Shown here: positions 1 through 49,622 of the stretch, piece after piece
Numbering within the stretch: position 1 is the first letter of the stretch
Layout: each line of letters starts with the position of its first letter
Assembly (NCBI GenBank): GCA_007859835.1
Contig: SJPJ01000001.1
Coordinates: forward strand, 7,696,019-7,745,640
From: Novipirellula herctigrandis
GTDB lineage: Bacteria; Planctomycetota; Planctomycetia; Pirellulales; Pirellulaceae
DNA: 49,622 nt
Direction of reading: 5' to 3'
Notes under the pieces: generated by a model
What the model saw: the letters and a program-made list of their open reading frames with translations, nothing else
Databases searched by the model: none
What the model was told of the DNA's origin: nothing
Translations under genes and position numbers: made by a program

Positions 1-342
1 GGCGTTTTCGGAATTCAAACTAACGATCACGGGGATCGACATTTGAGAACTGGCTTCCTCAACGAGCTTGATATACGAGTCTGCGTCGGAACTAAACGCA
101 GGAGGTTTTACGTGCTTTGCACGTTCTAAGACCCGCTGTTCGCGCGGCCTGAGCACGTGGCCGCGATTCTCGTTCCAACGCAACACCTGGCCCTCGAAAA
201 GCGACGGCAACACAATTGCCCCTGCGCCGGAACGTTCCAACGTCATTCGCATCGGTGCTTGTGCAGTCAACGGGCATGAGCCGACCACAACGGGCGAACG
301 CAGTACCAAACCCCCATAGTGCGTCGTTAGGTCGATGCTCAT
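1..342 (-). CDS. Dihydroorotate dehydrogenase-like protein, N-terminal part (runs off the window)
   Basis: Reading the minus strand from an ATG at 342, the frame stays open for 114 codons to the edge of the window. The protein begins MSIDLTTHYGGLVLRSPVVV and continues with a GSCPLT segment and ERSGAGAIVLPSLFEGQV. This matches the N-terminus of the FMN-binding TIM-barrel family annotated as dihydroorotate dehydrogenase-like proteins, which have an early 'LxNPxxxxSxPLT' strand and a 'GAGAxVxxSLFE' strand. AAAGGA lies just upstream of the ATG as a ribosome binding site. Members of this family are FMN oxidoreductases related to PyrD; whether this one acts in pyrimidine synthesis cannot be told from the visible third of the protein. 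The family call is an inference from motif resemblance. Confidence 0.8.
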   Translation of the reverse strand, partial: MSIDLTTHYGGLVLRSPVVVGSCPLTAQAPMRMTLERSGAGAIVLPSLFEGQVLRWNENRGHVLRPREQRVLERAKHVKPPAFSSDADSYIKLVEEASSQMSIPVIVSLNSENA

Positions 343-712
343 GTTTCATTTCCTTTGATTCGTCTGAGATCATCCTGGAAAGCAACCCCAGCGATCTTGT
401 GGCATCAACAAAACCGAACTCTTGTGAATGCGGTTTTCCAAATCAGGGTGTGTTTCGAATGGCGAACCGATATTGTGTCACATTCGCTCGATTTCCGCAT
501 GTCATTTTTTGTTGTTCCTGCAAAAAAGCCTGATTTGGGAACCGTTCGGGACTGTGACATTTTGTCACTGCACGGTGTTTCGGTTGCCTTTGCTAGATTA
601 TCATAGGCCGTTGTTTCCCGCGGGATGCAAATGTCTGCCGCGGGCATCACAAAACTGCGGACGATGAAACATGTTCCCGTCCCCCTCACCCTCCCTCGAA
701 GGCCCATTCGCT
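343..712. other. Intergenic region between divergent genes
   Basis: This 370-base gap separates the minus-strand oxidoreductase from the plus-strand fucosidase, so it should hold promoters for both. No convincing gene is present. It contains a perfect palindrome at 554-568, described separately. No clear -35/-10 pair could be assigned. Confidence 0.6.
554..568. promoter_or_regulatory. Perfect palindrome, possible operator
   Basis: GTGACA-TTT-TGTCAC is a perfect inverted repeat with 6-base arms and a 3-base spacer. It lies about 145 bases upstream of the fucosidase start in a divergent intergenic region, which suits a dimeric regulator site. A regulatory role is inferred; no regulator gene is adjacent. 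Confidence 0.35.
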
Positions 713-2251
713 ATGAAATCGATTTGTTTGTCGATAATCGCTGTTGTGAGTTTTTGTCTCGTTCCCAACGCTGTCTATTCCCAAACCGCTGTTGCATCAC
801 AGACGTTCGAGCCGGCATGGGAATCACTTGCCACGCACAAAGCGGCTCCTGAATGGTTCCAAGATGCAAAGGTGGGAATCTATTTTCACTGGGGCGTTTA
901 CTCGGTTCCGGCCTTCGCTTCGGAATGGTATCCCTTCTATATGCACCGCCCCGGTCGAGTATTCGATCATCACGTCGAAACATACGGTCACCCTAGTAAG
1001 TTTGGTTATCACGACTTCGTGCCGATGTTTACTGCCGAAAAGTTCGACCCAGATGATTGGGCAAAATTGTTCTACGACGCAGGTGCAAAGTTCGCTGGCC
1101 CGGTCGCCGAACATCACGATGGTTTTTCGATGTGGGATTCCAATGCGACTCCCTGGAACGCAGCTGACATGGGACCCAAGCGAGACATCACAGGCGAATT
1201 GTTCGCGTCACTTCGCAAGCTTGATATGAAAACGATCGCTACGTTTCATCACGCTCGTAACTTGCAGCGATATCCGACGATGCCGGAACCAAAGGAAGGT
1301 GACGTTGATCGACGCGATCGATCCAGCAGCCACTATTTGAATGTCGAAGGCTACCCGACGTCCTCCGACGACGCGAAGTTGCAGCGTTTGTATGGAAACA
1401 TGCCCGAGCAACAATGGCTCGAAGAGATTTGGTTCGCTAAGTTGAAGGAAGTCATCGACCAATACCGACCCGACATCATCTGGTTCGATAGTTGGTTGGA
1501 AAAGATCCCGGAAGCCTATCGCCAAAAATTCGCCGCTTACTACTTGAACGAAGCGGAAAAGATGGGAAGCGAGGTGGTGATTGTTCGCAAACAAGATGAT
1601 CTGCCGCTCAGTTTCACTGTTAACGATCATGAAAAATCGCGTGAACCCAAAGCACTTCCCGAAACGTGGATGACCGATGATACGATCAGCAAAGGTAGTT
1701 GGTGCTATACCGATGATCTGAAGATCAAAGGTTCGCCACAAATTATCCATTCAATGATCGATACCGTCGCAAAAAATGGAGTGATGTTGTTGAATGTGTC
1801 CCCAATGGCCGATGGAACCATTCCTGAGAACCAACGTGCGGTGCTAGCCGAGTTGGGAAAATGGTTGAAAGCCAACGGCGAAGCGATCTACCGTACTCGG
1901 ATTTGGGAATCGTATGGCGAAGGGCCAACGCAAGAACCCGCGGGTGGATTCAAGAGCCATTCGAAGTTCACCAATTTGGAGTACAGCGATAAAGACGTTC
2001 GTTTCACACGTTCCAAAGACGGTAAGCACGTCTACGCGATGATTCTAGGCTGGCCTGGTAGTGGCGAGTCAGTGACGCTTCGATCGTTCGGGAAAGAGAT
2101 GGCGGGCGCGAACACCGATATCAAATCGGTCGCCATACTCGACACAGGCGAATCATTAGCATTCACACGCGATGATTCGGGGTTGCAGGTGACGATGCCC
2201 GAGAAAGTAAACAACGAAATCGCTGTCGCTATCCGTATCGACGTTCAGTAA
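713..2251 (+). CDS. Secreted alpha-L-fucosidase, glycoside hydrolase family 29
   Basis: A protein of 512 residues that should release alpha-linked L-fucose from glycans. I chose the ATG at 713 because it begins a typical signal peptide (MKSICLSIIAVVSFCLVPNA, then VYSQ); an upstream in-frame ATG at 671 would place 14 hydrophilic residues in front of it. GH29 features include FHWGVYSVPAFASEWY near the N-terminus, EHHDGFSMWDS (fucose-binding His-His region) and PDIIWFDSW, whose Asp at about residue 259 occupies the catalytic nucleophile position (WxD). A C-terminal beta-sandwich-like segment follows. Planctomycetes commonly export fucosidases for degrading marine fucose-containing polysaccharides, so an extracellular or periplasmic role is likely. 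The stop codon lies in a 12-base tandem repeat. Confidence 0.93.
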   Translation: MKSICLSIIAVVSFCLVPNAVYSQTAVASQTFEPAWESLATHKAAPEWFQDAKVGIYFHWGVYSVPAFASEWYPFYMHRPGRVFDHHVETYGHPSKFGYHDFVPMFTAEKFDPDDWAKLFYDAGAKFAGPVAEHHDGFSMWDSNATPWNAADMGPKRDITGELFASLRKLDMKTIATFHHARNLQRYPTMPEPKEGDVDRRDRSSSHYLNVEGYPTSSDDAKLQRLYGNMPEQQWLEEIWFAKLKEVIDQYRPDIIWFDSWLEKIPEAYRQKFAAYYLNEAEKMGSEVVIVRKQDDLPLSFTVNDHEKSREPKALPETWMTDDTISKGSWCYTDDLKIKGSPQIIHSMIDTVAKNGVMLLNVSPMADGTIPENQRAVLAELGKWLKANGEAIYRTRIWESYGEGPTQEPAGGFKSHSKFTNLEYSDKDVRFTRSKDGKHVYAMILGWPGSGESVTLRSFGKEMAGANTDIKSVAILDTGESLAFTRDDSGLQVTMPEKVNNEIAVAIRIDVQ

Positions 2252-2275
2252 GTCGCTGCGTAAGTCGCTGCGTAA
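2249..2275 (+). repeat. 12-base tandem duplication containing the fucosidase stop codon
   Basis: TAAGTCGCTGCG occurs twice in a row (2249-2260, 2261-2272), followed by a third TAA. Because the unit is 12 bases, the fucosidase frame ends in three in-phase stop codons. Confidence 0.8.
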
Positions 2276-2381
2276 TCCATTTTTTGCCCTTGCGGATACC
2301 CTCGAAAACTTCCTAAGCCAGCAGCTTGGAAGCGATTCTCTTGTCGAGTGGTTTTCTTTCGAAACTCGTGTAGGGCACGAA

Positions 2382-2867
2382 ATGGATGCGAAACAGCGGA
2401 TTCAGACGCTATTAGCAAGCTCGGTTTCAGCCGAGCGTCTCGAGGCAGCTGAGCAGCTATGTCAAATGGGGCAAGATGCCTCCTTTGTTGCGGCTGAACT
2501 TGTTGCTGCCTGTGCGGATGATGAAGAAGATGTCCGCGCCTCTGCTGTCGGAGCACTCGAAGAATTGGGGCCGCCACCTGTCAGTGCGATCGATTCGTTG
2601 ATCGCCCTTGCAACATCGAACGATCCGTTAGCTGCCTACTGGGCAATCACTTTACTGGGGCGTGCCGAAACGAACGCGTCTGGGGGGGCAGCCACCTTGG
2701 TTGATGTCCTCTCAAATTCAAGCGATGGCTCCGCGCGTCAACGCGCCGCTTGGGCACTTGGGAAAATTGGCGCCAAGGATAGTGCCACGATCGCAGCGCT
2801 CCAACAGGCCGCCGCATCGGGCGATCCGCGGTTGGCGCGGATAGCACAACAATCACTCACGCAGTAG
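2382..2867 (+). CDS. HEAT-repeat protein
   Basis: A small soluble protein of 161 residues with no signal peptide. It is made almost entirely of helical pairs with HEAT/PBS-lyase-type repeats, seen as AxxLxxLGxxA-like patterns: RLEAAEQLCQMG, VRASAVGALEELG, LAAYWAITLLGRA, ARQRAAWALGKIG, LARIAQQSLTQ. Such repeats form a solenoid and usually bind proteins. No catalytic motif is visible. The gene lies 130 bases after the fucosidase and 38 bases before the EEP-family gene on the same strand, so it may be cotranscribed with the latter. The specific partner is unknown. Confidence 0.8.
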   Translation: MDAKQRIQTLLASSVSAERLEAAEQLCQMGQDASFVAAELVAACADDEEDVRASAVGALEELGPPPVSAIDSLIALATSNDPLAAYWAITLLGRAETNASGGAATLVDVLSNSSDGSARQRAAWALGKIGAKDSATIAALQQAAASGDPRLARIAQQSLTQ

Positions 2868-2905
2868 TGGGTGATTCATGACGATGTCGGGCAAGGAGGC
2901 CGGGC

Positions 2906-4102
2906 ATGGCAAGACGAAAGACCAAATCTCGCAGCAAGTCGCGCTCGCGCATCCCGTTGCTACTCTGGCTGTTCACGCTCTTTTCCGGAGGCGGCGGTGT
3001 CGGTGGCTACTTGAATCCCGATTGGCCGATTATTGGGCCGATTGTTACGAGCTTGATTCATTGGCGCCAAGAGAACCCTGACGTAGCTCTCGACGGTAAC
3101 TTGATTCGCCAGGCTGTTAATGACGAAATCCACAACGCCACGAATGCGGTCGTCAACCAAATTCGTCCCAATACAAATCCGTATGAACAAACCTCTTACG
3201 GACAAAATGCGTCGATACAAAATGGGCAAGTTGTCCCGGCTCAATACGCAGCGGCTCGTGGACAAAACAACTCGTCACAACATTCAACGAACCGACGCCC
3301 CATCGACAAGCTTCTCATTGCGACATTCAACATCCAAGTCTTCGGCAAAAGCAAAATGGCAAAACCCGAGGTGGTCGATGTTCTCGCGAAAGTCGTCCGG
3401 CATTTTGATTTAGTCGCCATTCAAGAAGTGCGAGCGCAAGATGACAATATTTTGCCCGACTTCATTCGTGCAATCAACGCCGACGGCAGCCAATATGGTT
3501 TCATTATCGGCCCGCGAATCGGTCGGACCTCTAGCACCGAACAATACGTTTACGTATTCGATCAGACTCGTGTCGAATACGATCCCAACGCCGTCGGTAC
3601 CATGACCGATCCATCGGACATGCTGCACCGTGAGCCATTCGTTGCCCGTTTCCGTGCTCGCACCGGATCGCCGCAACATGCTTTCACGTTTTGGATGGTC
3701 AATACACACACCGATCCTGATGAAGTCCCACAAGAGGTCGCAGCACTGGCCGATGCCTTTGAAGTGATGCAGCGATCTCGTAAAGACGAAGATGATGTCA
3801 TTTTACTCGGCGATCTCAATGCCGATGAAACTCAGATGGGGCGATTGGGCACCATCCCCGCAATGGGATGGGTCGTCCGTGGTGCAATGACCAACACACG
3901 AAAAAATAAAGCCTACGACAATATCCTTTTCAGTACGACGACAACGCGCGAATTCACCGGACGATGGGGTGTGTTCGATATCGAGAAAACGTTTGGGTTG
4001 ACGCGACAACAAGCTCTGGCTGTGTCGGACCATCTGCCTGTTTGGGCCGAATTCAGTGTTTGGGAAGCGCCGACTGCAAATCGTTCCGTGGTGCCGCGTT
4101 AG
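2906..4102 (+). CDS. Endonuclease/exonuclease/phosphatase (DNase I-like) family protein
   Basis: A 398-residue protein. The N-terminus is very basic (RRKTKSRSKSRSR) and is followed by one hydrophobic segment (IPLLLWLFTLF, about residues 17-35), so it is probably membrane-anchored or exported. After a Gln/Asn-rich linker (about 75-130) come all the conserved EEP motifs in order: LLIATFNIQVFG (metal-binding Asn), LVAIQEVRA (metal-binding Glu), WMVNTHTDPDE (catalytic His region), VILLGDLNADE (GDxN) and VSDHLPVWAEF (SDHxPV). The catalytic set is complete, so a phosphodiesterase or nuclease activity is expected. The substrate (DNA, RNA or lipid head groups) cannot be decided. GGAGG lies upstream of the ATG as a ribosome binding site. 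Confidence 0.88.
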   Translation: MARRKTKSRSKSRSRIPLLLWLFTLFSGGGGVGGYLNPDWPIIGPIVTSLIHWRQENPDVALDGNLIRQAVNDEIHNATNAVVNQIRPNTNPYEQTSYGQNASIQNGQVVPAQYAAARGQNNSSQHSTNRRPIDKLLIATFNIQVFGKSKMAKPEVVDVLAKVVRHFDLVAIQEVRAQDDNILPDFIRAINADGSQYGFIIGPRIGRTSSTEQYVYVFDQTRVEYDPNAVGTMTDPSDMLHREPFVARFRARTGSPQHAFTFWMVNTHTDPDEVPQEVAALADAFEVMQRSRKDEDDVILLGDLNADETQMGRLGTIPAMGWVVRGAMTNTRKNKAYDNILFSTTTTREFTGRWGVFDIEKTFGLTRQQALAVSDHLPVWAEFSVWEAPTANRSVVPR

Positions 4103-4564
4103 GGCTTCATCCAGCTCAAATTGCCGCTGCCAAGCCCACCCCCATTTTTCTCGGGACGAAGCACTCGAATTCCGTCTCGCCTTCGATTCCGAGTCTTGCT
4201 ACTCGAAAATTGATATTCAAGCAGCAAAGGCTGCCGGGCTGAAACACTCGCAAACCTGTCTGATCGTCTCTGTCGTGTGAGCGTTCATGTAGCGCCTTTC
4301 GATTTTCGTTCTATTCAAATGCTTGTTTGATAACATCCGCTTTGTTGTCGCGGATACCCGCAAGACTCTGCCCCGACGGACGGGTGCGATTCGAAGCAGC
4401 GTGTGCCATACGACCGCGCCAGACCTTCTCAGGTACTAGGTGGAAACTAGGTGGAATCGTCGTCTTTCCATCGATTCGGTTTCACGTGAGTGTATTTCGA
4501 CTAAACTGGGCAGGGTATTGAGACTACCGTTTCACTCCCTTCATCCGTACGCGATCGAGTCATT
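4103..4564. other. Intergenic region, no gene seen
   Basis: About 460 bases with only short open frames that lack recognisable protein features. A short direct repeat (ACTAGGTGGAA) occurs near 4435-4455. The promoter of the following zinc-ribbon gene is presumably here. Confidence 0.5.
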
Positions 4565-5389
4565 ATGAGTGCCGAAGCAGTCGTCGTTCGTTGCCAATGT
4601 GGAAACGCTTTCCGAGTCAAAGCGGCTGCGATGGGCCGTACGATCCGTTGTCCCAAATGTAAGGTGCCTTGCCTTGTGGGTGAAGAACCGCCTGCCCCGG
4701 AATCAGTGGCCCCGGAATCAGTGACCCCGGAGTCTGTGGCCCCGGAATCAGTCACTCAGGCAAAGCCTGAAAACGAATCACCCGCCGTTGCTGACGAAAA
4801 AAATGTCACGCAATCTGCTGCGGTCGCGTCACAAGACGCCGACGAAAACGTCGATGTAAAACCAATCGTGCAGGTGGAAGCAAAGGAAGAGACACCAGCA
4901 CCAATCAAGATGCCATCCATCGTCGTGGCTGATCCACGCGGTAAGAAGGCTGAAAAGTCGGTATCGGTTGTTCCTGAAGTAAAAACGCCAATCGAAGAAC
5001 AGGTCTCAGCAGCAGCGGCGGCCGTGAACCCTTACACTGCGACGCCCCCGCAAAACGAGCCGATGCACACAGGTGGCGGCGCAATGGAAGTACTGCCAGC
5101 ACGGCGAGAGTACCCGGTGCTCGATGCGATTCGAGTCCTCTATAAGGTACTTGCATACGTGGTTGTTGCGTTGGCCGTAATCTATCTGTTGGTGATGACG
5201 GTCCTGACCATCAGAAGTGGACAGCCTTGGTGGAGCATCATTGTGCTGGCGATCCCTGTACTCATTGGTGCGATTGCTTCTTGCGCCACCCTGTTGGCCC
5301 TGTCTGAATCAATCAAACTTGCGCTCGATATTCAATCCAACACGTTGGTGACTGCCAACGCCGTGCAGCCTCGGGATGACCGCGATTGA
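4565..5389 (+). CDS. Zinc-ribbon membrane protein with PESV repeats
   Basis: A 274-residue protein in three parts. The N-terminus is a zinc ribbon of the MJ0042/finger type, with Cys pairs CQC (residues 10 and 12) and CPKC (29 and 32) around a basic hairpin. A long disordered acidic region follows, opening with four or five copies of a PESV(A/T) unit (about 42-62). Two membrane spans lie near the C-terminus (AYVVVALAVIYLLVMTVL and WSIIVLAIPVLIGAIAS), with a short loop containing QPWW. Proteins of this shape are common in planctomycetes and have no established function. The ribbon is probably cytoplasmic. Its 3' end faces that of the enolase-superfamily gene, with 18 bases between them. Confidence 0.75.
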   Translation: MSAEAVVVRCQCGNAFRVKAAAMGRTIRCPKCKVPCLVGEEPPAPESVAPESVTPESVAPESVTQAKPENESPAVADEKNVTQSAAVASQDADENVDVKPIVQVEAKEETPAPIKMPSIVVADPRGKKAEKSVSVVPEVKTPIEEQVSAAAAAVNPYTATPPQNEPMHTGGGAMEVLPARREYPVLDAIRVLYKVLAYVVVALAVIYLLVMTVLTIRSGQPWWSIIVLAIPVLIGAIASCATLLALSESIKLALDIQSNTLVTANAVQPRDDRD

Positions 5390-5407
5390 CCACCGTTGCC
5401 GACTTGC

Positions 5408-6787
5408 TCAGTCCTGAAAAATCGGATCGTTCCCATAGCCAAGTCCGGGTTGAGCGAGCATTCGTGTGGGAACTGCACCGCCACGCACTTCAAAAAATGG
5501 TGCGAACTTATCGAGCCATCGCTCGTTCCCTTTTGGTGCATATTGGCGCCCATTACTCTCAATCGCAGTGACCCCTGGGATATGTGCCGCCAAGGAAGCC
5601 GAATGCAACAGCGACGCACCGACGCAAGTAAGATCTTGGACACACAAAAATAAATTCTCATTTCGGGCTACTGCGCCAAGCAGCAACGCCTCGGCGTGAC
5701 CTTTGCATGCCTTCAAAGCAATCCCGCTGTACCCTTGCCCAATCGCCGTTCGCAAACTGGCCAAATTCACTAGCGATTCATCAATCACTACCGGCAAACG
5801 CTCGCGAACGCGATGCATTGTGATGATCGGTTCTTTCAATAAATCACGTTTCGTTGGTTGCTCGACATAACGGATTGCACGAAGCGAATCCCGCTCTTTT
5901 CGGGTGATGCCGTCAAGCACTTCCATCACGTAGTCTTCGTCGGGGCACCGTTCATTGAAATCAAGCGAAAATGCCCACTCGCCATTCCTTGCTTCGTTGG
6001 CAACACGATACGTATGGACAATGCGGTCTGTATCCCAAGTTGCGTCATCGCCATTGAGTTTGATCTTTAAATGCGTCAACCCATCACGCTTGATCCACTC
6101 GGATAGTGTTTCCGGCAATCCGTCCCCAGCAGGTGTTTGCACATCGGCGTTGGTTAACGGATCAAGGGCTCCGACGAGATGATACAAAGGCATCGAGTCG
6201 ACAGGCGTCGGTGAAATTAAATCGCCCAAAAACAGACCGCGATACGCGGACTCGCCAAGATAGTGAGCCAAATCGTGAATCATGTCGGCTCGCGACAGTA
6301 ATGCGTAACTGCTCACGCCGGCCGCTTTGCCATGCGCGTCAAACAATGCGCCTTCAATCGGCGAAGCAGCCAACAAAATCGCCAAGTCAGGAATCGGTTC
6401 AGAGAGCTTTCGGTCCTCCGCCAACTGTTTCGCAACCGTTTGGCGAACCGAAGCCATGTGGTGACAAATGTCAAGCGGATGCCCGCTCAACTTCGAATCG
6501 TTAAAAGCGGTGACCAATCGCTGGCAGAGCTCAATCACAATTTCTAACTTTTCGGTGTCAGTCAGGTTGGGGCCATCGCCGTTGGTATTGGGCCATGCCC
6601 AAACGACACCCATGGTCATGGACCCAAGTCCGCGACCGCGCCCACCTATTTTCGATCGACCGTCACAATCAACCGAAAGGATTGTCACGTCATTGACAAC
6701 GCGACCACCGAACTTCATCGGAGTTCGGTAGTTGTAGGTTTCGCTTCGCACCTCTAAAGCAAAAGAAACAAGATCGTTCGGTAGCAT
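5408..6787 (-). CDS. Enolase-superfamily enzyme (mandelate racemase/muconate-lactonizing-like)
   Basis: A 459-residue protein. I start it at the ATG at 6787 (MLPNDLVSFALEVRSETYNY) because this begins the usual capping domain; the open frame extends 44 codons further but that extension looks non-coding. The catalytic barrel shows the expected order of residues: LKIKLNGD (the KxK base), SLDFNE (first metal Asp), RYVEQPT (metal Glu), VVIDESL (third metal Asp) and GIALKACKG (second catalytic Lys). This pattern fits the muconate-lactonizing/dipeptide-epimerase side of the superfamily, which abstracts a proton alpha to a carboxylate. The substrate cannot be inferred from context. Confidence 0.85.
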   Translation of the reverse strand: MLPNDLVSFALEVRSETYNYRTPMKFGGRVVNDVTILSVDCDGRSKIGGRGRGLGSMTMGVVWAWPNTNGDGPNLTDTEKLEIVIELCQRLVTAFNDSKLSGHPLDICHHMASVRQTVAKQLAEDRKLSEPIPDLAILLAASPIEGALFDAHGKAAGVSSYALLSRADMIHDLAHYLGESAYRGLFLGDLISPTPVDSMPLYHLVGALDPLTNADVQTPAGDGLPETLSEWIKRDGLTHLKIKLNGDDATWDTDRIVHTYRVANEARNGEWAFSLDFNERCPDEDYVMEVLDGITRKERDSLRAIRYVEQPTKRDLLKEPIITMHRVRERLPVVIDESLVNLASLRTAIGQGYSGIALKACKGHAEALLLGAVARNENLFLCVQDLTCVGASLLHSASLAAHIPGVTAIESNGRQYAPKGNERWLDKFAPFFEVRGGAVPTRMLAQPGLGYGNDPIFQD

Positions 6788-6950
6788 TGTTGAGCCATTA
6801 AAGAAGAAGGAGCCAAAGCGGATAAACGCTAGGCTCCATCTTAGAAGAGATTGCAGAACAATCCCAGGCGACCTTGATTCATGATCCGCCAAACCGCCCA
6901 CCGGTAAGCACTGGCACATCGAGAGGGCTGGCGGTCAGGCAAGCTGCTCT

Positions 6951-7583
6951 TTAGACCAAGTTCTTGCGAACGGCCCAGACAGCGGCTTGAGTTCGATCGC
7001 TTACACCAATCTTGCGAAGGATGTGTTGTACATGCTCTTTGACCGTCTCGTAGCTGATGCCCAGCATCTTTGCGATTTCTTTGTTCGTCAATCCGAGAGC
7101 CATCTGACGCAATACTTCGCTTTCACGCTGAGTCAAAGGGACTTCGATATCGGTACTGAGCCGAGGTGTTGCCAATGCACCGGTCACGCGACGTAGCTCT
7201 TCGCGAGTCCAAGCCGATTCGCCAGCCAGCGCGGTTTGCAATGCTTCGATCAATCGTTCCCGAGGAGCTGACTTGAGGACATACCCGGCAGCCCCAAGTG
7301 CAACCGCGCGAGCGATGTAGGTTGGGTTGTCGTACGCCGAATAGAGCACGATAGGAAGTTCAGCGTGGTCAAGCTTAATGCGGCCCAGGGCGTTCAAGCC
7401 ATCCCCACCCTCCATCCGGATGTCCATCAAAACAGCGTCTGGAGACAAAGATTCCACCAAGCTCAAGGCGTCCGCCGCCGTCGCTGCTTCGCCGATGACG
7501 TTGATGTCAGTTCCCTCGAGCAGCATACGAGCACCAACGCGGATCACTTCGTGGTCATCAACAATTAACACATTCTTAGTCAT
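6951..7583 (-). CDS. Response regulator with receiver and LuxR-type HTH domains (NarL/FixJ family)
   Basis: A 210-residue protein starting at the ATG at 7583 (MTKNVLIVDDHEV), preceded by a GGAAAAAG ribosome binding site; the longer frame to 7652 has no family resemblance. The receiver domain has the acidic pair in IVDD, the phosphoacceptor Asp at residue 54 (VLMDIRMEGG) and the conserved Lys in YVLKSAP. The C-terminal domain carries the LuxR signature LTQRESEVLRQMALGLTNKE followed by IAKMLGISYETVKEHVQHIL, which binds DNA. No histidine kinase is adjacent, so it is an orphan regulator here. Its targets are unknown. Confidence 0.93.
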   Translation of the reverse strand: MTKNVLIVDDHEVIRVGARMLLEGTDINVIGEAATAADALSLVESLSPDAVLMDIRMEGGDGLNALGRIKLDHAELPIVLYSAYDNPTYIARAVALGAAGYVLKSAPRERLIEALQTALAGESAWTREELRRVTGALATPRLSTDIEVPLTQRESEVLRQMALGLTNKEIAKMLGISYETVKEHVQHILRKIGVSDRTQAAVWAVRKNLV

Positions 7584-8154
7584 TTCTTTTTCCAATATTT
7601 TGATGTGAGTGTAAGCTGCGCAGAAAAATTGACCCCTACCGGAGTATTCCACTATAGTACGCGGGAATTAGAGCAAAAAGCGCAAAATTCGCCAAAAGGG
7701 TGGGGTGCGACTTTCTACCCCACCATCGAGGACTTTAAACAGCCATTTTGTCGTGAAAACGCCAAATACACAGAAGAACAAGAGCGTTCTTCTTCAGCGT
7801 CGACGCTAGCGCAATCGCTTGAACCACTCCCGCGCCTCTAGCTTCCGCCCATTATGGCATCCACGCGAGGGGGATTAAAGTGGATGTTTCCCGCCAAAAG
7901 GGGTAAAGAAATGCAAAAATTTTGCGCAGCGCTGGTTCGATCGGTTTCGGCTGCGTGAACGGGCGATGAGGTCCAAACTGTGTTGTATTGGATGTGCCGA
8001 ATGGATTGGATGTTCCGGTCATCGGCGACGGAGAATCCGAGTAAATTCGAGACAATCATGTATTCCCCTTGCGAGCGGCGTAAAGCTCAAGTAAATTTCC
8101 CGAATCTTGGTGATCAATCGGGACAGAAACTATTGTCTTCGCCAAGGGAAAGAA
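7584..8154. other. Intergenic region upstream of the response regulator and tRNA-Asn
   Basis: About 570 bases with no supportable gene on either strand. It should contain the promoter of the minus-strand response regulator and that of tRNA-Asn. I could not place either with confidence. Confidence 0.5.
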
Positions 8155-8227
8155 TCCCCTGTAGCTCAGTCGGTAGAGCAGCGGACTGTTAATCCGCCTG
8201 TCACAGGTTCGAGTCCTGTCGGGGGAG
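8155..8227 (+). tRNA. tRNA-Asn (anticodon GTT)
   Basis: A complete 73-base cloverleaf. The acceptor stem TCCCCTG pairs with CGGGGGA, with discriminator G. The D arm contains TAGCTCAGTCGGTAGAGCA, the anticodon stem-loop is GCGGA-CTGTTAA-TCCGC giving anticodon GTT, and the T arm is ACAGG-TTCGAGT-CCTGT. No CCA is encoded. The last five bases begin an 80-base direct repeat found again at the end of the window, so the gene is a likely integration site. Confidence 0.97.
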
Positions 8228-8302
8228 CTCGTCGAAAAGTATCGAACTGATCGACACACCAATTAACGCCCGGAAGCGAGAACTCTCGCCCGGGCGTTTT
8301 TT
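8223..8302 (+). repeat. Left copy of an 80-base direct repeat (putative attL)
   Basis: These bases are identical to 49543-49622, the last 80 bases of the window. The repeat comprises the last five bases of tRNA-Asn, a spacer and the rho-independent terminator. Sequences upstream of the two copies differ completely. A tRNA 3' end repeated about 41.3 kb away is the classic footprint of site-specific integration; that reading is inferred. Confidence 0.8.
8265..8302 (+). terminator. Rho-independent terminator after tRNA-Asn
   Basis: AACGCCCGG pairs with CCGGGCGTT (9 base pairs). The loop itself holds a GCGAG/CTCGC stem, and a run of six T follows. It lies 38 bases after the tRNA and should end the tRNA transcript. 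Confidence 0.9.
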
Positions 8303-8735
8303 CGTTTCTATCGGCTTTTTTGCGGTGTTTTTCAACTTCTCGCCGATCTCGAAAACCTCTCGGGTTCGAGAAGTCGCGTTCGGAGTACGGAGCGGAACCG
8401 CCCGTTCTCATCCGTTCTGCGAATACCCTCGCCCAAAACTCTCAGACTCTCTGATTAACAGAGACAAATAATTAACAGCCCGTTCCCATTTGAGAGTGCG
8501 AAAGAGAACCGCTTGGGCGAGCTCGTTTTTGAAGTCTCCGTCTGCCCCATGCTATTGCGGTGGCGGGACAGATGGGGCGCGATCCGATTTGCTAGATTTT
8601 TACTCTGGAATCGCGTCCACTTCCGGTTTCCTCTCTTTCGTCGGTTGCCGTGGTGTCATTGGCGGAAGTCAATTGATTGAAGAAAGTGGATGGAATCATG
8701 TCTGTAAGAGAACTGGTCAGCGATACGTTGGTCGC
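8303..8735. other. Non-coding stretch at the left edge of the putative island
   Basis: About 430 bases with no convincing gene. A small hairpin lies near 8350-8375 (TCTCGAAAACC pairing with GGGTTCGAGA). A short frame beginning at 8699 (MSVRELVSDTLVACG) is cut off by the insertion sequence end at about 8736 and could be a gene remnant, but it is too short to identify. Confidence 0.45.
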
Positions 8736-10254
8736 TTGTGGTCAAAAAAATCGGACGATCCTTTTAACCGACTAAATTCGAGTTTACGTCGGCACGTGAG
8801 TTCGAGTTTTGAGTCGAGATTGAAGCGAAGTTGTACTGTGGCAAGGAAAAATTGAACCAAAACCCACTCACCGCGCAGCAGATATCACATCGATTGTCTT
8901 GAGACCGAAGTGGCGCGAGCCAGTGATGGCCAAACGAATTATGCAACGCGTCGATACGATCGAAGCAAGCCGCCAAGGCGTTTGGTCGTTTCGATTTCAG
9001 CATGCATATCAGGCGGACGATAGATCGTCACGATCAGTTCGTTGTTTAGACCCTGATGATTCCGTTCGGTGTGATAGTATTCAAGGAAGCTTCGAACAGC
9101 CTTTCGAGTCGGGTTCTCGGCAAAGAGAATCCGTTTGTAAAGGCACTCGGATTTCAACGATCCGAAAAATCTTTCCAGGTGTGCGTTCAAGTTCGGGCTT
9201 CGCGGCGGCAACCGTACTGGCTTCACGCCTTCGTTGCGTAGGAAGTCTCGAAACGATTGACTGAATGTTGCATCGCGGTCCATGATCAAGTACTTTTTGT
9301 CCTTGAAAAAACCATCCTCATGGTTGGTCAGCTCGAGGGCAATTGTCTTCATCCACGCCTGGTTCGGATTGGTGGTGCAGCCAGCGAAATGGACACGGCG
9401 TGTTTTCAGTTCCATGCCAAACAGCAAATAGTAAGTCGTCAGTCCCTTCTTGGTCCAGACTTCCACGGTGGTGAAGTCACTCGCGGCCATCACGTCCCAG
9501 TACGCCTGCAAAAATGTCTCCCATGATCCTGTGCGTTTGCGGTCCGGTGCCGGCTCAAAGCCGTGGGCTTTGAGGATGTTGCCAATGGTGGAGTCGCAGA
9601 TGTTGTAGCCGAGGTCCGACAACGCACCGCTGATACGATCGTAGCCCCAAGTCGGATTCTCTTTCGCGAACTTCACGGTCAAATCAACGATCACTTGGCG
9701 CACCGTTGGCCGGCCATATTTCTTCTCTTTGCGATCGGAGTAGTCCCACCTATTGACAACCAATTGTCAATGCAATCGCAGGATTGTGTCCGGTGTGAAC
9801 AGAGTCCCAAACTGCTCAAGTGCTTTGCGTCCGAGAATTTTGCATTTGACTGCCAATCGACGGCGTTGAGCATCGGTCAGCAGGATTCGCTTCTTGCCGA
9901 ACTGCTCTTTGAGAACGGCATTTTCGGTGCGAAGGTACTCAATGGCATCTTGTTGTTGTCGATTGATCCAACTGGCAAGGATTACAGCGAACAACTGCCA
10001 CGGCTGTAGAATGAATTTCATCGGCGTCTCGGTGGTCGGGAAAACCCGAGACGATCATTGGTGCTGGGGCAAATGTAAACCAGCATTGACAAGCTGCTGA
10101 GCGATCAGAGCTTGAAGCCGTTCCGGTGAGAACGGTTGCGGGAAGATTGCCGACGAATTTGCAGACTTCAATTCGGCCGATATCCACCGATGTCGATAGC
10201 TTGAATGACAGGTTTTCGCGGTGTCTAATGCTCGGCGGAGTTTTTTTACCCCAC
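8736..10254 (-). mobile_element. Insertion sequence, copy 1 (near full length, IS481-like rve transposase)
   Basis: The element runs from about 8736, where the end reads TTGTGGTCAAAAAAATCGG, to about 10254, where the minus strand reads GTGGGGTAAAAAAACTCC. The two ends are imperfect terminal inverted repeats. Related right ends occur at 16507, 32976 and 47742. The inside carries a transposase gene with one internal stop codon. Length is about 1.5 kb. No target-site duplication is evident. The family assignment is tentative; the ends and the transposase are what the sequence shows. Confidence 0.75.
8939..10021 (-). pseudogene. rve-type DDE transposase with a single in-frame stop codon
   Basis: The frame is intact for 360 codons except for one TGA at about 9767-9769. 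The first part (84 residues, MKFILQPWQLFAVILASWIN) is a helical region with a leucine-rich segment. After ILRLH comes the stop, then QLVVNRWDYSDRK and the rest of the protein in the same frame. The catalytic domain has a degenerate first block (DFTTVEVWT), then LIMDRDATFSQ and HLERFFGSLKSE, and ends RLGGLLRSYRRVA. A CGA-to-TGA change in an Arg codon would explain the stop. Unless suppressed, the transposase is dead. Confidence 0.85.
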
Positions 10255-10608
10255 GGCACCTACCTCCAACTAGATTTATGTTGATTCATAGCCACCGGAT
10301 CTGCGTAACATGTTACGAAGGTGGACGGCGAGGGTAGGGCTTTGCCGACAAAACCGCAGACGCCATTCCGGCGGAGAGATCCCGATGTCGATTGCTCGAA
10401 AATCTGGTGTTACGGTGTTTAATGCGCGGCTGAGTATTTTGACTGGACGGGACCAATGTTGACTTGGCTAACCATGAGGGAGGGTGGTTGTCCCTCAGGG
10501 GCCTACACTTGCAGCTGATTTGCTCTCGTATTTGCCATTATCGATCGTTCCTTGTTTTGAGTGGGCGTTCACCGGATCGGGAAAGCAAAGCCCGTAGAAA
10601 ATGGGGCG
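10255..10608. other. Intergenic stretch with a solo end of a related insertion sequence
   Basis: No gene is visible. Bases 10341-10436 resemble 10147-10241, the leader inside copy 1. Shared blocks include TTGCCGAC, CGATGTCGAT and CGGTGT(T/C)TAATGC. The segment ends near 10450 with GAGTATTTTGAC, like the left terminus of copy 1. This looks like the remaining left end of a second, related element. A hairpin at about 10475-10500 (TGAGGGA pairing with TCCCTCA) may end the helicase transcript. Confidence 0.5.
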
Positions 10609-13600
10609 TCAGGATTGAGTGAAATGGTCGACCTGGACTGCTAGTTCTGCGTAGCGGCAGAATGTGTTAGCAAGTTGCATTTGACGAGGGGTTCGGCAAG
10701 CGGGCTCAAAGAGCTTGGGTGCGGCAACCATGATTGTCATGCACTTGGAGCGACTCGTTGCGACATTTAGTCGGTTGGGATCGTACAGGAACTCCATGCC
10801 GCGTGGGGCATCATCGGCTGAGGAGCTGGCGGTGCTGTAGATCAAAACCGGGGCTTCTTGGCCCTGGAATTTGTCGACGGTTCCGATTCTGGCTCGGTCA
10901 CCGATCGCTGCTGATAACGCGTCAACTTGTGCGTTGTAGGGGGCGACGATCAGAATGTCTTTAGGCTCGAGTTCGTTGATGTCGTTTTCCTTGTCGCGCC
11001 ATCGCGTTGAACTTGTCAGCAGGTGCTGCACGATCGCGGATACGACCGCGACTTCTTCGTCGCTGCGGTTTTGGTTGCCCACATGATCGACCGATACAAG
11101 CCGCAGGCCTGTACCGGAAAGTGGGCCATTACCGAGGATGCAGATGTTCTGGCACTTCGGTTCAGATTTTAGACGCCCCTCATAGAATTGTTCCGATGTG
11201 AAATCACACACGTCGGGATGCAAACGATAGGTATCGGCAAGAAAGATTCCCTGCGAGTCTTTGATCGTGGAGCCGTCTTGAATCAGATGGGCAAGTGCCG
11301 CGATGTCGGCCCCCTCGGGGTGAGCGGCGCGTTGTGGTTGTTCCAGTTGCTGCGGATCGCCCAACAAGATGACGTTCTTGGCGGCCCGCATTGCCGATAG
11401 TGCGACGGCCAACGACATCTGACCGGCTTCGTCAACGAACAGGTAGTCGAGGATTCCTTCGGCCGGTTCGCTCGACCAAAGCCAAGCGGTCGCACCCACG
11501 ACGGTGCCCGCGCTGACTGCATCGAGAGCGTCCGGGTTGCTGTTCAAAACGGTGATTCTGTCGACGGTGTCCTTTTCTCCCTTCTTTGGCTTGTGCGCAA
11601 AGGTGCATTTGCCTTCTTGGTCGAATTTGGCGGCTTCATTCAGTAAGTTCGCGATCACCTTATGGCTGACCGCTGTCACCCCAACCTTCTTGCCCTGCGA
11701 TGCCAGTGCCACGATCATGCGGGCGGCGTGGTACGTCTTTCCTGTTCCCGGCGGTCCCTGGATCGGAAGCACGCTTTGATCGAGATCCAACGCCACTGCG
11801 GTCGCGACCGAAACTGATTCACCGTTGAGCGGTAAGGAAAGCGTCAGTAGACGCGGTGGGCGCCCGCACAACAAGTCGGTTCGGGCACAGCGTTGGTTTT
11901 CATTGGGCCATGACGATGACGCAACTTCTCGAGCAAACTCAAGCAGAGAATCGGGTTGGGTGCCGGGGGCGACTAGATCGTGAACGAAAACAGATGTGGG
12001 ATGAAAGTCGCTCGATTTGCCAGTCTTCTTGATTGAAATGCTTCGCGACTGCGGATTGATATCGACAACCGTTCCGACGGTAAGACCATCGCGGTGCTTC
12101 AGGCAATGCCCGACACGCACCTTGTGTTCCTGGGCTGGATAGCGATAGACAGACGTAGGATTCCTGTCGCGACCCTGCGGCGAGATCTGTTCAACGAGTT
12201 CCAGACCCGCAACCGCCGCGTTCTCAAAAAGCAACTCCTCGTCTTCCAAATCGCGGTGGCGAAAGTACTCCCACCACACCGTTTTATCCTCGCGAAAGAA
12301 ATACTCCAGCAAATGCCCGGCAAGCCATCTTGCCTGCTGGGTCTCGGTGTCACGAACGTCGCCGGCGAGCAGTTTCAATTGCTCGCGGACATCAATGAAC
12401 GCAGCCTGACGCTCGATAGTTTCTGGTTTGCGATCGTCGCTCGATTGCGTCGGGCGGGGCAGCGGTCCGTGATCCAACGACACCAATGCTCGTTGTTCTT
12501 CTAGCCACTGATGTAACTTTAATGTCGATACGCAATCGTCCCGGTTGTAGGCCGCTACCAAGTCGAGCGTCTGCGGTTCAATCTGGTCGATGCCGCCCAT
12601 TTCGATTGCCCATTCGACTTCGCTGAGTGCCGGGCGGACATCGGCTAGATCAGCTCGTCGCTTGTAGCTGTAGAACGCCTCGAGTTTCTTGATCGAATAG
12701 CTCTCGACGCTCAACACCATGCTTTGCCGAACGACAGCATGCAAGTCGACAAACATTTCGCGCCGCAGAAAATCATCCAACGCATCTTCGTGCAATTGAT
12801 GACGGCTTGCCATCCGTTTTATCGCCGCCGGTTCGTACGGTGCGAAATGATAAACGTGAAAGTTCGGATGCGAGTTCTGCTGATCAATCAAGTCACGCAT
12901 CAGGCGATTAAAGGCCTCTCGTTCGGATTGGCGATGGAGGCTCCAATCCATCGAGTAAATCTCGTCTCGATCGACGTAGCCGAACAAGTATTCCAGCACT
13001 CCGTCGGGTGCGTGCGGATCGCCCTCGAAATCCAAGTAGATGTCACCGGGATCGGGTTCAGGCAGTCGCAAGAACCCCATCGGCGGCGGCTGCTTTTCCA
13101 GCGTTTCATCAGGCCAGACGATTGGCAAATGCTCGACGATGTTTTCACCGCTAGTTCGGCCGCGTTGCTGGATGCGAGCCTGATGGTGAACTTTCAGGAG
13201 TGACTCTTTGGATCCGACTGCAGGACGCTGGATACTTTCGGCATCAGCCTCTGCGAATGCGGTCAGTGTCGGCAACCCTTGGCGTCGAACTTCGCTGGCT
13301 TGCGACGTTTGAATTCCTGCGATAAATGACAAGTGGTCGTCGTTGCGTCGTCGATCATCACAGTGCGGGAACCAACGACAGACTTCGCAATGGGCGACCG
13401 GCTCGGGATAGAGGTTATGCAGGCAATCGCCCCCGGTTGACTCGATCAATTGGCGTTTGATCAGCTCGAAGTAGGCCCAATAGCCATCGAGTCGAAACAA
13501 CTCCTTCTCGAAAGCCTCCCGTTGATCCGTCGACGCTGGTTTGACCACATATGCAAACATGCTGCGACCGCCCTGGATCGCGGCAACACAATCCGAATAA

Positions 13601-14046
13601 CAGCAGAGTTGTAGAATCGTGCCGGCTTTGGTGTCCTGTGACAACTTGGTGTCGACGACCTCGTAACTCCAATCGCCAAGTTTGCTTTCTGCATCCACTC
13701 GAATCAGAAAGTCGGCACGACCCGCGAAAGGCCCGCAAGACAGCGCTGCTTGGAAAATGACGTCGACGCCTTCCCGCATCAGTTCTTCAGTAATTTCGGC
13801 TTGGCGAGTATCATCAAATTCGCTCAACGATTCGACACGCAACCCGCGGTCTTTCAATGATTGCAAATACGCATGTTCATGACGCAGGCCCTTTTCGGCG
13901 AGTCGATCCAGTCGGGCGTTAGAGCGAAACGGAATCTCCAAGTCCCCATTCGCCCGCCGCATATCGAGCGAAGTGGCGTGCCGACAGCCGAGGAAGTTTG
14001 CCAAATCGGTCGGCGACAATTGATAAGAGTTATTGGTCTTTCGCAC
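10609..14046 (-). CDS. RecB-like nuclease fused to an SF1 helicase (TM0106-type)
   Basis: A 1145-residue protein starting at GTG (14046) after a clear TAGGAG site. The N-terminal third resembles the TM0106 RecB/Cas4-like nuclease family: LSPTDLANFLGCRHATSLD, GRADFLIRV, the active-site pair in YEVVDTKLS, and a cysteine cluster CEVCRWFPHC preceded by another Cys, which may bind an iron-sulfur cluster. The middle has an RNase H/DnaQ-like fold (DIYLDFEGDP, and AAYNRDDCVSTLKLHQWL). The C-terminal third is a Dna2/UPF1-type helicase with Walker A GPPGTGKT at residues 764-771, DEAG box FVDEAGQMS, GDPQQLEQP, VDKFQGQEAPVLIYS and LNVATSRSK. Such fusions process DNA ends or may serve in defence; the role here is inferred. 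It stands alone among IS elements. Confidence 0.88.
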   Translation of the reverse strand: MRKTNNSYQLSPTDLANFLGCRHATSLDMRRANGDLEIPFRSNARLDRLAEKGLRHEHAYLQSLKDRGLRVESLSEFDDTRQAEITEELMREGVDVIFQAALSCGPFAGRADFLIRVDAESKLGDWSYEVVDTKLSQDTKAGTILQLCCYSDCVAAIQGGRSMFAYVVKPASTDQREAFEKELFRLDGYWAYFELIKRQLIESTGGDCLHNLYPEPVAHCEVCRWFPHCDDRRRNDDHLSFIAGIQTSQASEVRRQGLPTLTAFAEADAESIQRPAVGSKESLLKVHHQARIQQRGRTSGENIVEHLPIVWPDETLEKQPPPMGFLRLPEPDPGDIYLDFEGDPHAPDGVLEYLFGYVDRDEIYSMDWSLHRQSEREAFNRLMRDLIDQQNSHPNFHVYHFAPYEPAAIKRMASRHQLHEDALDDFLRREMFVDLHAVVRQSMVLSVESYSIKKLEAFYSYKRRADLADVRPALSEVEWAIEMGGIDQIEPQTLDLVAAYNRDDCVSTLKLHQWLEEQRALVSLDHGPLPRPTQSSDDRKPETIERQAAFIDVREQLKLLAGDVRDTETQQARWLAGHLLEYFFREDKTVWWEYFRHRDLEDEELLFENAAVAGLELVEQISPQGRDRNPTSVYRYPAQEHKVRVGHCLKHRDGLTVGTVVDINPQSRSISIKKTGKSSDFHPTSVFVHDLVAPGTQPDSLLEFAREVASSSWPNENQRCARTDLLCGRPPRLLTLSLPLNGESVSVATAVALDLDQSVLPIQGPPGTGKTYHAARMIVALASQGKKVGVTAVSHKVIANLLNEAAKFDQEGKCTFAHKPKKGEKDTVDRITVLNSNPDALDAVSAGTVVGATAWLWSSEPAEGILDYLFVDEAGQMSLAVALSAMRAAKNVILLGDPQQLEQPQRAAHPEGADIAALAHLIQDGSTIKDSQGIFLADTYRLHPDVCDFTSEQFYEGRLKSEPKCQNICILGNGPLSGTGLRLVSVDHVGNQNRSDEEVAVVSAIVQHLLTSSTRWRDKENDINELEPKDILIVAPYNAQVDALSAAIGDRARIGTVDKFQGQEAPVLIYSTASSSADDAPRGMEFLYDPNRLNVATSRSKCMTIMVAAPKLFEPACRTPRQMQLANTFCRYAELAVQVDHFTQS

Positions 14047-14099
14047 GTGTTTCTCCTAGTTGGGAATGATTGTACAAAAGATGCGAGAGCCCGTGACGT

Positions 14100-14303
14100 T
14101 CAAACCCAACTGACCGTTCCCTCTCCCCAGTCTACATCAAAGTTGCCACCACATTCGCAGCACTGGAAACTGTCCTGCCCCATTGGGTCAACAACATCGA
14201 CCGTAAGTAGTTCGTCGCAATGGGGACAAGTGACTTCCGTCTCACCAAACAAGGCACCGGGGAAGCAGAGTTCGTACATCGTGATTGGATCTAGTTCGTC
14301 CAT
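14100..14303 (-). CDS. Small zinc-ribbon protein (CPxC type)
   Basis: A 67-residue acidic protein with two cysteine pairs, CPHC and CCEC, spaced about 23 residues apart, as in small planctomycete 'CPXCG' cysteine-rich proteins. These presumably fold as a zinc ribbon. I start it at the ATG at 14303 (MDELDPITMYE), preceded by GTGAGAAGG, although an ATG at 14327 in the same frame is possible. It lies upstream of the nuclease-helicase gene on the same strand, 53 bases away, so they could share a transcript. The function is unknown. Confidence 0.7.
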   Translation of the reverse strand: MDELDPITMYELCFPGALFGETEVTCPHCDELLTVDVVDPMGQDSFQCCECGGNFDVDWGEGTVSWV

Positions 14304-14821
14304 TGCCTTCTCACTTCCCGCTGACATAAATCAGTAGGGCCAGCTTTGTACTGTTTGGGAATTGCCGGAAGGTGGGGTGAGAAAGAAGGCAAAGAGGGAC
14401 CTCGATGTATTGTAACGCATTACGTGTCGTTAAAGTCATGCACGTTTACGAAACTCCGACGTTCGTCCATAAACTCATTTGCAATGCAAATTGGCGACTT
14501 CGTGAACAACCGGAAAAACCGCCTATGACCAACGTCAAGCTCGCAGTGTGTGCGACAATCTGTCCGGGCAGCGATTGTACCCTTCGCAGCCTATGCAATT
14601 ACCTGTTATTGCGAAACAGTCGGATGGTTCTTTCGTTCAAGTAATCGTGTTCCTGATTGTTTTCAGAACGCTGGCGAAGTAGAATCCTCGGTTGTTCGCA
14701 TCGAGTGGCAATCCATCAACTAACCAGTTTGGATGATGAGTAGCAGCCCGTTGCAAATGCGTGGATGAAGAAGATCAGAATTTAGACGTTTGTGTTCCTG
14801 CTTGATTTTATGGAAGCCACT
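14304..14821. other. Intergenic region, no gene seen
   Basis: About 520 bases between divergent genes. Small open frames such as the one at 14405-14644 show no protein-like features. A GGAAG ribosome binding site for the LRR-like gene lies at 14812-14816. Confidence 0.5.
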
Positions 14822-15826
14822 ATGTCCAATAGCATGGTCCTTACAAAAGAAATCGTCGAACAACTTTTGGCCAGCGGTGAATTCGCTTCGGACAGTGTGG
14901 AAGAGTATACGGAGTTAGCAGATGAAGCTACTGCTGAAGCTTTGTCGACAGTCGGCGGCAGCCTTATTCTCTGTGGCTTGACTTCAATTTCGGATGCCGC
15001 TGCCGAAGCCTTGGCAAAAAATTGCGATTTTTTGAATCTGAGCGGCTTGACTTCGATTTCGGATGCCGCTGCCGAAGCCTTGGCGAAACATTGCGACGAA
15101 TTGCGTCTCGATGGCTTAACTTCCATATCTGAGAGTGCCGCCAAGGCCTTATCAACACAGTGTGGCGACCTAACCTTACGGGGCTTGACTTCAATTTCGG
15201 ATGTCGCCGCCGAAGCCTTAGCGAAACATAAGGGCGATTTGGATCTCGGTGAGCTGAAGTCAATTTCAGATGTCGCTGCCGAAGCCTTGGCGAAACATAA
15301 AGGCGATTTGTGTCTCGGTCTGGAGTCAATTTCAGATGTTGCTGCGGTTGCGCTATCTCGCCATGAGGGCCGCCTGTGTCTCGACGATTTGGAGTCACTA
15401 TCGGACAATTCCCCAGAGTCACTTGCTTCACTTACTGCCAAACTTGCTCAGTCGTACTGCATTGACTTTTATAACCTTGAACAACTTTCAGATATCGCTG
15501 CCGAATCGCTGTCCAAACAAGAGTGCGAGCTTTCATTTTACTCCCTTGAATCGCTTTCAGATAATGCCGCCACAGCGTTGGGCAATCATTGTGGACGACT
15601 CTACCTATATTCACTAGTCAATTTGTCCGACGATGCTGCGATTGCTTTGGCAAAACACGAGGATCCACTTGAGATTGAAGGACCTTTGAATTTAGGTGAC
15701 GAAGCAAGGGAAGCTTTAAAGAAGCAGAAACGGCGGGTACTGGAATGGGATGAGGTCGTGTTCAGCTTAGAGGATCCAGGATCGAAACTTGGAGACGAAT
15801 CCGAGGATGACGAAGAAGACGATTAA
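14822..15826 (+). CDS. LRR-like protein with 23-residue SISDAAAEALAKH repeats
   Basis: A 334-residue protein with no signal peptide. I use the ATG at 14822 because GGAAG sits five bases upstream; ATG 14810 is an alternative. From about residue 40 it consists of about ten repeats of roughly 23 residues with the pattern L-x-L-x-G-L-x-S-I-S-D-x-A-A-E-A-L-A-K-H. Repeats two to five are near-identical in DNA as well (69-base period, from about 14980). Later copies diverge and shift toward LESLSDNAATAL. The tail is acidic (DESEDDEEDD). This resembles planctomycete leucine-rich-like repeat families that presumably form a solenoid. No catalytic domain is visible; a binding or recognition role is inferred. 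Confidence 0.8.
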   Translation: MSNSMVLTKEIVEQLLASGEFASDSVEEYTELADEATAEALSTVGGSLILCGLTSISDAAAEALAKNCDFLNLSGLTSISDAAAEALAKHCDELRLDGLTSISESAAKALSTQCGDLTLRGLTSISDVAAEALAKHKGDLDLGELKSISDVAAEALAKHKGDLCLGLESISDVAAVALSRHEGRLCLDDLESLSDNSPESLASLTAKLAQSYCIDFYNLEQLSDIAAESLSKQECELSFYSLESLSDNAATALGNHCGRLYLYSLVNLSDDAAIALAKHEDPLEIEGPLNLGDEAREALKKQKRRVLEWDEVVFSLEDPGSKLGDESEDDEEDD

Positions 15827-15930
15827 GAGTTGTGCGTGGCAAGGTCCTGTGTTGTCGAAGCGCAATGCAATGTGCAGTTAATTTTGCCCACGATTTTGTT
15901 CCGTAGTTTTCCACTGTTTGAGAAATTTAA

Positions 15931-16500
15931 ATGGGTACCGATGTAGATCTCCAATCTGGCGTGCTGGTCCACTACCTGACCGTGGTTAAGATGTTGGAAT
16001 TGTCGAAGCAAGGTGTCGAACTAGTTAAAGAGCAACTTCTTTCGGACACAGAGTTTTGTGAGACAATCTCCTCCTTCAAGGCGTGGTTCAGTGAACCAGA
16101 TCAGTCTGGTTTCGTCGAAACGGGCAACGCAAAAACTTGGCTTGAAAAGGTCCGGTCACACCATACCTTCCAAGCTTGGCTATGCAGATGGTGCGAGGCC
16201 AATCAATGCGAAATTGGGAGGTACGAGCAATACGACATGGACGATCTCGTGGAACGATCCATTGCACTTCCCGTGCGTTTAGCCGCGAGTCACATGGGGA
16301 TTGAAATGCCTAGATTTCAGGTGCGGGCATTTGCGAATTCAAAACTGACTAATCTTTGGAATATTGAGCTAGGGCATGTTTACTTCGATTTCAGAGTCGA
16401 GGATTGTTTCGAGTTCAAACTCACCGAAATGGGCGCAGCTTTACAGAAACAGCTAGACGTCGAACTAGACGTTTCCGAATGGGCAACTGTATCTTACTAA
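15931..16500 (+). CDS. Hypothetical protein following the LRR-like gene
   Basis: A 189-residue protein (MGTDVDLQSGVLVHYLTVVK) that I do not recognise. It is acidic, with no signal peptide, no membrane span and no clear repeats. A His-rich spot (VRSHHTFQAWLCRWCE) and a Phe-rich stretch (YFDFRVEDCFEFKL) are the only distinctive segments. It lies 104 bases after the LRR-like gene on the same strand and ends just before an IS remnant, so it may be the intact last gene of a two-gene unit. The function is unknown. Confidence 0.6.
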   Translation: MGTDVDLQSGVLVHYLTVVKMLELSKQGVELVKEQLLSDTEFCETISSFKAWFSEPDQSGFVETGNAKTWLEKVRSHHTFQAWLCRWCEANQCEIGRYEQYDMDDLVERSIALPVRLAASHMGIEMPRFQVRAFANSKLTNLWNIELGHVYFDFRVEDCFEFKLTEMGAALQKQLDVELDVSEWATVSY

Positions 16501-16506
16501 ATAGGC

Positions 16507-17230
16507 GTGTGGTCAAAAAAGTCAAACGAGCATTTAGGGTCAGTGAAAACCGAGGTTGCGTCGTCAGATACGGTCGGTATTTGGGTCGACAGCGATCCCG
16601 AATTAAGCGGTGCCATTAGAAAATTGTGTCAAAACGGCGGAACCGCGCAGCAGGCATCACACCAATGTCTTGAGACCGGAGTGGTGCGAGCGAGTGAGAA
16701 CGGGACGAGCTAAGCCGCACGTCGATACGATCGAAGCAAGCCACCGAGGTACTCGGTCGTTTCGATTTCAGCATCCATGTCCGGCGGTCGATCCATGGGC
16801 ACGATGAGCTCGTTGCCCAAACCCTGATGATTCCGTTCTGTGTGATAGTGATCGAGGAAACACCGAACAGCATTTCGCGTCGCGTTCTCGCCAAAGAGAA
16901 TCAGTTTGTAAAGGCACTCAGATTTCAACGATCCAAAGAATCGTTCTAAATGTGCGTTCAAGTTCGGGCTTCGCGGTGGTAACCGAACTGGTTTCACGCC
17001 TTCGTTGCGTAGGAAGTCTCGAAACGCCTTACTGAACGTTGCATCGCGGTCCATGATCAAGTACTTCTTGTTCTTGAGAAAACCATCCTCGTAGTTGGTC
17101 AACTCGCTGGCAATTGTCTTCATCCACGTTTTATTTGGATTGGTGGTGCAGCCCGCGAAGTTGACTCGCCGTGTTTTCAGTTCCATAACAAAGAGCAGAT
17201 AGAACGTAGTCAGGCCACTCTTGGTCCAGA
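16507..17230 (-). mobile_element. Insertion sequence, copy 2 (truncated by the IS3-family element)
   Basis: The right end reads GTGTGGTCAAAAAAGTC at 16507. The body then follows copy 1 closely until 17230 (TTGGTCCAGA), where the IS3-family element begins. The upstream half of the transposase and the left terminus are missing from this location and are not found across the IS3 element. Confidence 0.8.
16710..17230 (-). pseudogene. Transposase fragment, C-terminal half
   Basis: The frame reads in from 17230 as WTKSGLTTFYLLFVMELKTR and continues to SYRRAA. It keeps the LIMDRDATFSK and HLERFFGSLKSE catalytic blocks but lacks the N-terminal DNA-binding region and first catalytic Asp. It is about 85 percent identical by eye to copy 1 over this stretch and has no start or promoter of its own. 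Confidence 0.85.
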
Positions 17231-17301
17231 TGGAATGCTCCCCAAAACCTGCTCCATGAGTTATGAAAGTCTATCAGCCAAGATTAACGAAAGGACTTTC
17301 A

Positions 17302-17580
17302 ATGAAGAATCGAAAACGACATTCCCCCGAGCAGATCGTCAAAAAGCTGCGTGACGCCGATGCGTTGCTCGCGGCCGGCAAGAGCGTTGGCGAAGTCTTG
17401 CAGATGCTCGAGGTCAGCGAAGCGACGCTCAGTCGCTGGCGAAGCCAGTACGGCGGCATGAAGAGCGAAGAAGCCAAACGATTGAAAATGCTCGAGGAAG
17501 AGAACAATCGGCTCAAGAAGATCGTCGGGGATCAAGCCCTCGACATACAAATGCTCAAGGAAATCACCAAGGGAAACTGA
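17302..17580 (+). CDS. IS3-family transposase OrfA
   Basis: A 92-residue protein from the ATG at 17302 (MKNRKRHSPEQIVKKLRDAD), with AAAGGAC upstream; the frame is open from 17263. It contains a helix-turn-helix (SVGEVLQMLEVSEATLSRWR) that binds the IS ends, followed by a leucine-zipper-like coiled coil (LKMLEEENNRLKKIVGDQAL). This is the standard layout of IS3-family OrfA. The OrfB frame lies at -1 and is open back through the AAGGGAAAC region near 17570, which suits programmed frameshifting to an OrfAB fusion. Confidence 0.9.
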   Translation: MKNRKRHSPEQIVKKLRDADALLAAGKSVGEVLQMLEVSEATLSRWRSQYGGMKSEEAKRLKMLEEENNRLKKIVGDQALDIQMLKEITKGN

Positions 17581-17606
17581 CAAGCCCTCAGTCGCGACGT
17601 GATGCG

Positions 17607-18482
17607 GTGCAGGCGCTGCAGCGGAAGTTCTCCGTCTCGGAGCGTCGGGCATGCGAGGTTCTCGATCAGCCGCGATCGAGCCAGCGATATGTAGGGCAAC
17701 CCAAGGACGAAGATGCGCGGCTGACCAAGAAGATTCTTGAACTTGTTCGTCAGCGACCTCGATTTGGCTATCGCCGGATCGCAGTGCTTCTGCGTCGAGC
17801 TGGTGAAGTGATTAATGACAAACGCATGTATCGACTATGGAAAACAGCAGGATTGAAAGTGCCAAGAAAACGCCGTAAACAACGATCTTCGGGTAATAAA
17901 CACAACGCTTGCCACGTTGTTCCCGCTGGCTTCACGAACGACGTTTGGACATGGGACTTCGTGCACTCATCGACGGTCGATGGGCGAACGCTTCGATTCT
18001 TGAACATCGTCGATGAATACACACGCCTTTGCTTGAGCATCAAGGTTGGTCGCAGCATCACCAGCGAAGACGCGATCGACACATTGGCTGAGCTGTTCTC
18101 GATGCACGGTGTTCCCAAGCGTCTTCGTTGCGACAACGGACCTGAATTCATTTCATCGGCGATCAAAAGGTGGCTCTGCACCCTGGGCGTTGATGTGCTT
18201 TACATTGAACCTGGATCACCGTGGCAGAATGGGCTTTGCGAGAGCTTCAATGGCAAGCTTCGTGATGAGTATTTGCACCAGACAGAGCTTCTCAGCGAGG
18301 CTGACGCACGCCTCAAGGCAAGGGCCTGGCGTGAGGACTTCAACGACCACCGCCCGCACAGCTCGCTTGGTTACCTGACCCCATCGGAGTTCGCGCGTCG
18401 CTGTGCTGATTCCGCTCCGTTCGCTGCGCGAACTCCGCTCCATCAGCACAGCGAACAATCTGAACCACTATTTGTTTCCTAA
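17607..18482 (+). CDS. IS3-family transposase OrfB (DDE integrase core)
   Basis: A 291-residue catalytic subunit. The residues of the DDE triad are in WTWDFVHSSTVDG, RLRCDNGPEFIS and NGLCESFNGKLRDE, followed by the usual HSSLGYLTPSEFA. An upstream HTH_21-like region (QRPRFGYRRIAVLLRR) is present. The GTG at 17607 is the first start in this frame, but the same frame is open upstream and reads KLTSPQSRRDAVQALQ, the usual IS3 OrfB beginning. Production as an OrfAB frameshift fusion is therefore likely. All key residues are present, so the element may be active. Confidence 0.92.
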   Translation: MQALQRKFSVSERRACEVLDQPRSSQRYVGQPKDEDARLTKKILELVRQRPRFGYRRIAVLLRRAGEVINDKRMYRLWKTAGLKVPRKRRKQRSSGNKHNACHVVPAGFTNDVWTWDFVHSSTVDGRTLRFLNIVDEYTRLCLSIKVGRSITSEDAIDTLAELFSMHGVPKRLRCDNGPEFISSAIKRWLCTLGVDVLYIEPGSPWQNGLCESFNGKLRDEYLHQTELLSEADARLKARAWREDFNDHRPHSSLGYLTPSEFARRCADSAPFAARTPLHQHSEQSEPLFVS

Positions 18483-18526
18483 CCAAACCTTTCATAACCC
18501 CTGGTACAGAAAATGGGGTCATTCCA

Positions 18527-18690
18527 ATTTGACTTCGTTACCAAAGACGGCGATTTTGGCAAAGGTGGTTACCAAGGCCAATCGCTGTACATCTCACCCT
18601 CAAAGAACCTCGTGGTCGCTTCCTTTGCCACGTGCGAGAAACACGACAGCTTTAAGTTCGCCCGCGCAATTCGCAAGGCGCTCCGTTAAC
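18527..18690 (+). pseudogene. C-terminal remnant of a class-C beta-lactamase-like serine hydrolase
   Basis: Immediately after the IS3 right end the frame reads FDFVTKDGDFGKGGYQGQSL and continues to ARAIRKALR and a TAA at 18688-18690. The complete serine hydrolase at 23417-24745 has the corresponding segment WDFVMPDGDFFKAGHCGQGL near its own end and closes with ARAIAKSFK. This is therefore the last roughly 55 residues of a third paralogue whose body was lost at the IS boundary. Confidence 0.85.
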
Positions 18691-18790
18691 ACATTGCCCG
18701 CGAGAGGAGAGAATCATAGACACATTCATTACACCCAAAGCGGCAACGTGTCACCAACACTCACCCTCAGTTCCACGAAAGGACGATCCC

Positions 18791-20404
18791 TTGTCGCACA
18801 GCCAAATGAATCGCCGTCAATTCACACGTAACTCCGCTCTCGGAGCGTTGGGGCTCGCGATTGGAAACTCATTTTTCTCACAGGCTCATGCTGCTCAAGA
18901 CGCCTTGGCAATGAGTTGGGACGAGTGGGGCAAGCTGGATGCGACGGGCATGGCTCGGTTGCTGGTGGCTGGAAAAATCACTCCGGCCGAGGTCGCCGCC
19001 CAGGCGGCAAAGGCATCTGAGCTGGTCAATCCCAAGTTGAACTGTGTCATCGAAGTCTTCGAAGATGTGGTCAAGAATCCGCTCAAGGATGGCATGAACG
19101 TCAACGGGCCATTCCACGGCGTGCCGATGTTCGTCAAAGATACGGGCTCGCACTTGAAAGGGCGTTTGCAAGAGAAGAACTCGATCTTTTCCAGAGGCAG
19201 CCGATCTGACTATGACGATCCGCTGATGCGAAACTTCCGGCGAGGTGGATTCAATGTCCTTGGACGGGCGACGATGGGAGCACTTCATATCACCGAAGGT
19301 TTGCTGACCGGCTTCACGCTCAATCCCTGGGACCTGGAGCACACGCCAGGTGGATCTTCCGGTGGCTCAGCGGCTTCGGTTGCTTCGGGAATCGTCCCAT
19401 TGAGTCACGCTTCCGATGGCGGCGGTTCCACTCGCAGTCCCGCGACTCTGAATGGGTTGGTCGGTCACAAGCCGACGCGTGGCCTGCTGCCGAACCTGGA
19501 CGGGATGAGCTACGACATGGCGTACATGGTGACCGAAGGCGTCATCACGCGGAGCGTACGCGATCAGGCCAATGCTTATGACCAGATGATTTGGCGTTCG
19601 CCTTCGGATCCGGCTTTTATCCCCGTTCAAATGCCGAGCGTGCCCTTTTCCGAGCGGATCAAACGAGACCCGACGCGGCTCAGGATTGCTTTGAGCACCG
19701 GGAACTGGAGCCGCCGCGCGGCTGATAAGAGTGGGCGCCCGGTCAATCCGGAAGTGATCGCCCGCACGCGACAGGTAGCGAAGCAGTTGGAGTCACTCGG
19801 ACACACGGTCGTCGAAGTCGACGAAGATCAGATCTGTGACTTTGAAAAACTCTACAAGGCATTCGAGTGGTTTTACTTGTATGTCTATGACTGGACGGCG
19901 CAGTCCGAGCAAAGTGGCGTGCCGATCAACGAAAAGACGCTCGAGCCCGCTTTCCGAGCGATGGTCGAACATCAGAAAAGACACCCTAAGCCAGCAGGAC
20001 TCGTCGATGCGGCCCGCGCCGCGAACGCACAGCTGGCGGGCCAGTGGGCCAAGTTCTACGCAGAGTACGATCTATTGCTCACCCCGTCCGACGGCGACGG
20101 CGCGATGAAGGCAAACGGCAAAGGCGAGCTTTCCTTGTTTGCACCGTTGGAAAGTGAAGCGGACTATCTGAACTGGATCGAAGATCATATGGATGACGCA
20201 CGGTACTTCATCCCGGCCAATGCAATGGGCTTTCCCGCGATCAGTTTCCCGACCGGGATGCTCAAAAGCGGCTTGCCTTGCGGCGCACAATTGCACGGTC
20301 GGTGGGGCGACGACGGCCGGGTCATGCAAGTCGCAGCTCAGATTGAACGAACCAAGCCGGAATGGTTTGGTACGAAACCACCAGTACACGTCTCGAACCT
20401 CTAA
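18791..20404 (+). CDS. Tat-exported amidase, amidase-signature family
   Basis: A 537-residue protein that should hydrolyse carboxamides. The TTG at 18791 has a good ribosome binding site (GAAAGGACG, about 7 bases away); the ATG at 18806 has none, so TTG is preferred. A twin-arginine signal lies at the N-terminus (NRRQFTRNSALGALGLAIGN, cleavage after AHA), predicting folded export. The catalytic triad of the family is complete: Lys116 in MFVKDTG, cis-Ser189 in GGSSGGS and the nucleophile Ser213 in DGGGSTRSPA. The spacing of 24 residues between the serines matches the family. The following C45-like gene starts 31 bases downstream. The substrate is unknown. Confidence 0.92.
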   Translation: MSHSQMNRRQFTRNSALGALGLAIGNSFFSQAHAAQDALAMSWDEWGKLDATGMARLLVAGKITPAEVAAQAAKASELVNPKLNCVIEVFEDVVKNPLKDGMNVNGPFHGVPMFVKDTGSHLKGRLQEKNSIFSRGSRSDYDDPLMRNFRRGGFNVLGRATMGALHITEGLLTGFTLNPWDLEHTPGGSSGGSAASVASGIVPLSHASDGGGSTRSPATLNGLVGHKPTRGLLPNLDGMSYDMAYMVTEGVITRSVRDQANAYDQMIWRSPSDPAFIPVQMPSVPFSERIKRDPTRLRIALSTGNWSRRAADKSGRPVNPEVIARTRQVAKQLESLGHTVVEVDEDQICDFEKLYKAFEWFYLYVYDWTAQSEQSGVPINEKTLEPAFRAMVEHQKRHPKPAGLVDAARAANAQLAGQWAKFYAEYDLLLTPSDGDGAMKANGKGELSLFAPLESEADYLNWIEDHMDDARYFIPANAMGFPAISFPTGMLKSGLPCGAQLHGRWGDDGRVMQVAAQIERTKPEWFGTKPPVHVSNL

Positions 20405-20435
20405 TCATTCACTCTATCCCAACAACAGATCCATC

Positions 20436-21968
20436 ATGAAGTTAAACACTCTCAACTTATCCATCTTCGCGCTAGCCTTATTTACCGTTTCCAGTTCTGT
20501 TTTCGCGCAGAATAAGATTGGCGACAATCTCTCTTACTTTCATGCAGACCGCGAAACTGCCCAAACAAAAGTTATCGTCGCCGATTTTGCGGGCAAGAGT
20601 GATGTGGAGTTGGCGAAATACCTTTCCGAAATGGAACGGGGCGCCGCACCACAAAATGTGATTGACGGTTTCAAGGTGGCGGTTGAAAACAACCGCAAAA
20701 TTGCACCGAAGTACGTTGCCATGATGGAGCAGCAGGCAAAACTGCGTGGCGTGCCTGTTCACCAACTCTTTGCAGAAGCGAGTGTTGAAGATTGGAAAGT
20801 CATCCAAGGTGTTAAGGAAGCCCTCGGCGCTGGCGAAGAGATTGAATCACTGAACGGCTGCACGACCGCCGCATTCAATACCGGCATCGTCGGGCAGAAT
20901 AATGATTTGGGTTTGGATCACCTTACACCTGACACCACGGTGATCAAAACCGACACCGCCATCTTCTTGCCGACCGACGGTGCTCACTTCCAGGGCATGG
21001 GTAAACATGTCGGAATCGTTCTGAACGTTGTTGTTGATACTGGTGGAGAAGAAGGCCTGGGGAAAGACAATCTGGTTTCAACCGACGCGGTGTTTGCAGC
21101 GGCCACCGGTTCGAAGTCGATTGACGACTTTAAGAAGAAGATCACGGGATTCACCACCATCGTTCCGATCAACTTTACGGTGGCAGATGATCAAGGGAAT
21201 CATGCAGCTATCCGGGTCAGTAACGACGGCCTCGAAATCGTGAACCAGCGTGCACGTGGCAGCGCAAGCGGAAACCATTCCGAACAGCTGAAGCAAGAAT
21301 TGCTGAAGAAGATGAGTTTGTTCGAGGCGAATGATGCATTTTTTGACACTTTTGCTCGAGAATCGCACGCGTTGGCCTTCCTTGATTACTGCCCCGAATT
21401 GAACGTTGAGGCGATGCAGTATCTGTTCAGTGAGAGACCCATCAACTTGGCGAAGTATAACGACAAGAGCTTCGTAACGGTCGAAACCATGATCTTTGAT
21501 ACTGTCAACGGTTGCGCCTATGTGACGGGTGATAACCCGCGATTCACCAAGTACACCAAAATCAGTTTGAACGGAGATTCGAAAAGCGACGAAGAGGCGA
21601 TTGCCGAACTCGTGAAGATGCAAGACGCAGCCCTGGCTGCTTCGGACCGAGAGACACTCGACAGATTGATTGACGATGAAGGGCATTTCACAACGGAGGA
21701 TGGCAAGATACTGAACAAGCAGGATTACATCTCCGACTGCCTCTCCCACCACTCGGATTCCATGCAATTCGAGACCTCCGACTCCGTTGACGTGACGGTT
21801 CGGGTCCTCGGCGACACAGCCATTCAGACCGGCACATGGATCGGCACAGGGAAGAACGACGGAAAGCCATTTCGAATTGAGAAACGCTCCATTACCATCT
21901 GGATCAGACGCGGTTCTACTTGGGTGCTGACCGAGGAGCAGACATTTCGGGTCCCCAGCAGCGACTAG
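20436..21968 (+). CDS. C45-like cysteine Ntn-hydrolase with a C-terminal SnoaL/NTF2-like domain
   Basis: A 510-residue exported protein from the ATG at 20436, which begins a signal peptide (MKLNTLNLSIFALALFTVSS, then SVFAQ); the frame upstream overlaps the amidase and is not used. The motif SLNGCTTAAFNTGIVGQNND puts a Gly-Cys pair at residues 141-142, as in the acyl-CoA:6-aminopenicillanic acid acyltransferase (C45) family, where self-cleavage before Cys makes it the nucleophile. ETMIFDTVNGCAYVTGDNPR is also typical. From about residue 385, QDAALAASDRETLDRLIDDE to the end looks like a DUF4440/SnoaL-type NTF2 fold. That fusion is unusual. The family hydrolyses or transfers acyl groups on amides. 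The gene lies in a hydrolase cluster. Confidence 0.8.
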   Translation: MKLNTLNLSIFALALFTVSSSVFAQNKIGDNLSYFHADRETAQTKVIVADFAGKSDVELAKYLSEMERGAAPQNVIDGFKVAVENNRKIAPKYVAMMEQQAKLRGVPVHQLFAEASVEDWKVIQGVKEALGAGEEIESLNGCTTAAFNTGIVGQNNDLGLDHLTPDTTVIKTDTAIFLPTDGAHFQGMGKHVGIVLNVVVDTGGEEGLGKDNLVSTDAVFAAATGSKSIDDFKKKITGFTTIVPINFTVADDQGNHAAIRVSNDGLEIVNQRARGSASGNHSEQLKQELLKKMSLFEANDAFFDTFARESHALAFLDYCPELNVEAMQYLFSERPINLAKYNDKSFVTVETMIFDTVNGCAYVTGDNPRFTKYTKISLNGDSKSDEEAIAELVKMQDAALAASDRETLDRLIDDEGHFTTEDGKILNKQDYISDCLSHHSDSMQFETSDSVDVTVRVLGDTAIQTGTWIGTGKNDGKPFRIEKRSITIWIRRGSTWVLTEEQTFRVPSSD

Positions 21969-22126
21969 CCAAGAGCCTGCCCCACGCCCGAGATGGCGAG
22001 GGCATAACACGCTGGTGCCAAGCGGCACTTCTGGCGGAGGACAAGGGGCAATCTGCCCTCAGGATCACGCGGAACGACGGTCAGATTCTCTGACGCTACA
22101 TTAACCAACTTCGAATAGGAAAAACA

Positions 22127-23377
22127 ATGAAGACTTGCAGCGTCTTGGTCGCCGCGATGGGAGTATGCCTCCTGTCCCTTCCGTCAGTTTCGGCCGATGA
22201 ACCCTCGGCTTTTGGTTCGGGGTTCGACGTGCAGGAGTTCTACAAGCCCTTCACGTTGGATGACATCACCCCAGCGAACATGCAAAAGTGGCCGTACTAT
22301 AAATATGTCAGCACGCATTGGGACGAATACTCTCTGCACGGAACAAGGAAGATCAAACGATCAAATCAGCCCACCAAACTGACGGTCGCGGAAGGCGATC
22401 AACGTTTTGATCTGAACCAGCAGTGGAAAGAAGGCGAAAGCTATATCGATGCGTTTTTGGATAGTCAGGTAAAGGGGTTCGTTGTCATGAAAGACAATCA
22501 GATCCTGGCGGAGTTTTACGACAACGGGTTCATGGTCGATCAAACGCAACTCCTGCAATCGTCGTCAAAAACCTTGGCGGGAGTGATCACGAACCGGTTA
22601 ATCAACGATGGCCTGTTAGATCCGAACGCCAAGGTCCAGCAGTACATGAAGGATTTTGAAGGAACCGACATCGGCGGTGTGACCATCCAGCACGTTCTGG
22701 ACATGACCAGCGGTCTGCCGACCTTGCTGGATTACCACACCGCCGGTGCATCCGGTCAACTGTGGGAGATCGAGATCGGCCTGCAGCCGGGCAAGTCGAA
22801 AGGTCACCGCGATAACCTCAAGGCAGCAAAAGCTCAGGCGAAACAAGGCGACGAGTACAACTATTCCGACAAGAACACGGACGTGCTGGGGCTGCTGGCC
22901 GAGCAGGTCAGCGGAAAGAAGTACGGGCAACTCTTGTCGGAATTGTTCGATGCATTTGGCGCCAATTCAGACGGTTCGATCGCTTTGACCAGCGACGGGA
23001 CCGGTTCGGCGAACTATGGCGTTAGCATCACTGCGAGGGACTACGCCCTCTTTCATCAGTGGATCGCCCGCCGGCAAGCGTCCAAGTGCTTTTATGATTC
23101 CGCACTGGATACCAGCAAAACCAGGTTTGGAGAGAACAAATCGGGGCAACTCCTTTCCGGTGACGACACCATCACGTATGGCTCTCAGAGTTACTTTCTC
23201 GGGGAGTATGACGTCCTGTATTCAAGCGGTTCCTACGGACAGTTTGGATTCAGCGACATGAAAACGGGCGTGTCGGTCGTGTTCATGCACGATTGGGCCG
23301 TCAATGCCGAACCGGACAAGCTGATTGCTTGTCGCGCCAGGGCGTTGGAAATCATCAAGACGCTACGTTCCAACTAG
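22127..23377 (+). CDS. Exported serine hydrolase, class-C beta-lactamase/esterase family (first of two)
   Basis: A 416-residue protein with a signal peptide (MKTCSVLVAAMGVCLLSLPS, ending VSADE) and a ribosome binding site AATAGGAAAAACA before the ATG. It has the SxxK nucleophile motif at Ser145-Lys148 (QSSSKTLAG). The second motif, usually YxN, appears as YNYSDKNTDVLG, so the Asn position is shifted or replaced. The C-terminal region (SSGSYGQFGFSD) stands where a KTG/HxG box is expected. The family includes beta-lactamases, D-aminopeptidases, amidases and esterases; there is not enough to choose. The gene is 158 bases after the C45-like gene and 39 before its paralogue. Confidence 0.85.
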   Translation: MKTCSVLVAAMGVCLLSLPSVSADEPSAFGSGFDVQEFYKPFTLDDITPANMQKWPYYKYVSTHWDEYSLHGTRKIKRSNQPTKLTVAEGDQRFDLNQQWKEGESYIDAFLDSQVKGFVVMKDNQILAEFYDNGFMVDQTQLLQSSSKTLAGVITNRLINDGLLDPNAKVQQYMKDFEGTDIGGVTIQHVLDMTSGLPTLLDYHTAGASGQLWEIEIGLQPGKSKGHRDNLKAAKAQAKQGDEYNYSDKNTDVLGLLAEQVSGKKYGQLLSELFDAFGANSDGSIALTSDGTGSANYGVSITARDYALFHQWIARRQASKCFYDSALDTSKTRFGENKSGQLLSGDDTITYGSQSYFLGEYDVLYSSGSYGQFGFSDMKTGVSVVFMHDWAVNAEPDKLIACRARALEIIKTLRSN

Positions 23378-23416
23378 CAATCACCCCATCCATTGAATAC
23401 CCGAGGAAACCACGCT

Positions 23417-24745
23417 GTGAAAAAAAACGAAATTCGATCGTTGTTTGCGGTTCTGATCTTGAGTTCGTTTTCCGTGCCAGCGATTGCGCAGGAAACGAAA
23501 GAAGGCATCAATACCGAAGCGATCATTGGCAGCACTGCTCGCACCGCCGGGCAGGGCTACACGCAGGCGGAGACTCTTGAACATCTAGGCAACTTTGATC
23601 ACCCACGCTGGGACGTCAAGGACGACGAAACCAAACGGTTTGCGCACCTCAATGGTCCGCAGATCTTTACGCACGCGTGGGTGCATCGCGATGGCCCCAT
23701 TTCGCTGTTGCAAACCGACGAGCAGCCACGAATCGGGAAAGTCAAGGCTAGCACGCCGATTGGGGATATCACGCTGGACCAGTGGATCGCCGACGGCACG
23801 GTCGACGGATTCTTGGTGCTGCACCACGGGAAGATTGTGTTCGAACAGTACCCGCGAATGCGTTCGTTTGACAAGCACCATTGGTGGTCGACGCGTAAGG
23901 GACTGGTCGGAACCGTCATTGCCATGCTGGAAGACGAGGGCAAAGTGGATGTGTCGCTGGGGGTCGAGAATTACGTCCCCGAGTTGAAAGGAACTGCTTG
24001 GGACGGAGTACCGGTCATCGATGTTCTGGACATGGCTTCCGGCACATCGGGCGTTGAGGTCGACGACCCCGATGCGTTGACCGGCGAGAAGTCTCGCTAT
24101 TACCAATACGAAGCGAGTGTAGGAAACCGACCGGCGACGGCGAAGACCGCGAAGTCAACCTACGACTACGTGGCCGGTCTTTCCCGCCATCGTCCCAACG
24201 GCGAGGCGTACGAATACACCACCGTCAACACCTTTGTGCTGACTTGGCTGGCCGAGTCGGTGACGGGCAAACCGTTTGCCGAAGTGGTTAGCGAAAAGAT
24301 CTGGCGGCCGATGGGTGCCCAAAGCGACGGCGTGATGATGGTTTCCTCCGCGGGCGCTTCCAGTACGATCAATAGCACGCTACGAGACCTGGGGCGTTTT
24401 GGCCTGCTTTTCACTCCCAGCTGGCAGACGGTTAGCCAACGCCAGTTGGTTTCCGATGCCTACCTGAAGAAGATTCAGCAGGGCGGGAGGCCGGAGATCT
24501 TTGACAAGGCGGGAGCCGGCAAGAATTGGACCGGCGTGTTCCCTGACGATCAACCGATGCACAATACTTACCAATGGGATTTCGTGATGCCCGACGGCGA
24601 CTTCTTCAAAGCCGGCCATTGCGGACAGGGGCTCTATCTTTCACCCCAGCGGGATGTCGTCGTTGCCTTCTTCGGCAGCGGCGACGACCCTTCGATTGTC
24701 GTCAGCTTGAAGCTGGCTCGGGCAATCGCGAAGTCGTTCAAATAA
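23417..24745 (+). CDS. Exported serine hydrolase, class-C beta-lactamase/esterase family (second)
   Basis: A 442-residue protein starting at GTG (23417) with GAGGAAA nine bases upstream; an in-frame TTG at 23393 lacks such a site. The signal peptide is VKKNEIRSLFAVLILSSFSV followed by PAIAQ. The nucleophile motif SxxK is Ser158-Lys161 (WWSTRKGLVG). The second motif is degenerate (EYTTVNTFVL), and the third region is KAGHCGQGLYLSP, where HxGxG replaces KTG as in many esterase/EstB-like members. It is a distant paralogue of the preceding gene and a close one of the remnant at 18527. The MarC-family gene starts 13 bases downstream. Confidence 0.88.
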   Translation: MKKNEIRSLFAVLILSSFSVPAIAQETKEGINTEAIIGSTARTAGQGYTQAETLEHLGNFDHPRWDVKDDETKRFAHLNGPQIFTHAWVHRDGPISLLQTDEQPRIGKVKASTPIGDITLDQWIADGTVDGFLVLHHGKIVFEQYPRMRSFDKHHWWSTRKGLVGTVIAMLEDEGKVDVSLGVENYVPELKGTAWDGVPVIDVLDMASGTSGVEVDDPDALTGEKSRYYQYEASVGNRPATAKTAKSTYDYVAGLSRHRPNGEAYEYTTVNTFVLTWLAESVTGKPFAEVVSEKIWRPMGAQSDGVMMVSSAGASSTINSTLRDLGRFGLLFTPSWQTVSQRQLVSDAYLKKIQQGGRPEIFDKAGAGKNWTGVFPDDQPMHNTYQWDFVMPDGDFFKAGHCGQGLYLSPQRDVVVAFFGSGDDPSIVVSLKLARAIAKSFK

Positions 24746-24758
24746 CCAGAGGCGATCA

Positions 24759-25379
24759 GTGGATTGGAATTTCCTTACTCAGGCAGTCACCGCTATGTTG
24801 GTGATCACGGCGCCGCCGGATCCGGCCAAAATCTTGCTATTCAATTCGATTGTCGACGAGAGCAGACAGTCACGGATGGCGGCTGCGATCAAGGTGGCGT
24901 TGATCGTGGCGGGTATTCTGGGCGGCGCTGCACTAGGCGGTGCCGAGTTTGCAGAATTACTCGGCATCAATCTGGACGTCTTCAGTGTCGTCGGAGGAAT
25001 CGTGGTTGCCGGAATGGGATTCGAAATGCTCTACGGCGGGAAACGCAGTAAGGCTCAGGGTCAAGAGGCCACCGAACAGGACGCCGAAGAGGAAGGTGGA
25101 CTGATCATGCCCTTGGCGATTCCCTTGATTGCGGGCCCGGGTGCCATTGTCACCTCGGTTACCATCTCAACGTCCAACGACGATGGAATGGTGGCTGCTC
25201 TCATTGGCTCGGCAGCGGTGGCGTTGATGACCTTTATTTCGTTTCGATTTCTGGGGGGACTACTATCGAAACTTTCAGATCGAGCAACCGCCCTGATGTT
25301 ACGGCTCGGTGGGATGCTGTTGGCCACGATCGGTCTGCAGATGTTATTAGGCGGTTTGAAGAATTTCTTTGCCACCTAG
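24759..25379 (+). CDS. MarC-family integral membrane protein
   Basis: A 206-residue protein with about six membrane spans, starting at GTG (24759) after AGAGGCG. The N-terminal LTQAVTAMLVITAPPDPAKI and the central PLAIPLIAGPGAIVTSVTIS match the MarC/UPF0056 family, whose members have TM1 'ITAPPDP(A/I)' and 'PLAxPLxAGPGAI' signatures. A hydrophilic acidic loop (about residues 95-115) divides two three-helix halves. The family lies in the inner membrane; transport function has been suggested but is not established. It is the last gene of the hydrolase cluster. Confidence 0.9.
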   Translation: MDWNFLTQAVTAMLVITAPPDPAKILLFNSIVDESRQSRMAAAIKVALIVAGILGGAALGGAEFAELLGINLDVFSVVGGIVVAGMGFEMLYGGKRSKAQGQEATEQDAEEEGGLIMPLAIPLIAGPGAIVTSVTISTSNDDGMVAALIGSAAVALMTFISFRFLGGLLSKLSDRATALMLRLGGMLLATIGLQMLLGGLKNFFAT

Positions 25380-25452
25380 AAATGCGTGAACAGCTGGACG
25401 ATATAACTAAGTCACCTGATCTCCGGATCGCTTACTCGGTTGGTTGATCGAC

Positions 25453-26676
25453 TCAAAACGAAAAACCGACCCGCAAACCAAACGCCGCTTCCGTGTTTCG
25501 ACTGGGGCTGTTCGAGGGGTCGAAATAGAGCTGCACATCGGGCGTCACCTCGATGTTCTCTGTCATCTGCAGTTTCCAGAACATCTCCATGCCGTAGTCG
25601 TCGCGCCGGGTCGAATCGGTCGGGTCCTGCCACATGAAACCGATCCCGAGCCGGTCGTTGTTGTAGCCCAAGGCCTGCGTGAACACGATTCCCGTGGACA
25701 ACGCTTGCTGCACGGGAGTGCGACGCCCGTCCCCTGTACCGAACCGGAAGAACGTGGCCAGTTTCGGTGAGAACTCTTGTTGGAAGCTAAAAAGCCAAAC
25801 GCTGCTGGACGGACCGCTGCCACCGAAGCGTTCCGTTCGTTCGATGTGGCTGAAGTTGACTTCGTACCGTCCCTTACCCCAGCCGTGAATCGTCGGGGTG
25901 TAGACGAAGCCGGGGACGTAAACGAATCTGCGTCCGAAACTCTTGAAATCGGGATAGAACGGATAACCATCGGCGTCAGCAAGCAAGAAGCTGACCTGAA
26001 AGTCGTTGGTCAGATGAACGGTGGTGTCGATTCCCAATCCGGCGATTGGGAAATTGCGTACAGGATTGCCCGCCAACGGTTGAGCCATGAAAGACGTTCG
26101 GTCCCAGCCGGCGTAATCGTTTTGGTCGAGCATGATCTTCAATGCCAACTGCCCCACACTGATCTGAACGTTGCCGTCAAGAAAATTCTGGGTCCACGCA
26201 AGGTGTCCCAACGCGTTGGTGGCGTCGCCCACGTCATCGTTGGCCAGAATAGTTGTCCCGACCGAGTTGGCGAATTGGCCGGCTGAATGGCCCAGCGAGT
26301 CAGATTCATGAAGAAAAAAGGTATACAGCGTACCTTCGTTTCCGGGGCGATGAAGCAGTTCCCATTCGGAGTATAGATTGAACGATTGGCTGAGCATGTT
26401 CGATTTATTGCCACCCTGAGTCCCGAACTGCCATATCGGCGCATACAGGCCGATTAGTGACGGCCCACCAGATCGCTCCAAATTGTCCGACGCGCGTTTG
26501 AGATCACTCAGGCAATCGGCGAAGCATCCGCCGTACCAATGCGTATCAACGCCCATTAATTCCAGTTGCTCGGCCCGCTCAAAGACCGCCTCGGGGTCTC
26601 GATTTTGACCCCGGGCATCCATCGCAGTGATGCAATGCATCGAAAGAATCACTGCCAAACAGGCGATCCGCCTCAT
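25453..26676 (-). CDS. OprB-family porin (first copy)
   Basis: About 407 residues from the ATG at 26676, which begins a signal peptide (MRRIACLAVILSMHCITAMD, then ARGQ); in-frame ATGs at 26718 and 26739 are possible but add a hydrophilic leader. The mature protein has the layout of carbohydrate-selective OprB porins: THWYGG...LGLYAPIWQF-like start, alternating aromatic beta-strands (YTFFLHESDSLG, GHLAWTQNFLDG, VSFLLADADG), RDDYGMEMFWKLQM and the C-terminal strand ending GLRVGFSF with a terminal Phe. It should form a 16-strand outer-membrane channel. Transcription converges on the hydrolase cluster. Confidence 0.85.
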   Translation of the reverse strand: MRRIACLAVILSMHCITAMDARGQNRDPEAVFERAEQLELMGVDTHWYGGCFADCLSDLKRASDNLERSGGPSLIGLYAPIWQFGTQGGNKSNMLSQSFNLYSEWELLHRPGNEGTLYTFFLHESDSLGHSAGQFANSVGTTILANDDVGDATNALGHLAWTQNFLDGNVQISVGQLALKIMLDQNDYAGWDRTSFMAQPLAGNPVRNFPIAGLGIDTTVHLTNDFQVSFLLADADGYPFYPDFKSFGRRFVYVPGFVYTPTIHGWGKGRYEVNFSHIERTERFGGSGPSSSVWLFSFQQEFSPKLATFFRFGTGDGRRTPVQQALSTGIVFTQALGYNNDRLGIGFMWQDPTDSTRRDDYGMEMFWKLQMTENIEVTPDVQLYFDPSNSPSRNTEAAFGLRVGFSF

Positions 26677-27034
26677 GTAATCGAAAAGACGGTTAGAGTT
26701 GGGAAGAGATGAGGACATGGCAGGCATTGTTGATTGCAACGAGGTCGCGAAAGTCAGTCATTTCAATGCAATTGAGATCGGTCCGCCGCAACCCTGAGAA
26801 TGAATATCGAAGGGAATATTTCCTTGACTTTCGCCTCGGAGCCCGCCGCGACTCTCTCCCCTTCCGATTTTGCGGGTCAGGGAGATTGACGGGGGTTGAA
26901 ATCTCTCTTCCTGAGCAGGAATGAATCATGAGAACATCCCGCTCGTCCGTCGCCATGGTCGCTAGGATCGGCATCGCGTGGACCGAATCGTTCATGCGAC
27001 GTATCGTTAGTCGCCCTCGGATGTGCGATACACA
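26677..27034. other. Intergenic region upstream of the first OprB porin
   Basis: About 360 bases with no convincing gene. The porin promoter should lie here. A GGAGATTGACGG-type stretch and an ATG-rich segment near 26925-26960 do not lead to a credible protein. Confidence 0.4.
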
Positions 27035-27969
27035 TCACTGCCTGTCACTTTGAATCGGACCTCTTGGGTCGCCAAACTCCCGGCAACGTGAACTCGCAGA
27101 AATGGCCCGGCACATAGTCGCCATACACCACGCTTTCTCGAGTTCAGCGAGGATCTCCATGGAGGCCTCGAAATCGCGTTCCATTCCTCCGTGCGTGTCT
27201 TTGACGTTCGGCGTGATGATGCCAGGATTCAGGATGGTGGTCGTGCCGTTATGGGCAGCGATGGTGAAGAGTTCTTCACTACTTTGGCGGACCATCGCCT
27301 CGGCGTCCCAAGCACCCATATCGATGTAGGCCCGCATCCATTGAATCTCGATGGCCGCTCCAGTGGGGTTCCCATCGTCGTCCCGCTCCCAATAGGTGAT
27401 ACCAGGAAGCGTGTCTGGCGTGTCCTTGGTGATGCCAGCCGCTTCCAAGGCCGCCGAGTTGAGCCACGCGTCGTGGATGGTGAAATCGAGCATGATCGCC
27501 GGGCGATCGGGCACGGCGGTGTCGAGGTCTTTCGCCGTTGGTCGTCCGCCAAGCTTGTCGGCAACCCAACCGACGCCCCGAATTACCTTTTCGTCCGGGT
27601 GCGTTTCGGCATACTCTTTGATCTGCTCGAGCGTCTCGGCCTTGTTCTTGGCGTCATACAGATTCGCACCCAGAGCGATCCAACTTGAAGCGATCAGATG
27701 GTCTGAGCGCTGATAAAGCCGGGCATCACCATTTTGCCTGCGCAGTCGACGACGTCGGTATCATCGCCAATAAACGCTTTGGCATCGGCGCTGGACCCAA
27801 CGAACACAATTTGATTGCCTGTCACTGCCACCGCTTCGGCCCAAGGCTGAGCGTCGTTGACGGTGTAGACCTTGCCGCCGGTGAATAACGTATCGGCCGG
27901 TTTCTGTTGAGCGAACGCGATTGCGGGTAAGACCGCGATTGCGAACACACTGCCCACGATTGCTTTCAT
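27035..27969 (-). pseudogene. Exported amidohydrolase (amidohydrolase_3/YtcJ-like), frameshifted and truncated
   Basis: The start at 27969 gives a signal peptide (MKAIVGSVFAIAVLPAIAFA) and the usual TLFTGGKVYTVNDAQPWAEA and GKMVMPGFISA opening. At about 27700 the frame breaks: GCTCAGACCATCTGATC would read AHDHLIAS if one C were restored after GCTCA, so a single-base deletion destroys the HxH metal-binding motif. In the next frame the family continues (WIALGANLYDAKNKAETLEQ, RPAIMLDFTIHDAWLNSAAL, GITYWERDDDGNPTG) until about 27120, then resemblance stops at roughly half the normal length. Two lesions therefore make it non-functional. Confidence 0.85.
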
Positions 27970-28051
27970 GTGACAGTTCATTGAATTTCGTTTTTGCGTC
28001 GATGGGGGGAGTGATAAGTCTTTAGGATCGCCGGAACAATAAATGAGATTG

Positions 28052-28090
28052 TCTTCCAGCTTGTCATGGTCAAAACGACAGGCTGGAAGC
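28052..28090. repeat. REP-like inverted repeat, copy 1
   Basis: TCTTCCAGCTTGTC and GACAGGCTGGAAGC face each other across a short loop. The same CTTCCAGCCTGT core occurs at 39676, 40567 and 45072. It sits between the broken amidohydrolase and the acidic secreted protein. Confidence 0.7.
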
Positions 28091-28154
28091 CAATCCTACA
28101 TCCCAATCCCGCCAATAGTTGTTCCGACGCTCTTCAGAGGAGTCGTTTTTCTAT

Positions 28155-29240
28155 CTAAAAGTCGAAGTCGTCAAATCCGCCGAAGTCGCCGTAGTCGTCG
28201 TCGCCGAAGTAGCCTCCGCCAAAGTCATTTGTGTCGACGTCCAACGCTCCGTCGTAGCCACGAAAGTCGTCGTAGCCACCGAGATCATAGTTGTCGTAGC
28301 CGATGCCAAAGTCGCCAACATCGAGATCTTCTTGAAGATCAAGTCGTCCGCCGAAATCAATCGCATTGTCACCCGATCCAATTGCGTCATCACCGAACCC
28401 AAAGTTCAAATCGTTCAGGTCAAGGTCGACGTCGTCTTGCCAGAAGTCAGCGGAATCAATCTCTTCGAAGTCCGCAGTGACATTGTCCCATTCGGCCTTG
28501 GACATCAAGTCACCCAGGTCCGCTCGGGCCGCGTCCCAGTCCTTTTCGTCTGCCGTATCCACATCGTCCCACTGGGCATCGCTCAAGCGGCTCAAGTCAT
28601 CAAAGGCATCTCGCAAGTCATCCTTATACAACTCAGGAATCTTGCAGTCACGAATCCAATCCTCCAACTGCTCCCAATCCTCGTCCTCGCGAGCGCGGAT
28701 CAAGAGATGACGCAGAAGTTCGCGATCCTGTTCGTCACGAACAAATTGATAGATTGTCCCGGCCGCATACACAGCGCGGGCCAACGGAGACCAACGGTTG
28801 CGATCAGCGTTGAGCGGCAATCGTCGCACTGGTCGATCAATAATGTGCCTGCGAACGATCCGCGAACTTGGCCTCGCCGCCGATCTTACAACTGGCTTCG
28901 AACTGGTCGTTCGCTTCTTCAGTTCGGTCAGTTCCCAGTTGCCGCGTTTGAAGTTCAATCCGTAGGTTCCAGGTCTTGTGATTGTCCGCGTCTTCCAGGC
29001 GCTCCTGGTGTTGCCTTTCCAAAACTCGATCGTTATGGGAAAGGACCGAGGCACAAGGACCGAAGCCTTACCAGGCTTGATCTCTCGACGGGTTGTTCCG
29101 ATCTTCAGGTAGGCGTTGTACCTATCCAGGTTTGCTAACACGACTTTGTCAGCCCCCTTGGTTGAGGAACTGAAGATCGATCCCGCGAGAATACATGTGG
29201 CGACAAACAGTCTTGCCTGATTTGAAAATGTGAATTGCAT
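28155..29240 (-). CDS. Exported protein with an acidic Asp/Gly/aromatic C-terminal domain
   Basis: A 361-residue protein. The signal peptide is MQFTFSNQARLFVATCILAG followed by SIFSSSTKGA. Residues about 30-95 look like a compact beta domain (ADKVVLANLDRYNAYLKIGT, FPITIEFWKGNTRSAWKTRT). A basic linker (about 105-145) precedes a helical acidic segment (REDEDWEQLEDWIRDCKIPE). From about 240 to the end the sequence is low-complexity Asp, Gly, Phe and Tyr (GYDNYDLGGYDDFRGYD, ending FGGFDDFDF). I do not recognise the family. The acidic tail could bind calcium or mediate adhesion or phase separation; that is speculation. A long plus-strand open frame opposite it is a shadow. Confidence 0.75.
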   Translation of the reverse strand: MQFTFSNQARLFVATCILAGSIFSSSTKGADKVVLANLDRYNAYLKIGTTRREIKPGKASVLVPRSFPITIEFWKGNTRSAWKTRTITRPGTYGLNFKRGNWELTELKKRTTSSKPVVRSAARPSSRIVRRHIIDRPVRRLPLNADRNRWSPLARAVYAAGTIYQFVRDEQDRELLRHLLIRAREDEDWEQLEDWIRDCKIPELYKDDLRDAFDDLSRLSDAQWDDVDTADEKDWDAARADLGDLMSKAEWDNVTADFEEIDSADFWQDDVDLDLNDLNFGFGDDAIGSGDNAIDFGGRLDLQEDLDVGDFGIGYDNYDLGGYDDFRGYDGALDVDTNDFGGGYFGDDDYGDFGGFDDFDF

Positions 29241-29447
29241 TGTTGTGTTTCAACGATACCGGGCACTCGAGATAAAGAGGGACGTTGAAACTATAACTAG
29301 AATCAATCGTTGATACGTGAATACAATCTCTCCAAACTTTGAAAAACCAAATGAAATGCAGATTCACTGGCTCGACTCTCAAGGCGAATCAGTTGATTGA
29401 AATTCCGAAAACCTGCACGATTCGATCACCAAGAACAGACTGGAAGC

Positions 29448-30092
29448 CTATCCGACTGGTACGTCGTCGGCGGAGATTGCCTGGGGTGATTCCCCTGAAG
29501 CCTCATTATCCCGTTTCGAATCGGTTTTGTAACCTGTGGAAGCGGCGATCCATTGAGGATCTCGCGTGAATACCACGTCCAACGCTAGGTGATCCATCGC
29601 GCCAGCCAACACATCGGCGACTTCGCGTCGACATTCGTCGCGATCTTTCAGGCCGTAGTCATCCTTCTTCCCACAGGGAACATACAACTGGATATAGCTG
29701 AGACGCTCTAGCGGATGCGCCCGCATCTTCGTTTGGACGGTTTCGTTACCAGGAAACGCCGATTGAATGGCTGCAATGGCGCGATCCTGAAATGCGGGAT
29801 CCGGTGCTTTGCCGACGATTTGATTCCAGTTTTCGCAAATGATCTCTGGCGGCATTGGCAAGCTGAGAAATGAAAGTCGTGGCCCCATCGCTACTCGTCG
29901 ATTCCGTGCCCCCACGTCCGATTCGTTTTTGAACTTGGGTAGCTTGGTAACCCGATAACCGACCCCTATTAAGAAACTAATCGGCCCTGTCGCTGCCCCA
30001 CATGCCTGGGAGGGTTTGATATCAACGGACGCGTCATTGTCGGCATAACATGAATTACCGGACCTTGATGCGGCTATCGCAGACGTGGACAA
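29448..30092 (-). CDS. Hypothetical protein
   Basis: An open frame of up to 214 codons with a TTG at its upstream end; an internal ATG gives MGPRLSFLSLPMPPEIICEN. The middle reads like a real globular protein (AFQDRAIAAIQSAFPGNETV, RREVADVLAGAMDHLALDVV), but the first 60 residues look less so. This suggests a truncated or frameshifted gene, or a later start. I do not recognise it. No signal peptide or membrane span is visible. Confidence 0.4.
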   Translation of the reverse strand: MSTSAIAASRSGNSCYADNDASVDIKPSQACGAATGPISFLIGVGYRVTKLPKFKNESDVGARNRRVAMGPRLSFLSLPMPPEIICENWNQIVGKAPDPAFQDRAIAAIQSAFPGNETVQTKMRAHPLERLSYIQLYVPCGKKDDYGLKDRDECRREVADVLAGAMDHLALDVVFTRDPQWIAASTGYKTDSKRDNEASGESPQAISADDVPVG

Positions 30093-30177
30093 CTAATTTG
30101 ATCGGCACCAACCGCACGAACCGTCGATGCCAGAAGACGCGTATAGCAATTAAAACCAGTTCCCAGTACACGCATGG

Positions 30178-30999
30178 ATGCGCCCGATGCTTCGTCGACT
30201 CTCTTTAGTGTGTTTTTGCTGCGTTGCATTTATGGGCGTCGCCACGGCTCAAGATCCCAGCGACCCCACGCAGGTAAACTTTCATGTGATGCAGGAATGG
30301 GAGTGGAACCAGCTGTCACAACGCCAGGGCGACACGGTCGCCTATAAAGTCAGCCCATTCATCCCCTTCAAGATTGGGGAGCAGAGTCTGTTATTTAACT
30401 TCGAAGTTCCGCTTACTTACGCAGGCACGGACGTCTTGGGCGATCACACCGGACTCGGCGATACACGGCTGAAGCTGTTTTGGCTAATTGGCACGCAAAG
30501 CGAGTTCGTTCGCGCGGTCGTTCCTTCGTTCGATGCGATTGCACCCACTGGTGACGAGAACAAGGGTTTAGGGGGCGGATCATGGATCCTGATGCCGAAC
30601 ATGGTTTTCGCGCTTCAAATGGCCGAGAACTTCTCAATCTACCCGTTTTTTCGTTACGTGCACTCCGACGCGCCGCGGTCGTTTCTCGTACCCGACAGCG
30701 GGATTCCCGTTCCACCGGATGGGCAAGTCGACCAGTCTCCATCCGACACTCGTGCCTTCAATATGGAGGTCATGATGACCTTCGGGCTTCAGGACGCGGT
30801 GATCGACTGGGTATCGGTCACACCTGACTATTTTCAAAACTTTACCGGTGACCGCGGCCACACGTTTCAAATGAAGTACGACACAGGTGTAGCGCTTTCC
30901 GAACAACTCTTCTTGATCACAAAGTTTTGGCATCCCGTTTCGGGGGATGTGGCCAACGACTTTTCCTTTGGTTTGAGCTTGGATTGGTATCCACAGTAA
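30178..30999 (+). CDS. Outer-membrane beta-barrel protein (phenol-pathway MetA/transporter-like)
   Basis: A 273-residue protein with a signal peptide (MRPMLRRLSLVCFCCVAFMG, ending VATAQ). It is built of alternating amphipathic strands, with VSPFIPFKIGEQSLLFNFEV, GLGDTRLKLFWLIG, GGSWILMPNMVFAL, FSIYPFFRYVHSDA and a last strand FSFGLSLDWYPQ. The GLGDTxL signature is typical of the 'putative MetA-pathway of phenol degradation' barrel family. Such proteins may pass hydrophobic or small solutes. It is followed after one base by an OprB porin, so the two are surely cotranscribed. Confidence 0.75.
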   Translation: MRPMLRRLSLVCFCCVAFMGVATAQDPSDPTQVNFHVMQEWEWNQLSQRQGDTVAYKVSPFIPFKIGEQSLLFNFEVPLTYAGTDVLGDHTGLGDTRLKLFWLIGTQSEFVRAVVPSFDAIAPTGDENKGLGGGSWILMPNMVFALQMAENFSIYPFFRYVHSDAPRSFLVPDSGIPVPPDGQVDQSPSDTRAFNMEVMMTFGLQDAVIDWVSVTPDYFQNFTGDRGHTFQMKYDTGVALSEQLFLITKFWHPVSGDVANDFSFGLSLDWYPQ

Positions 31000-31000
31000 A

Positions 31001-32317
31001 ATGACGCACCGATCATTGTTTTCCTCATTAATGGCGTTAAGCGTCGTCCTGGTCAGTGCGGTCCCGGTATGCGCCCAGTCATCCACCAGGGCGAATACAC
31101 AGCCATCAAGTTCAGGCCAAACCACAACCGGGCGTTTGCATGGGTTGATTGGTCACCGGGAATTGAGCAACGTGCCGGACGATGTCGGATACCAGTTGAG
31201 CGAGTCCGATGAGAACATTGATTCGCTGTTTCCCTACGGTCCGCTAACGCCGCTAAACGATTTTTGGAGTCGCTCGACGAAACGCGTCAAGGAAACGCGT
31301 CGAATGGACCTTGGACTCAATTACACGGCCATTTATCAGTGGGCAGACACGACGGAGCAGGGTCCGCGAGAAGCCGGGGACGGCGACCTGGACTTCTTCG
31401 GTCGTTGGAATCTGTTGGGGTGTGAACGCTGTTCTTCGCTTGGGCTGGTTTTCAGCAGCGAGACCCGACATAAATATTCGGCGGTCGCCCCCAATCGACT
31501 GAACACCGGCACGGCAGGTGGGACGATCGTCGGTTTCGGTGAGCAGGACTTTTCACTCGTGCAGCTGTATTTGGAAGCCGGCAACTACAAGGATCGCTAC
31601 ATCGCGCGAGTCGGCAAGATGGATCCGGCGTTGATTTATGACGGCGGGCGGTACGTCAGTGCGAATTATGCTTTCTTCAATCCCGCTTTCTCCGATACAG
31701 CACCGATGCCGTTACCGGGTGCCGGGTTGGGCATCGCGGGCGCAGTGTATCCGACCGAGACGACGTATCTCGCCGCAGGACTTCATGACGCGAATGGAAA
31801 GCGGACGACGGCCGGATTTAATACGTTCTTTGGGGAGGGTGAGTTCTTCACAGCAATGGAATGCGGTTGGTTTCCCAATGTCGATCAGCCGCACGAAGGT
31901 TTGTACCATCTGACGTTTTGGAACATTGACGCCCGCAAGAGAAACGGCCGCGGAAGCGATCATGGACTAGCGCTGACGCTTGAACAACCACTTGGCTGCG
32001 ACGGAAAGTATGTCCCGTTTCTTCGTTACGCTCATGCAAACCGCGGCTTGAATGACATTCGCCAGAATCTATCGGTCGGCCTGGGGGTCGAGAACGTTTT
32101 TGATCAAAACGACGATCTCATCGGCGTGGCCGCGTCCTGGCAAGATCCGTCAACTGCCGGCGCGCGGGATCAGTACGCTATTGAAACGTTTTATCGTTTC
32201 TATCTAACGCCGCACACTCACCTTTCGCCAGATATCCAAGTCATCATCGACCCCGCTAACGCGTTGCAAAAGAACGCGGTCACAGTCCTCGGACTGCGAC
32301 TTCGCACCCTCTACTAA
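31001..32317 (+). CDS. OprB-family porin (second copy)
   Basis: A 438-residue porin starting one base after the preceding stop. The signal peptide is MTHRSLFSSLMALSVVLVSA then VPVCAQ. Motifs shared with the first porin include DFFGRWNLLG, ARVGKMDPALIYD, LAAGLHDANGK, AASWQDPSTAGARDQYAIET and a C-terminal strand LGLRLRTLY. The first porin has GFMWQDPTDSTRRDDYGMEM at the equivalent place, so they are paralogues of clearly different sequence. An outer-membrane channel for sugars or other small solutes is expected. Confidence 0.85.
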   Translation: MTHRSLFSSLMALSVVLVSAVPVCAQSSTRANTQPSSSGQTTTGRLHGLIGHRELSNVPDDVGYQLSESDENIDSLFPYGPLTPLNDFWSRSTKRVKETRRMDLGLNYTAIYQWADTTEQGPREAGDGDLDFFGRWNLLGCERCSSLGLVFSSETRHKYSAVAPNRLNTGTAGGTIVGFGEQDFSLVQLYLEAGNYKDRYIARVGKMDPALIYDGGRYVSANYAFFNPAFSDTAPMPLPGAGLGIAGAVYPTETTYLAAGLHDANGKRTTAGFNTFFGEGEFFTAMECGWFPNVDQPHEGLYHLTFWNIDARKRNGRGSDHGLALTLEQPLGCDGKYVPFLRYAHANRGLNDIRQNLSVGLGVENVFDQNDDLIGVAASWQDPSTAGARDQYAIETFYRFYLTPHTHLSPDIQVIIDPANALQKNAVTVLGLRLRTLY

Positions 32318-32634
32318 CCAATCGAAATGGCCATGGATCGATCAATTTTCGGCGCATCGGTCCACTTTCATTAGTCGTCGTTCCATTCGATTCTTCGCGT
32401 GTTTGTGCCGCTCAACTCACGTCGGTTGACTTTGATAATCACGATTCGGCGCAGAGGAATCGGAAGTTGCGCCTGCCTACGCGCAATCCATATAGGCGAC
32501 ATCGATAACCGACAAAGCACAACACTTCGTCGTCTGATGTAAACCGTGGGTCTGCCGCGCTGACCCACGCTTTAACACTGCGTTTGGTTGAGGTAAGTCT
32601 GAGTGGAATTTCGTTTCTCTCCAGGACCCTCGCT
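32318..32634. other. Intergenic region, no gene seen
   Basis: About 317 bases after the porin operon without a convincing gene. The ribosome binding site of the next small gene (AGGACC) lies at the right edge. Confidence 0.5.
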
Positions 32635-32820
32635 ATGAAATCAGAACATGACGAACTGACGCCCGAAGAACGCCGAGAGCGGATCGCCACGATTCTTGGC
32701 AACGCACGCGTGCGCCTTCAGCGACGTGCTGCTTTAGGCGGAAGCGATGATGACATGGAAAACGAGTCGAGCAAAGGCGTCGCCGCTCAACGCAAGAAAG
32801 CCGGTGCGGGAAGAAAATGA
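32635..32820 (+). CDS. Small basic/acidic protein often linked to mobile DNA
   Basis: A 61-residue protein starting at ATG 32635 after CCAGGACC. It reads MKSEHDELTPEERRERIATI then LGNARVRLQRR. The L-T-P-E-E-R-x-x-x-I-A-x-I-L-x-x-x-x-x-R-L pattern resembles small proteins that I recall next to recombinase genes in planctomycetes, but no recombinase is adjacent here. It could be the surviving cargo of a lost element. The function is unknown. Confidence 0.6.
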   Translation: MKSEHDELTPEERRERIATILGNARVRLQRRAALGGSDDDMENESSKGVAAQRKKAGAGRK

Positions 32821-32835
32821 GCTGAGCTTGGGCTA

Positions 32836-32972
32836 GGCGGCTCTCCGTGAATAGTTCTTCAGCAATCCACCGAGTCGTTCTTTGCAGCGTATTTCGCTCA
32901 ACCGCATTGCGTCGACGGGAGTGGCAGTTGTTTTCGTTGTCTCTCCCTTTTTTATGACCTCATTACTCAGAC
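32836..32972 (-). pseudogene. C-terminal remnant of a second transposase lineage
   Basis: The minus strand reads GLSNEVIKKGETTKTTATPV then DAMRLSEIRCKERLGG, ending KNYSRRAA. It aligns with the last 46 residues of the intact transposase at 48090-49181 (LENELIQKPLSKTGKKSGCS, then RISDIRCQERLGG and SYSRRAA). The rest is replaced by the right end of the copy-1-type element at about 32976. Confidence 0.8.
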
Positions 32973-32975
32973 CCC

Positions 32976-33455
32976 GTGGGGTCAAAAAAGTCGATCGAGC
33001 ATTTAGGTCGGTGAAATCAGAGGTGGGTTTGTCATCTAAGGTCGAATTCTGGATCGAGATCGAGCCCAGATTCAGCGGTGCCGTTGAAAAACCGGGTTGA
33101 GACGGCGGCACCGCGCAGCAGATATCACATCGATTGTCTTGAGACCGAAGTGGCGCGGAGCGAATGAAGGCCGGAAGAGTTAAGCAGCTCGGCGATACGA
33201 TCGAAGCAAGCCACCAAGGCGTTTGGTCGTTTCGATTTCAGCATCCATATCAGGCGGACGATTCATCGTCACGATCAGTTCGTTGTTTAGACCCTGATGA
33301 TTCCGTTCGGTGTGATAGTGATCAAGAAAGCTTCGAACAGCCTTTCGAGTCGGGTTCTCGGCAAAGAGAATCCGTTTGTAAAGGCACTCGGATTTCAACG
33401 ATCCGAAAAATTTTTCCAGGTGTGCGTTCAAGTTTGGGCTTCGCGCCGGCAAAGG
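32976..33455 (-). mobile_element. Insertion sequence, copy 3 (truncated)
   Basis: The right end is GTGGGGTCAAAAAAGTCGAT. The following 145 bases match the solo tip at 47742 nearly base for base. A transposase C-terminus (91 codons, 33180-33452, keeping the HLEKFFGSLKSE block and ending SYRRAA) follows. Similarity to copy 1 stops at about 33455 (GCGCCGGCAA), leaving no left end. Confidence 0.8.
33180..33452 (-). pseudogene. Transposase fragment, last 90 residues
   Basis: The frame contains RSPNLNAHLEKFFGSLKSEC and ERNHQGLNNELIVTMNRPPD, closely matching the transposase of copy 1, but only the final catalytic Glu block remains. It is non-functional. Confidence 0.85.
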
Positions 33456-33533
33456 TTGATACGATCGCCGTTTGGGATGATTTCTAACGAAAGATGGTCA
33501 GCACTACCTTGAAAGCACTGAGTGAATACGTAA

Positions 33534-34739
33534 TCAAGCTTTGCGATCTTCCGCTCGCGATTGAAGACGCGAGTTTCCTTTGCTTAACGATGTGCTTCCG
33601 AACTTGTCCCGCACTGCATCGGCAACTGAATCCAACTTTCGCTGCTTTGCGTGTTCCTGTCTTTCCTGATCATCTTCGTCGAAGAGTGACTGCTGCACCA
33701 AGCGACTGTCACTTCCGTCGCCGAAATTGCTGACTCCGACGCCGACTAAACGTAGGTGCAAATGACCTGCTGAGATGGCGTTGTCGAGCAACTCCTTCCC
33801 TGCCTGCCATACTTCGGCCGTCACGTCGGTGGGATTGGGCAGTGTCCTGGAACGGGTGATAATCCGAAAGTTGGCCAAGCGGATCTTCAAGTGGACCGTT
33901 CTTGCTTGCTTCTTCTGACGTCGCAATCGTCGCATGACCTGTTCGGTCAACTCTGACAGCCTAGCCCGTAAGACATCCTTGTCGACGATGTCCGTGGCAA
34001 ATGTCGTTTCGTGCGAGATCGACTTCGCTTCACGGTCTGGCACAACGGCTCGATCATCAATTCCGCGAGACAACTTCCAGAAGTGCTCGCCCTGACTACC
34101 AAAGTTTTGCCTGAGTGTTTCAACCGGGAGCCCGCGAAGTTGTTCGATCGTGTGAATGCCAAGTTGATCCAATCTGCCGCCAGTCACTTTCCCGACTCCC
34201 CACAGTCGTCCCACCGGCAATGGATCGAGGAACGATTGGATCTCATCGGGCCGCACGACAACCAATCCATCAGGCTTTTGTAAATCGCTGGCGATCTTCG
34301 CTAGAAACTTGTTCGGAGCAACGCCGACTGATGCGACCAATGATGTTTGTTGCTTGATTTCCTGTTTGATACGGATTGCGATTTGTTCCGCCTTGCCAAA
34401 CAGTGATTGACAACCGGTAACATCCAGAAACGCTTCATCAAGCGAGAGCGGTTCAACGAGCGGCGTGTAACGGAAAAAGATGTCGTGCATTTGGCGAGAA
34501 ACCTCGGCGTAGTAGCTCATTCGAACTGGCAAGACAATGAGCCCCGGACAAAGCCGCAATGCGGTCGCCGTGGGAATAGCGCTATGGATGCCAAATTTCC
34601 GGGCGGCGTAGTTTGCCGCAGCCACTACGCCGCGTCCCTCAGGAGTACCGCCAACCACGACCGGACGCCCGACGAATTCAGGCCGCTCGCGCTCTTCAAC
34701 GGATGCGTAAAAAGCATCCATATCAACGTGTAGGATCAT
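33534..34739 (-). CDS. dinB: DNA polymerase IV (Y-family)
   Basis: A 401-residue error-prone polymerase for translesion synthesis. Y-family motifs are complete: ILHVDMDAFYASVE at the N-terminus (metal Asp), RGVVAAANYAARKFGI, PLSLDEAFLDVT (metal Asp-Glu) and SVGVAPNKFLAKIASDLQKP. The helix-hairpin-helix thumb (LWGVGKVTGGRLDQLGI) and a little-finger domain (SISHETTF, LRLVGVGVSNF) follow. The tail contains QQSLFDED, close to the beta-clamp-binding consensus QLSLF. The ATG lies only 13 bases after the stop of a degenerate transposase and lacks an evident ribosome binding site, so its own promoter may have been lost. No lexA is nearby. Confidence 0.95.
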   Translation of the reverse strand: MILHVDMDAFYASVEERERPEFVGRPVVVGGTPEGRGVVAAANYAARKFGIHSAIPTATALRLCPGLIVLPVRMSYYAEVSRQMHDIFFRYTPLVEPLSLDEAFLDVTGCQSLFGKAEQIAIRIKQEIKQQTSLVASVGVAPNKFLAKIASDLQKPDGLVVVRPDEIQSFLDPLPVGRLWGVGKVTGGRLDQLGIHTIEQLRGLPVETLRQNFGSQGEHFWKLSRGIDDRAVVPDREAKSISHETTFATDIVDKDVLRARLSELTEQVMRRLRRQKKQARTVHLKIRLANFRIITRSRTLPNPTDVTAEVWQAGKELLDNAISAGHLHLRLVGVGVSNFGDGSDSRLVQQSLFDEDDQERQEHAKQRKLDSVADAVRDKFGSTSLSKGNSRLQSRAEDRKA

Positions 34740-35935
34740 TATTTATTGGTGACTATGTGATGGCCGTTGCGCCAGGGCCAATCGTCGATGCCGCTTGCGA
34801 ATACGATTTTATGTGCCCGCCCAGCCGTTCAGTGCAGACGACATCGTTCTTGTGGAATTCGACCGTAGCCGGGGGATCACCACTGCGCTGGGGAGGAAGG
34901 TGATCGCGGGCACTGTGACAATGTTCGGTATTGTACCAGATGGGCGTTTGTTTCAATAAGTGATCGAGGTGCGCGTTGGTCACGATGCAGAACGCATTGA
35001 GCACTTCGTGTTTAATCGTCTGGATCAGGCGTTCGACGTGAGCCTGCAAGTTCGGTGAGCGAATAGGCGTTTTTTTGATCTTGCAATCTGCTGATGTGAA
35101 AACGCCATCAAACGATTCGGTGTATTTCTTGTCGCGGTCACGCATCATGTGCGTGCATTCCAGACCCTCATCTTCCATCCACATGCTGAAGTTCCGAGCT
35201 TGCTGGACGGTCCAATCGCCGGTGGGATTCTCAGTGCATGGGGAGAGCCAAATCCGCCGTGATCCCAGGTGAATAAACACGATGAAGTAAAGATCAACCA
35301 ACCCCTTGATCGTCCACTTCTTCTTGCACGCGAAATCGCACTGCCAAAGCGTTTCTGCGTGACGCTTCAGGAACTTGTGCCAAGTGTCTGGATGGTCGCC
35401 AGGAGTCGTTGGAAAACCAGCTTCGACGATCCCGTTCTTCACTGTTTGGCGAGAAATGTGAACGCCCATCCGCCGCAGTTCTTGCAGTATCTTTGTGTAG
35501 CCAAAACCCGTCTCTTTGCGATTTCGGATGATCGTGTCACGGATGTCCTCAGGCGTCTTTGGCCGGCCGGGTTTTCGATTCGACTTCTTCACCTTTTGCT
35601 TCTTGGTCGCCGTGAGTGCTCCTTCTTCTTGCCTTCGGACCCAGCGTCGAAACGTCGAATAGGAAGCAATCGACATGATTTTTTAAGGCACCACCATGCT
35701 TCTTCCGTGCCTAACAAGGATCTGTTGCTCGCGATTGTCGAGCGCAATCCGATCAGGTAACTTGGCACGAAGAATCTGGTTTTCAGCTTTCAGGAAACGG
35801 ATCTGCTGGGCAAGTTCGCGGGCGCGTAAGCGATGCAAGGAGTGTCAAAAGTGGATGGATGAACTTGGCCATGGATCGCTGAAAGACCTCGCGTTTTACT
35901 GAATAATCGAGGTGGCAACCTTTTTGTACCCCGCT
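34740..35935 (-). mobile_element. Degenerate insertion sequence upstream of dinB
   Basis: The upstream end reads GAGCGGGGTACAAAAAGG on the minus strand near 35919-35935. It resembles the corresponding end of the intact element at the right of the window (GCGGGGTGCAAAAAGTAC). The other end is not recognisable and merges into the dinB start region. The transposase inside is broken. Confidence 0.6.
34753..35875 (-). pseudogene. rve-type transposase, third lineage, with internal stop and frameshift
   Basis: The main part (34753-35676, 307 codons from MSIASYSTFRRWVRRQEEGA) has the blocks LWQCDFACKKKW, MMRDRDKKYTESF and QAHVERLIQTIKHE. Upstream in the same frame the usual N-terminus is visible (RARELAQQIRFLKAENQILR, AKLPDRIALDNREQQILVRH), but a TAA at about 35680 separates it from the main part. 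A further shift near 35820 separates the opening MAKFIHPLLTLLASLTR. The protein ends in GPGATAIT rather than the normal SYSRRAA, suggesting a readthrough 3' end. Confidence 0.75.
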
Positions 35936-36260
35936 CAAAACGAGAGGGTATAGGAGTACGGGGGCTATGGAATCCAAATTCGGTGGAACGAAGTTCAACA
36001 CGCCAACCGGCTGCACCATCAATCGATTTGATTGATACAGTTTTCGTGGCGCGGCATTGGTGATGACGGAATTGAGTGGCGGACGGCCTGAGCGTTTGAG
36101 TCGCCAACGGGCGATGCAAAGCAGTCGAGTCCTATCCGGCGAGAGCCGTTGAGAGGTACTCAAGTACGCGCTTTGCTGTTAACCAGAGTGTCGATTCTGA
36201 CAAAGTTGTGACATTTCTGGTTTGGGTTAACAGCGAGAGTATTTTCAAGAGTACTCTGTT

Positions 36261-36389
36261 TCGAGGAGAGTCTTATCAGGGGTTCCGAGTGCAACCCTTC
36301 GCATCAGCGAAAAGCCCGTAAATCACGCTGTTTTGGAAAGTACGCGCGCGAACTCTCTGAAGAAAGTTCGAGGAGAGTCTCATACGGGG
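36261..36389 (+). repeat. Pair of 22-base direct repeats (TCGAGGAGAGTCTyAT)
   Basis: TCGAGGAGAGTCTTATCAGG at 36261 and TCGAGGAGAGTCTCATACGG at 36368, each followed by GG, are 107 bases apart and differ at a few positions. They lie just ahead of the GGGTGGCCC repeats. Confidence 0.7.
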
Positions 36390-36446
36390 AGCGGAATATT
36401 TCCAAAGCAAAGACTCAAAAAAATCTATTTGCTGAAATCAAAAACT

Positions 36447-36950
36447 GGGTGGCCCTTTCTTGTTTCCAGAAACCCGGGTGGCCTTTTCTTGCTCTTCTTT
36501 CCTTGTTTTGGAAAACTTGGGTGGCTCTTTCTTGCTTCTTTCTTGCTTTTCTTGGCTCCTATCTTGAGTCGCATTGGGCTCGACACTCATGGTTGGTGCG
36601 ACATTGTGAAGAAGTTTGGTCGCGTCTTTAAGCGAGCGGCAGGAACGCCCGAGAGCCTTGCTCGCGAGGCAGTCCGGTGTGGTCAAGGCTGGCTGTGTGC
36701 TCCCGAGAACCCACTCGGACTATCTTCGGTGTAGCGGATTCTGTTCCGCACGCTAGAACCTGCAACTGATTTTGCGATTGACGTTGTGTGCTGCGCGGTC
36801 GGTGCTGTAAAGATGCATGTGCGCTCGCAGGAAGGGAGGGTTACCCACTCCGATCGCGTCCAAAGGGGGAGCATGTCCGAAGCAAATACTCCGGAAAAGC
36901 TCTTTGCTTAAAGAAAATGGGTGCCCTTTGTTTGGGTGGCCCTTTCTTGC
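36447..36950 (+). repeat. GGGTGGCCCTTTCTTGC repeat family, four copies
   Basis: Copies start at 36447, 36476 (GGGTGGCCTTTTCTTGC), 36519 (GGGTGGCTCTTTCTTGC) and 36934 (GGGTGGCCCTTTCTTGC), with a partial GGGTGCCCTTTG at 36919. The first three are spaced 29 and 43 bases apart. Pyrimidine-rich linkers surround them. They are not a CRISPR array, as spacing is irregular and the unit is too short. Confidence 0.8.
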
Positions 36951-37005
36951 TTTGTTTTTTTCTTGCCTTGAGACGACGGTGACAAGTGAAATAACAACTA
37001 CGGAC

Positions 37006-37434
37006 TCAAAAATGATTCGTTTCCAACGTGACTCGAATGGGAGAATCGGACTGCTGCGGAGTCGTGACTCGCAGGCCACTGGTGTAGTAGTCGGCGTAGC
37101 GGCGTGGGACGGTTCTACCGTGCTCATGTGCTTCGGCAGCGAGGTCCTCGGTCAGGACAATTTGCACTACAACGACCTCGTATTCTCCCGGTGGGCAAAC
37201 GATCTCGCCGTCTTGGTCGGTTAACGCAAAGCTGCCATCGGCGGCGATCCGGCTGGCGTAGCGGGAACCGTCGGCAAGCGATCGAAATTCAACGCTGCCT
37301 GATTGCACCGAAGTCCCGTCGTCGAAAAGAACGATGCCTTTGTGGCTGCCGCTGGGCTTGGCACAACCACTGACGAGAACGGCGAGCAAAGTGACGAGTC
37401 CGAGCATGGCTGTGCGACGGTGACGACCGTTCAA
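37006..37434 (-). CDS. Small lipoprotein with a carboxypeptidase-regulatory-like fold
   Basis: A 142-residue protein. The signal peptide ends in the lipobox LVSGC (Cys at about residue 24). The mature part reads KGIVLFDDGTSVQSGSVEFR, SRYASRIAADGSFALT and CPPGEYEVVVVQ, a pattern of the small planctomycete lipoproteins found beside DUF1559 genes, which resemble carboxypeptidase-regulatory domains. The start is a TTG at 37434 with GGAG eight bases upstream, and it overlaps the DUF1559 stop (TTGA). An internal ATG at 37407 would shorten the signal peptide. It is surely cotranscribed with the DUF1559 gene. The function is unknown. Confidence 0.75.
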   Translation of the reverse strand: MNGRHRRTAMLGLVTLLAVLVSGCAKPSGSHKGIVLFDDGTSVQSGSVEFRSLADGSRYASRIAADGSFALTDQDGEIVCPPGEYEVVVVQIVLTEDLAAEAHEHGRTVPRRYADYYTSGLRVTTPQQSDSPIRVTLETNHF

Positions 37435-38456
37435 TTCTCTAGCTCCACGACGCGTGCATCGCGCCGATTGGCGAGCGATCCCAATATCTTGGTGTCGGTA
37501 TCAGGACTGAAAAGTCGAACGCTGCCATCAACCATCGCAAAGTGAACACCGGCGGGATGCCAACTTCCAAACGAAAACATGTCAGCCAGCACGTCGCTGG
37601 GGCCGTTTGCTAATCGAAGCCCCGGGCCAGCCAAGCGGCAAGACGCGGGCAAGTGATCGCCATCGTAGGCCGGGGAATCTTCGGGGAACTGTTCCAGTCC
37701 ATTGAGCGGCACAAATTTCTCGCCGAACAAGAACGTGCTGGAGGTTCCATCACTGACCGATGCCATGCGAATCCGATCCGATGGCGCAATCGCTTTTCCC
37801 GCTATGCACTTTGGTCGGACGCTGATGATGACGCCAGTACCGTTGCCGCCGTAATAGAAATCGGTCGGATCGCCAGTTGCACCGGGTGTGAGGTCACCAT
37901 GGTTGCCAGCATAGTCGCTCAGAGCGCCTTCGACATCGAGTGTCACATCAACTGGACGTGGCGGAATCGGGCACCCACAAGGCAGGCGACCACCGCCGCC
38001 GGTGACCGTTGTACGCAAGTTACGAGTGCCGACGGGACGCGTGCCACTTCGCCGCGACGGGCAAAGAAAGATGTCAGGTACTACCGTACGAACCGCTTCG
38101 GGATGCTGGTGCCAAGGCTTTGAAAAGTCCCATTGATCGCCGAGGGAAACCTGCTCGATGTACGGCATGACGCGAGCCAACCATGTAGGTGTTTCCAATC
38201 CACATTGGTTGACCGGATCGGCGTCGGGACGCGATTCATATCGGGCTGGCGGGAAGTAGCCAACCGCGTCATGGTGCAGGTGCGTCGCGAGCGCAAGTTG
38301 CCGGATACGATTCTTGCAATCGGTGCTGCGAGCGGCTTCGCGTGCCGATTGAACGGCAGGCAAAAGCAATGCGATCAATATGCCAATGATCCCGATGACC
38401 ACCAACAGCTCGATCAACGTGAAGCCACGCGAATAACGTCTTTTTATAACTATCAT
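37431..38456 (-). CDS. DUF1559 pseudopilin-like protein
   Basis: A 341-residue protein with a type IV pilin-like N-terminus: RGFTLIELLVVIGIIGILIA with the cleavage site after Gly and Glu at +5, then LLLPAVQSAREAARSTDCKN. DUF1559 features follow: NRIRQLALATHLHHDAVGYF, IFLCPSRR, DYAGNHGD, and near the end FSFGSWHPAGVHFAMVDGSV. These proteins are amplified in planctomycetes and are probably assembled by a type II-secretion or pilus-like machine, although their role is unknown. A CGCG insert (GGGGRLPCGCPIPPRP) in the middle is unusual. It precedes the lipoprotein with a 4-base overlap. Confidence 0.93.
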   Translation of the reverse strand: MIVIKRRYSRGFTLIELLVVIGIIGILIALLLPAVQSAREAARSTDCKNRIRQLALATHLHHDAVGYFPPARYESRPDADPVNQCGLETPTWLARVMPYIEQVSLGDQWDFSKPWHQHPEAVRTVVPDIFLCPSRRSGTRPVGTRNLRTTVTGGGGRLPCGCPIPPRPVDVTLDVEGALSDYAGNHGDLTPGATGDPTDFYYGGNGTGVIISVRPKCIAGKAIAPSDRIRMASVSDGTSSTFLFGEKFVPLNGLEQFPEDSPAYDGDHLPASCRLAGPGLRLANGPSDVLADMFSFGSWHPAGVHFAMVDGSVRLFSPDTDTKILGSLANRRDARVVELEN

Positions 38457-38532
38457 TAAACGGATTATCCGCGTAAAAGTGCAATCAACCCGGTCCGACC
38501 GCGAGCTATTCTAATTGCTGTAAAGCCCCGAG

Positions 38533-40152
38533 TCACTCTGCCGGACGAAATGAGCGTACCCAACGGGAATTCGTAGACAGAATATTCCGCACAACCTGCT
38601 TCGTTTCGTCCGGTTCAAACGGATCGTGCTCGAGTTCATGTTCCAGGTTTTCCAACTTTTTCCGGATCAGATAGCCTTGCATTCGCTGATACGGACGAAC
38701 CTGGCCAGTGCGGATAAACGTGCCGACCTCCAAACGCCGGCTCCAGTCTTCCCAGACCGGCAGCCAGAACAATGCATGATCGACCTGCCCGCTATTAGCC
38801 GCTGATAAACACTCCGCTCGAGCCATACTGACCTCTTCGAGGCATTCGTCTGGCGAAGGGTAATAAGCATAGCACGCGACGACACTCAATGCGACCAAGC
38901 CTGCCAACATCGTAGCACCGATCACTCCCGGCGGAACGACGACGTCCAAGCCACGACGCGGCTTTGCATCTTCGGTCTGCAGCGATGACGCGAACGAGAC
39001 TGCTTTGGCGTTCTTAATCAGCGAAATCTCGTTAATCTTCATCAATCGAAACAACAAACCCGCTGCCGCGACGATTGCCAACACAATCAGCGACGCGATG
39101 ACGCTGATGTCCATTTCTTTGACGACCGTATCACGAACCGTTTGCAGACTCAGCGAGTGATAGTTCGACAATGGGTTCGCATAGATGTCAAACGCATGCG
39201 TATGCCCAGCGGGTTCGACGCCCGGCGGAACGAGTGGCTTATTGACCGCGTAAGACAAACACAACACGATGGCAAGCAACGATGTCAGCCACAACGATGC
39301 CGCTTTCCACCCGTAGTGACGTCCGAACCAAAGTGGTGTGGCAAAGTTCATCCCGGCGCCAAGGATCAACAGCGTAAAAGAAGCACCGGGGGAATTGGCG
39401 TGCTGAAACATCATGCCCATCTGACTCATCGCCAACATCGGAGTGGCATAGACCGGCACCGCGACAAACAGCATCTTGAGGGGTGCCCAAATGTCGTCGC
39501 GTTCGACTTCATGTTGCATCGCACCATAGGGCAACACGGCGGCGAGTACGGCCAAACCCGACAACGCGACGAGCATGATCAGCATCGTCGTTCCCGTGGT
39601 TTCGCGAGCGAAGTGGACGATGGTTGCGAAGACGCGGCGAAGTCCGATCAGGTGGTCCGGCGTGGGATAGGCTTCCAGCCTGTCATCTGCATCAACATCT
39701 GCATCGCTCTCTGGAAGCCTACGCCAATTTGAAAACGCATCCCAAAACAGGCCGAGCACCGTCACCACCACCAACGAGCCTAACGCGAAAAGGATGATTA
39801 CCAGCGGTCGGCTGAGCGTCAGTCCGTACAGCAACGACAGCGGATTGAACAACGGAGCCGACAAAGCGAACGCCGACATGGCACCGGGTTTTACCTTCGC
39901 GCGTCGCATCTCGCACAGAATCGGCAACACACCGATCGAGCATACCGGCAACAACATGCCGACCAACCACGATTGTGGCAGCGAACGCAACGTATCGCCA
40001 CCAAACAACCGCCGCGTGCCCGCACTACCTAAGTAGTAGCGAAGGATCGACGCGATCAGCAAGCCGACCAGCAACGTCGGCGCGGAAGCGGCGAACCCTT
40101 GCAGAACACGAATCAGCCCACCAAGCAACATCACAGAAACCGATTGACTCAT
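38533..40152 (-). CDS. PF03773-type permease (UPF0718/ArsP-like)
   Basis: A 539-residue membrane protein with about eight to ten spans. The first half has LLVGLLIASILRYYLGSAG, QSWLVGMLLPVCSIGVLPIL and MSAFALSAPLFNPLSLLYGL, which match the permease signature with a conserved PxCS.G.LP. The second half repeats the pattern (MLFVAVPVYATPMLAMSQMG, GAGMNFATPLWFGRHYGWKA). Relatives move organoarsenicals or unknown substrates. Between the halves a loop contains LPESDADVDADDRLEAYPTP, encoded by a REP-like element. The start overlaps the upstream lipoprotein by ATGA. It ends an operon with MoxR, transglutaminase-like and DUF58 proteins, an unusual neighbourhood. Confidence 0.85.
   Translation of the reverse strand: MSQSVSVMLLGGLIRVLQGFAASAPTLLVGLLIASILRYYLGSAGTRRLFGGDTLRSLPQSWLVGMLLPVCSIGVLPILCEMRRAKVKPGAMSAFALSAPLFNPLSLLYGLTLSRPLVIILFALGSLVVVTVLGLFWDAFSNWRRLPESDADVDADDRLEAYPTPDHLIGLRRVFATIVHFARETTGTTMLIMLVALSGLAVLAAVLPYGAMQHEVERDDIWAPLKMLFVAVPVYATPMLAMSQMGMMFQHANSPGASFTLLILGAGMNFATPLWFGRHYGWKAASLWLTSLLAIVLCLSYAVNKPLVPPGVEPAGHTHAFDIYANPLSNYHSLSLQTVRDTVVKEMDISVIASLIVLAIVAAAGLLFRLMKINEISLIKNAKAVSFASSLQTEDAKPRRGLDVVVPPGVIGATMLAGLVALSVVACYAYYPSPDECLEEVSMARAECLSAANSGQVDHALFWLPVWEDWSRRLEVGTFIRTGQVRPYQRMQGYLIRKKLENLEHELEHDPFEPDETKQVVRNILSTNSRWVRSFRPAE
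39668..39725. repeat. REP-like inverted repeat inside the permease gene, copy 2
   Basis: ATAGGCTTCCAGCCTGT and TCTGGAAGCCTACGCC face each other across about 27 bases that contain a CATCTGCATCAA-like tandem. The repeat is in frame within the permease and encodes an acidic loop. Confidence 0.75.
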
Positions 40153-40631
40153 GGTGACGTCACCTTCAGGTTGGCCAGTTGTTCAGGGATTTTGGGCGCC
40201 GCATCAACAATCAGTTGGCACAATGCTTCGATCTGCGATCGGTCATCGCTGCTCAGCCCGTCCTTCGCCGCACGAAGGTCCGTCATCAACGATTCCGAAG
40301 CTTTGTACAGCGGCAACCAGTCTGCTTCCGAGAGGTTGGTGTCGGCGGCCACTTCCGCCGTCCAACTGACAAGGTCTTTGATTTCAGCAAGCGACTGGGG
40401 GTTTGCATCGGAATCCGACAACCGTTCACGAAGCTTCACCGCAACGTCCGCAAGATCGCTTGGCCAATGCGCGGCGACCGCGTGATCGTCTTCAAACAGC
40501 GACGTTTTCGGCGTTGCGCCTTGACCACCGCAACCAACGAGAACGATCAGGAAAAGTAAAATCGGCATCCAGCCTGTGATTGCACCACTCACACAGGCAA
40601 GCAACCTAGGGAACACTGAGACTCGCATCAT
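40149..40631 (-). CDS. Hypothetical lipoprotein of the MoxR operon
   Basis: A 160-residue protein. A hydrophobic segment (MPILLFLIVLVGC) ends in a Cys in lipobox position at about residue 34. The mature part is helical (LADVAVKLRERLSDSDANPQ, SSDDRSQIEALCQLIVDAAP) with no known domain. It overlaps the moxR-like stop at its start and the permease start at its end by 4 bases each (ATGA), so translation is coupled. The signal region contains a REP-like motif (GGCATCCAGCCTGTGA). The function is unknown; by context it may be a periplasmic accessory of the permease. Confidence 0.7.
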   Translation of the reverse strand: MMRVSVFPRLLACVSGAITGWMPILLFLIVLVGCGGQGATPKTSLFEDDHAVAAHWPSDLADVAVKLRERLSDSDANPQSLAEIKDLVSWTAEVAADTNLSEADWLPLYKASESLMTDLRAAKDGLSSDDRSQIEALCQLIVDAAPKIPEQLANLKVTSP

Positions 40632-41578
40632 TGGTACTCCGGTGCTGGTACGCTGTCCAACAATCGATCCATTACACCATCAACATCATCCGTCGTCGTC
40701 AGCAAACGAACCGACAAAACTGGCCGAGCCACATGCGCGACATCGCTAGGCGTCACGAAATCGCGGCCTTGCAGCAACGCCCATGCTTGAGCAATCCGCT
40801 GCCATAGCAACATTCCTCGCGGACTCACACCTAACTGGATTGCCGAGTCATTGCGTGTTGCTTCTACCAAATCAACCAAATACTCTCGCACTCGCGAGTG
40901 CACCGTAATCGTTCGCACCATGTTCTGAATTCTCGCGAGCTCATCAAGCGATAGCACACTCTCCGACGCATCGTTTGGCAATTCCTCACGAGTCGCTGCC
41001 GCCAAGATGCCGAGCTGTGACGTGCGGTCGGGATAGCCGATTTCCAACTTGATGGTAAATCGATCCAACTGAGCTTCGGGCAACGGGTACGCACCGTGCG
41101 AGTCGATGGGGTTTTGTGTCGCGATCACGAAGAATGTTTTCGACAAGGTGTACTGCACCGCGTCAATCGTGACCTGTCGTTCTGCCATCGCTTCCAGCAA
41201 CGCACTTTGCGTTCGTGGCGTCGTGCGATTGAGTTCATCCGCCAACAGAATTTCAGAAAACACTGGCCCAGAATGGAACTCAAACTCGCGAGTTTTCTGG
41301 TTGAACAGATTGAACCCAGTTACGTCCGATGGCAGCAAGTCAGGCGTGCACTGCACACGCGCCAGTTTCCCGCCAACGCATGCTGCGATCGCTTTGGCTA
41401 ACGTCGTCTTTCCTGTTCCTGGCAAATCATCCAGCAACAAATGCCCATGCGAAAGCAAACAAGCGATCACCAATTCGATCGCGTCTTTCTTTCCCAGCAG
41501 CACACCATTGAGGTGGCGGCGGAGTCCATCGAGCGACTGAGCGATTGTTGGCAACTCGACCGCATTTCCAGCAATCAT
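40628..41578 (-). CDS. MoxR-family AAA+ ATPase
   Basis: A 316-residue ATPase. Start: the ATG at 41578 shares one base with the upstream stop (TGATG); a TTG three bases earlier is possible. Walker A is LPGTGKTTLA, Walker B is SEILLADELNRTTP, sensor 1 lies in FVIATQNPIDSHGAYPLPEA and the C-terminal helical lid contains LGVSPRGMLLWQRIAQAWAL. MoxR proteins act as chaperones that insert metal or mature partner proteins, usually VWA proteins, together with DUF58. In this operon no VWA protein follows; a lipoprotein and a permease do. Confidence 0.93.
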   Translation of the reverse strand: MIAGNAVELPTIAQSLDGLRRHLNGVLLGKKDAIELVIACLLSHGHLLLDDLPGTGKTTLAKAIAACVGGKLARVQCTPDLLPSDVTGFNLFNQKTREFEFHSGPVFSEILLADELNRTTPRTQSALLEAMAERQVTIDAVQYTLSKTFFVIATQNPIDSHGAYPLPEAQLDRFTIKLEIGYPDRTSQLGILAAATREELPNDASESVLSLDELARIQNMVRTITVHSRVREYLVDLVEATRNDSAIQLGVSPRGMLLWQRIAQAWALLQGRDFVTPSDVAHVARPVLSVRLLTTTDDVDGVMDRLLDSVPAPEYQ

Positions 41579-43803
41579 CAAACGAGCACCTCTTCCTGGA
41601 TCCGCCGTAACGTTTTGATCTTCAAATGCATCAACAATTCCTTCTCAAATTTGTTCTTGTAAAACGCTTCTTCTCGACCGGCAAACGCAGCTCGGTCAGC
41701 TACATCACAGAACCGACGCGCGGCTTCACGGACGTTCTCGTTCCCGGCCGTCAGCGATAACAGCCAATCGCGTTGCGGACATCCTGCGACACGAGGACAT
41801 CCCGCAAGCAGGGCGCGGGTTTGCAGAACTTTCATTGCCAGCCTCATGCGTCGCCGCGGCCACAGCAACGCGCCGACGGGATACAGAACACTCAAGCCAA
41901 GTTCGATCCAAAGCAGGCGAGTCCTCAACAGCACTCCACCGAGCACAAGCAGACCAATCGCGTGAAGCCAATAGTTCGTGGCATAGCGTTTGGCGACCAA
42001 CCAAGTCGAGGGCCTGTAGTTCGGTTGACGGTATTCAGGCGTCGGTTCGATCTCGAACCAACGACCATCATCGAGCCTGACTTCTACCCAAACGTGAACG
42101 TCTTCGGGCAAAACGTTGGTATGCCCGTCCGCGATATCGGCTGCCGACGGGCGAACATAAAACCCAGTGACCAAACGCGTCTTTAAACCAAGCTCGCGAA
42201 CCATCATTGCCGCTGTGGTTGCGAATAAATGATCGCCGCCACGACGCGTTTCTAAAAACTCCGCAATCGGATCACTCGACACGGTTTGGACGCTGCGATC
42301 AAACGTGAATTCAGTACGAAGACGCGAGACAATTGCCTGCAATTTCTCGTATGTGTGATCGCACTGCGCGGTCCAGTCCGTCGCGACACTCGCCAAGAGT
42401 TTTGGCTGACCATGCTTCACTTTTTCACTTGCGGGACGGTGAAAAGGCAACTTATTCCACAATTCGTCCTCCATCACGTTCGCCGACGCCACATTCACCA
42501 CCGTCAACGCTGGTACTTGGTCTCGTCCCGGCATGAAGTACGAGCCGTCGTCTTCGATGCCAACGAAGTCTTGTCGATCGACGTCCTTGATGTGTAATCC
42601 AGAGGTCATCATCGGAGTCGGCAGACGCGTTGAATCTAGACGCAGCACTTTCAACAGGTTGACGTCCGTCCTCGAAGCGGAAGGCTCACGTCCCGCCACC
42701 AATGTCGCTGGGTCAAAGAACCAAGCCGCACCGCCGATTTCCCGACGTGCCAATTTCTCGTTTCGTTGCGTTGAGCTGTTTGACCAATCGACACCATCAA
42801 ATGTGTCATAGCGGTTCATCGCCAAACGAATACCCGTGGGTCCTGCCCACTGCACGACAGCGTTCTCGACCGAATCATTCAAATGCAAATGCTTCTTCGG
42901 CGGCATGCGCTCCGTCGAGAACGAGCTTCCACCCTTTTCGCTCTTGGCCGTTTGCTCGTGCGTCTTAATCAGCTTCTCGGGCGTCAGCCCTTGCCGTCGC
43001 TCCCACTTGTTCTTCTTGGGCTCGCCAATGGAATCGCTGAACATGTCGAACAGTGTGGACTCAGTCGATTCCAAAAATAGTTCGGACTCAACCGCACCAA
43101 ACGATTCTGCGTGATCCTTCGCGGCGATCGCTGCATCACCCGTTCCCACACCACTGCGAGCCGCCGGGTCCGACCACTTTGAACCACCACTGGTTGGCAT
43201 GAAACCCGAGGTGAATCGCTTGGTTTCACCAAAACGGTCGCGCACGATCAAGCCACTCATCATGCAAATGACGATTGCTACGACAACCGAAGCGGGACGA
43301 ACCGCCGCGCCTCGACGGACTTGCTGCACGGCGCAGAGCTCAAGACGCTCCCAATGGTTTGCCACCAGATGCCACACACAAACCGCCATCCAAGCGATCG
43401 CTAACACCACGGCATAGCGATTATCGGAAATCGTGACCGCGAATAGCGTCAGGAATCCCGATACGACCAAAGACATCGCTCGCGTTCGGTTCGATCCGAT
43501 GGTCATCGCCACCGCGGCTGCACCAAAAGTGGTGAGCACTGTCATTTCAAATGCGATCGGGGAACCAGTCGATCTTGCGATCAAGGCAAAGGTGATCGGC
43601 GACGCCACGCTTGCCATGCAAAGATAATGTCGTCGGAAAGGTCTTATCATTTCCGAGGCGAATAAAATCGAAATCGTGAGCATTTCAGCAACGAAAAGCA
43701 ATCGAGATTCAAGAGGGTATCGCAAGCAACCTACCGTCGTGATTGCCAATATCGCCAACACGATTACTTCTCTAGATCTGCGTTCAAGCAGCCACGTCGA
43801 CAT
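41578..43803 (-). CDS. Transglutaminase-like membrane protein lacking the usual catalytic cysteine
   Basis: A 741-residue protein from the ATG at 43803 (MSTWLLERRSREVIVLAILA), overlapping the DUF58 gene by 20 bases. About six membrane spans fill the first 200 residues. A large extracytoplasmic region follows, then a transglutaminase-like domain: RRGGDHLFATTAAMMVRELG, LKTRLVTGFYVRP, EDVHVWVEVRLDDG and WFEIEPTPEY. In active families the first motif reads R-x-G-x-C-E; here the Cys position is Asp at about residue 524. The His (DVHVW) is kept and the Asp is Glu. A further span and a cytoplasmic tail end the protein. Members partner with DUF58 and MoxR. It may be a non-catalytic scaffold. Confidence 0.88.
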   Translation of the reverse strand: MSTWLLERRSREVIVLAILAITTVGCLRYPLESRLLFVAEMLTISILFASEMIRPFRRHYLCMASVASPITFALIARSTGSPIAFEMTVLTTFGAAAVAMTIGSNRTRAMSLVVSGFLTLFAVTISDNRYAVVLAIAWMAVCVWHLVANHWERLELCAVQQVRRGAAVRPASVVVAIVICMMSGLIVRDRFGETKRFTSGFMPTSGGSKWSDPAARSGVGTGDAAIAAKDHAESFGAVESELFLESTESTLFDMFSDSIGEPKKNKWERRQGLTPEKLIKTHEQTAKSEKGGSSFSTERMPPKKHLHLNDSVENAVVQWAGPTGIRLAMNRYDTFDGVDWSNSSTQRNEKLARREIGGAAWFFDPATLVAGREPSASRTDVNLLKVLRLDSTRLPTPMMTSGLHIKDVDRQDFVGIEDDGSYFMPGRDQVPALTVVNVASANVMEDELWNKLPFHRPASEKVKHGQPKLLASVATDWTAQCDHTYEKLQAIVSRLRTEFTFDRSVQTVSSDPIAEFLETRRGGDHLFATTAAMMVRELGLKTRLVTGFYVRPSAADIADGHTNVLPEDVHVWVEVRLDDGRWFEIEPTPEYRQPNYRPSTWLVAKRYATNYWLHAIGLLVLGGVLLRTRLLWIELGLSVLYPVGALLWPRRRMRLAMKVLQTRALLAGCPRVAGCPQRDWLLSLTAGNENVREAARRFCDVADRAAFAGREEAFYKNKFEKELLMHLKIKTLRRIQEEVLV

Positions 43804-45004
43804 CACGTACCTCCTTCCACAGGTTCGCCATCGCAGTGGCGAGGTGATCGCTGTGCCCAAGCAAGATCTCGCGAATCGCACCGCCTGCACGTCGACCACC
43901 GAGCGGATTGTTGATCTGAACCAGCACCTTACCACTGGATGAACCCGAGATCACCATTCTCACTCGCGCACTGCCAAGGCTGATCTGTTCGCAAGGTTCG
44001 CCATTGATCGGAATGCTGGCGAGTGCATCGAGCATCTGGCGCCGTGCTCGCGAGTCGAACCTGTACGCAAGCGAGCGATCCCCCAATCGAACTCTTGTAG
44101 CAATCCGCGATTGATGAAGCGAAGACAGAACGCTAGCGGCCACTCGAACACGGCGGGCAAGTGATTCACGACTTGCATGGCTGGTTGCTTCGTAACAATT
44201 CGTATCGACCAGCACTTCCAGTTCCACCGATTGCGGTCCACCACGCTCGGTCACAATCATGGAATCGGAGCGAGCGGAAGCAACCCAGTTCACATGCTTT
44301 GCAGAGTCGCCACGTCGAAACGCTCGCACGCCAACGAAGTCTCCACTGCGACCACCACGGCTGCCATCACCTTGGTCCGCGTTGGCTTTCCCGACGATCG
44401 GCATTACGCCCAACACGGGATAAATCTTTGGCCAAACCGTCAGCGGCTTGACGTCGCTTAATTCACGCCGCGCCGTCCAGATTCCGAATGGAAACGAACA
44501 GGTGACTTGCGGCTTGGTAACAGGATAATGGCCGCGAAGTGTTGGCGTCACATCAACGCAATAGTCAGCCGTGCAAAGAGGCGGGACGCATGCAAGACCG
44601 ATCGCTGGTTTTGCTTCGTCGCTTGAATCGCGATCCAAAAATCCTTCAACGGCCAGTCCCCACACAGGAAGTGGGATGCGATTGCGCACGCTCAACACCA
44701 TTCGGAACGGTGTGTCTTCGTGAACCGCATCGGTTTCTGAACGCAACCCACACCGCGTTACATGCACTGCGATCCACGGCCACGCCATACCGGTAACCAT
44801 GATCGCCGAGAGCGAAGCGGCTAGCGTCCAACCGATCGGACTGAAGTACAAACCGATCATGACACTGACCGCGGTTGCCAATGCAAACCAACCGACAGGT
44901 TCTTTGAGCCAATAGACGAAACGATTTGCCCACGGACAAAAGTCGGTCGTCATCAATCGCGACAACCAGCTTTCGCGCGCAGACGCTGCATGGACAATCG
45001 CCAT
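43784..45004 (-). CDS. DUF58 protein
   Basis: A 406-residue protein from the ATG at 45004, with GAAGG upstream. Two adjacent membrane spans (VGWFALATAVSVMIGLYF and WTLAASLSAIMVTGMAW, about residues 35-80) anchor it. The DUF58 signature is FVGVRAFRRGDSAKHVNWVA with SARSDSMIVTERG, preceded by PLTVWPKIYPV. After it comes a VWA-like fold (VELEVLVDTNCYEA) as usual. It is the first gene of the operon with transglutaminase-like, MoxR, lipoprotein and permease genes. DUF58 proteins work with MoxR ATPases in envelope-related processes that are poorly defined. Confidence 0.9.
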   Translation of the reverse strand: MAIVHAASARESWLSRLMTTDFCPWANRFVYWLKEPVGWFALATAVSVMIGLYFSPIGWTLAASLSAIMVTGMAWPWIAVHVTRCGLRSETDAVHEDTPFRMVLSVRNRIPLPVWGLAVEGFLDRDSSDEAKPAIGLACVPPLCTADYCVDVTPTLRGHYPVTKPQVTCSFPFGIWTARRELSDVKPLTVWPKIYPVLGVMPIVGKANADQGDGSRGGRSGDFVGVRAFRRGDSAKHVNWVASARSDSMIVTERGGPQSVELEVLVDTNCYEATSHASRESLARRVRVAASVLSSLHQSRIATRVRLGDRSLAYRFDSRARRQMLDALASIPINGEPCEQISLGSARVRMVISGSSSGKVLVQINNPLGGRRAGGAIREILLGHSDHLATAMANLWKEVRDVDVAA

Positions 45005-45040
45005 GAGAGCGCACCTTCGGTACGAGGGATTCAAGAGGTT

Positions 45041-45097
45041 GTGGCACAGGATTCCAACCTGTGAGCATCGCACTCACAGGCTGGAAGCCTATGCCAC
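45041..45097. repeat. REP-like inverted repeat, copy 3 (longest)
   Basis: GTGGCACAGGATTCCAACCT (45041) and, on the other strand, GTGGCATAGGCTTCCAGCCT (45097) match over about 26 bases with few differences and enclose a 4-base loop. It lies between the DUF58 start and a divergent-looking His-rich gene, where it could act as a transcription boundary. Confidence 0.8.
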
Positions 45098-45116
45098 GCT
45101 GAAACAACGAACGTAG

Positions 45117-45575
45117 TTACGCGTTCGGTGGCCCTCGGACCGACAGTCCGCAAAGAAAGGTGTCATCAACGCTAACGCGATTTACGATGCAGCGGAAACG
45201 CTCCATCAACAGCGGTGTCCAGTGGATTGCCGTGTCAGTGATGACGACGGCGTTCCGCGACGCAAAAAAGCTTTGGCAGATGCTGCACTGATCTGAATTG
45301 TGCTGGTTGGTTGGCGCGTCCGATGACGAATCTTCCTGATCTGACTGTGTAGAATCACAGTGATCGTGGTGGCAGCAACAACGATGACCGGCTTGGTGGG
45401 AAACGGCTCTCTGATGGTCCGCTGAAGCACAACCGACGTGAACCCAACCAGCGACATTGCTAAACAGCAAAGCAGCCAAGGTAAGGTACGTCGTGAAGGT
45501 TCGGAACGAATTCAAAGGTCGGTTTCCAACGCTGATAAAGAATAGTCGCCGAAATGAATGTTTCATTTGCGGCAA
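45117..45575 (-). CDS. His/Cys-rich exported protein (first of a related pair)
   Basis: A 152-residue protein (ATG 45575, or ATG 45566 giving MKHSFRRLFF). A hydrophobic signal-like segment (TFTTYLTLAALLFSNVAGWV) is followed by HVGC, a metal-binding-looking cluster (RCCCHHDHCDS), a polar linker, CSICQSFFASRNAVV and a C-terminus RGPPNA. The plus-strand gene at 46124 shows the same order: AWLHVAICDG, CSHCCHHHHDD, CLICQSLASP and RGPPALA. The pair resembles short DUF2946-like planctomycete proteins; copper or other metal handling is plausible but not proven. It is transcribed toward the DUF58 operon. Confidence 0.7.
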   Translation of the reverse strand: MPQMKHSFRRLFFISVGNRPLNSFRTFTTYLTLAALLFSNVAGWVHVGCASADHQRAVSHQAGHRCCCHHDHCDSTQSDQEDSSSDAPTNQHNSDQCSICQSFFASRNAVVITDTAIHWTPLLMERFRCIVNRVSVDDTFLCGLSVRGPPNA

Positions 45576-46123
45576 ATTTCAACGGTCCGACCAAGGATGT
45601 TGTGATTGTTACTGGATGCCTACGAACTGTCAATCGGAATGGTTCGTTTGTCAAATTCATCAAGTATTTTTGACGACACATTCGCCAAGTTGATGTTACC
45701 GAAAGACGTGACTTCCCGCTGGTTGTCGCAACGCCGATCGTCCAAAGTGAAACAGAACATTGTGGAACTGTATTTTTCGTATTGGCTCCGAACGTTTGGC
45801 CCGACTTTGCCGTTAGGAATGAACGAGCTTCTAACATCGGAGCAAGCTCAAACCAACACCGTCCTAGGGGAGGACCACTGAACTCGCAAGCCGCTTTGTC
45901 GGGCCCGGCAATGCGTTTCTGTCTGGATTCAGCGGACGCGGAAGATCGATTGCGTTTCGCCAAGTCATTGTAAGATGCCGGTCGGTCACCATGCGAACCG
46001 AACGATCTCTGGATTATTTTCCAGTCGCTTGACGAACCGAGTGTTTGCGGTCATCGTATTGATACGCAATTGTCTTTGGTCGGACCATTTTGCAACTCAA
46101 ACTCTCTGAAACGAACATCGTTG
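45576..46123. other. Intergenic region between the His-rich pair
   Basis: About 550 bases separating the two divergent His-rich genes. Open frames here (for example minus strand 45460-45963) have no protein-like features. Promoters for both genes should lie here. AACGGTCCGACCAAGG near 45580 resembles TTGGTCGGACC at 46076, a possible shared inverted operator. Confidence 0.45.
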
Positions 46124-46546
46124 ATGACTTCGATGATACGGCCATTCCTATCGAGTATCTTGTGCTGTGTGATTGTCTTTGGGCATGCACCAGCATGGTT
46201 GCACGTGGCCATCTGCGATGGTCATTCCCACACGGAAGCCATTGTTTCCGGCGAGAAAACTGAGCCGACTTGTTCGCACTGCTGTCATCATCACCATGAT
46301 GATGCATCGGCAATCGCCAAGGATCGTTTACGAAATGCCGGTGACGGCGGTTCACATCACGAGCATGATTCTGACAACTGTTTGATCTGTCAATCGCTTG
46401 CTAGTCCCTTCGGCGTAACTTGGCAATTGAGCCTGCCGCTCGTGACAGGTTTAGTTTCTCAGCCCGCTCTTTTGCCAGCCGACAGTGTGTTCGCGTCGGC
46501 TTCTCATTCGATCGCGCATCCTCGCGGTCCACCAGCCTTGGCTTAG
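46124..46546 (+). CDS. His/Cys-rich exported protein (second of a related pair)
   Basis: A 140-residue protein from ATG 46124 (MTSMIRPFLSSILCCVIVFG, then HAPAWLHVAICDG). The N-terminus is a signal peptide. The mature part has CSHCCHHHHDD, a second cluster SHHEHDSDNCLICQSLASPF and a tail HPRGPPALA. The layout matches its divergent neighbour at 45117-45575, so they are ancient paralogues. His and Cys density suggests metal binding. The function is unknown. An in-frame TTG at 46070 extends the frame but without a signal-like start. Confidence 0.7.
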   Translation: MTSMIRPFLSSILCCVIVFGHAPAWLHVAICDGHSHTEAIVSGEKTEPTCSHCCHHHHDDASAIAKDRLRNAGDGGSHHEHDSDNCLICQSLASPFGVTWQLSLPLVTGLVSQPALLPADSVFASASHSIAHPRGPPALA

Positions 46547-46921
46547 GCTCTCGCTTCTCGATTTGAGATAGGTTTTCTGCCTGTCTTGCTTGATCGAGAC
46601 GGCTGGATGCTATTTCCATCGTATCTCCACCACATTTGGGATGGGTTGTTGCGCAAATTTTGCGTGCATTTCTTCCTGATGGACTCACGACCTCATGCGT
46701 CCCACCGCGTGCGGTGCGATCAGTCAATGGTCCGACCAAACCCGATCGGTTGTGCTCGCGCGGTGGGGCTGCTTTTACATATCAAGGCTATCAGTGCGCC
46801 GCAAATCGCACGATAGCCAACAAAACATCGTGTGCGGTTTGTTCGTCGCCGCCGCACATGCCTGCATTGGTCATGCGGCACAATATTTCTCAGTAACTCG
46901 TTTTCTTGAAAGAAGACAAAC
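46547..46921. other. Intergenic region, no gene seen
   Basis: About 375 bases after the second His-rich gene. No credible gene is present; short frames show no known motifs. Confidence 0.5.
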
Positions 46922-47015
46922 ATGCGTAAGATGCTTCGTAACAACAAGGGCAGTACCTGGTAGAGTATGATTTGATCATCGCCGGTGTGGCGTTGATTTG
47001 TGCCGCAGCCGTTTC
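46922..47015 (+). pseudogene. Flp-type pilin remnant with a one-base deletion
   Basis: From ATG 46922 the frame reads MRKMLRNNKGST, then TGG and a TAG. Restoring one A (ACCATGG instead of ACCTGG) gives STMVEYDLIIAGVALICAAA then VSI, the conserved Flp/PilA pilin N-terminus with Glu at +5-like position and a hydrophobic helix. Resemblance ends at about 47015, where a prepilin-peptidase remnant begins. AAAGAAG precedes the ATG. Confidence 0.75.
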
Positions 47016-47230
47016 GATTCGCGAGGCTCGGCGGCGGCGACGCGAAGTTGATCGCTTCGCTGAGAATGTTGTTGGGGCCGGTCGGTATATTGATTTTGTG
47101 TTTTGGAATGTCCGTCTTTGGTGGCGTACTCTCGCTGGTCGCGATGCTTCGCGGCCAACGCGACTACGCCTACGTGCCAGCCATTACGGCTGGTTTCGTT
47201 TGGTATGTCGGTGTCGTTTCTGTAGTTTGA
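47015..47230 (+). pseudogene. Prepilin peptidase (A24/CpaA-like) C-terminal remnant
   Basis: In the frame that starts at GTG 47000 the sequence reads RLGGGDAKLIASLRMLLGPV, then GILILCFGMSVFGGVLSLVA. The GGGDxKL motif carries the second catalytic Asp of A24-family aspartic prepilin peptidases, followed by hydrophobic helices. Only about 70 residues remain; the first half with the other catalytic Asp is missing. It is joined directly to the Flp pilin remnant, implying an internal deletion in a former Tad/Flp pilus locus. Confidence 0.75.
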
Positions 47231-47255
47231 ATTTTCGCACAAAGGGATAAAGCAA

Positions 47256-47720
47256 ATGTCTAAATTACTTATGTTCGCCGCGATGGGGTTCGTATCCGCA
47301 CTCTCGTTGCCAACCGTCTTTGCCGACGATCACGCAGGGATGAAAAAGGAACACGAAACCGCACATGCCCAGCACGACAAGTGGGCGGCTGAGCATGCAA
47401 AGATGCGAGTCGAACATCTGCGAGCACTCGCCATGATTGCCAAGCTGCAAGCTCACATTTACGAGCATGAAGCCGAACTCGTCGAGCATGACGAAAAAAT
47501 TCGTGCTCACGAAGACCATGCGATGCACCATGCCGAAGAGATCGCGGCACATGAGAAGGACGGCGATGCAAGCAACCATGAGCATTTGGAAAAGGAGCAC
47601 GCCGCATTCAAAGCCGAACACGGGGCGATGGCCAAGAAGCATGATGAAGTAAAAGCTGGGCACGAAAAACTTCACGAGGTGCTGACCAAGTTGATGGAGT
47701 TGATGAAGAAGGTCAAATGA
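47256..47720 (+). CDS. Exported His-rich coiled-coil protein
   Basis: A 154-residue protein with ribosome binding site AAAGGGAT and signal peptide MSKLLMFAAMGFVSALSLPT (ending VFADDH). The mature part is one long helix rich in His, Glu, Lys and Ala, such as KKEHETAHAQHDKWAAEHAK and HDEKIRAHEDHAMHHAEEIA, with His spaced every 3-4 or 7 residues. This suggests a coiled coil whose His side chains line one face, well suited to bind metal ions or protons. It is the third His-rich exported protein in 2.6 kb. No family name is certain. Confidence 0.75.
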   Translation: MSKLLMFAAMGFVSALSLPTVFADDHAGMKKEHETAHAQHDKWAAEHAKMRVEHLRALAMIAKLQAHIYEHEAELVEHDEKIRAHEDHAMHHAEEIAAHEKDGDASNHEHLEKEHAAFKAEHGAMAKKHDEVKAGHEKLHEVLTKLMELMKKVK

Positions 47721-47741
47721 AACGAGTCCGTCTCCAATCCC

Positions 47742-47886
47742 GTGTGGTCAAAAAAGTCGAACGAGCATTTGGGTCGGTGAAATCTGAGGTGGGTTTGTCA
47801 TCTAAGGTCGAATTCTAGATCGAGATCGAGCCCAGATTCAGCGGTGCCGTTGAAAAACCGGATTGAGACGGCGGCACCGCGCAGCA
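47742..47886 (-). mobile_element. Insertion sequence, copy 4 (right-end tip only)
   Basis: GTGTGGTCAAAAAAGTCGAA starts 145 bases that match 32976-33121 almost exactly and stop at GCGCAGCAG, where the next element begins. Only the non-coding tip of the element is left. Confidence 0.8.
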
Positions 47887-49240
47887 GCGCCCTGTGTAAA
47901 AAATGATTTCGCACAAAATGCGAGGCATGTGAACTGGATTGCTTCGGCGACTTGCGGCAGTCGATCGCTGTCGCGGATGCAGAACGTGTTATTGAATCGG
48001 GAAGTGGGCATCGATTGATTCGATGGGCGCAGATGCTGCTCGGGCCCCGCCTGTGGCGGCAGACCAAACGCTTTTCATCCACGAACAGATTATGCTGCTC
48101 TTCGCGAGTAGCTTTTCAGCATACCGCCAAGTCGTTCTTGACAGCGGATGTCGCTGATGCGAATGGAATCGACAGAACAGCCAGACTTCTTCCCCGTCTT
48201 AGAGAGTGGCTTCTGAATGAGCTCATTTTCCAGGCTCTGGTGCGGTCGTGCGCGATGATAATGTTCGCCGAATTCGGTGCAGAGCAAACTCACGTGTGCT
48301 TCGCCGAAGACAATGAAGCGGTCGAGACACTCTTGCTCAATTGTTTGGGCAAAACGCTCGACGAATGCGACCGTGTTGGGTGAACGAAGTGCGGTCCGCT
48401 GGGTCTTGATCTTCTGATCGGCGAAGACCGCCAGGAAAGGCTTGGAGTATTTGCCGTCGTTGTCGTGCATTAGAATCTTGCAGGAAAGTCTTTCCGATTT
48501 CGTGTGACGAATAAACGCTTCCGCTTGCTCCACCATCCATGCCTGGTCGGGTTTGTAGGTGGCCGGAGAAATGTAGACACGCCGCGTTTCGATGTTTAGA
48601 AACACGAGGACAAATACGTCAAGTAGGCCGGTTCGTGATACGATCTTCTTGGAGAATAAATCGCATTGCCACATGGTTTTTGCGTGGCGTTTGATGAACT
48701 CGTCCCACATGCCCGGAGCTCGCTTCGGGCCGGTCTCATAGACGTTGCGTTTCAAGATGTTCTTCACCGTGTTGCGGGTGACGGACTGGACGCCGAGTTT
48801 CTTCAGTTCACCGAGGATCCGGGTGTAGCCCCAGTCGGTGTCCTTAGCGAGTTTCACGATCAGCTTTTCGATTTGCTCGGCGGTACGGGGACGACCGCGC
48901 TTCGGCTGTTTCTTCTTGTTTCCGGACTGCTCTCGGATCCAGACACGTATCGTTGACGGATGCACGATCGTCGCTAATTCATTCAACGCGGATCCGAGAT
49001 TCTTGGCGAACCGAATCAAGCGGTTCTTCTCGCGCTGAGTTAAGATGATTCTAGCCGGCAGCCGGCTTCTCAGAATCTGGTTCTCGGCTTTCAGGTAGCT
49101 CACCTGGCGGGCCATTTTCTTGTCGGTCGACTTGGTGATGACAAGCATCAGCAACGTGTCGATATTGCGAAAGCTGGTCATCGAGAAATTCGGAGAATTT
49201 TCAAACGAAACAAGGGACGGAGCGTACTTTTTGCACCCCG
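47887..49240 (-). mobile_element. Insertion sequence, second lineage, apparently complete
   Basis: The element starts at about 47887 (CGCCCTGTGTAAAAAATGA), directly at the break in the copy-4 tip, and ends near 49240. There the minus strand reads GCGGGGTGCAAAAAGTAC. These ends are imperfect inverted repeats. It encloses an uninterrupted transposase. The exact ends and any target duplication are uncertain. Confidence 0.7.
48090..49181 (-). CDS. rve-type DDE transposase, intact
   Basis: A 363-residue transposase with no internal stop. The N-terminus is helical and basic (ARQVSYLKAENQILRSRLPA), followed by an HTH region (NELATIVHPSTIRVWIREQS) and an HTH_21-like block (TDWGYTRILGELKKLGV). Catalytic residues lie in MWQCDLFSKKIVS, ILMHDNDGKYSKPF and AFVERFAQTIEQECLD. 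The end is RCQERLGGMLKSYSRRAA, a C-terminus shared with all transposase remnants in the window. A remnant of the same lineage lies at 32836-32972. It is the best candidate here, with the IS3 element, for a still active transposase. Confidence 0.9.
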   Translation of the reverse strand: MTSFRNIDTLLMLVITKSTDKKMARQVSYLKAENQILRSRLPARIILTQREKNRLIRFAKNLGSALNELATIVHPSTIRVWIREQSGNKKKQPKRGRPRTAEQIEKLIVKLAKDTDWGYTRILGELKKLGVQSVTRNTVKNILKRNVYETGPKRAPGMWDEFIKRHAKTMWQCDLFSKKIVSRTGLLDVFVLVFLNIETRRVYISPATYKPDQAWMVEQAEAFIRHTKSERLSCKILMHDNDGKYSKPFLAVFADQKIKTQRTALRSPNTVAFVERFAQTIEQECLDRFIVFGEAHVSLLCTEFGEHYHRARPHQSLENELIQKPLSKTGKKSGCSVDSIRISDIRCQERLGGMLKSYSRRAA

Positions 49241-49361
49241 CAGCTGGGCTCCTCAGGGTAGTCAGCGGTCACTTCCGTTCAATCAATCTGCCGTCGGATC
49301 TCGCGCCGCGCTGTTTACTGGCAAGCAAGAAGTTCGAGCAGGGTTACACACGCCCACATTG

Positions 49362-49431
49362 CGATCGAGTGTGACGTTCGAACCAGAGATGTTTTGAGCA
49401 TGCCAAAGTTCGAACCCGTCACACACGATCG
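49362..49431. repeat. Long inverted repeat next to the right island boundary
   Basis: The arm CGATCGAGTGTGACG then TTCGAAC (49362-49383) faces GTTCGAACCCGTCACACACG then ATCG (49408-49431). They match with one substitution and a 2-base insertion, and are separated by 24 bases. Recombinase or excisionase arm sites, or an RNA hairpin, are possible. Confidence 0.7.
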
Positions 49432-49473
49432 GCAAGCGACCGAAACGGACTCGGAACTCGCAAACCCATGACA

Positions 49474-49506
49474 TCTCTTCACTTAAGTGAGAGAGAATTT
49501 TTTCGA
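49474..49506 (+). terminator. Possible rho-independent terminator
   Basis: TCTCTTCACTTAAGTGAGAG, containing the 12-base perfect palindrome TCACTTAAGTGA, is followed by AGAATTTTTTCG. The T run after a palindrome suits a terminator, but no gene on this strand needs one, so it could instead be a protein-binding site. Confidence 0.4.
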
Positions 49507-49542
49507 AGTGTTACGGTAAGGGTACGATAAGGGGCCTGCACA

Positions 49543-49622
49543 GGGAGCTCGTCGAAAAGTATCGAACTGATCGACACACCAATTAACGCCCGGAAGCGAG
49601 AACTCTCGCCCGGGCGTTTTTT
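49543..49622 (+). repeat. Right copy of the 80-base direct repeat (putative attR)
   Basis: This is identical to 8223-8302 and includes the whole terminator hairpin (49585-49622). The upstream sequence is unrelated to tRNA-Asn. The window ends inside or at the end of the repeat, so its full length is unknown. Confidence 0.8.

Follow-up and report, generated by a model that had tools for sequence, protein, structure and literature searches.

Repeats behind tRNA-Asn in Novipirellula herctigrandis and a probable hotspot for stacked islands in planctomycetes

A 41.3-kb stretch bracketed by direct repeats behind a tRNA-Asn gene of Novipirellula herctigrandis is probably an old and decayed unit, now without a recombinase, of a series of islands that were stacked behind this tRNA gene, mostly by serine recombinases. 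The window analyzed, i.e., the whole stretch of 49,622 nucleotides, corresponds to G000:C1:7696019-7745640 in a genome of 9.5 Mb. In the mechanism we propose, the 289-base repeat would be the junction module, duplicated on insertion, of a hotspot for site-specific integration at the tRNA-Asn 3' end. Mobile elements, which in this family often come with large serine recombinases, would cross over in the last tRNA bases (approximately GGGAGC), and the attP of the element would supply these bases plus a terminator module, so that the tRNA would keep both its end and its terminator. The displaced original module would then mark the distal border of the inserted DNA. Later arrivals would enter beside the tRNA and push older ones downstream, and same-strand arrays would therefore arise. 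As for the 41.3-kb unit itself, we infer that its recombinase was lost and that IS481-like elements inserted at both ends.

The repeat and the DNA between its copies

The first-pass annotation had described a perfect repeat of 80 bases. These 80 bases are indeed exact, since the window ends with 80 bases identical to 8223-8302 and no longer suffix of it recurs, but the real repeat is longer, with 289 aligned columns, 259 identities, and 5 gaps (90% identity, E 2e-111, N counted as mismatches). Its length and its family-wide occurrence rule out an ordinary short att repeat. The sequences outside the repeat differ, as had been claimed, with the tRNA before copy 1 and unrelated, non-tRNA sequence before copy 2, which ends just before kptA (RNA 2'-phosphotransferase, PF01885). 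Thus, the arrangement of a tRNA-site island, a regenerated tRNA with its displaced fragment as a direct repeat, is present, with a tRNA portion of only 5-6 bases inside the repeat. In the 149,622 bases scanned, the tRNA was the sole Rfam hit at gathering thresholds. The genome contains one full distal module copy; to the right of copy 2 (7.74-7.82 Mb, filters off), the next best matches scored 10.6 bits, on the opposite strand inside copy 2 itself, and 9.6 bits.

Table 1. Features of the window (positions within the 49,622 nucleotides) and left half-site classes in relatives
Feature	Position	Strand	Evidence, remarks, or genomes
tRNA-Asn (anticodon GTT), target gene	8155-8228	+	ARAGORN; Rfam RF00005, 70.7 bits
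Repeat copy 1	8223-8511	+	tRNA-side junction; last tRNA bases, GGGAGC boundary, terminator-like hairpin, conserved tail
Broken IS481-like transposase remnant beside copy 1	8734-10060	-	Self-comparison; NCBIfam IS481 below cut-off
TM0106-family RecB-like nuclease with helicase domain	10609-14046	-	
Further remnant of the same IS-like repeat	16505-17230	-	Self-comparison
IS3-family transposase ORF	17607-18482	+	Above NCBIfam cut-off
Amidase, DUF4440 protein, MarC, two OprB porins, two PF00144 ORFs (serine hydrolase/beta-lactamase fold)	18791-32317		
Further remnant of the same IS-like repeat	32973-33452	-	Self-comparison
DNA polymerase IV	33534-34739	-	
IS481-like transposase ORF	34753-35676	-	NCBIfam below cut-off
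Block collinear with both congeners	37017-47683	-	DUF1559, ArsP-like permease, MoxR ATPase, transglutaminase, weak DUF58
IS481-like remnant and transposase ORF (48090-49181) beside copy 2	47739-49181	-	Self-comparison; NCBIfam/Pfam
Proposed left half-site of the distal junction	49490-49542	+	Extent chosen by us; weakly similar to half-sites of relatives
Repeat copy 2, first 80 bases	49543-49622	+	Distal junction; the rest lies beyond the window, up to just before kptA
Half-site class A			G083, G075, G025, G159, G131, G014, G092
Half-site class B			G002, G061, G013
Half-site class C			G061, G134, G160
Half-site class D, looser			G160, G060, G147
Half-site class E			G129, G083, G069, G114, G132

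Pfam detected no Phage_integrase, Resolvase, or Recombinase family between the copies in any of the 92 listed ORFs of at least 100 aa, which were scanned in two sets (21 and 73, two being common to both); the hits were transposase-type domains and unrelated families. The absence of a tyrosine or serine recombinase between the repeats, which had been deduced from the translations, is thereby borne out for ORFs of this size. The unit itself has neither the integrase on board that is looked for in a tRNA-site island nor the large serine recombinase near its junction that is looked for in the hotspot. Among 10 proteins scanned for defense genes, only partial helicase or AAA matches were obtained, in two. 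GC content is flat throughout (0.52-0.56), which rules out composition as an island signal. In the self-comparison, one IS481-like element is represented by ~10 remnants over ~150 kb (window 8734-10060, 16505-17230, 32973-33452, and 47739-47887, then on contig C1 up to ~7.853 Mb), and all matches have one orientation, which would not be expected from random insertion. The right flank contains an ORF of 2951 aa (L056:6216-15071).

The unit was compared with two congeners, G001 and G002. The stretch of 37.0-47.7 kb is matched collinearly by G002:C18 and G001:C1, and for 8.5-37 kb there are only patchy matches. On either side of the collinear stretches, the congeners showed no match to the compared stretch of the N. 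herctigrandis genome, and the G002 DNA left of the block matches scattered places in it. Because of this scatter and the collinearity of the right part, the 41.3 kb need not have arrived as one piece, and the right part speaks against a simple recent island. Conserved gene order in relatives without a repeat or an empty site, which the first-pass annotation had named as evidence against an island, comes close to being found for 37.0-47.7 kb, but with no flanking match there.

Comparison of module matches and of neighbor collinearity gave no clean empty tRNA-Asn site in the two congeners: there is no module match at the tRNA-Asn of G001 and a weak one (15.1 bits) at that of G002, and the upstream neighbors are not collinear. 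G002 has two module copies of ~290 bases and G001 only the last 113 module bases, before a kptA homologue, none of them beside a called tRNA-Asn. Since kptA follows both the module in N. herctigrandis and the module end in G001, with a left junction in each and different DNA beyond, the two may be a parallel case of stacking. kptA and kptA fragments recur in the genus (L008:5845-6414, G001:C6, G002:C3, and G002:C39).

Module copies, boundary, and left half-sites in the family

A sequence-only model built from four copies matched in 51 of the 149 genomes sampled from the family, N. herctigrandis included, and the module often follows tRNA-Asn directly. At the boundary, 54 copies were read (the partial copy of G001 stands outside these rows): a called tRNA-Asn directly precedes 19 of them, an uncalled tRNA-like sequence precedes 3 (L101 twice, and L130, regrouped from an original 33 without a called tRNA), and neither is present before the other 32. 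The tRNA-like sequences, uncalled by ARAGORN, precede module copies in L101 (G155:C173) and L130 (G025:C4); the two tRNA-like/module copies of L101 are identical over the stretch compared. A pattern scan of named genomes yielded 22 stretches; 21 belong to Planctomycetes, and the remaining one, from Plantactinospora, we took as a chance match. For 11 of these stretches ARAGORN called a tRNA-Asn where the pattern matched, with L166 cut by a contig edge. Among the named holders of the module are Rhodopirellula rubra and Aporhodopirellula aestuarii, together with the isolates TBK1r and SV_7m_r (on their chromosomes).

The position of the copies is that of a tandem array, with same-strand junction copies downstream of the tRNA. 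On eight contigs with tRNA-Asn, further copies lie on the same strand in 12 of 12 cases and downstream in 11 of 12, at distances of 2.5 to 153 kb, the single exception being a weak 100-base partial match 7.6 Mb away in the N. herctigrandis genome. This test was compiled by hand; in G160, where no module matched beside the tRNA, the tRNA itself served as the reference, and a weak second copy in G114:C4, also same-strand and downstream, was left uncounted. Multi-copy contigs are single-strand in 13 of 14 cases, or in 12 of 13 if the two pieces at G002:C24 are one copy, which is probable.

GGGAGC is present at the tRNA end in 18 of the 19 tRNA-linked copies. When there is no called tRNA, a G(G/C)GAGC start is found within 12 bases of the expected place in 25 of 33 copies and is absent in 8. 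Six of these eight belong to half-site class E and read TTTGAGC, which looks as if it sits behind decayed inner tRNA sequence; given this reading and the partly tRNA-derived look of the class, its crossover site may lie elsewhere.

The sequences to the left of the copies, the left half-sites, are recurrent and common to different genera, and we assigned them to classes A-E (Table 1). Some classes are apparently tied to one recombinase type, although these matches rest on small numbers: the unit to the left of class E contains a serine recombinase of one type in 3 of 6 cases (G083, the second copy of G069, and G132), with no recombinase match in the left unit of the other three (G129, the third copy of G069, and G114), and the class C units of G160 and G061 contain another type, 96% identical to each other. 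In G134, also class C, a PF07508 gene lies inside the unit. The G001 junction resembles class C at 12-14 of 20 bases (13 is reached by 8 of 39,960 background 20-mers), and the recombinase upstream of it is of the class C-linked type, with 64% identity. If these ties are real, a hotspot with several half-site classes would give natural sets of matched recombinases and sites.

The half-site proposed for copy 2 is a weak fit as a member of the common class, and no class fits it well. With the common-class model (16 training rows, classes A and B merged, two rows added by eye), its score was equalled or exceeded at 150 of 99198 window positions. Two units of ~110 kb from different genera, G061:C1:6526985-6636098 and G013:C1:2088146-2198164, have the same half-site class at their end, which suggests that they are one kind of large mobile element.

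Recombinases near the module copies

Large serine recombinases lie close to junction copies in the family. We performed a proximity test on 62 copies from the 29 of 50 other genomes with matches, using 132 PF07508 matches and the 150 listed of 377 PF00589 matches; G147 was omitted, as was the second piece at G002:C24, which is part of the same copy, and the sample includes some genomes in which a nearby recombinase was known beforehand. Within 10 kb of a copy there were 22 of the 132 PF07508 genes versus 0.64 expected, and 1 of the 150 PF00589 genes listed (of 377 matches) versus 0.73 expected; because contigs are short, the expected numbers are, if anything, too high. Counted by copy, the same contig carries a PF07508 gene no more than 15 kb away for 27 of 62 and none for 35. 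The IMG/VR pieces L169 and L171 contain a junction with a serine recombinase, and L168 contains a junction with a recombinase fragment. Thus, relatives back the reading of att-like repeats at tRNA-Asn as traces of an integrated island and add a hotspot to it, but the enzymes near the copies are serine, not tyrosine, recombinases.

Alternatively, the module could be a dispersed non-autonomous repeat or terminator element, with its two copies in the window coincidental and the DNA between them ordinary chromosome. We consider this unlikely. Copies without any called tRNA nearby (in G002 and G025), the 37.0-47.7 kb common to the congeners, and the flat composition would all fit, but the strand and side of the copies relative to tRNA-Asn, a boundary that coincides with the tRNA end and has recurrent half-sites to its left, and the proximity of recombinases speak against it.

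In the N. herctigrandis genome, a PF07508 profile search with an E limit of 1 returned 6 matches, none of them at the tRNA-Asn locus; tblastn with six serine-recombinase queries gave nothing at E 1e-4 in 7.656-7.860 Mb, and Pfam gave no recombinase in 20 flanking ORFs chosen by size (7.656-7.696 and 7.76-7.86 Mb). Possible helpers in trans, the serine recombinases encoded at 2.47, 2.53, and 3.52 Mb, are far from the unit, and no tRNA was present in the stretches fetched around them.

It is less probable again that a tyrosine integrase or some other enzyme made the 41.3-kb unit and that serine recombinases merely share the hotspot. Such an origin is compatible with a unit that has no recombinase, with the ~20 bases of tRNA-like T-arm retained in one G014 copy and the tRNA-derived look of class E, and with the tyrosine recombinases that lie, beside serine ones, inside the ~110-kb units of G061 and G013. 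However, even within 15 kb of a copy there is just 1 of the 150 tyrosine integrases listed (of 377 matches), and the repeat here holds only 5-6 tRNA bases.

Returning to islands stacked mostly by serine recombinases, we tentatively suggest a wider picture, somewhat less likely to be right than wrong. One tRNA-Asn terminus may serve as a family-wide docking site for several unrelated serine-recombinase lineages, each with its own left half-site and all with a common terminator module of ~250 bases. Units could then stack, shuffle, and be moved in trans by each other's recombinases, and units without a recombinase, such as the 41.3 kb, could stay mobilizable.

Assembly, known systems, and the terminator

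A 61-N run on the left and a 10-N run on the right delimit the window, which is a single contig, and therefore the earlier remark that the window end could be an assembly break at a repeat fits: the contig stops within copy 2, where 10 N (7745641-7745650) interrupt the repeat, which resumes in register beyond and is followed by kptA. The halves of copy 2 sit in two contigs joined by scaffolding. An artefact, whether an 80-base contig end copied from copy 1 or a wrong scaffold join, is highly improbable: the contig does stop exactly where identity stops, but what precedes the 80 bases is not tRNA sequence, the module continues past the gap and leads into kptA, as it partly does in G001, and identity over the first 71-72 aligned columns is 92-100% in 6 of 6 pairs of four genus copies (85-91% in the remainder), so that exact identity of the first 80 bases need not be an artefact.

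Islander-type genomic islands likewise insert behind a tRNA 3' end, have a direct repeat at the far end, and are known in tandem arrays, but they are tied to tyrosine integrases and generally keep a tRNA fragment of more than 5-6 bases. The SCC composite islands of staphylococci share with the present case the use of serine recombinases (Ccr) and the stacking of units at one gene end, and the CcrB and XisF models pick up three of the family's recombinases that were tested, in each case with scores below cut-off. The SCC target is a protein gene, unlike tRNA-Asn, and we know of no 250-base terminator module in SCC.

According to PMC3218068, it is rare for serine-recombinase elements to use tRNA genes; examples are phage phiRSM1 (tRNA-Ser) and the Mycobacterium AICEs (tRNA-Leu). 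They have the type of enzyme and of target in common with our hotspot but involve other bacteria and other tRNAs, and the available part of that source mentions no terminator module or multi-class hotspot (PMC3218068). The accessible portions of the open literature, subscription papers and preprints aside, yielded no description of a tRNA-Asn hotspot (PMC4383910, PMC10654092, PMC12424338, PMC12884075, PMC3218068). Serine-recombinase integration at tRNA genes thus already has rare precedents, and the present hotspot would be a variant of it. If our reading is correct, the module would be a means of locating island ends in planctomycetes; searches for tRNA fragments could miss such islands because the repeat holds so little tRNA sequence. 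It also raises the possibility that such elements must restore the tRNA terminator and not just the 3' end.

The DNA to the right of the distal copy of G013 matches that to the right of the tRNA-linked copy of G170 from the first base (1028 bases, 88%; 3324 bases in total). In the comparisons for G134 and G069, the first matching pieces measure 152 and 100 bases, some of which may belong to the module tail, and the totals are 3836 and 3000 bases. Because a PF07508 gene lies 8-11 kb on in the DNA right of the G170 and G134 junctions, which is probably an older island, the comparison of G013, G170, and G134 points to accretion beside the tRNA rather than to a bare site.

Within the first 115 bases of the module, a hairpin before a T-rich tail reaches -10 kcal/mol or below in 42 of 42 copies and -17 kcal/mol or below in 41 of 42 (N in copy 2 was read as A). 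In bases 130-245 of these copies the two thresholds were reached by 19 and 2 of 42, and in simply shuffled sequence by 17 and 5 of 42. Such a conserved hairpin, predicted from the sequence, fits elements that would bring a terminator for the tRNA they follow. The 42 aligned copies share a conserved motif in the module tail (approximately window 8410-8511) that resembles AACTCTC-GA-CTCTCTG-TTAACA.
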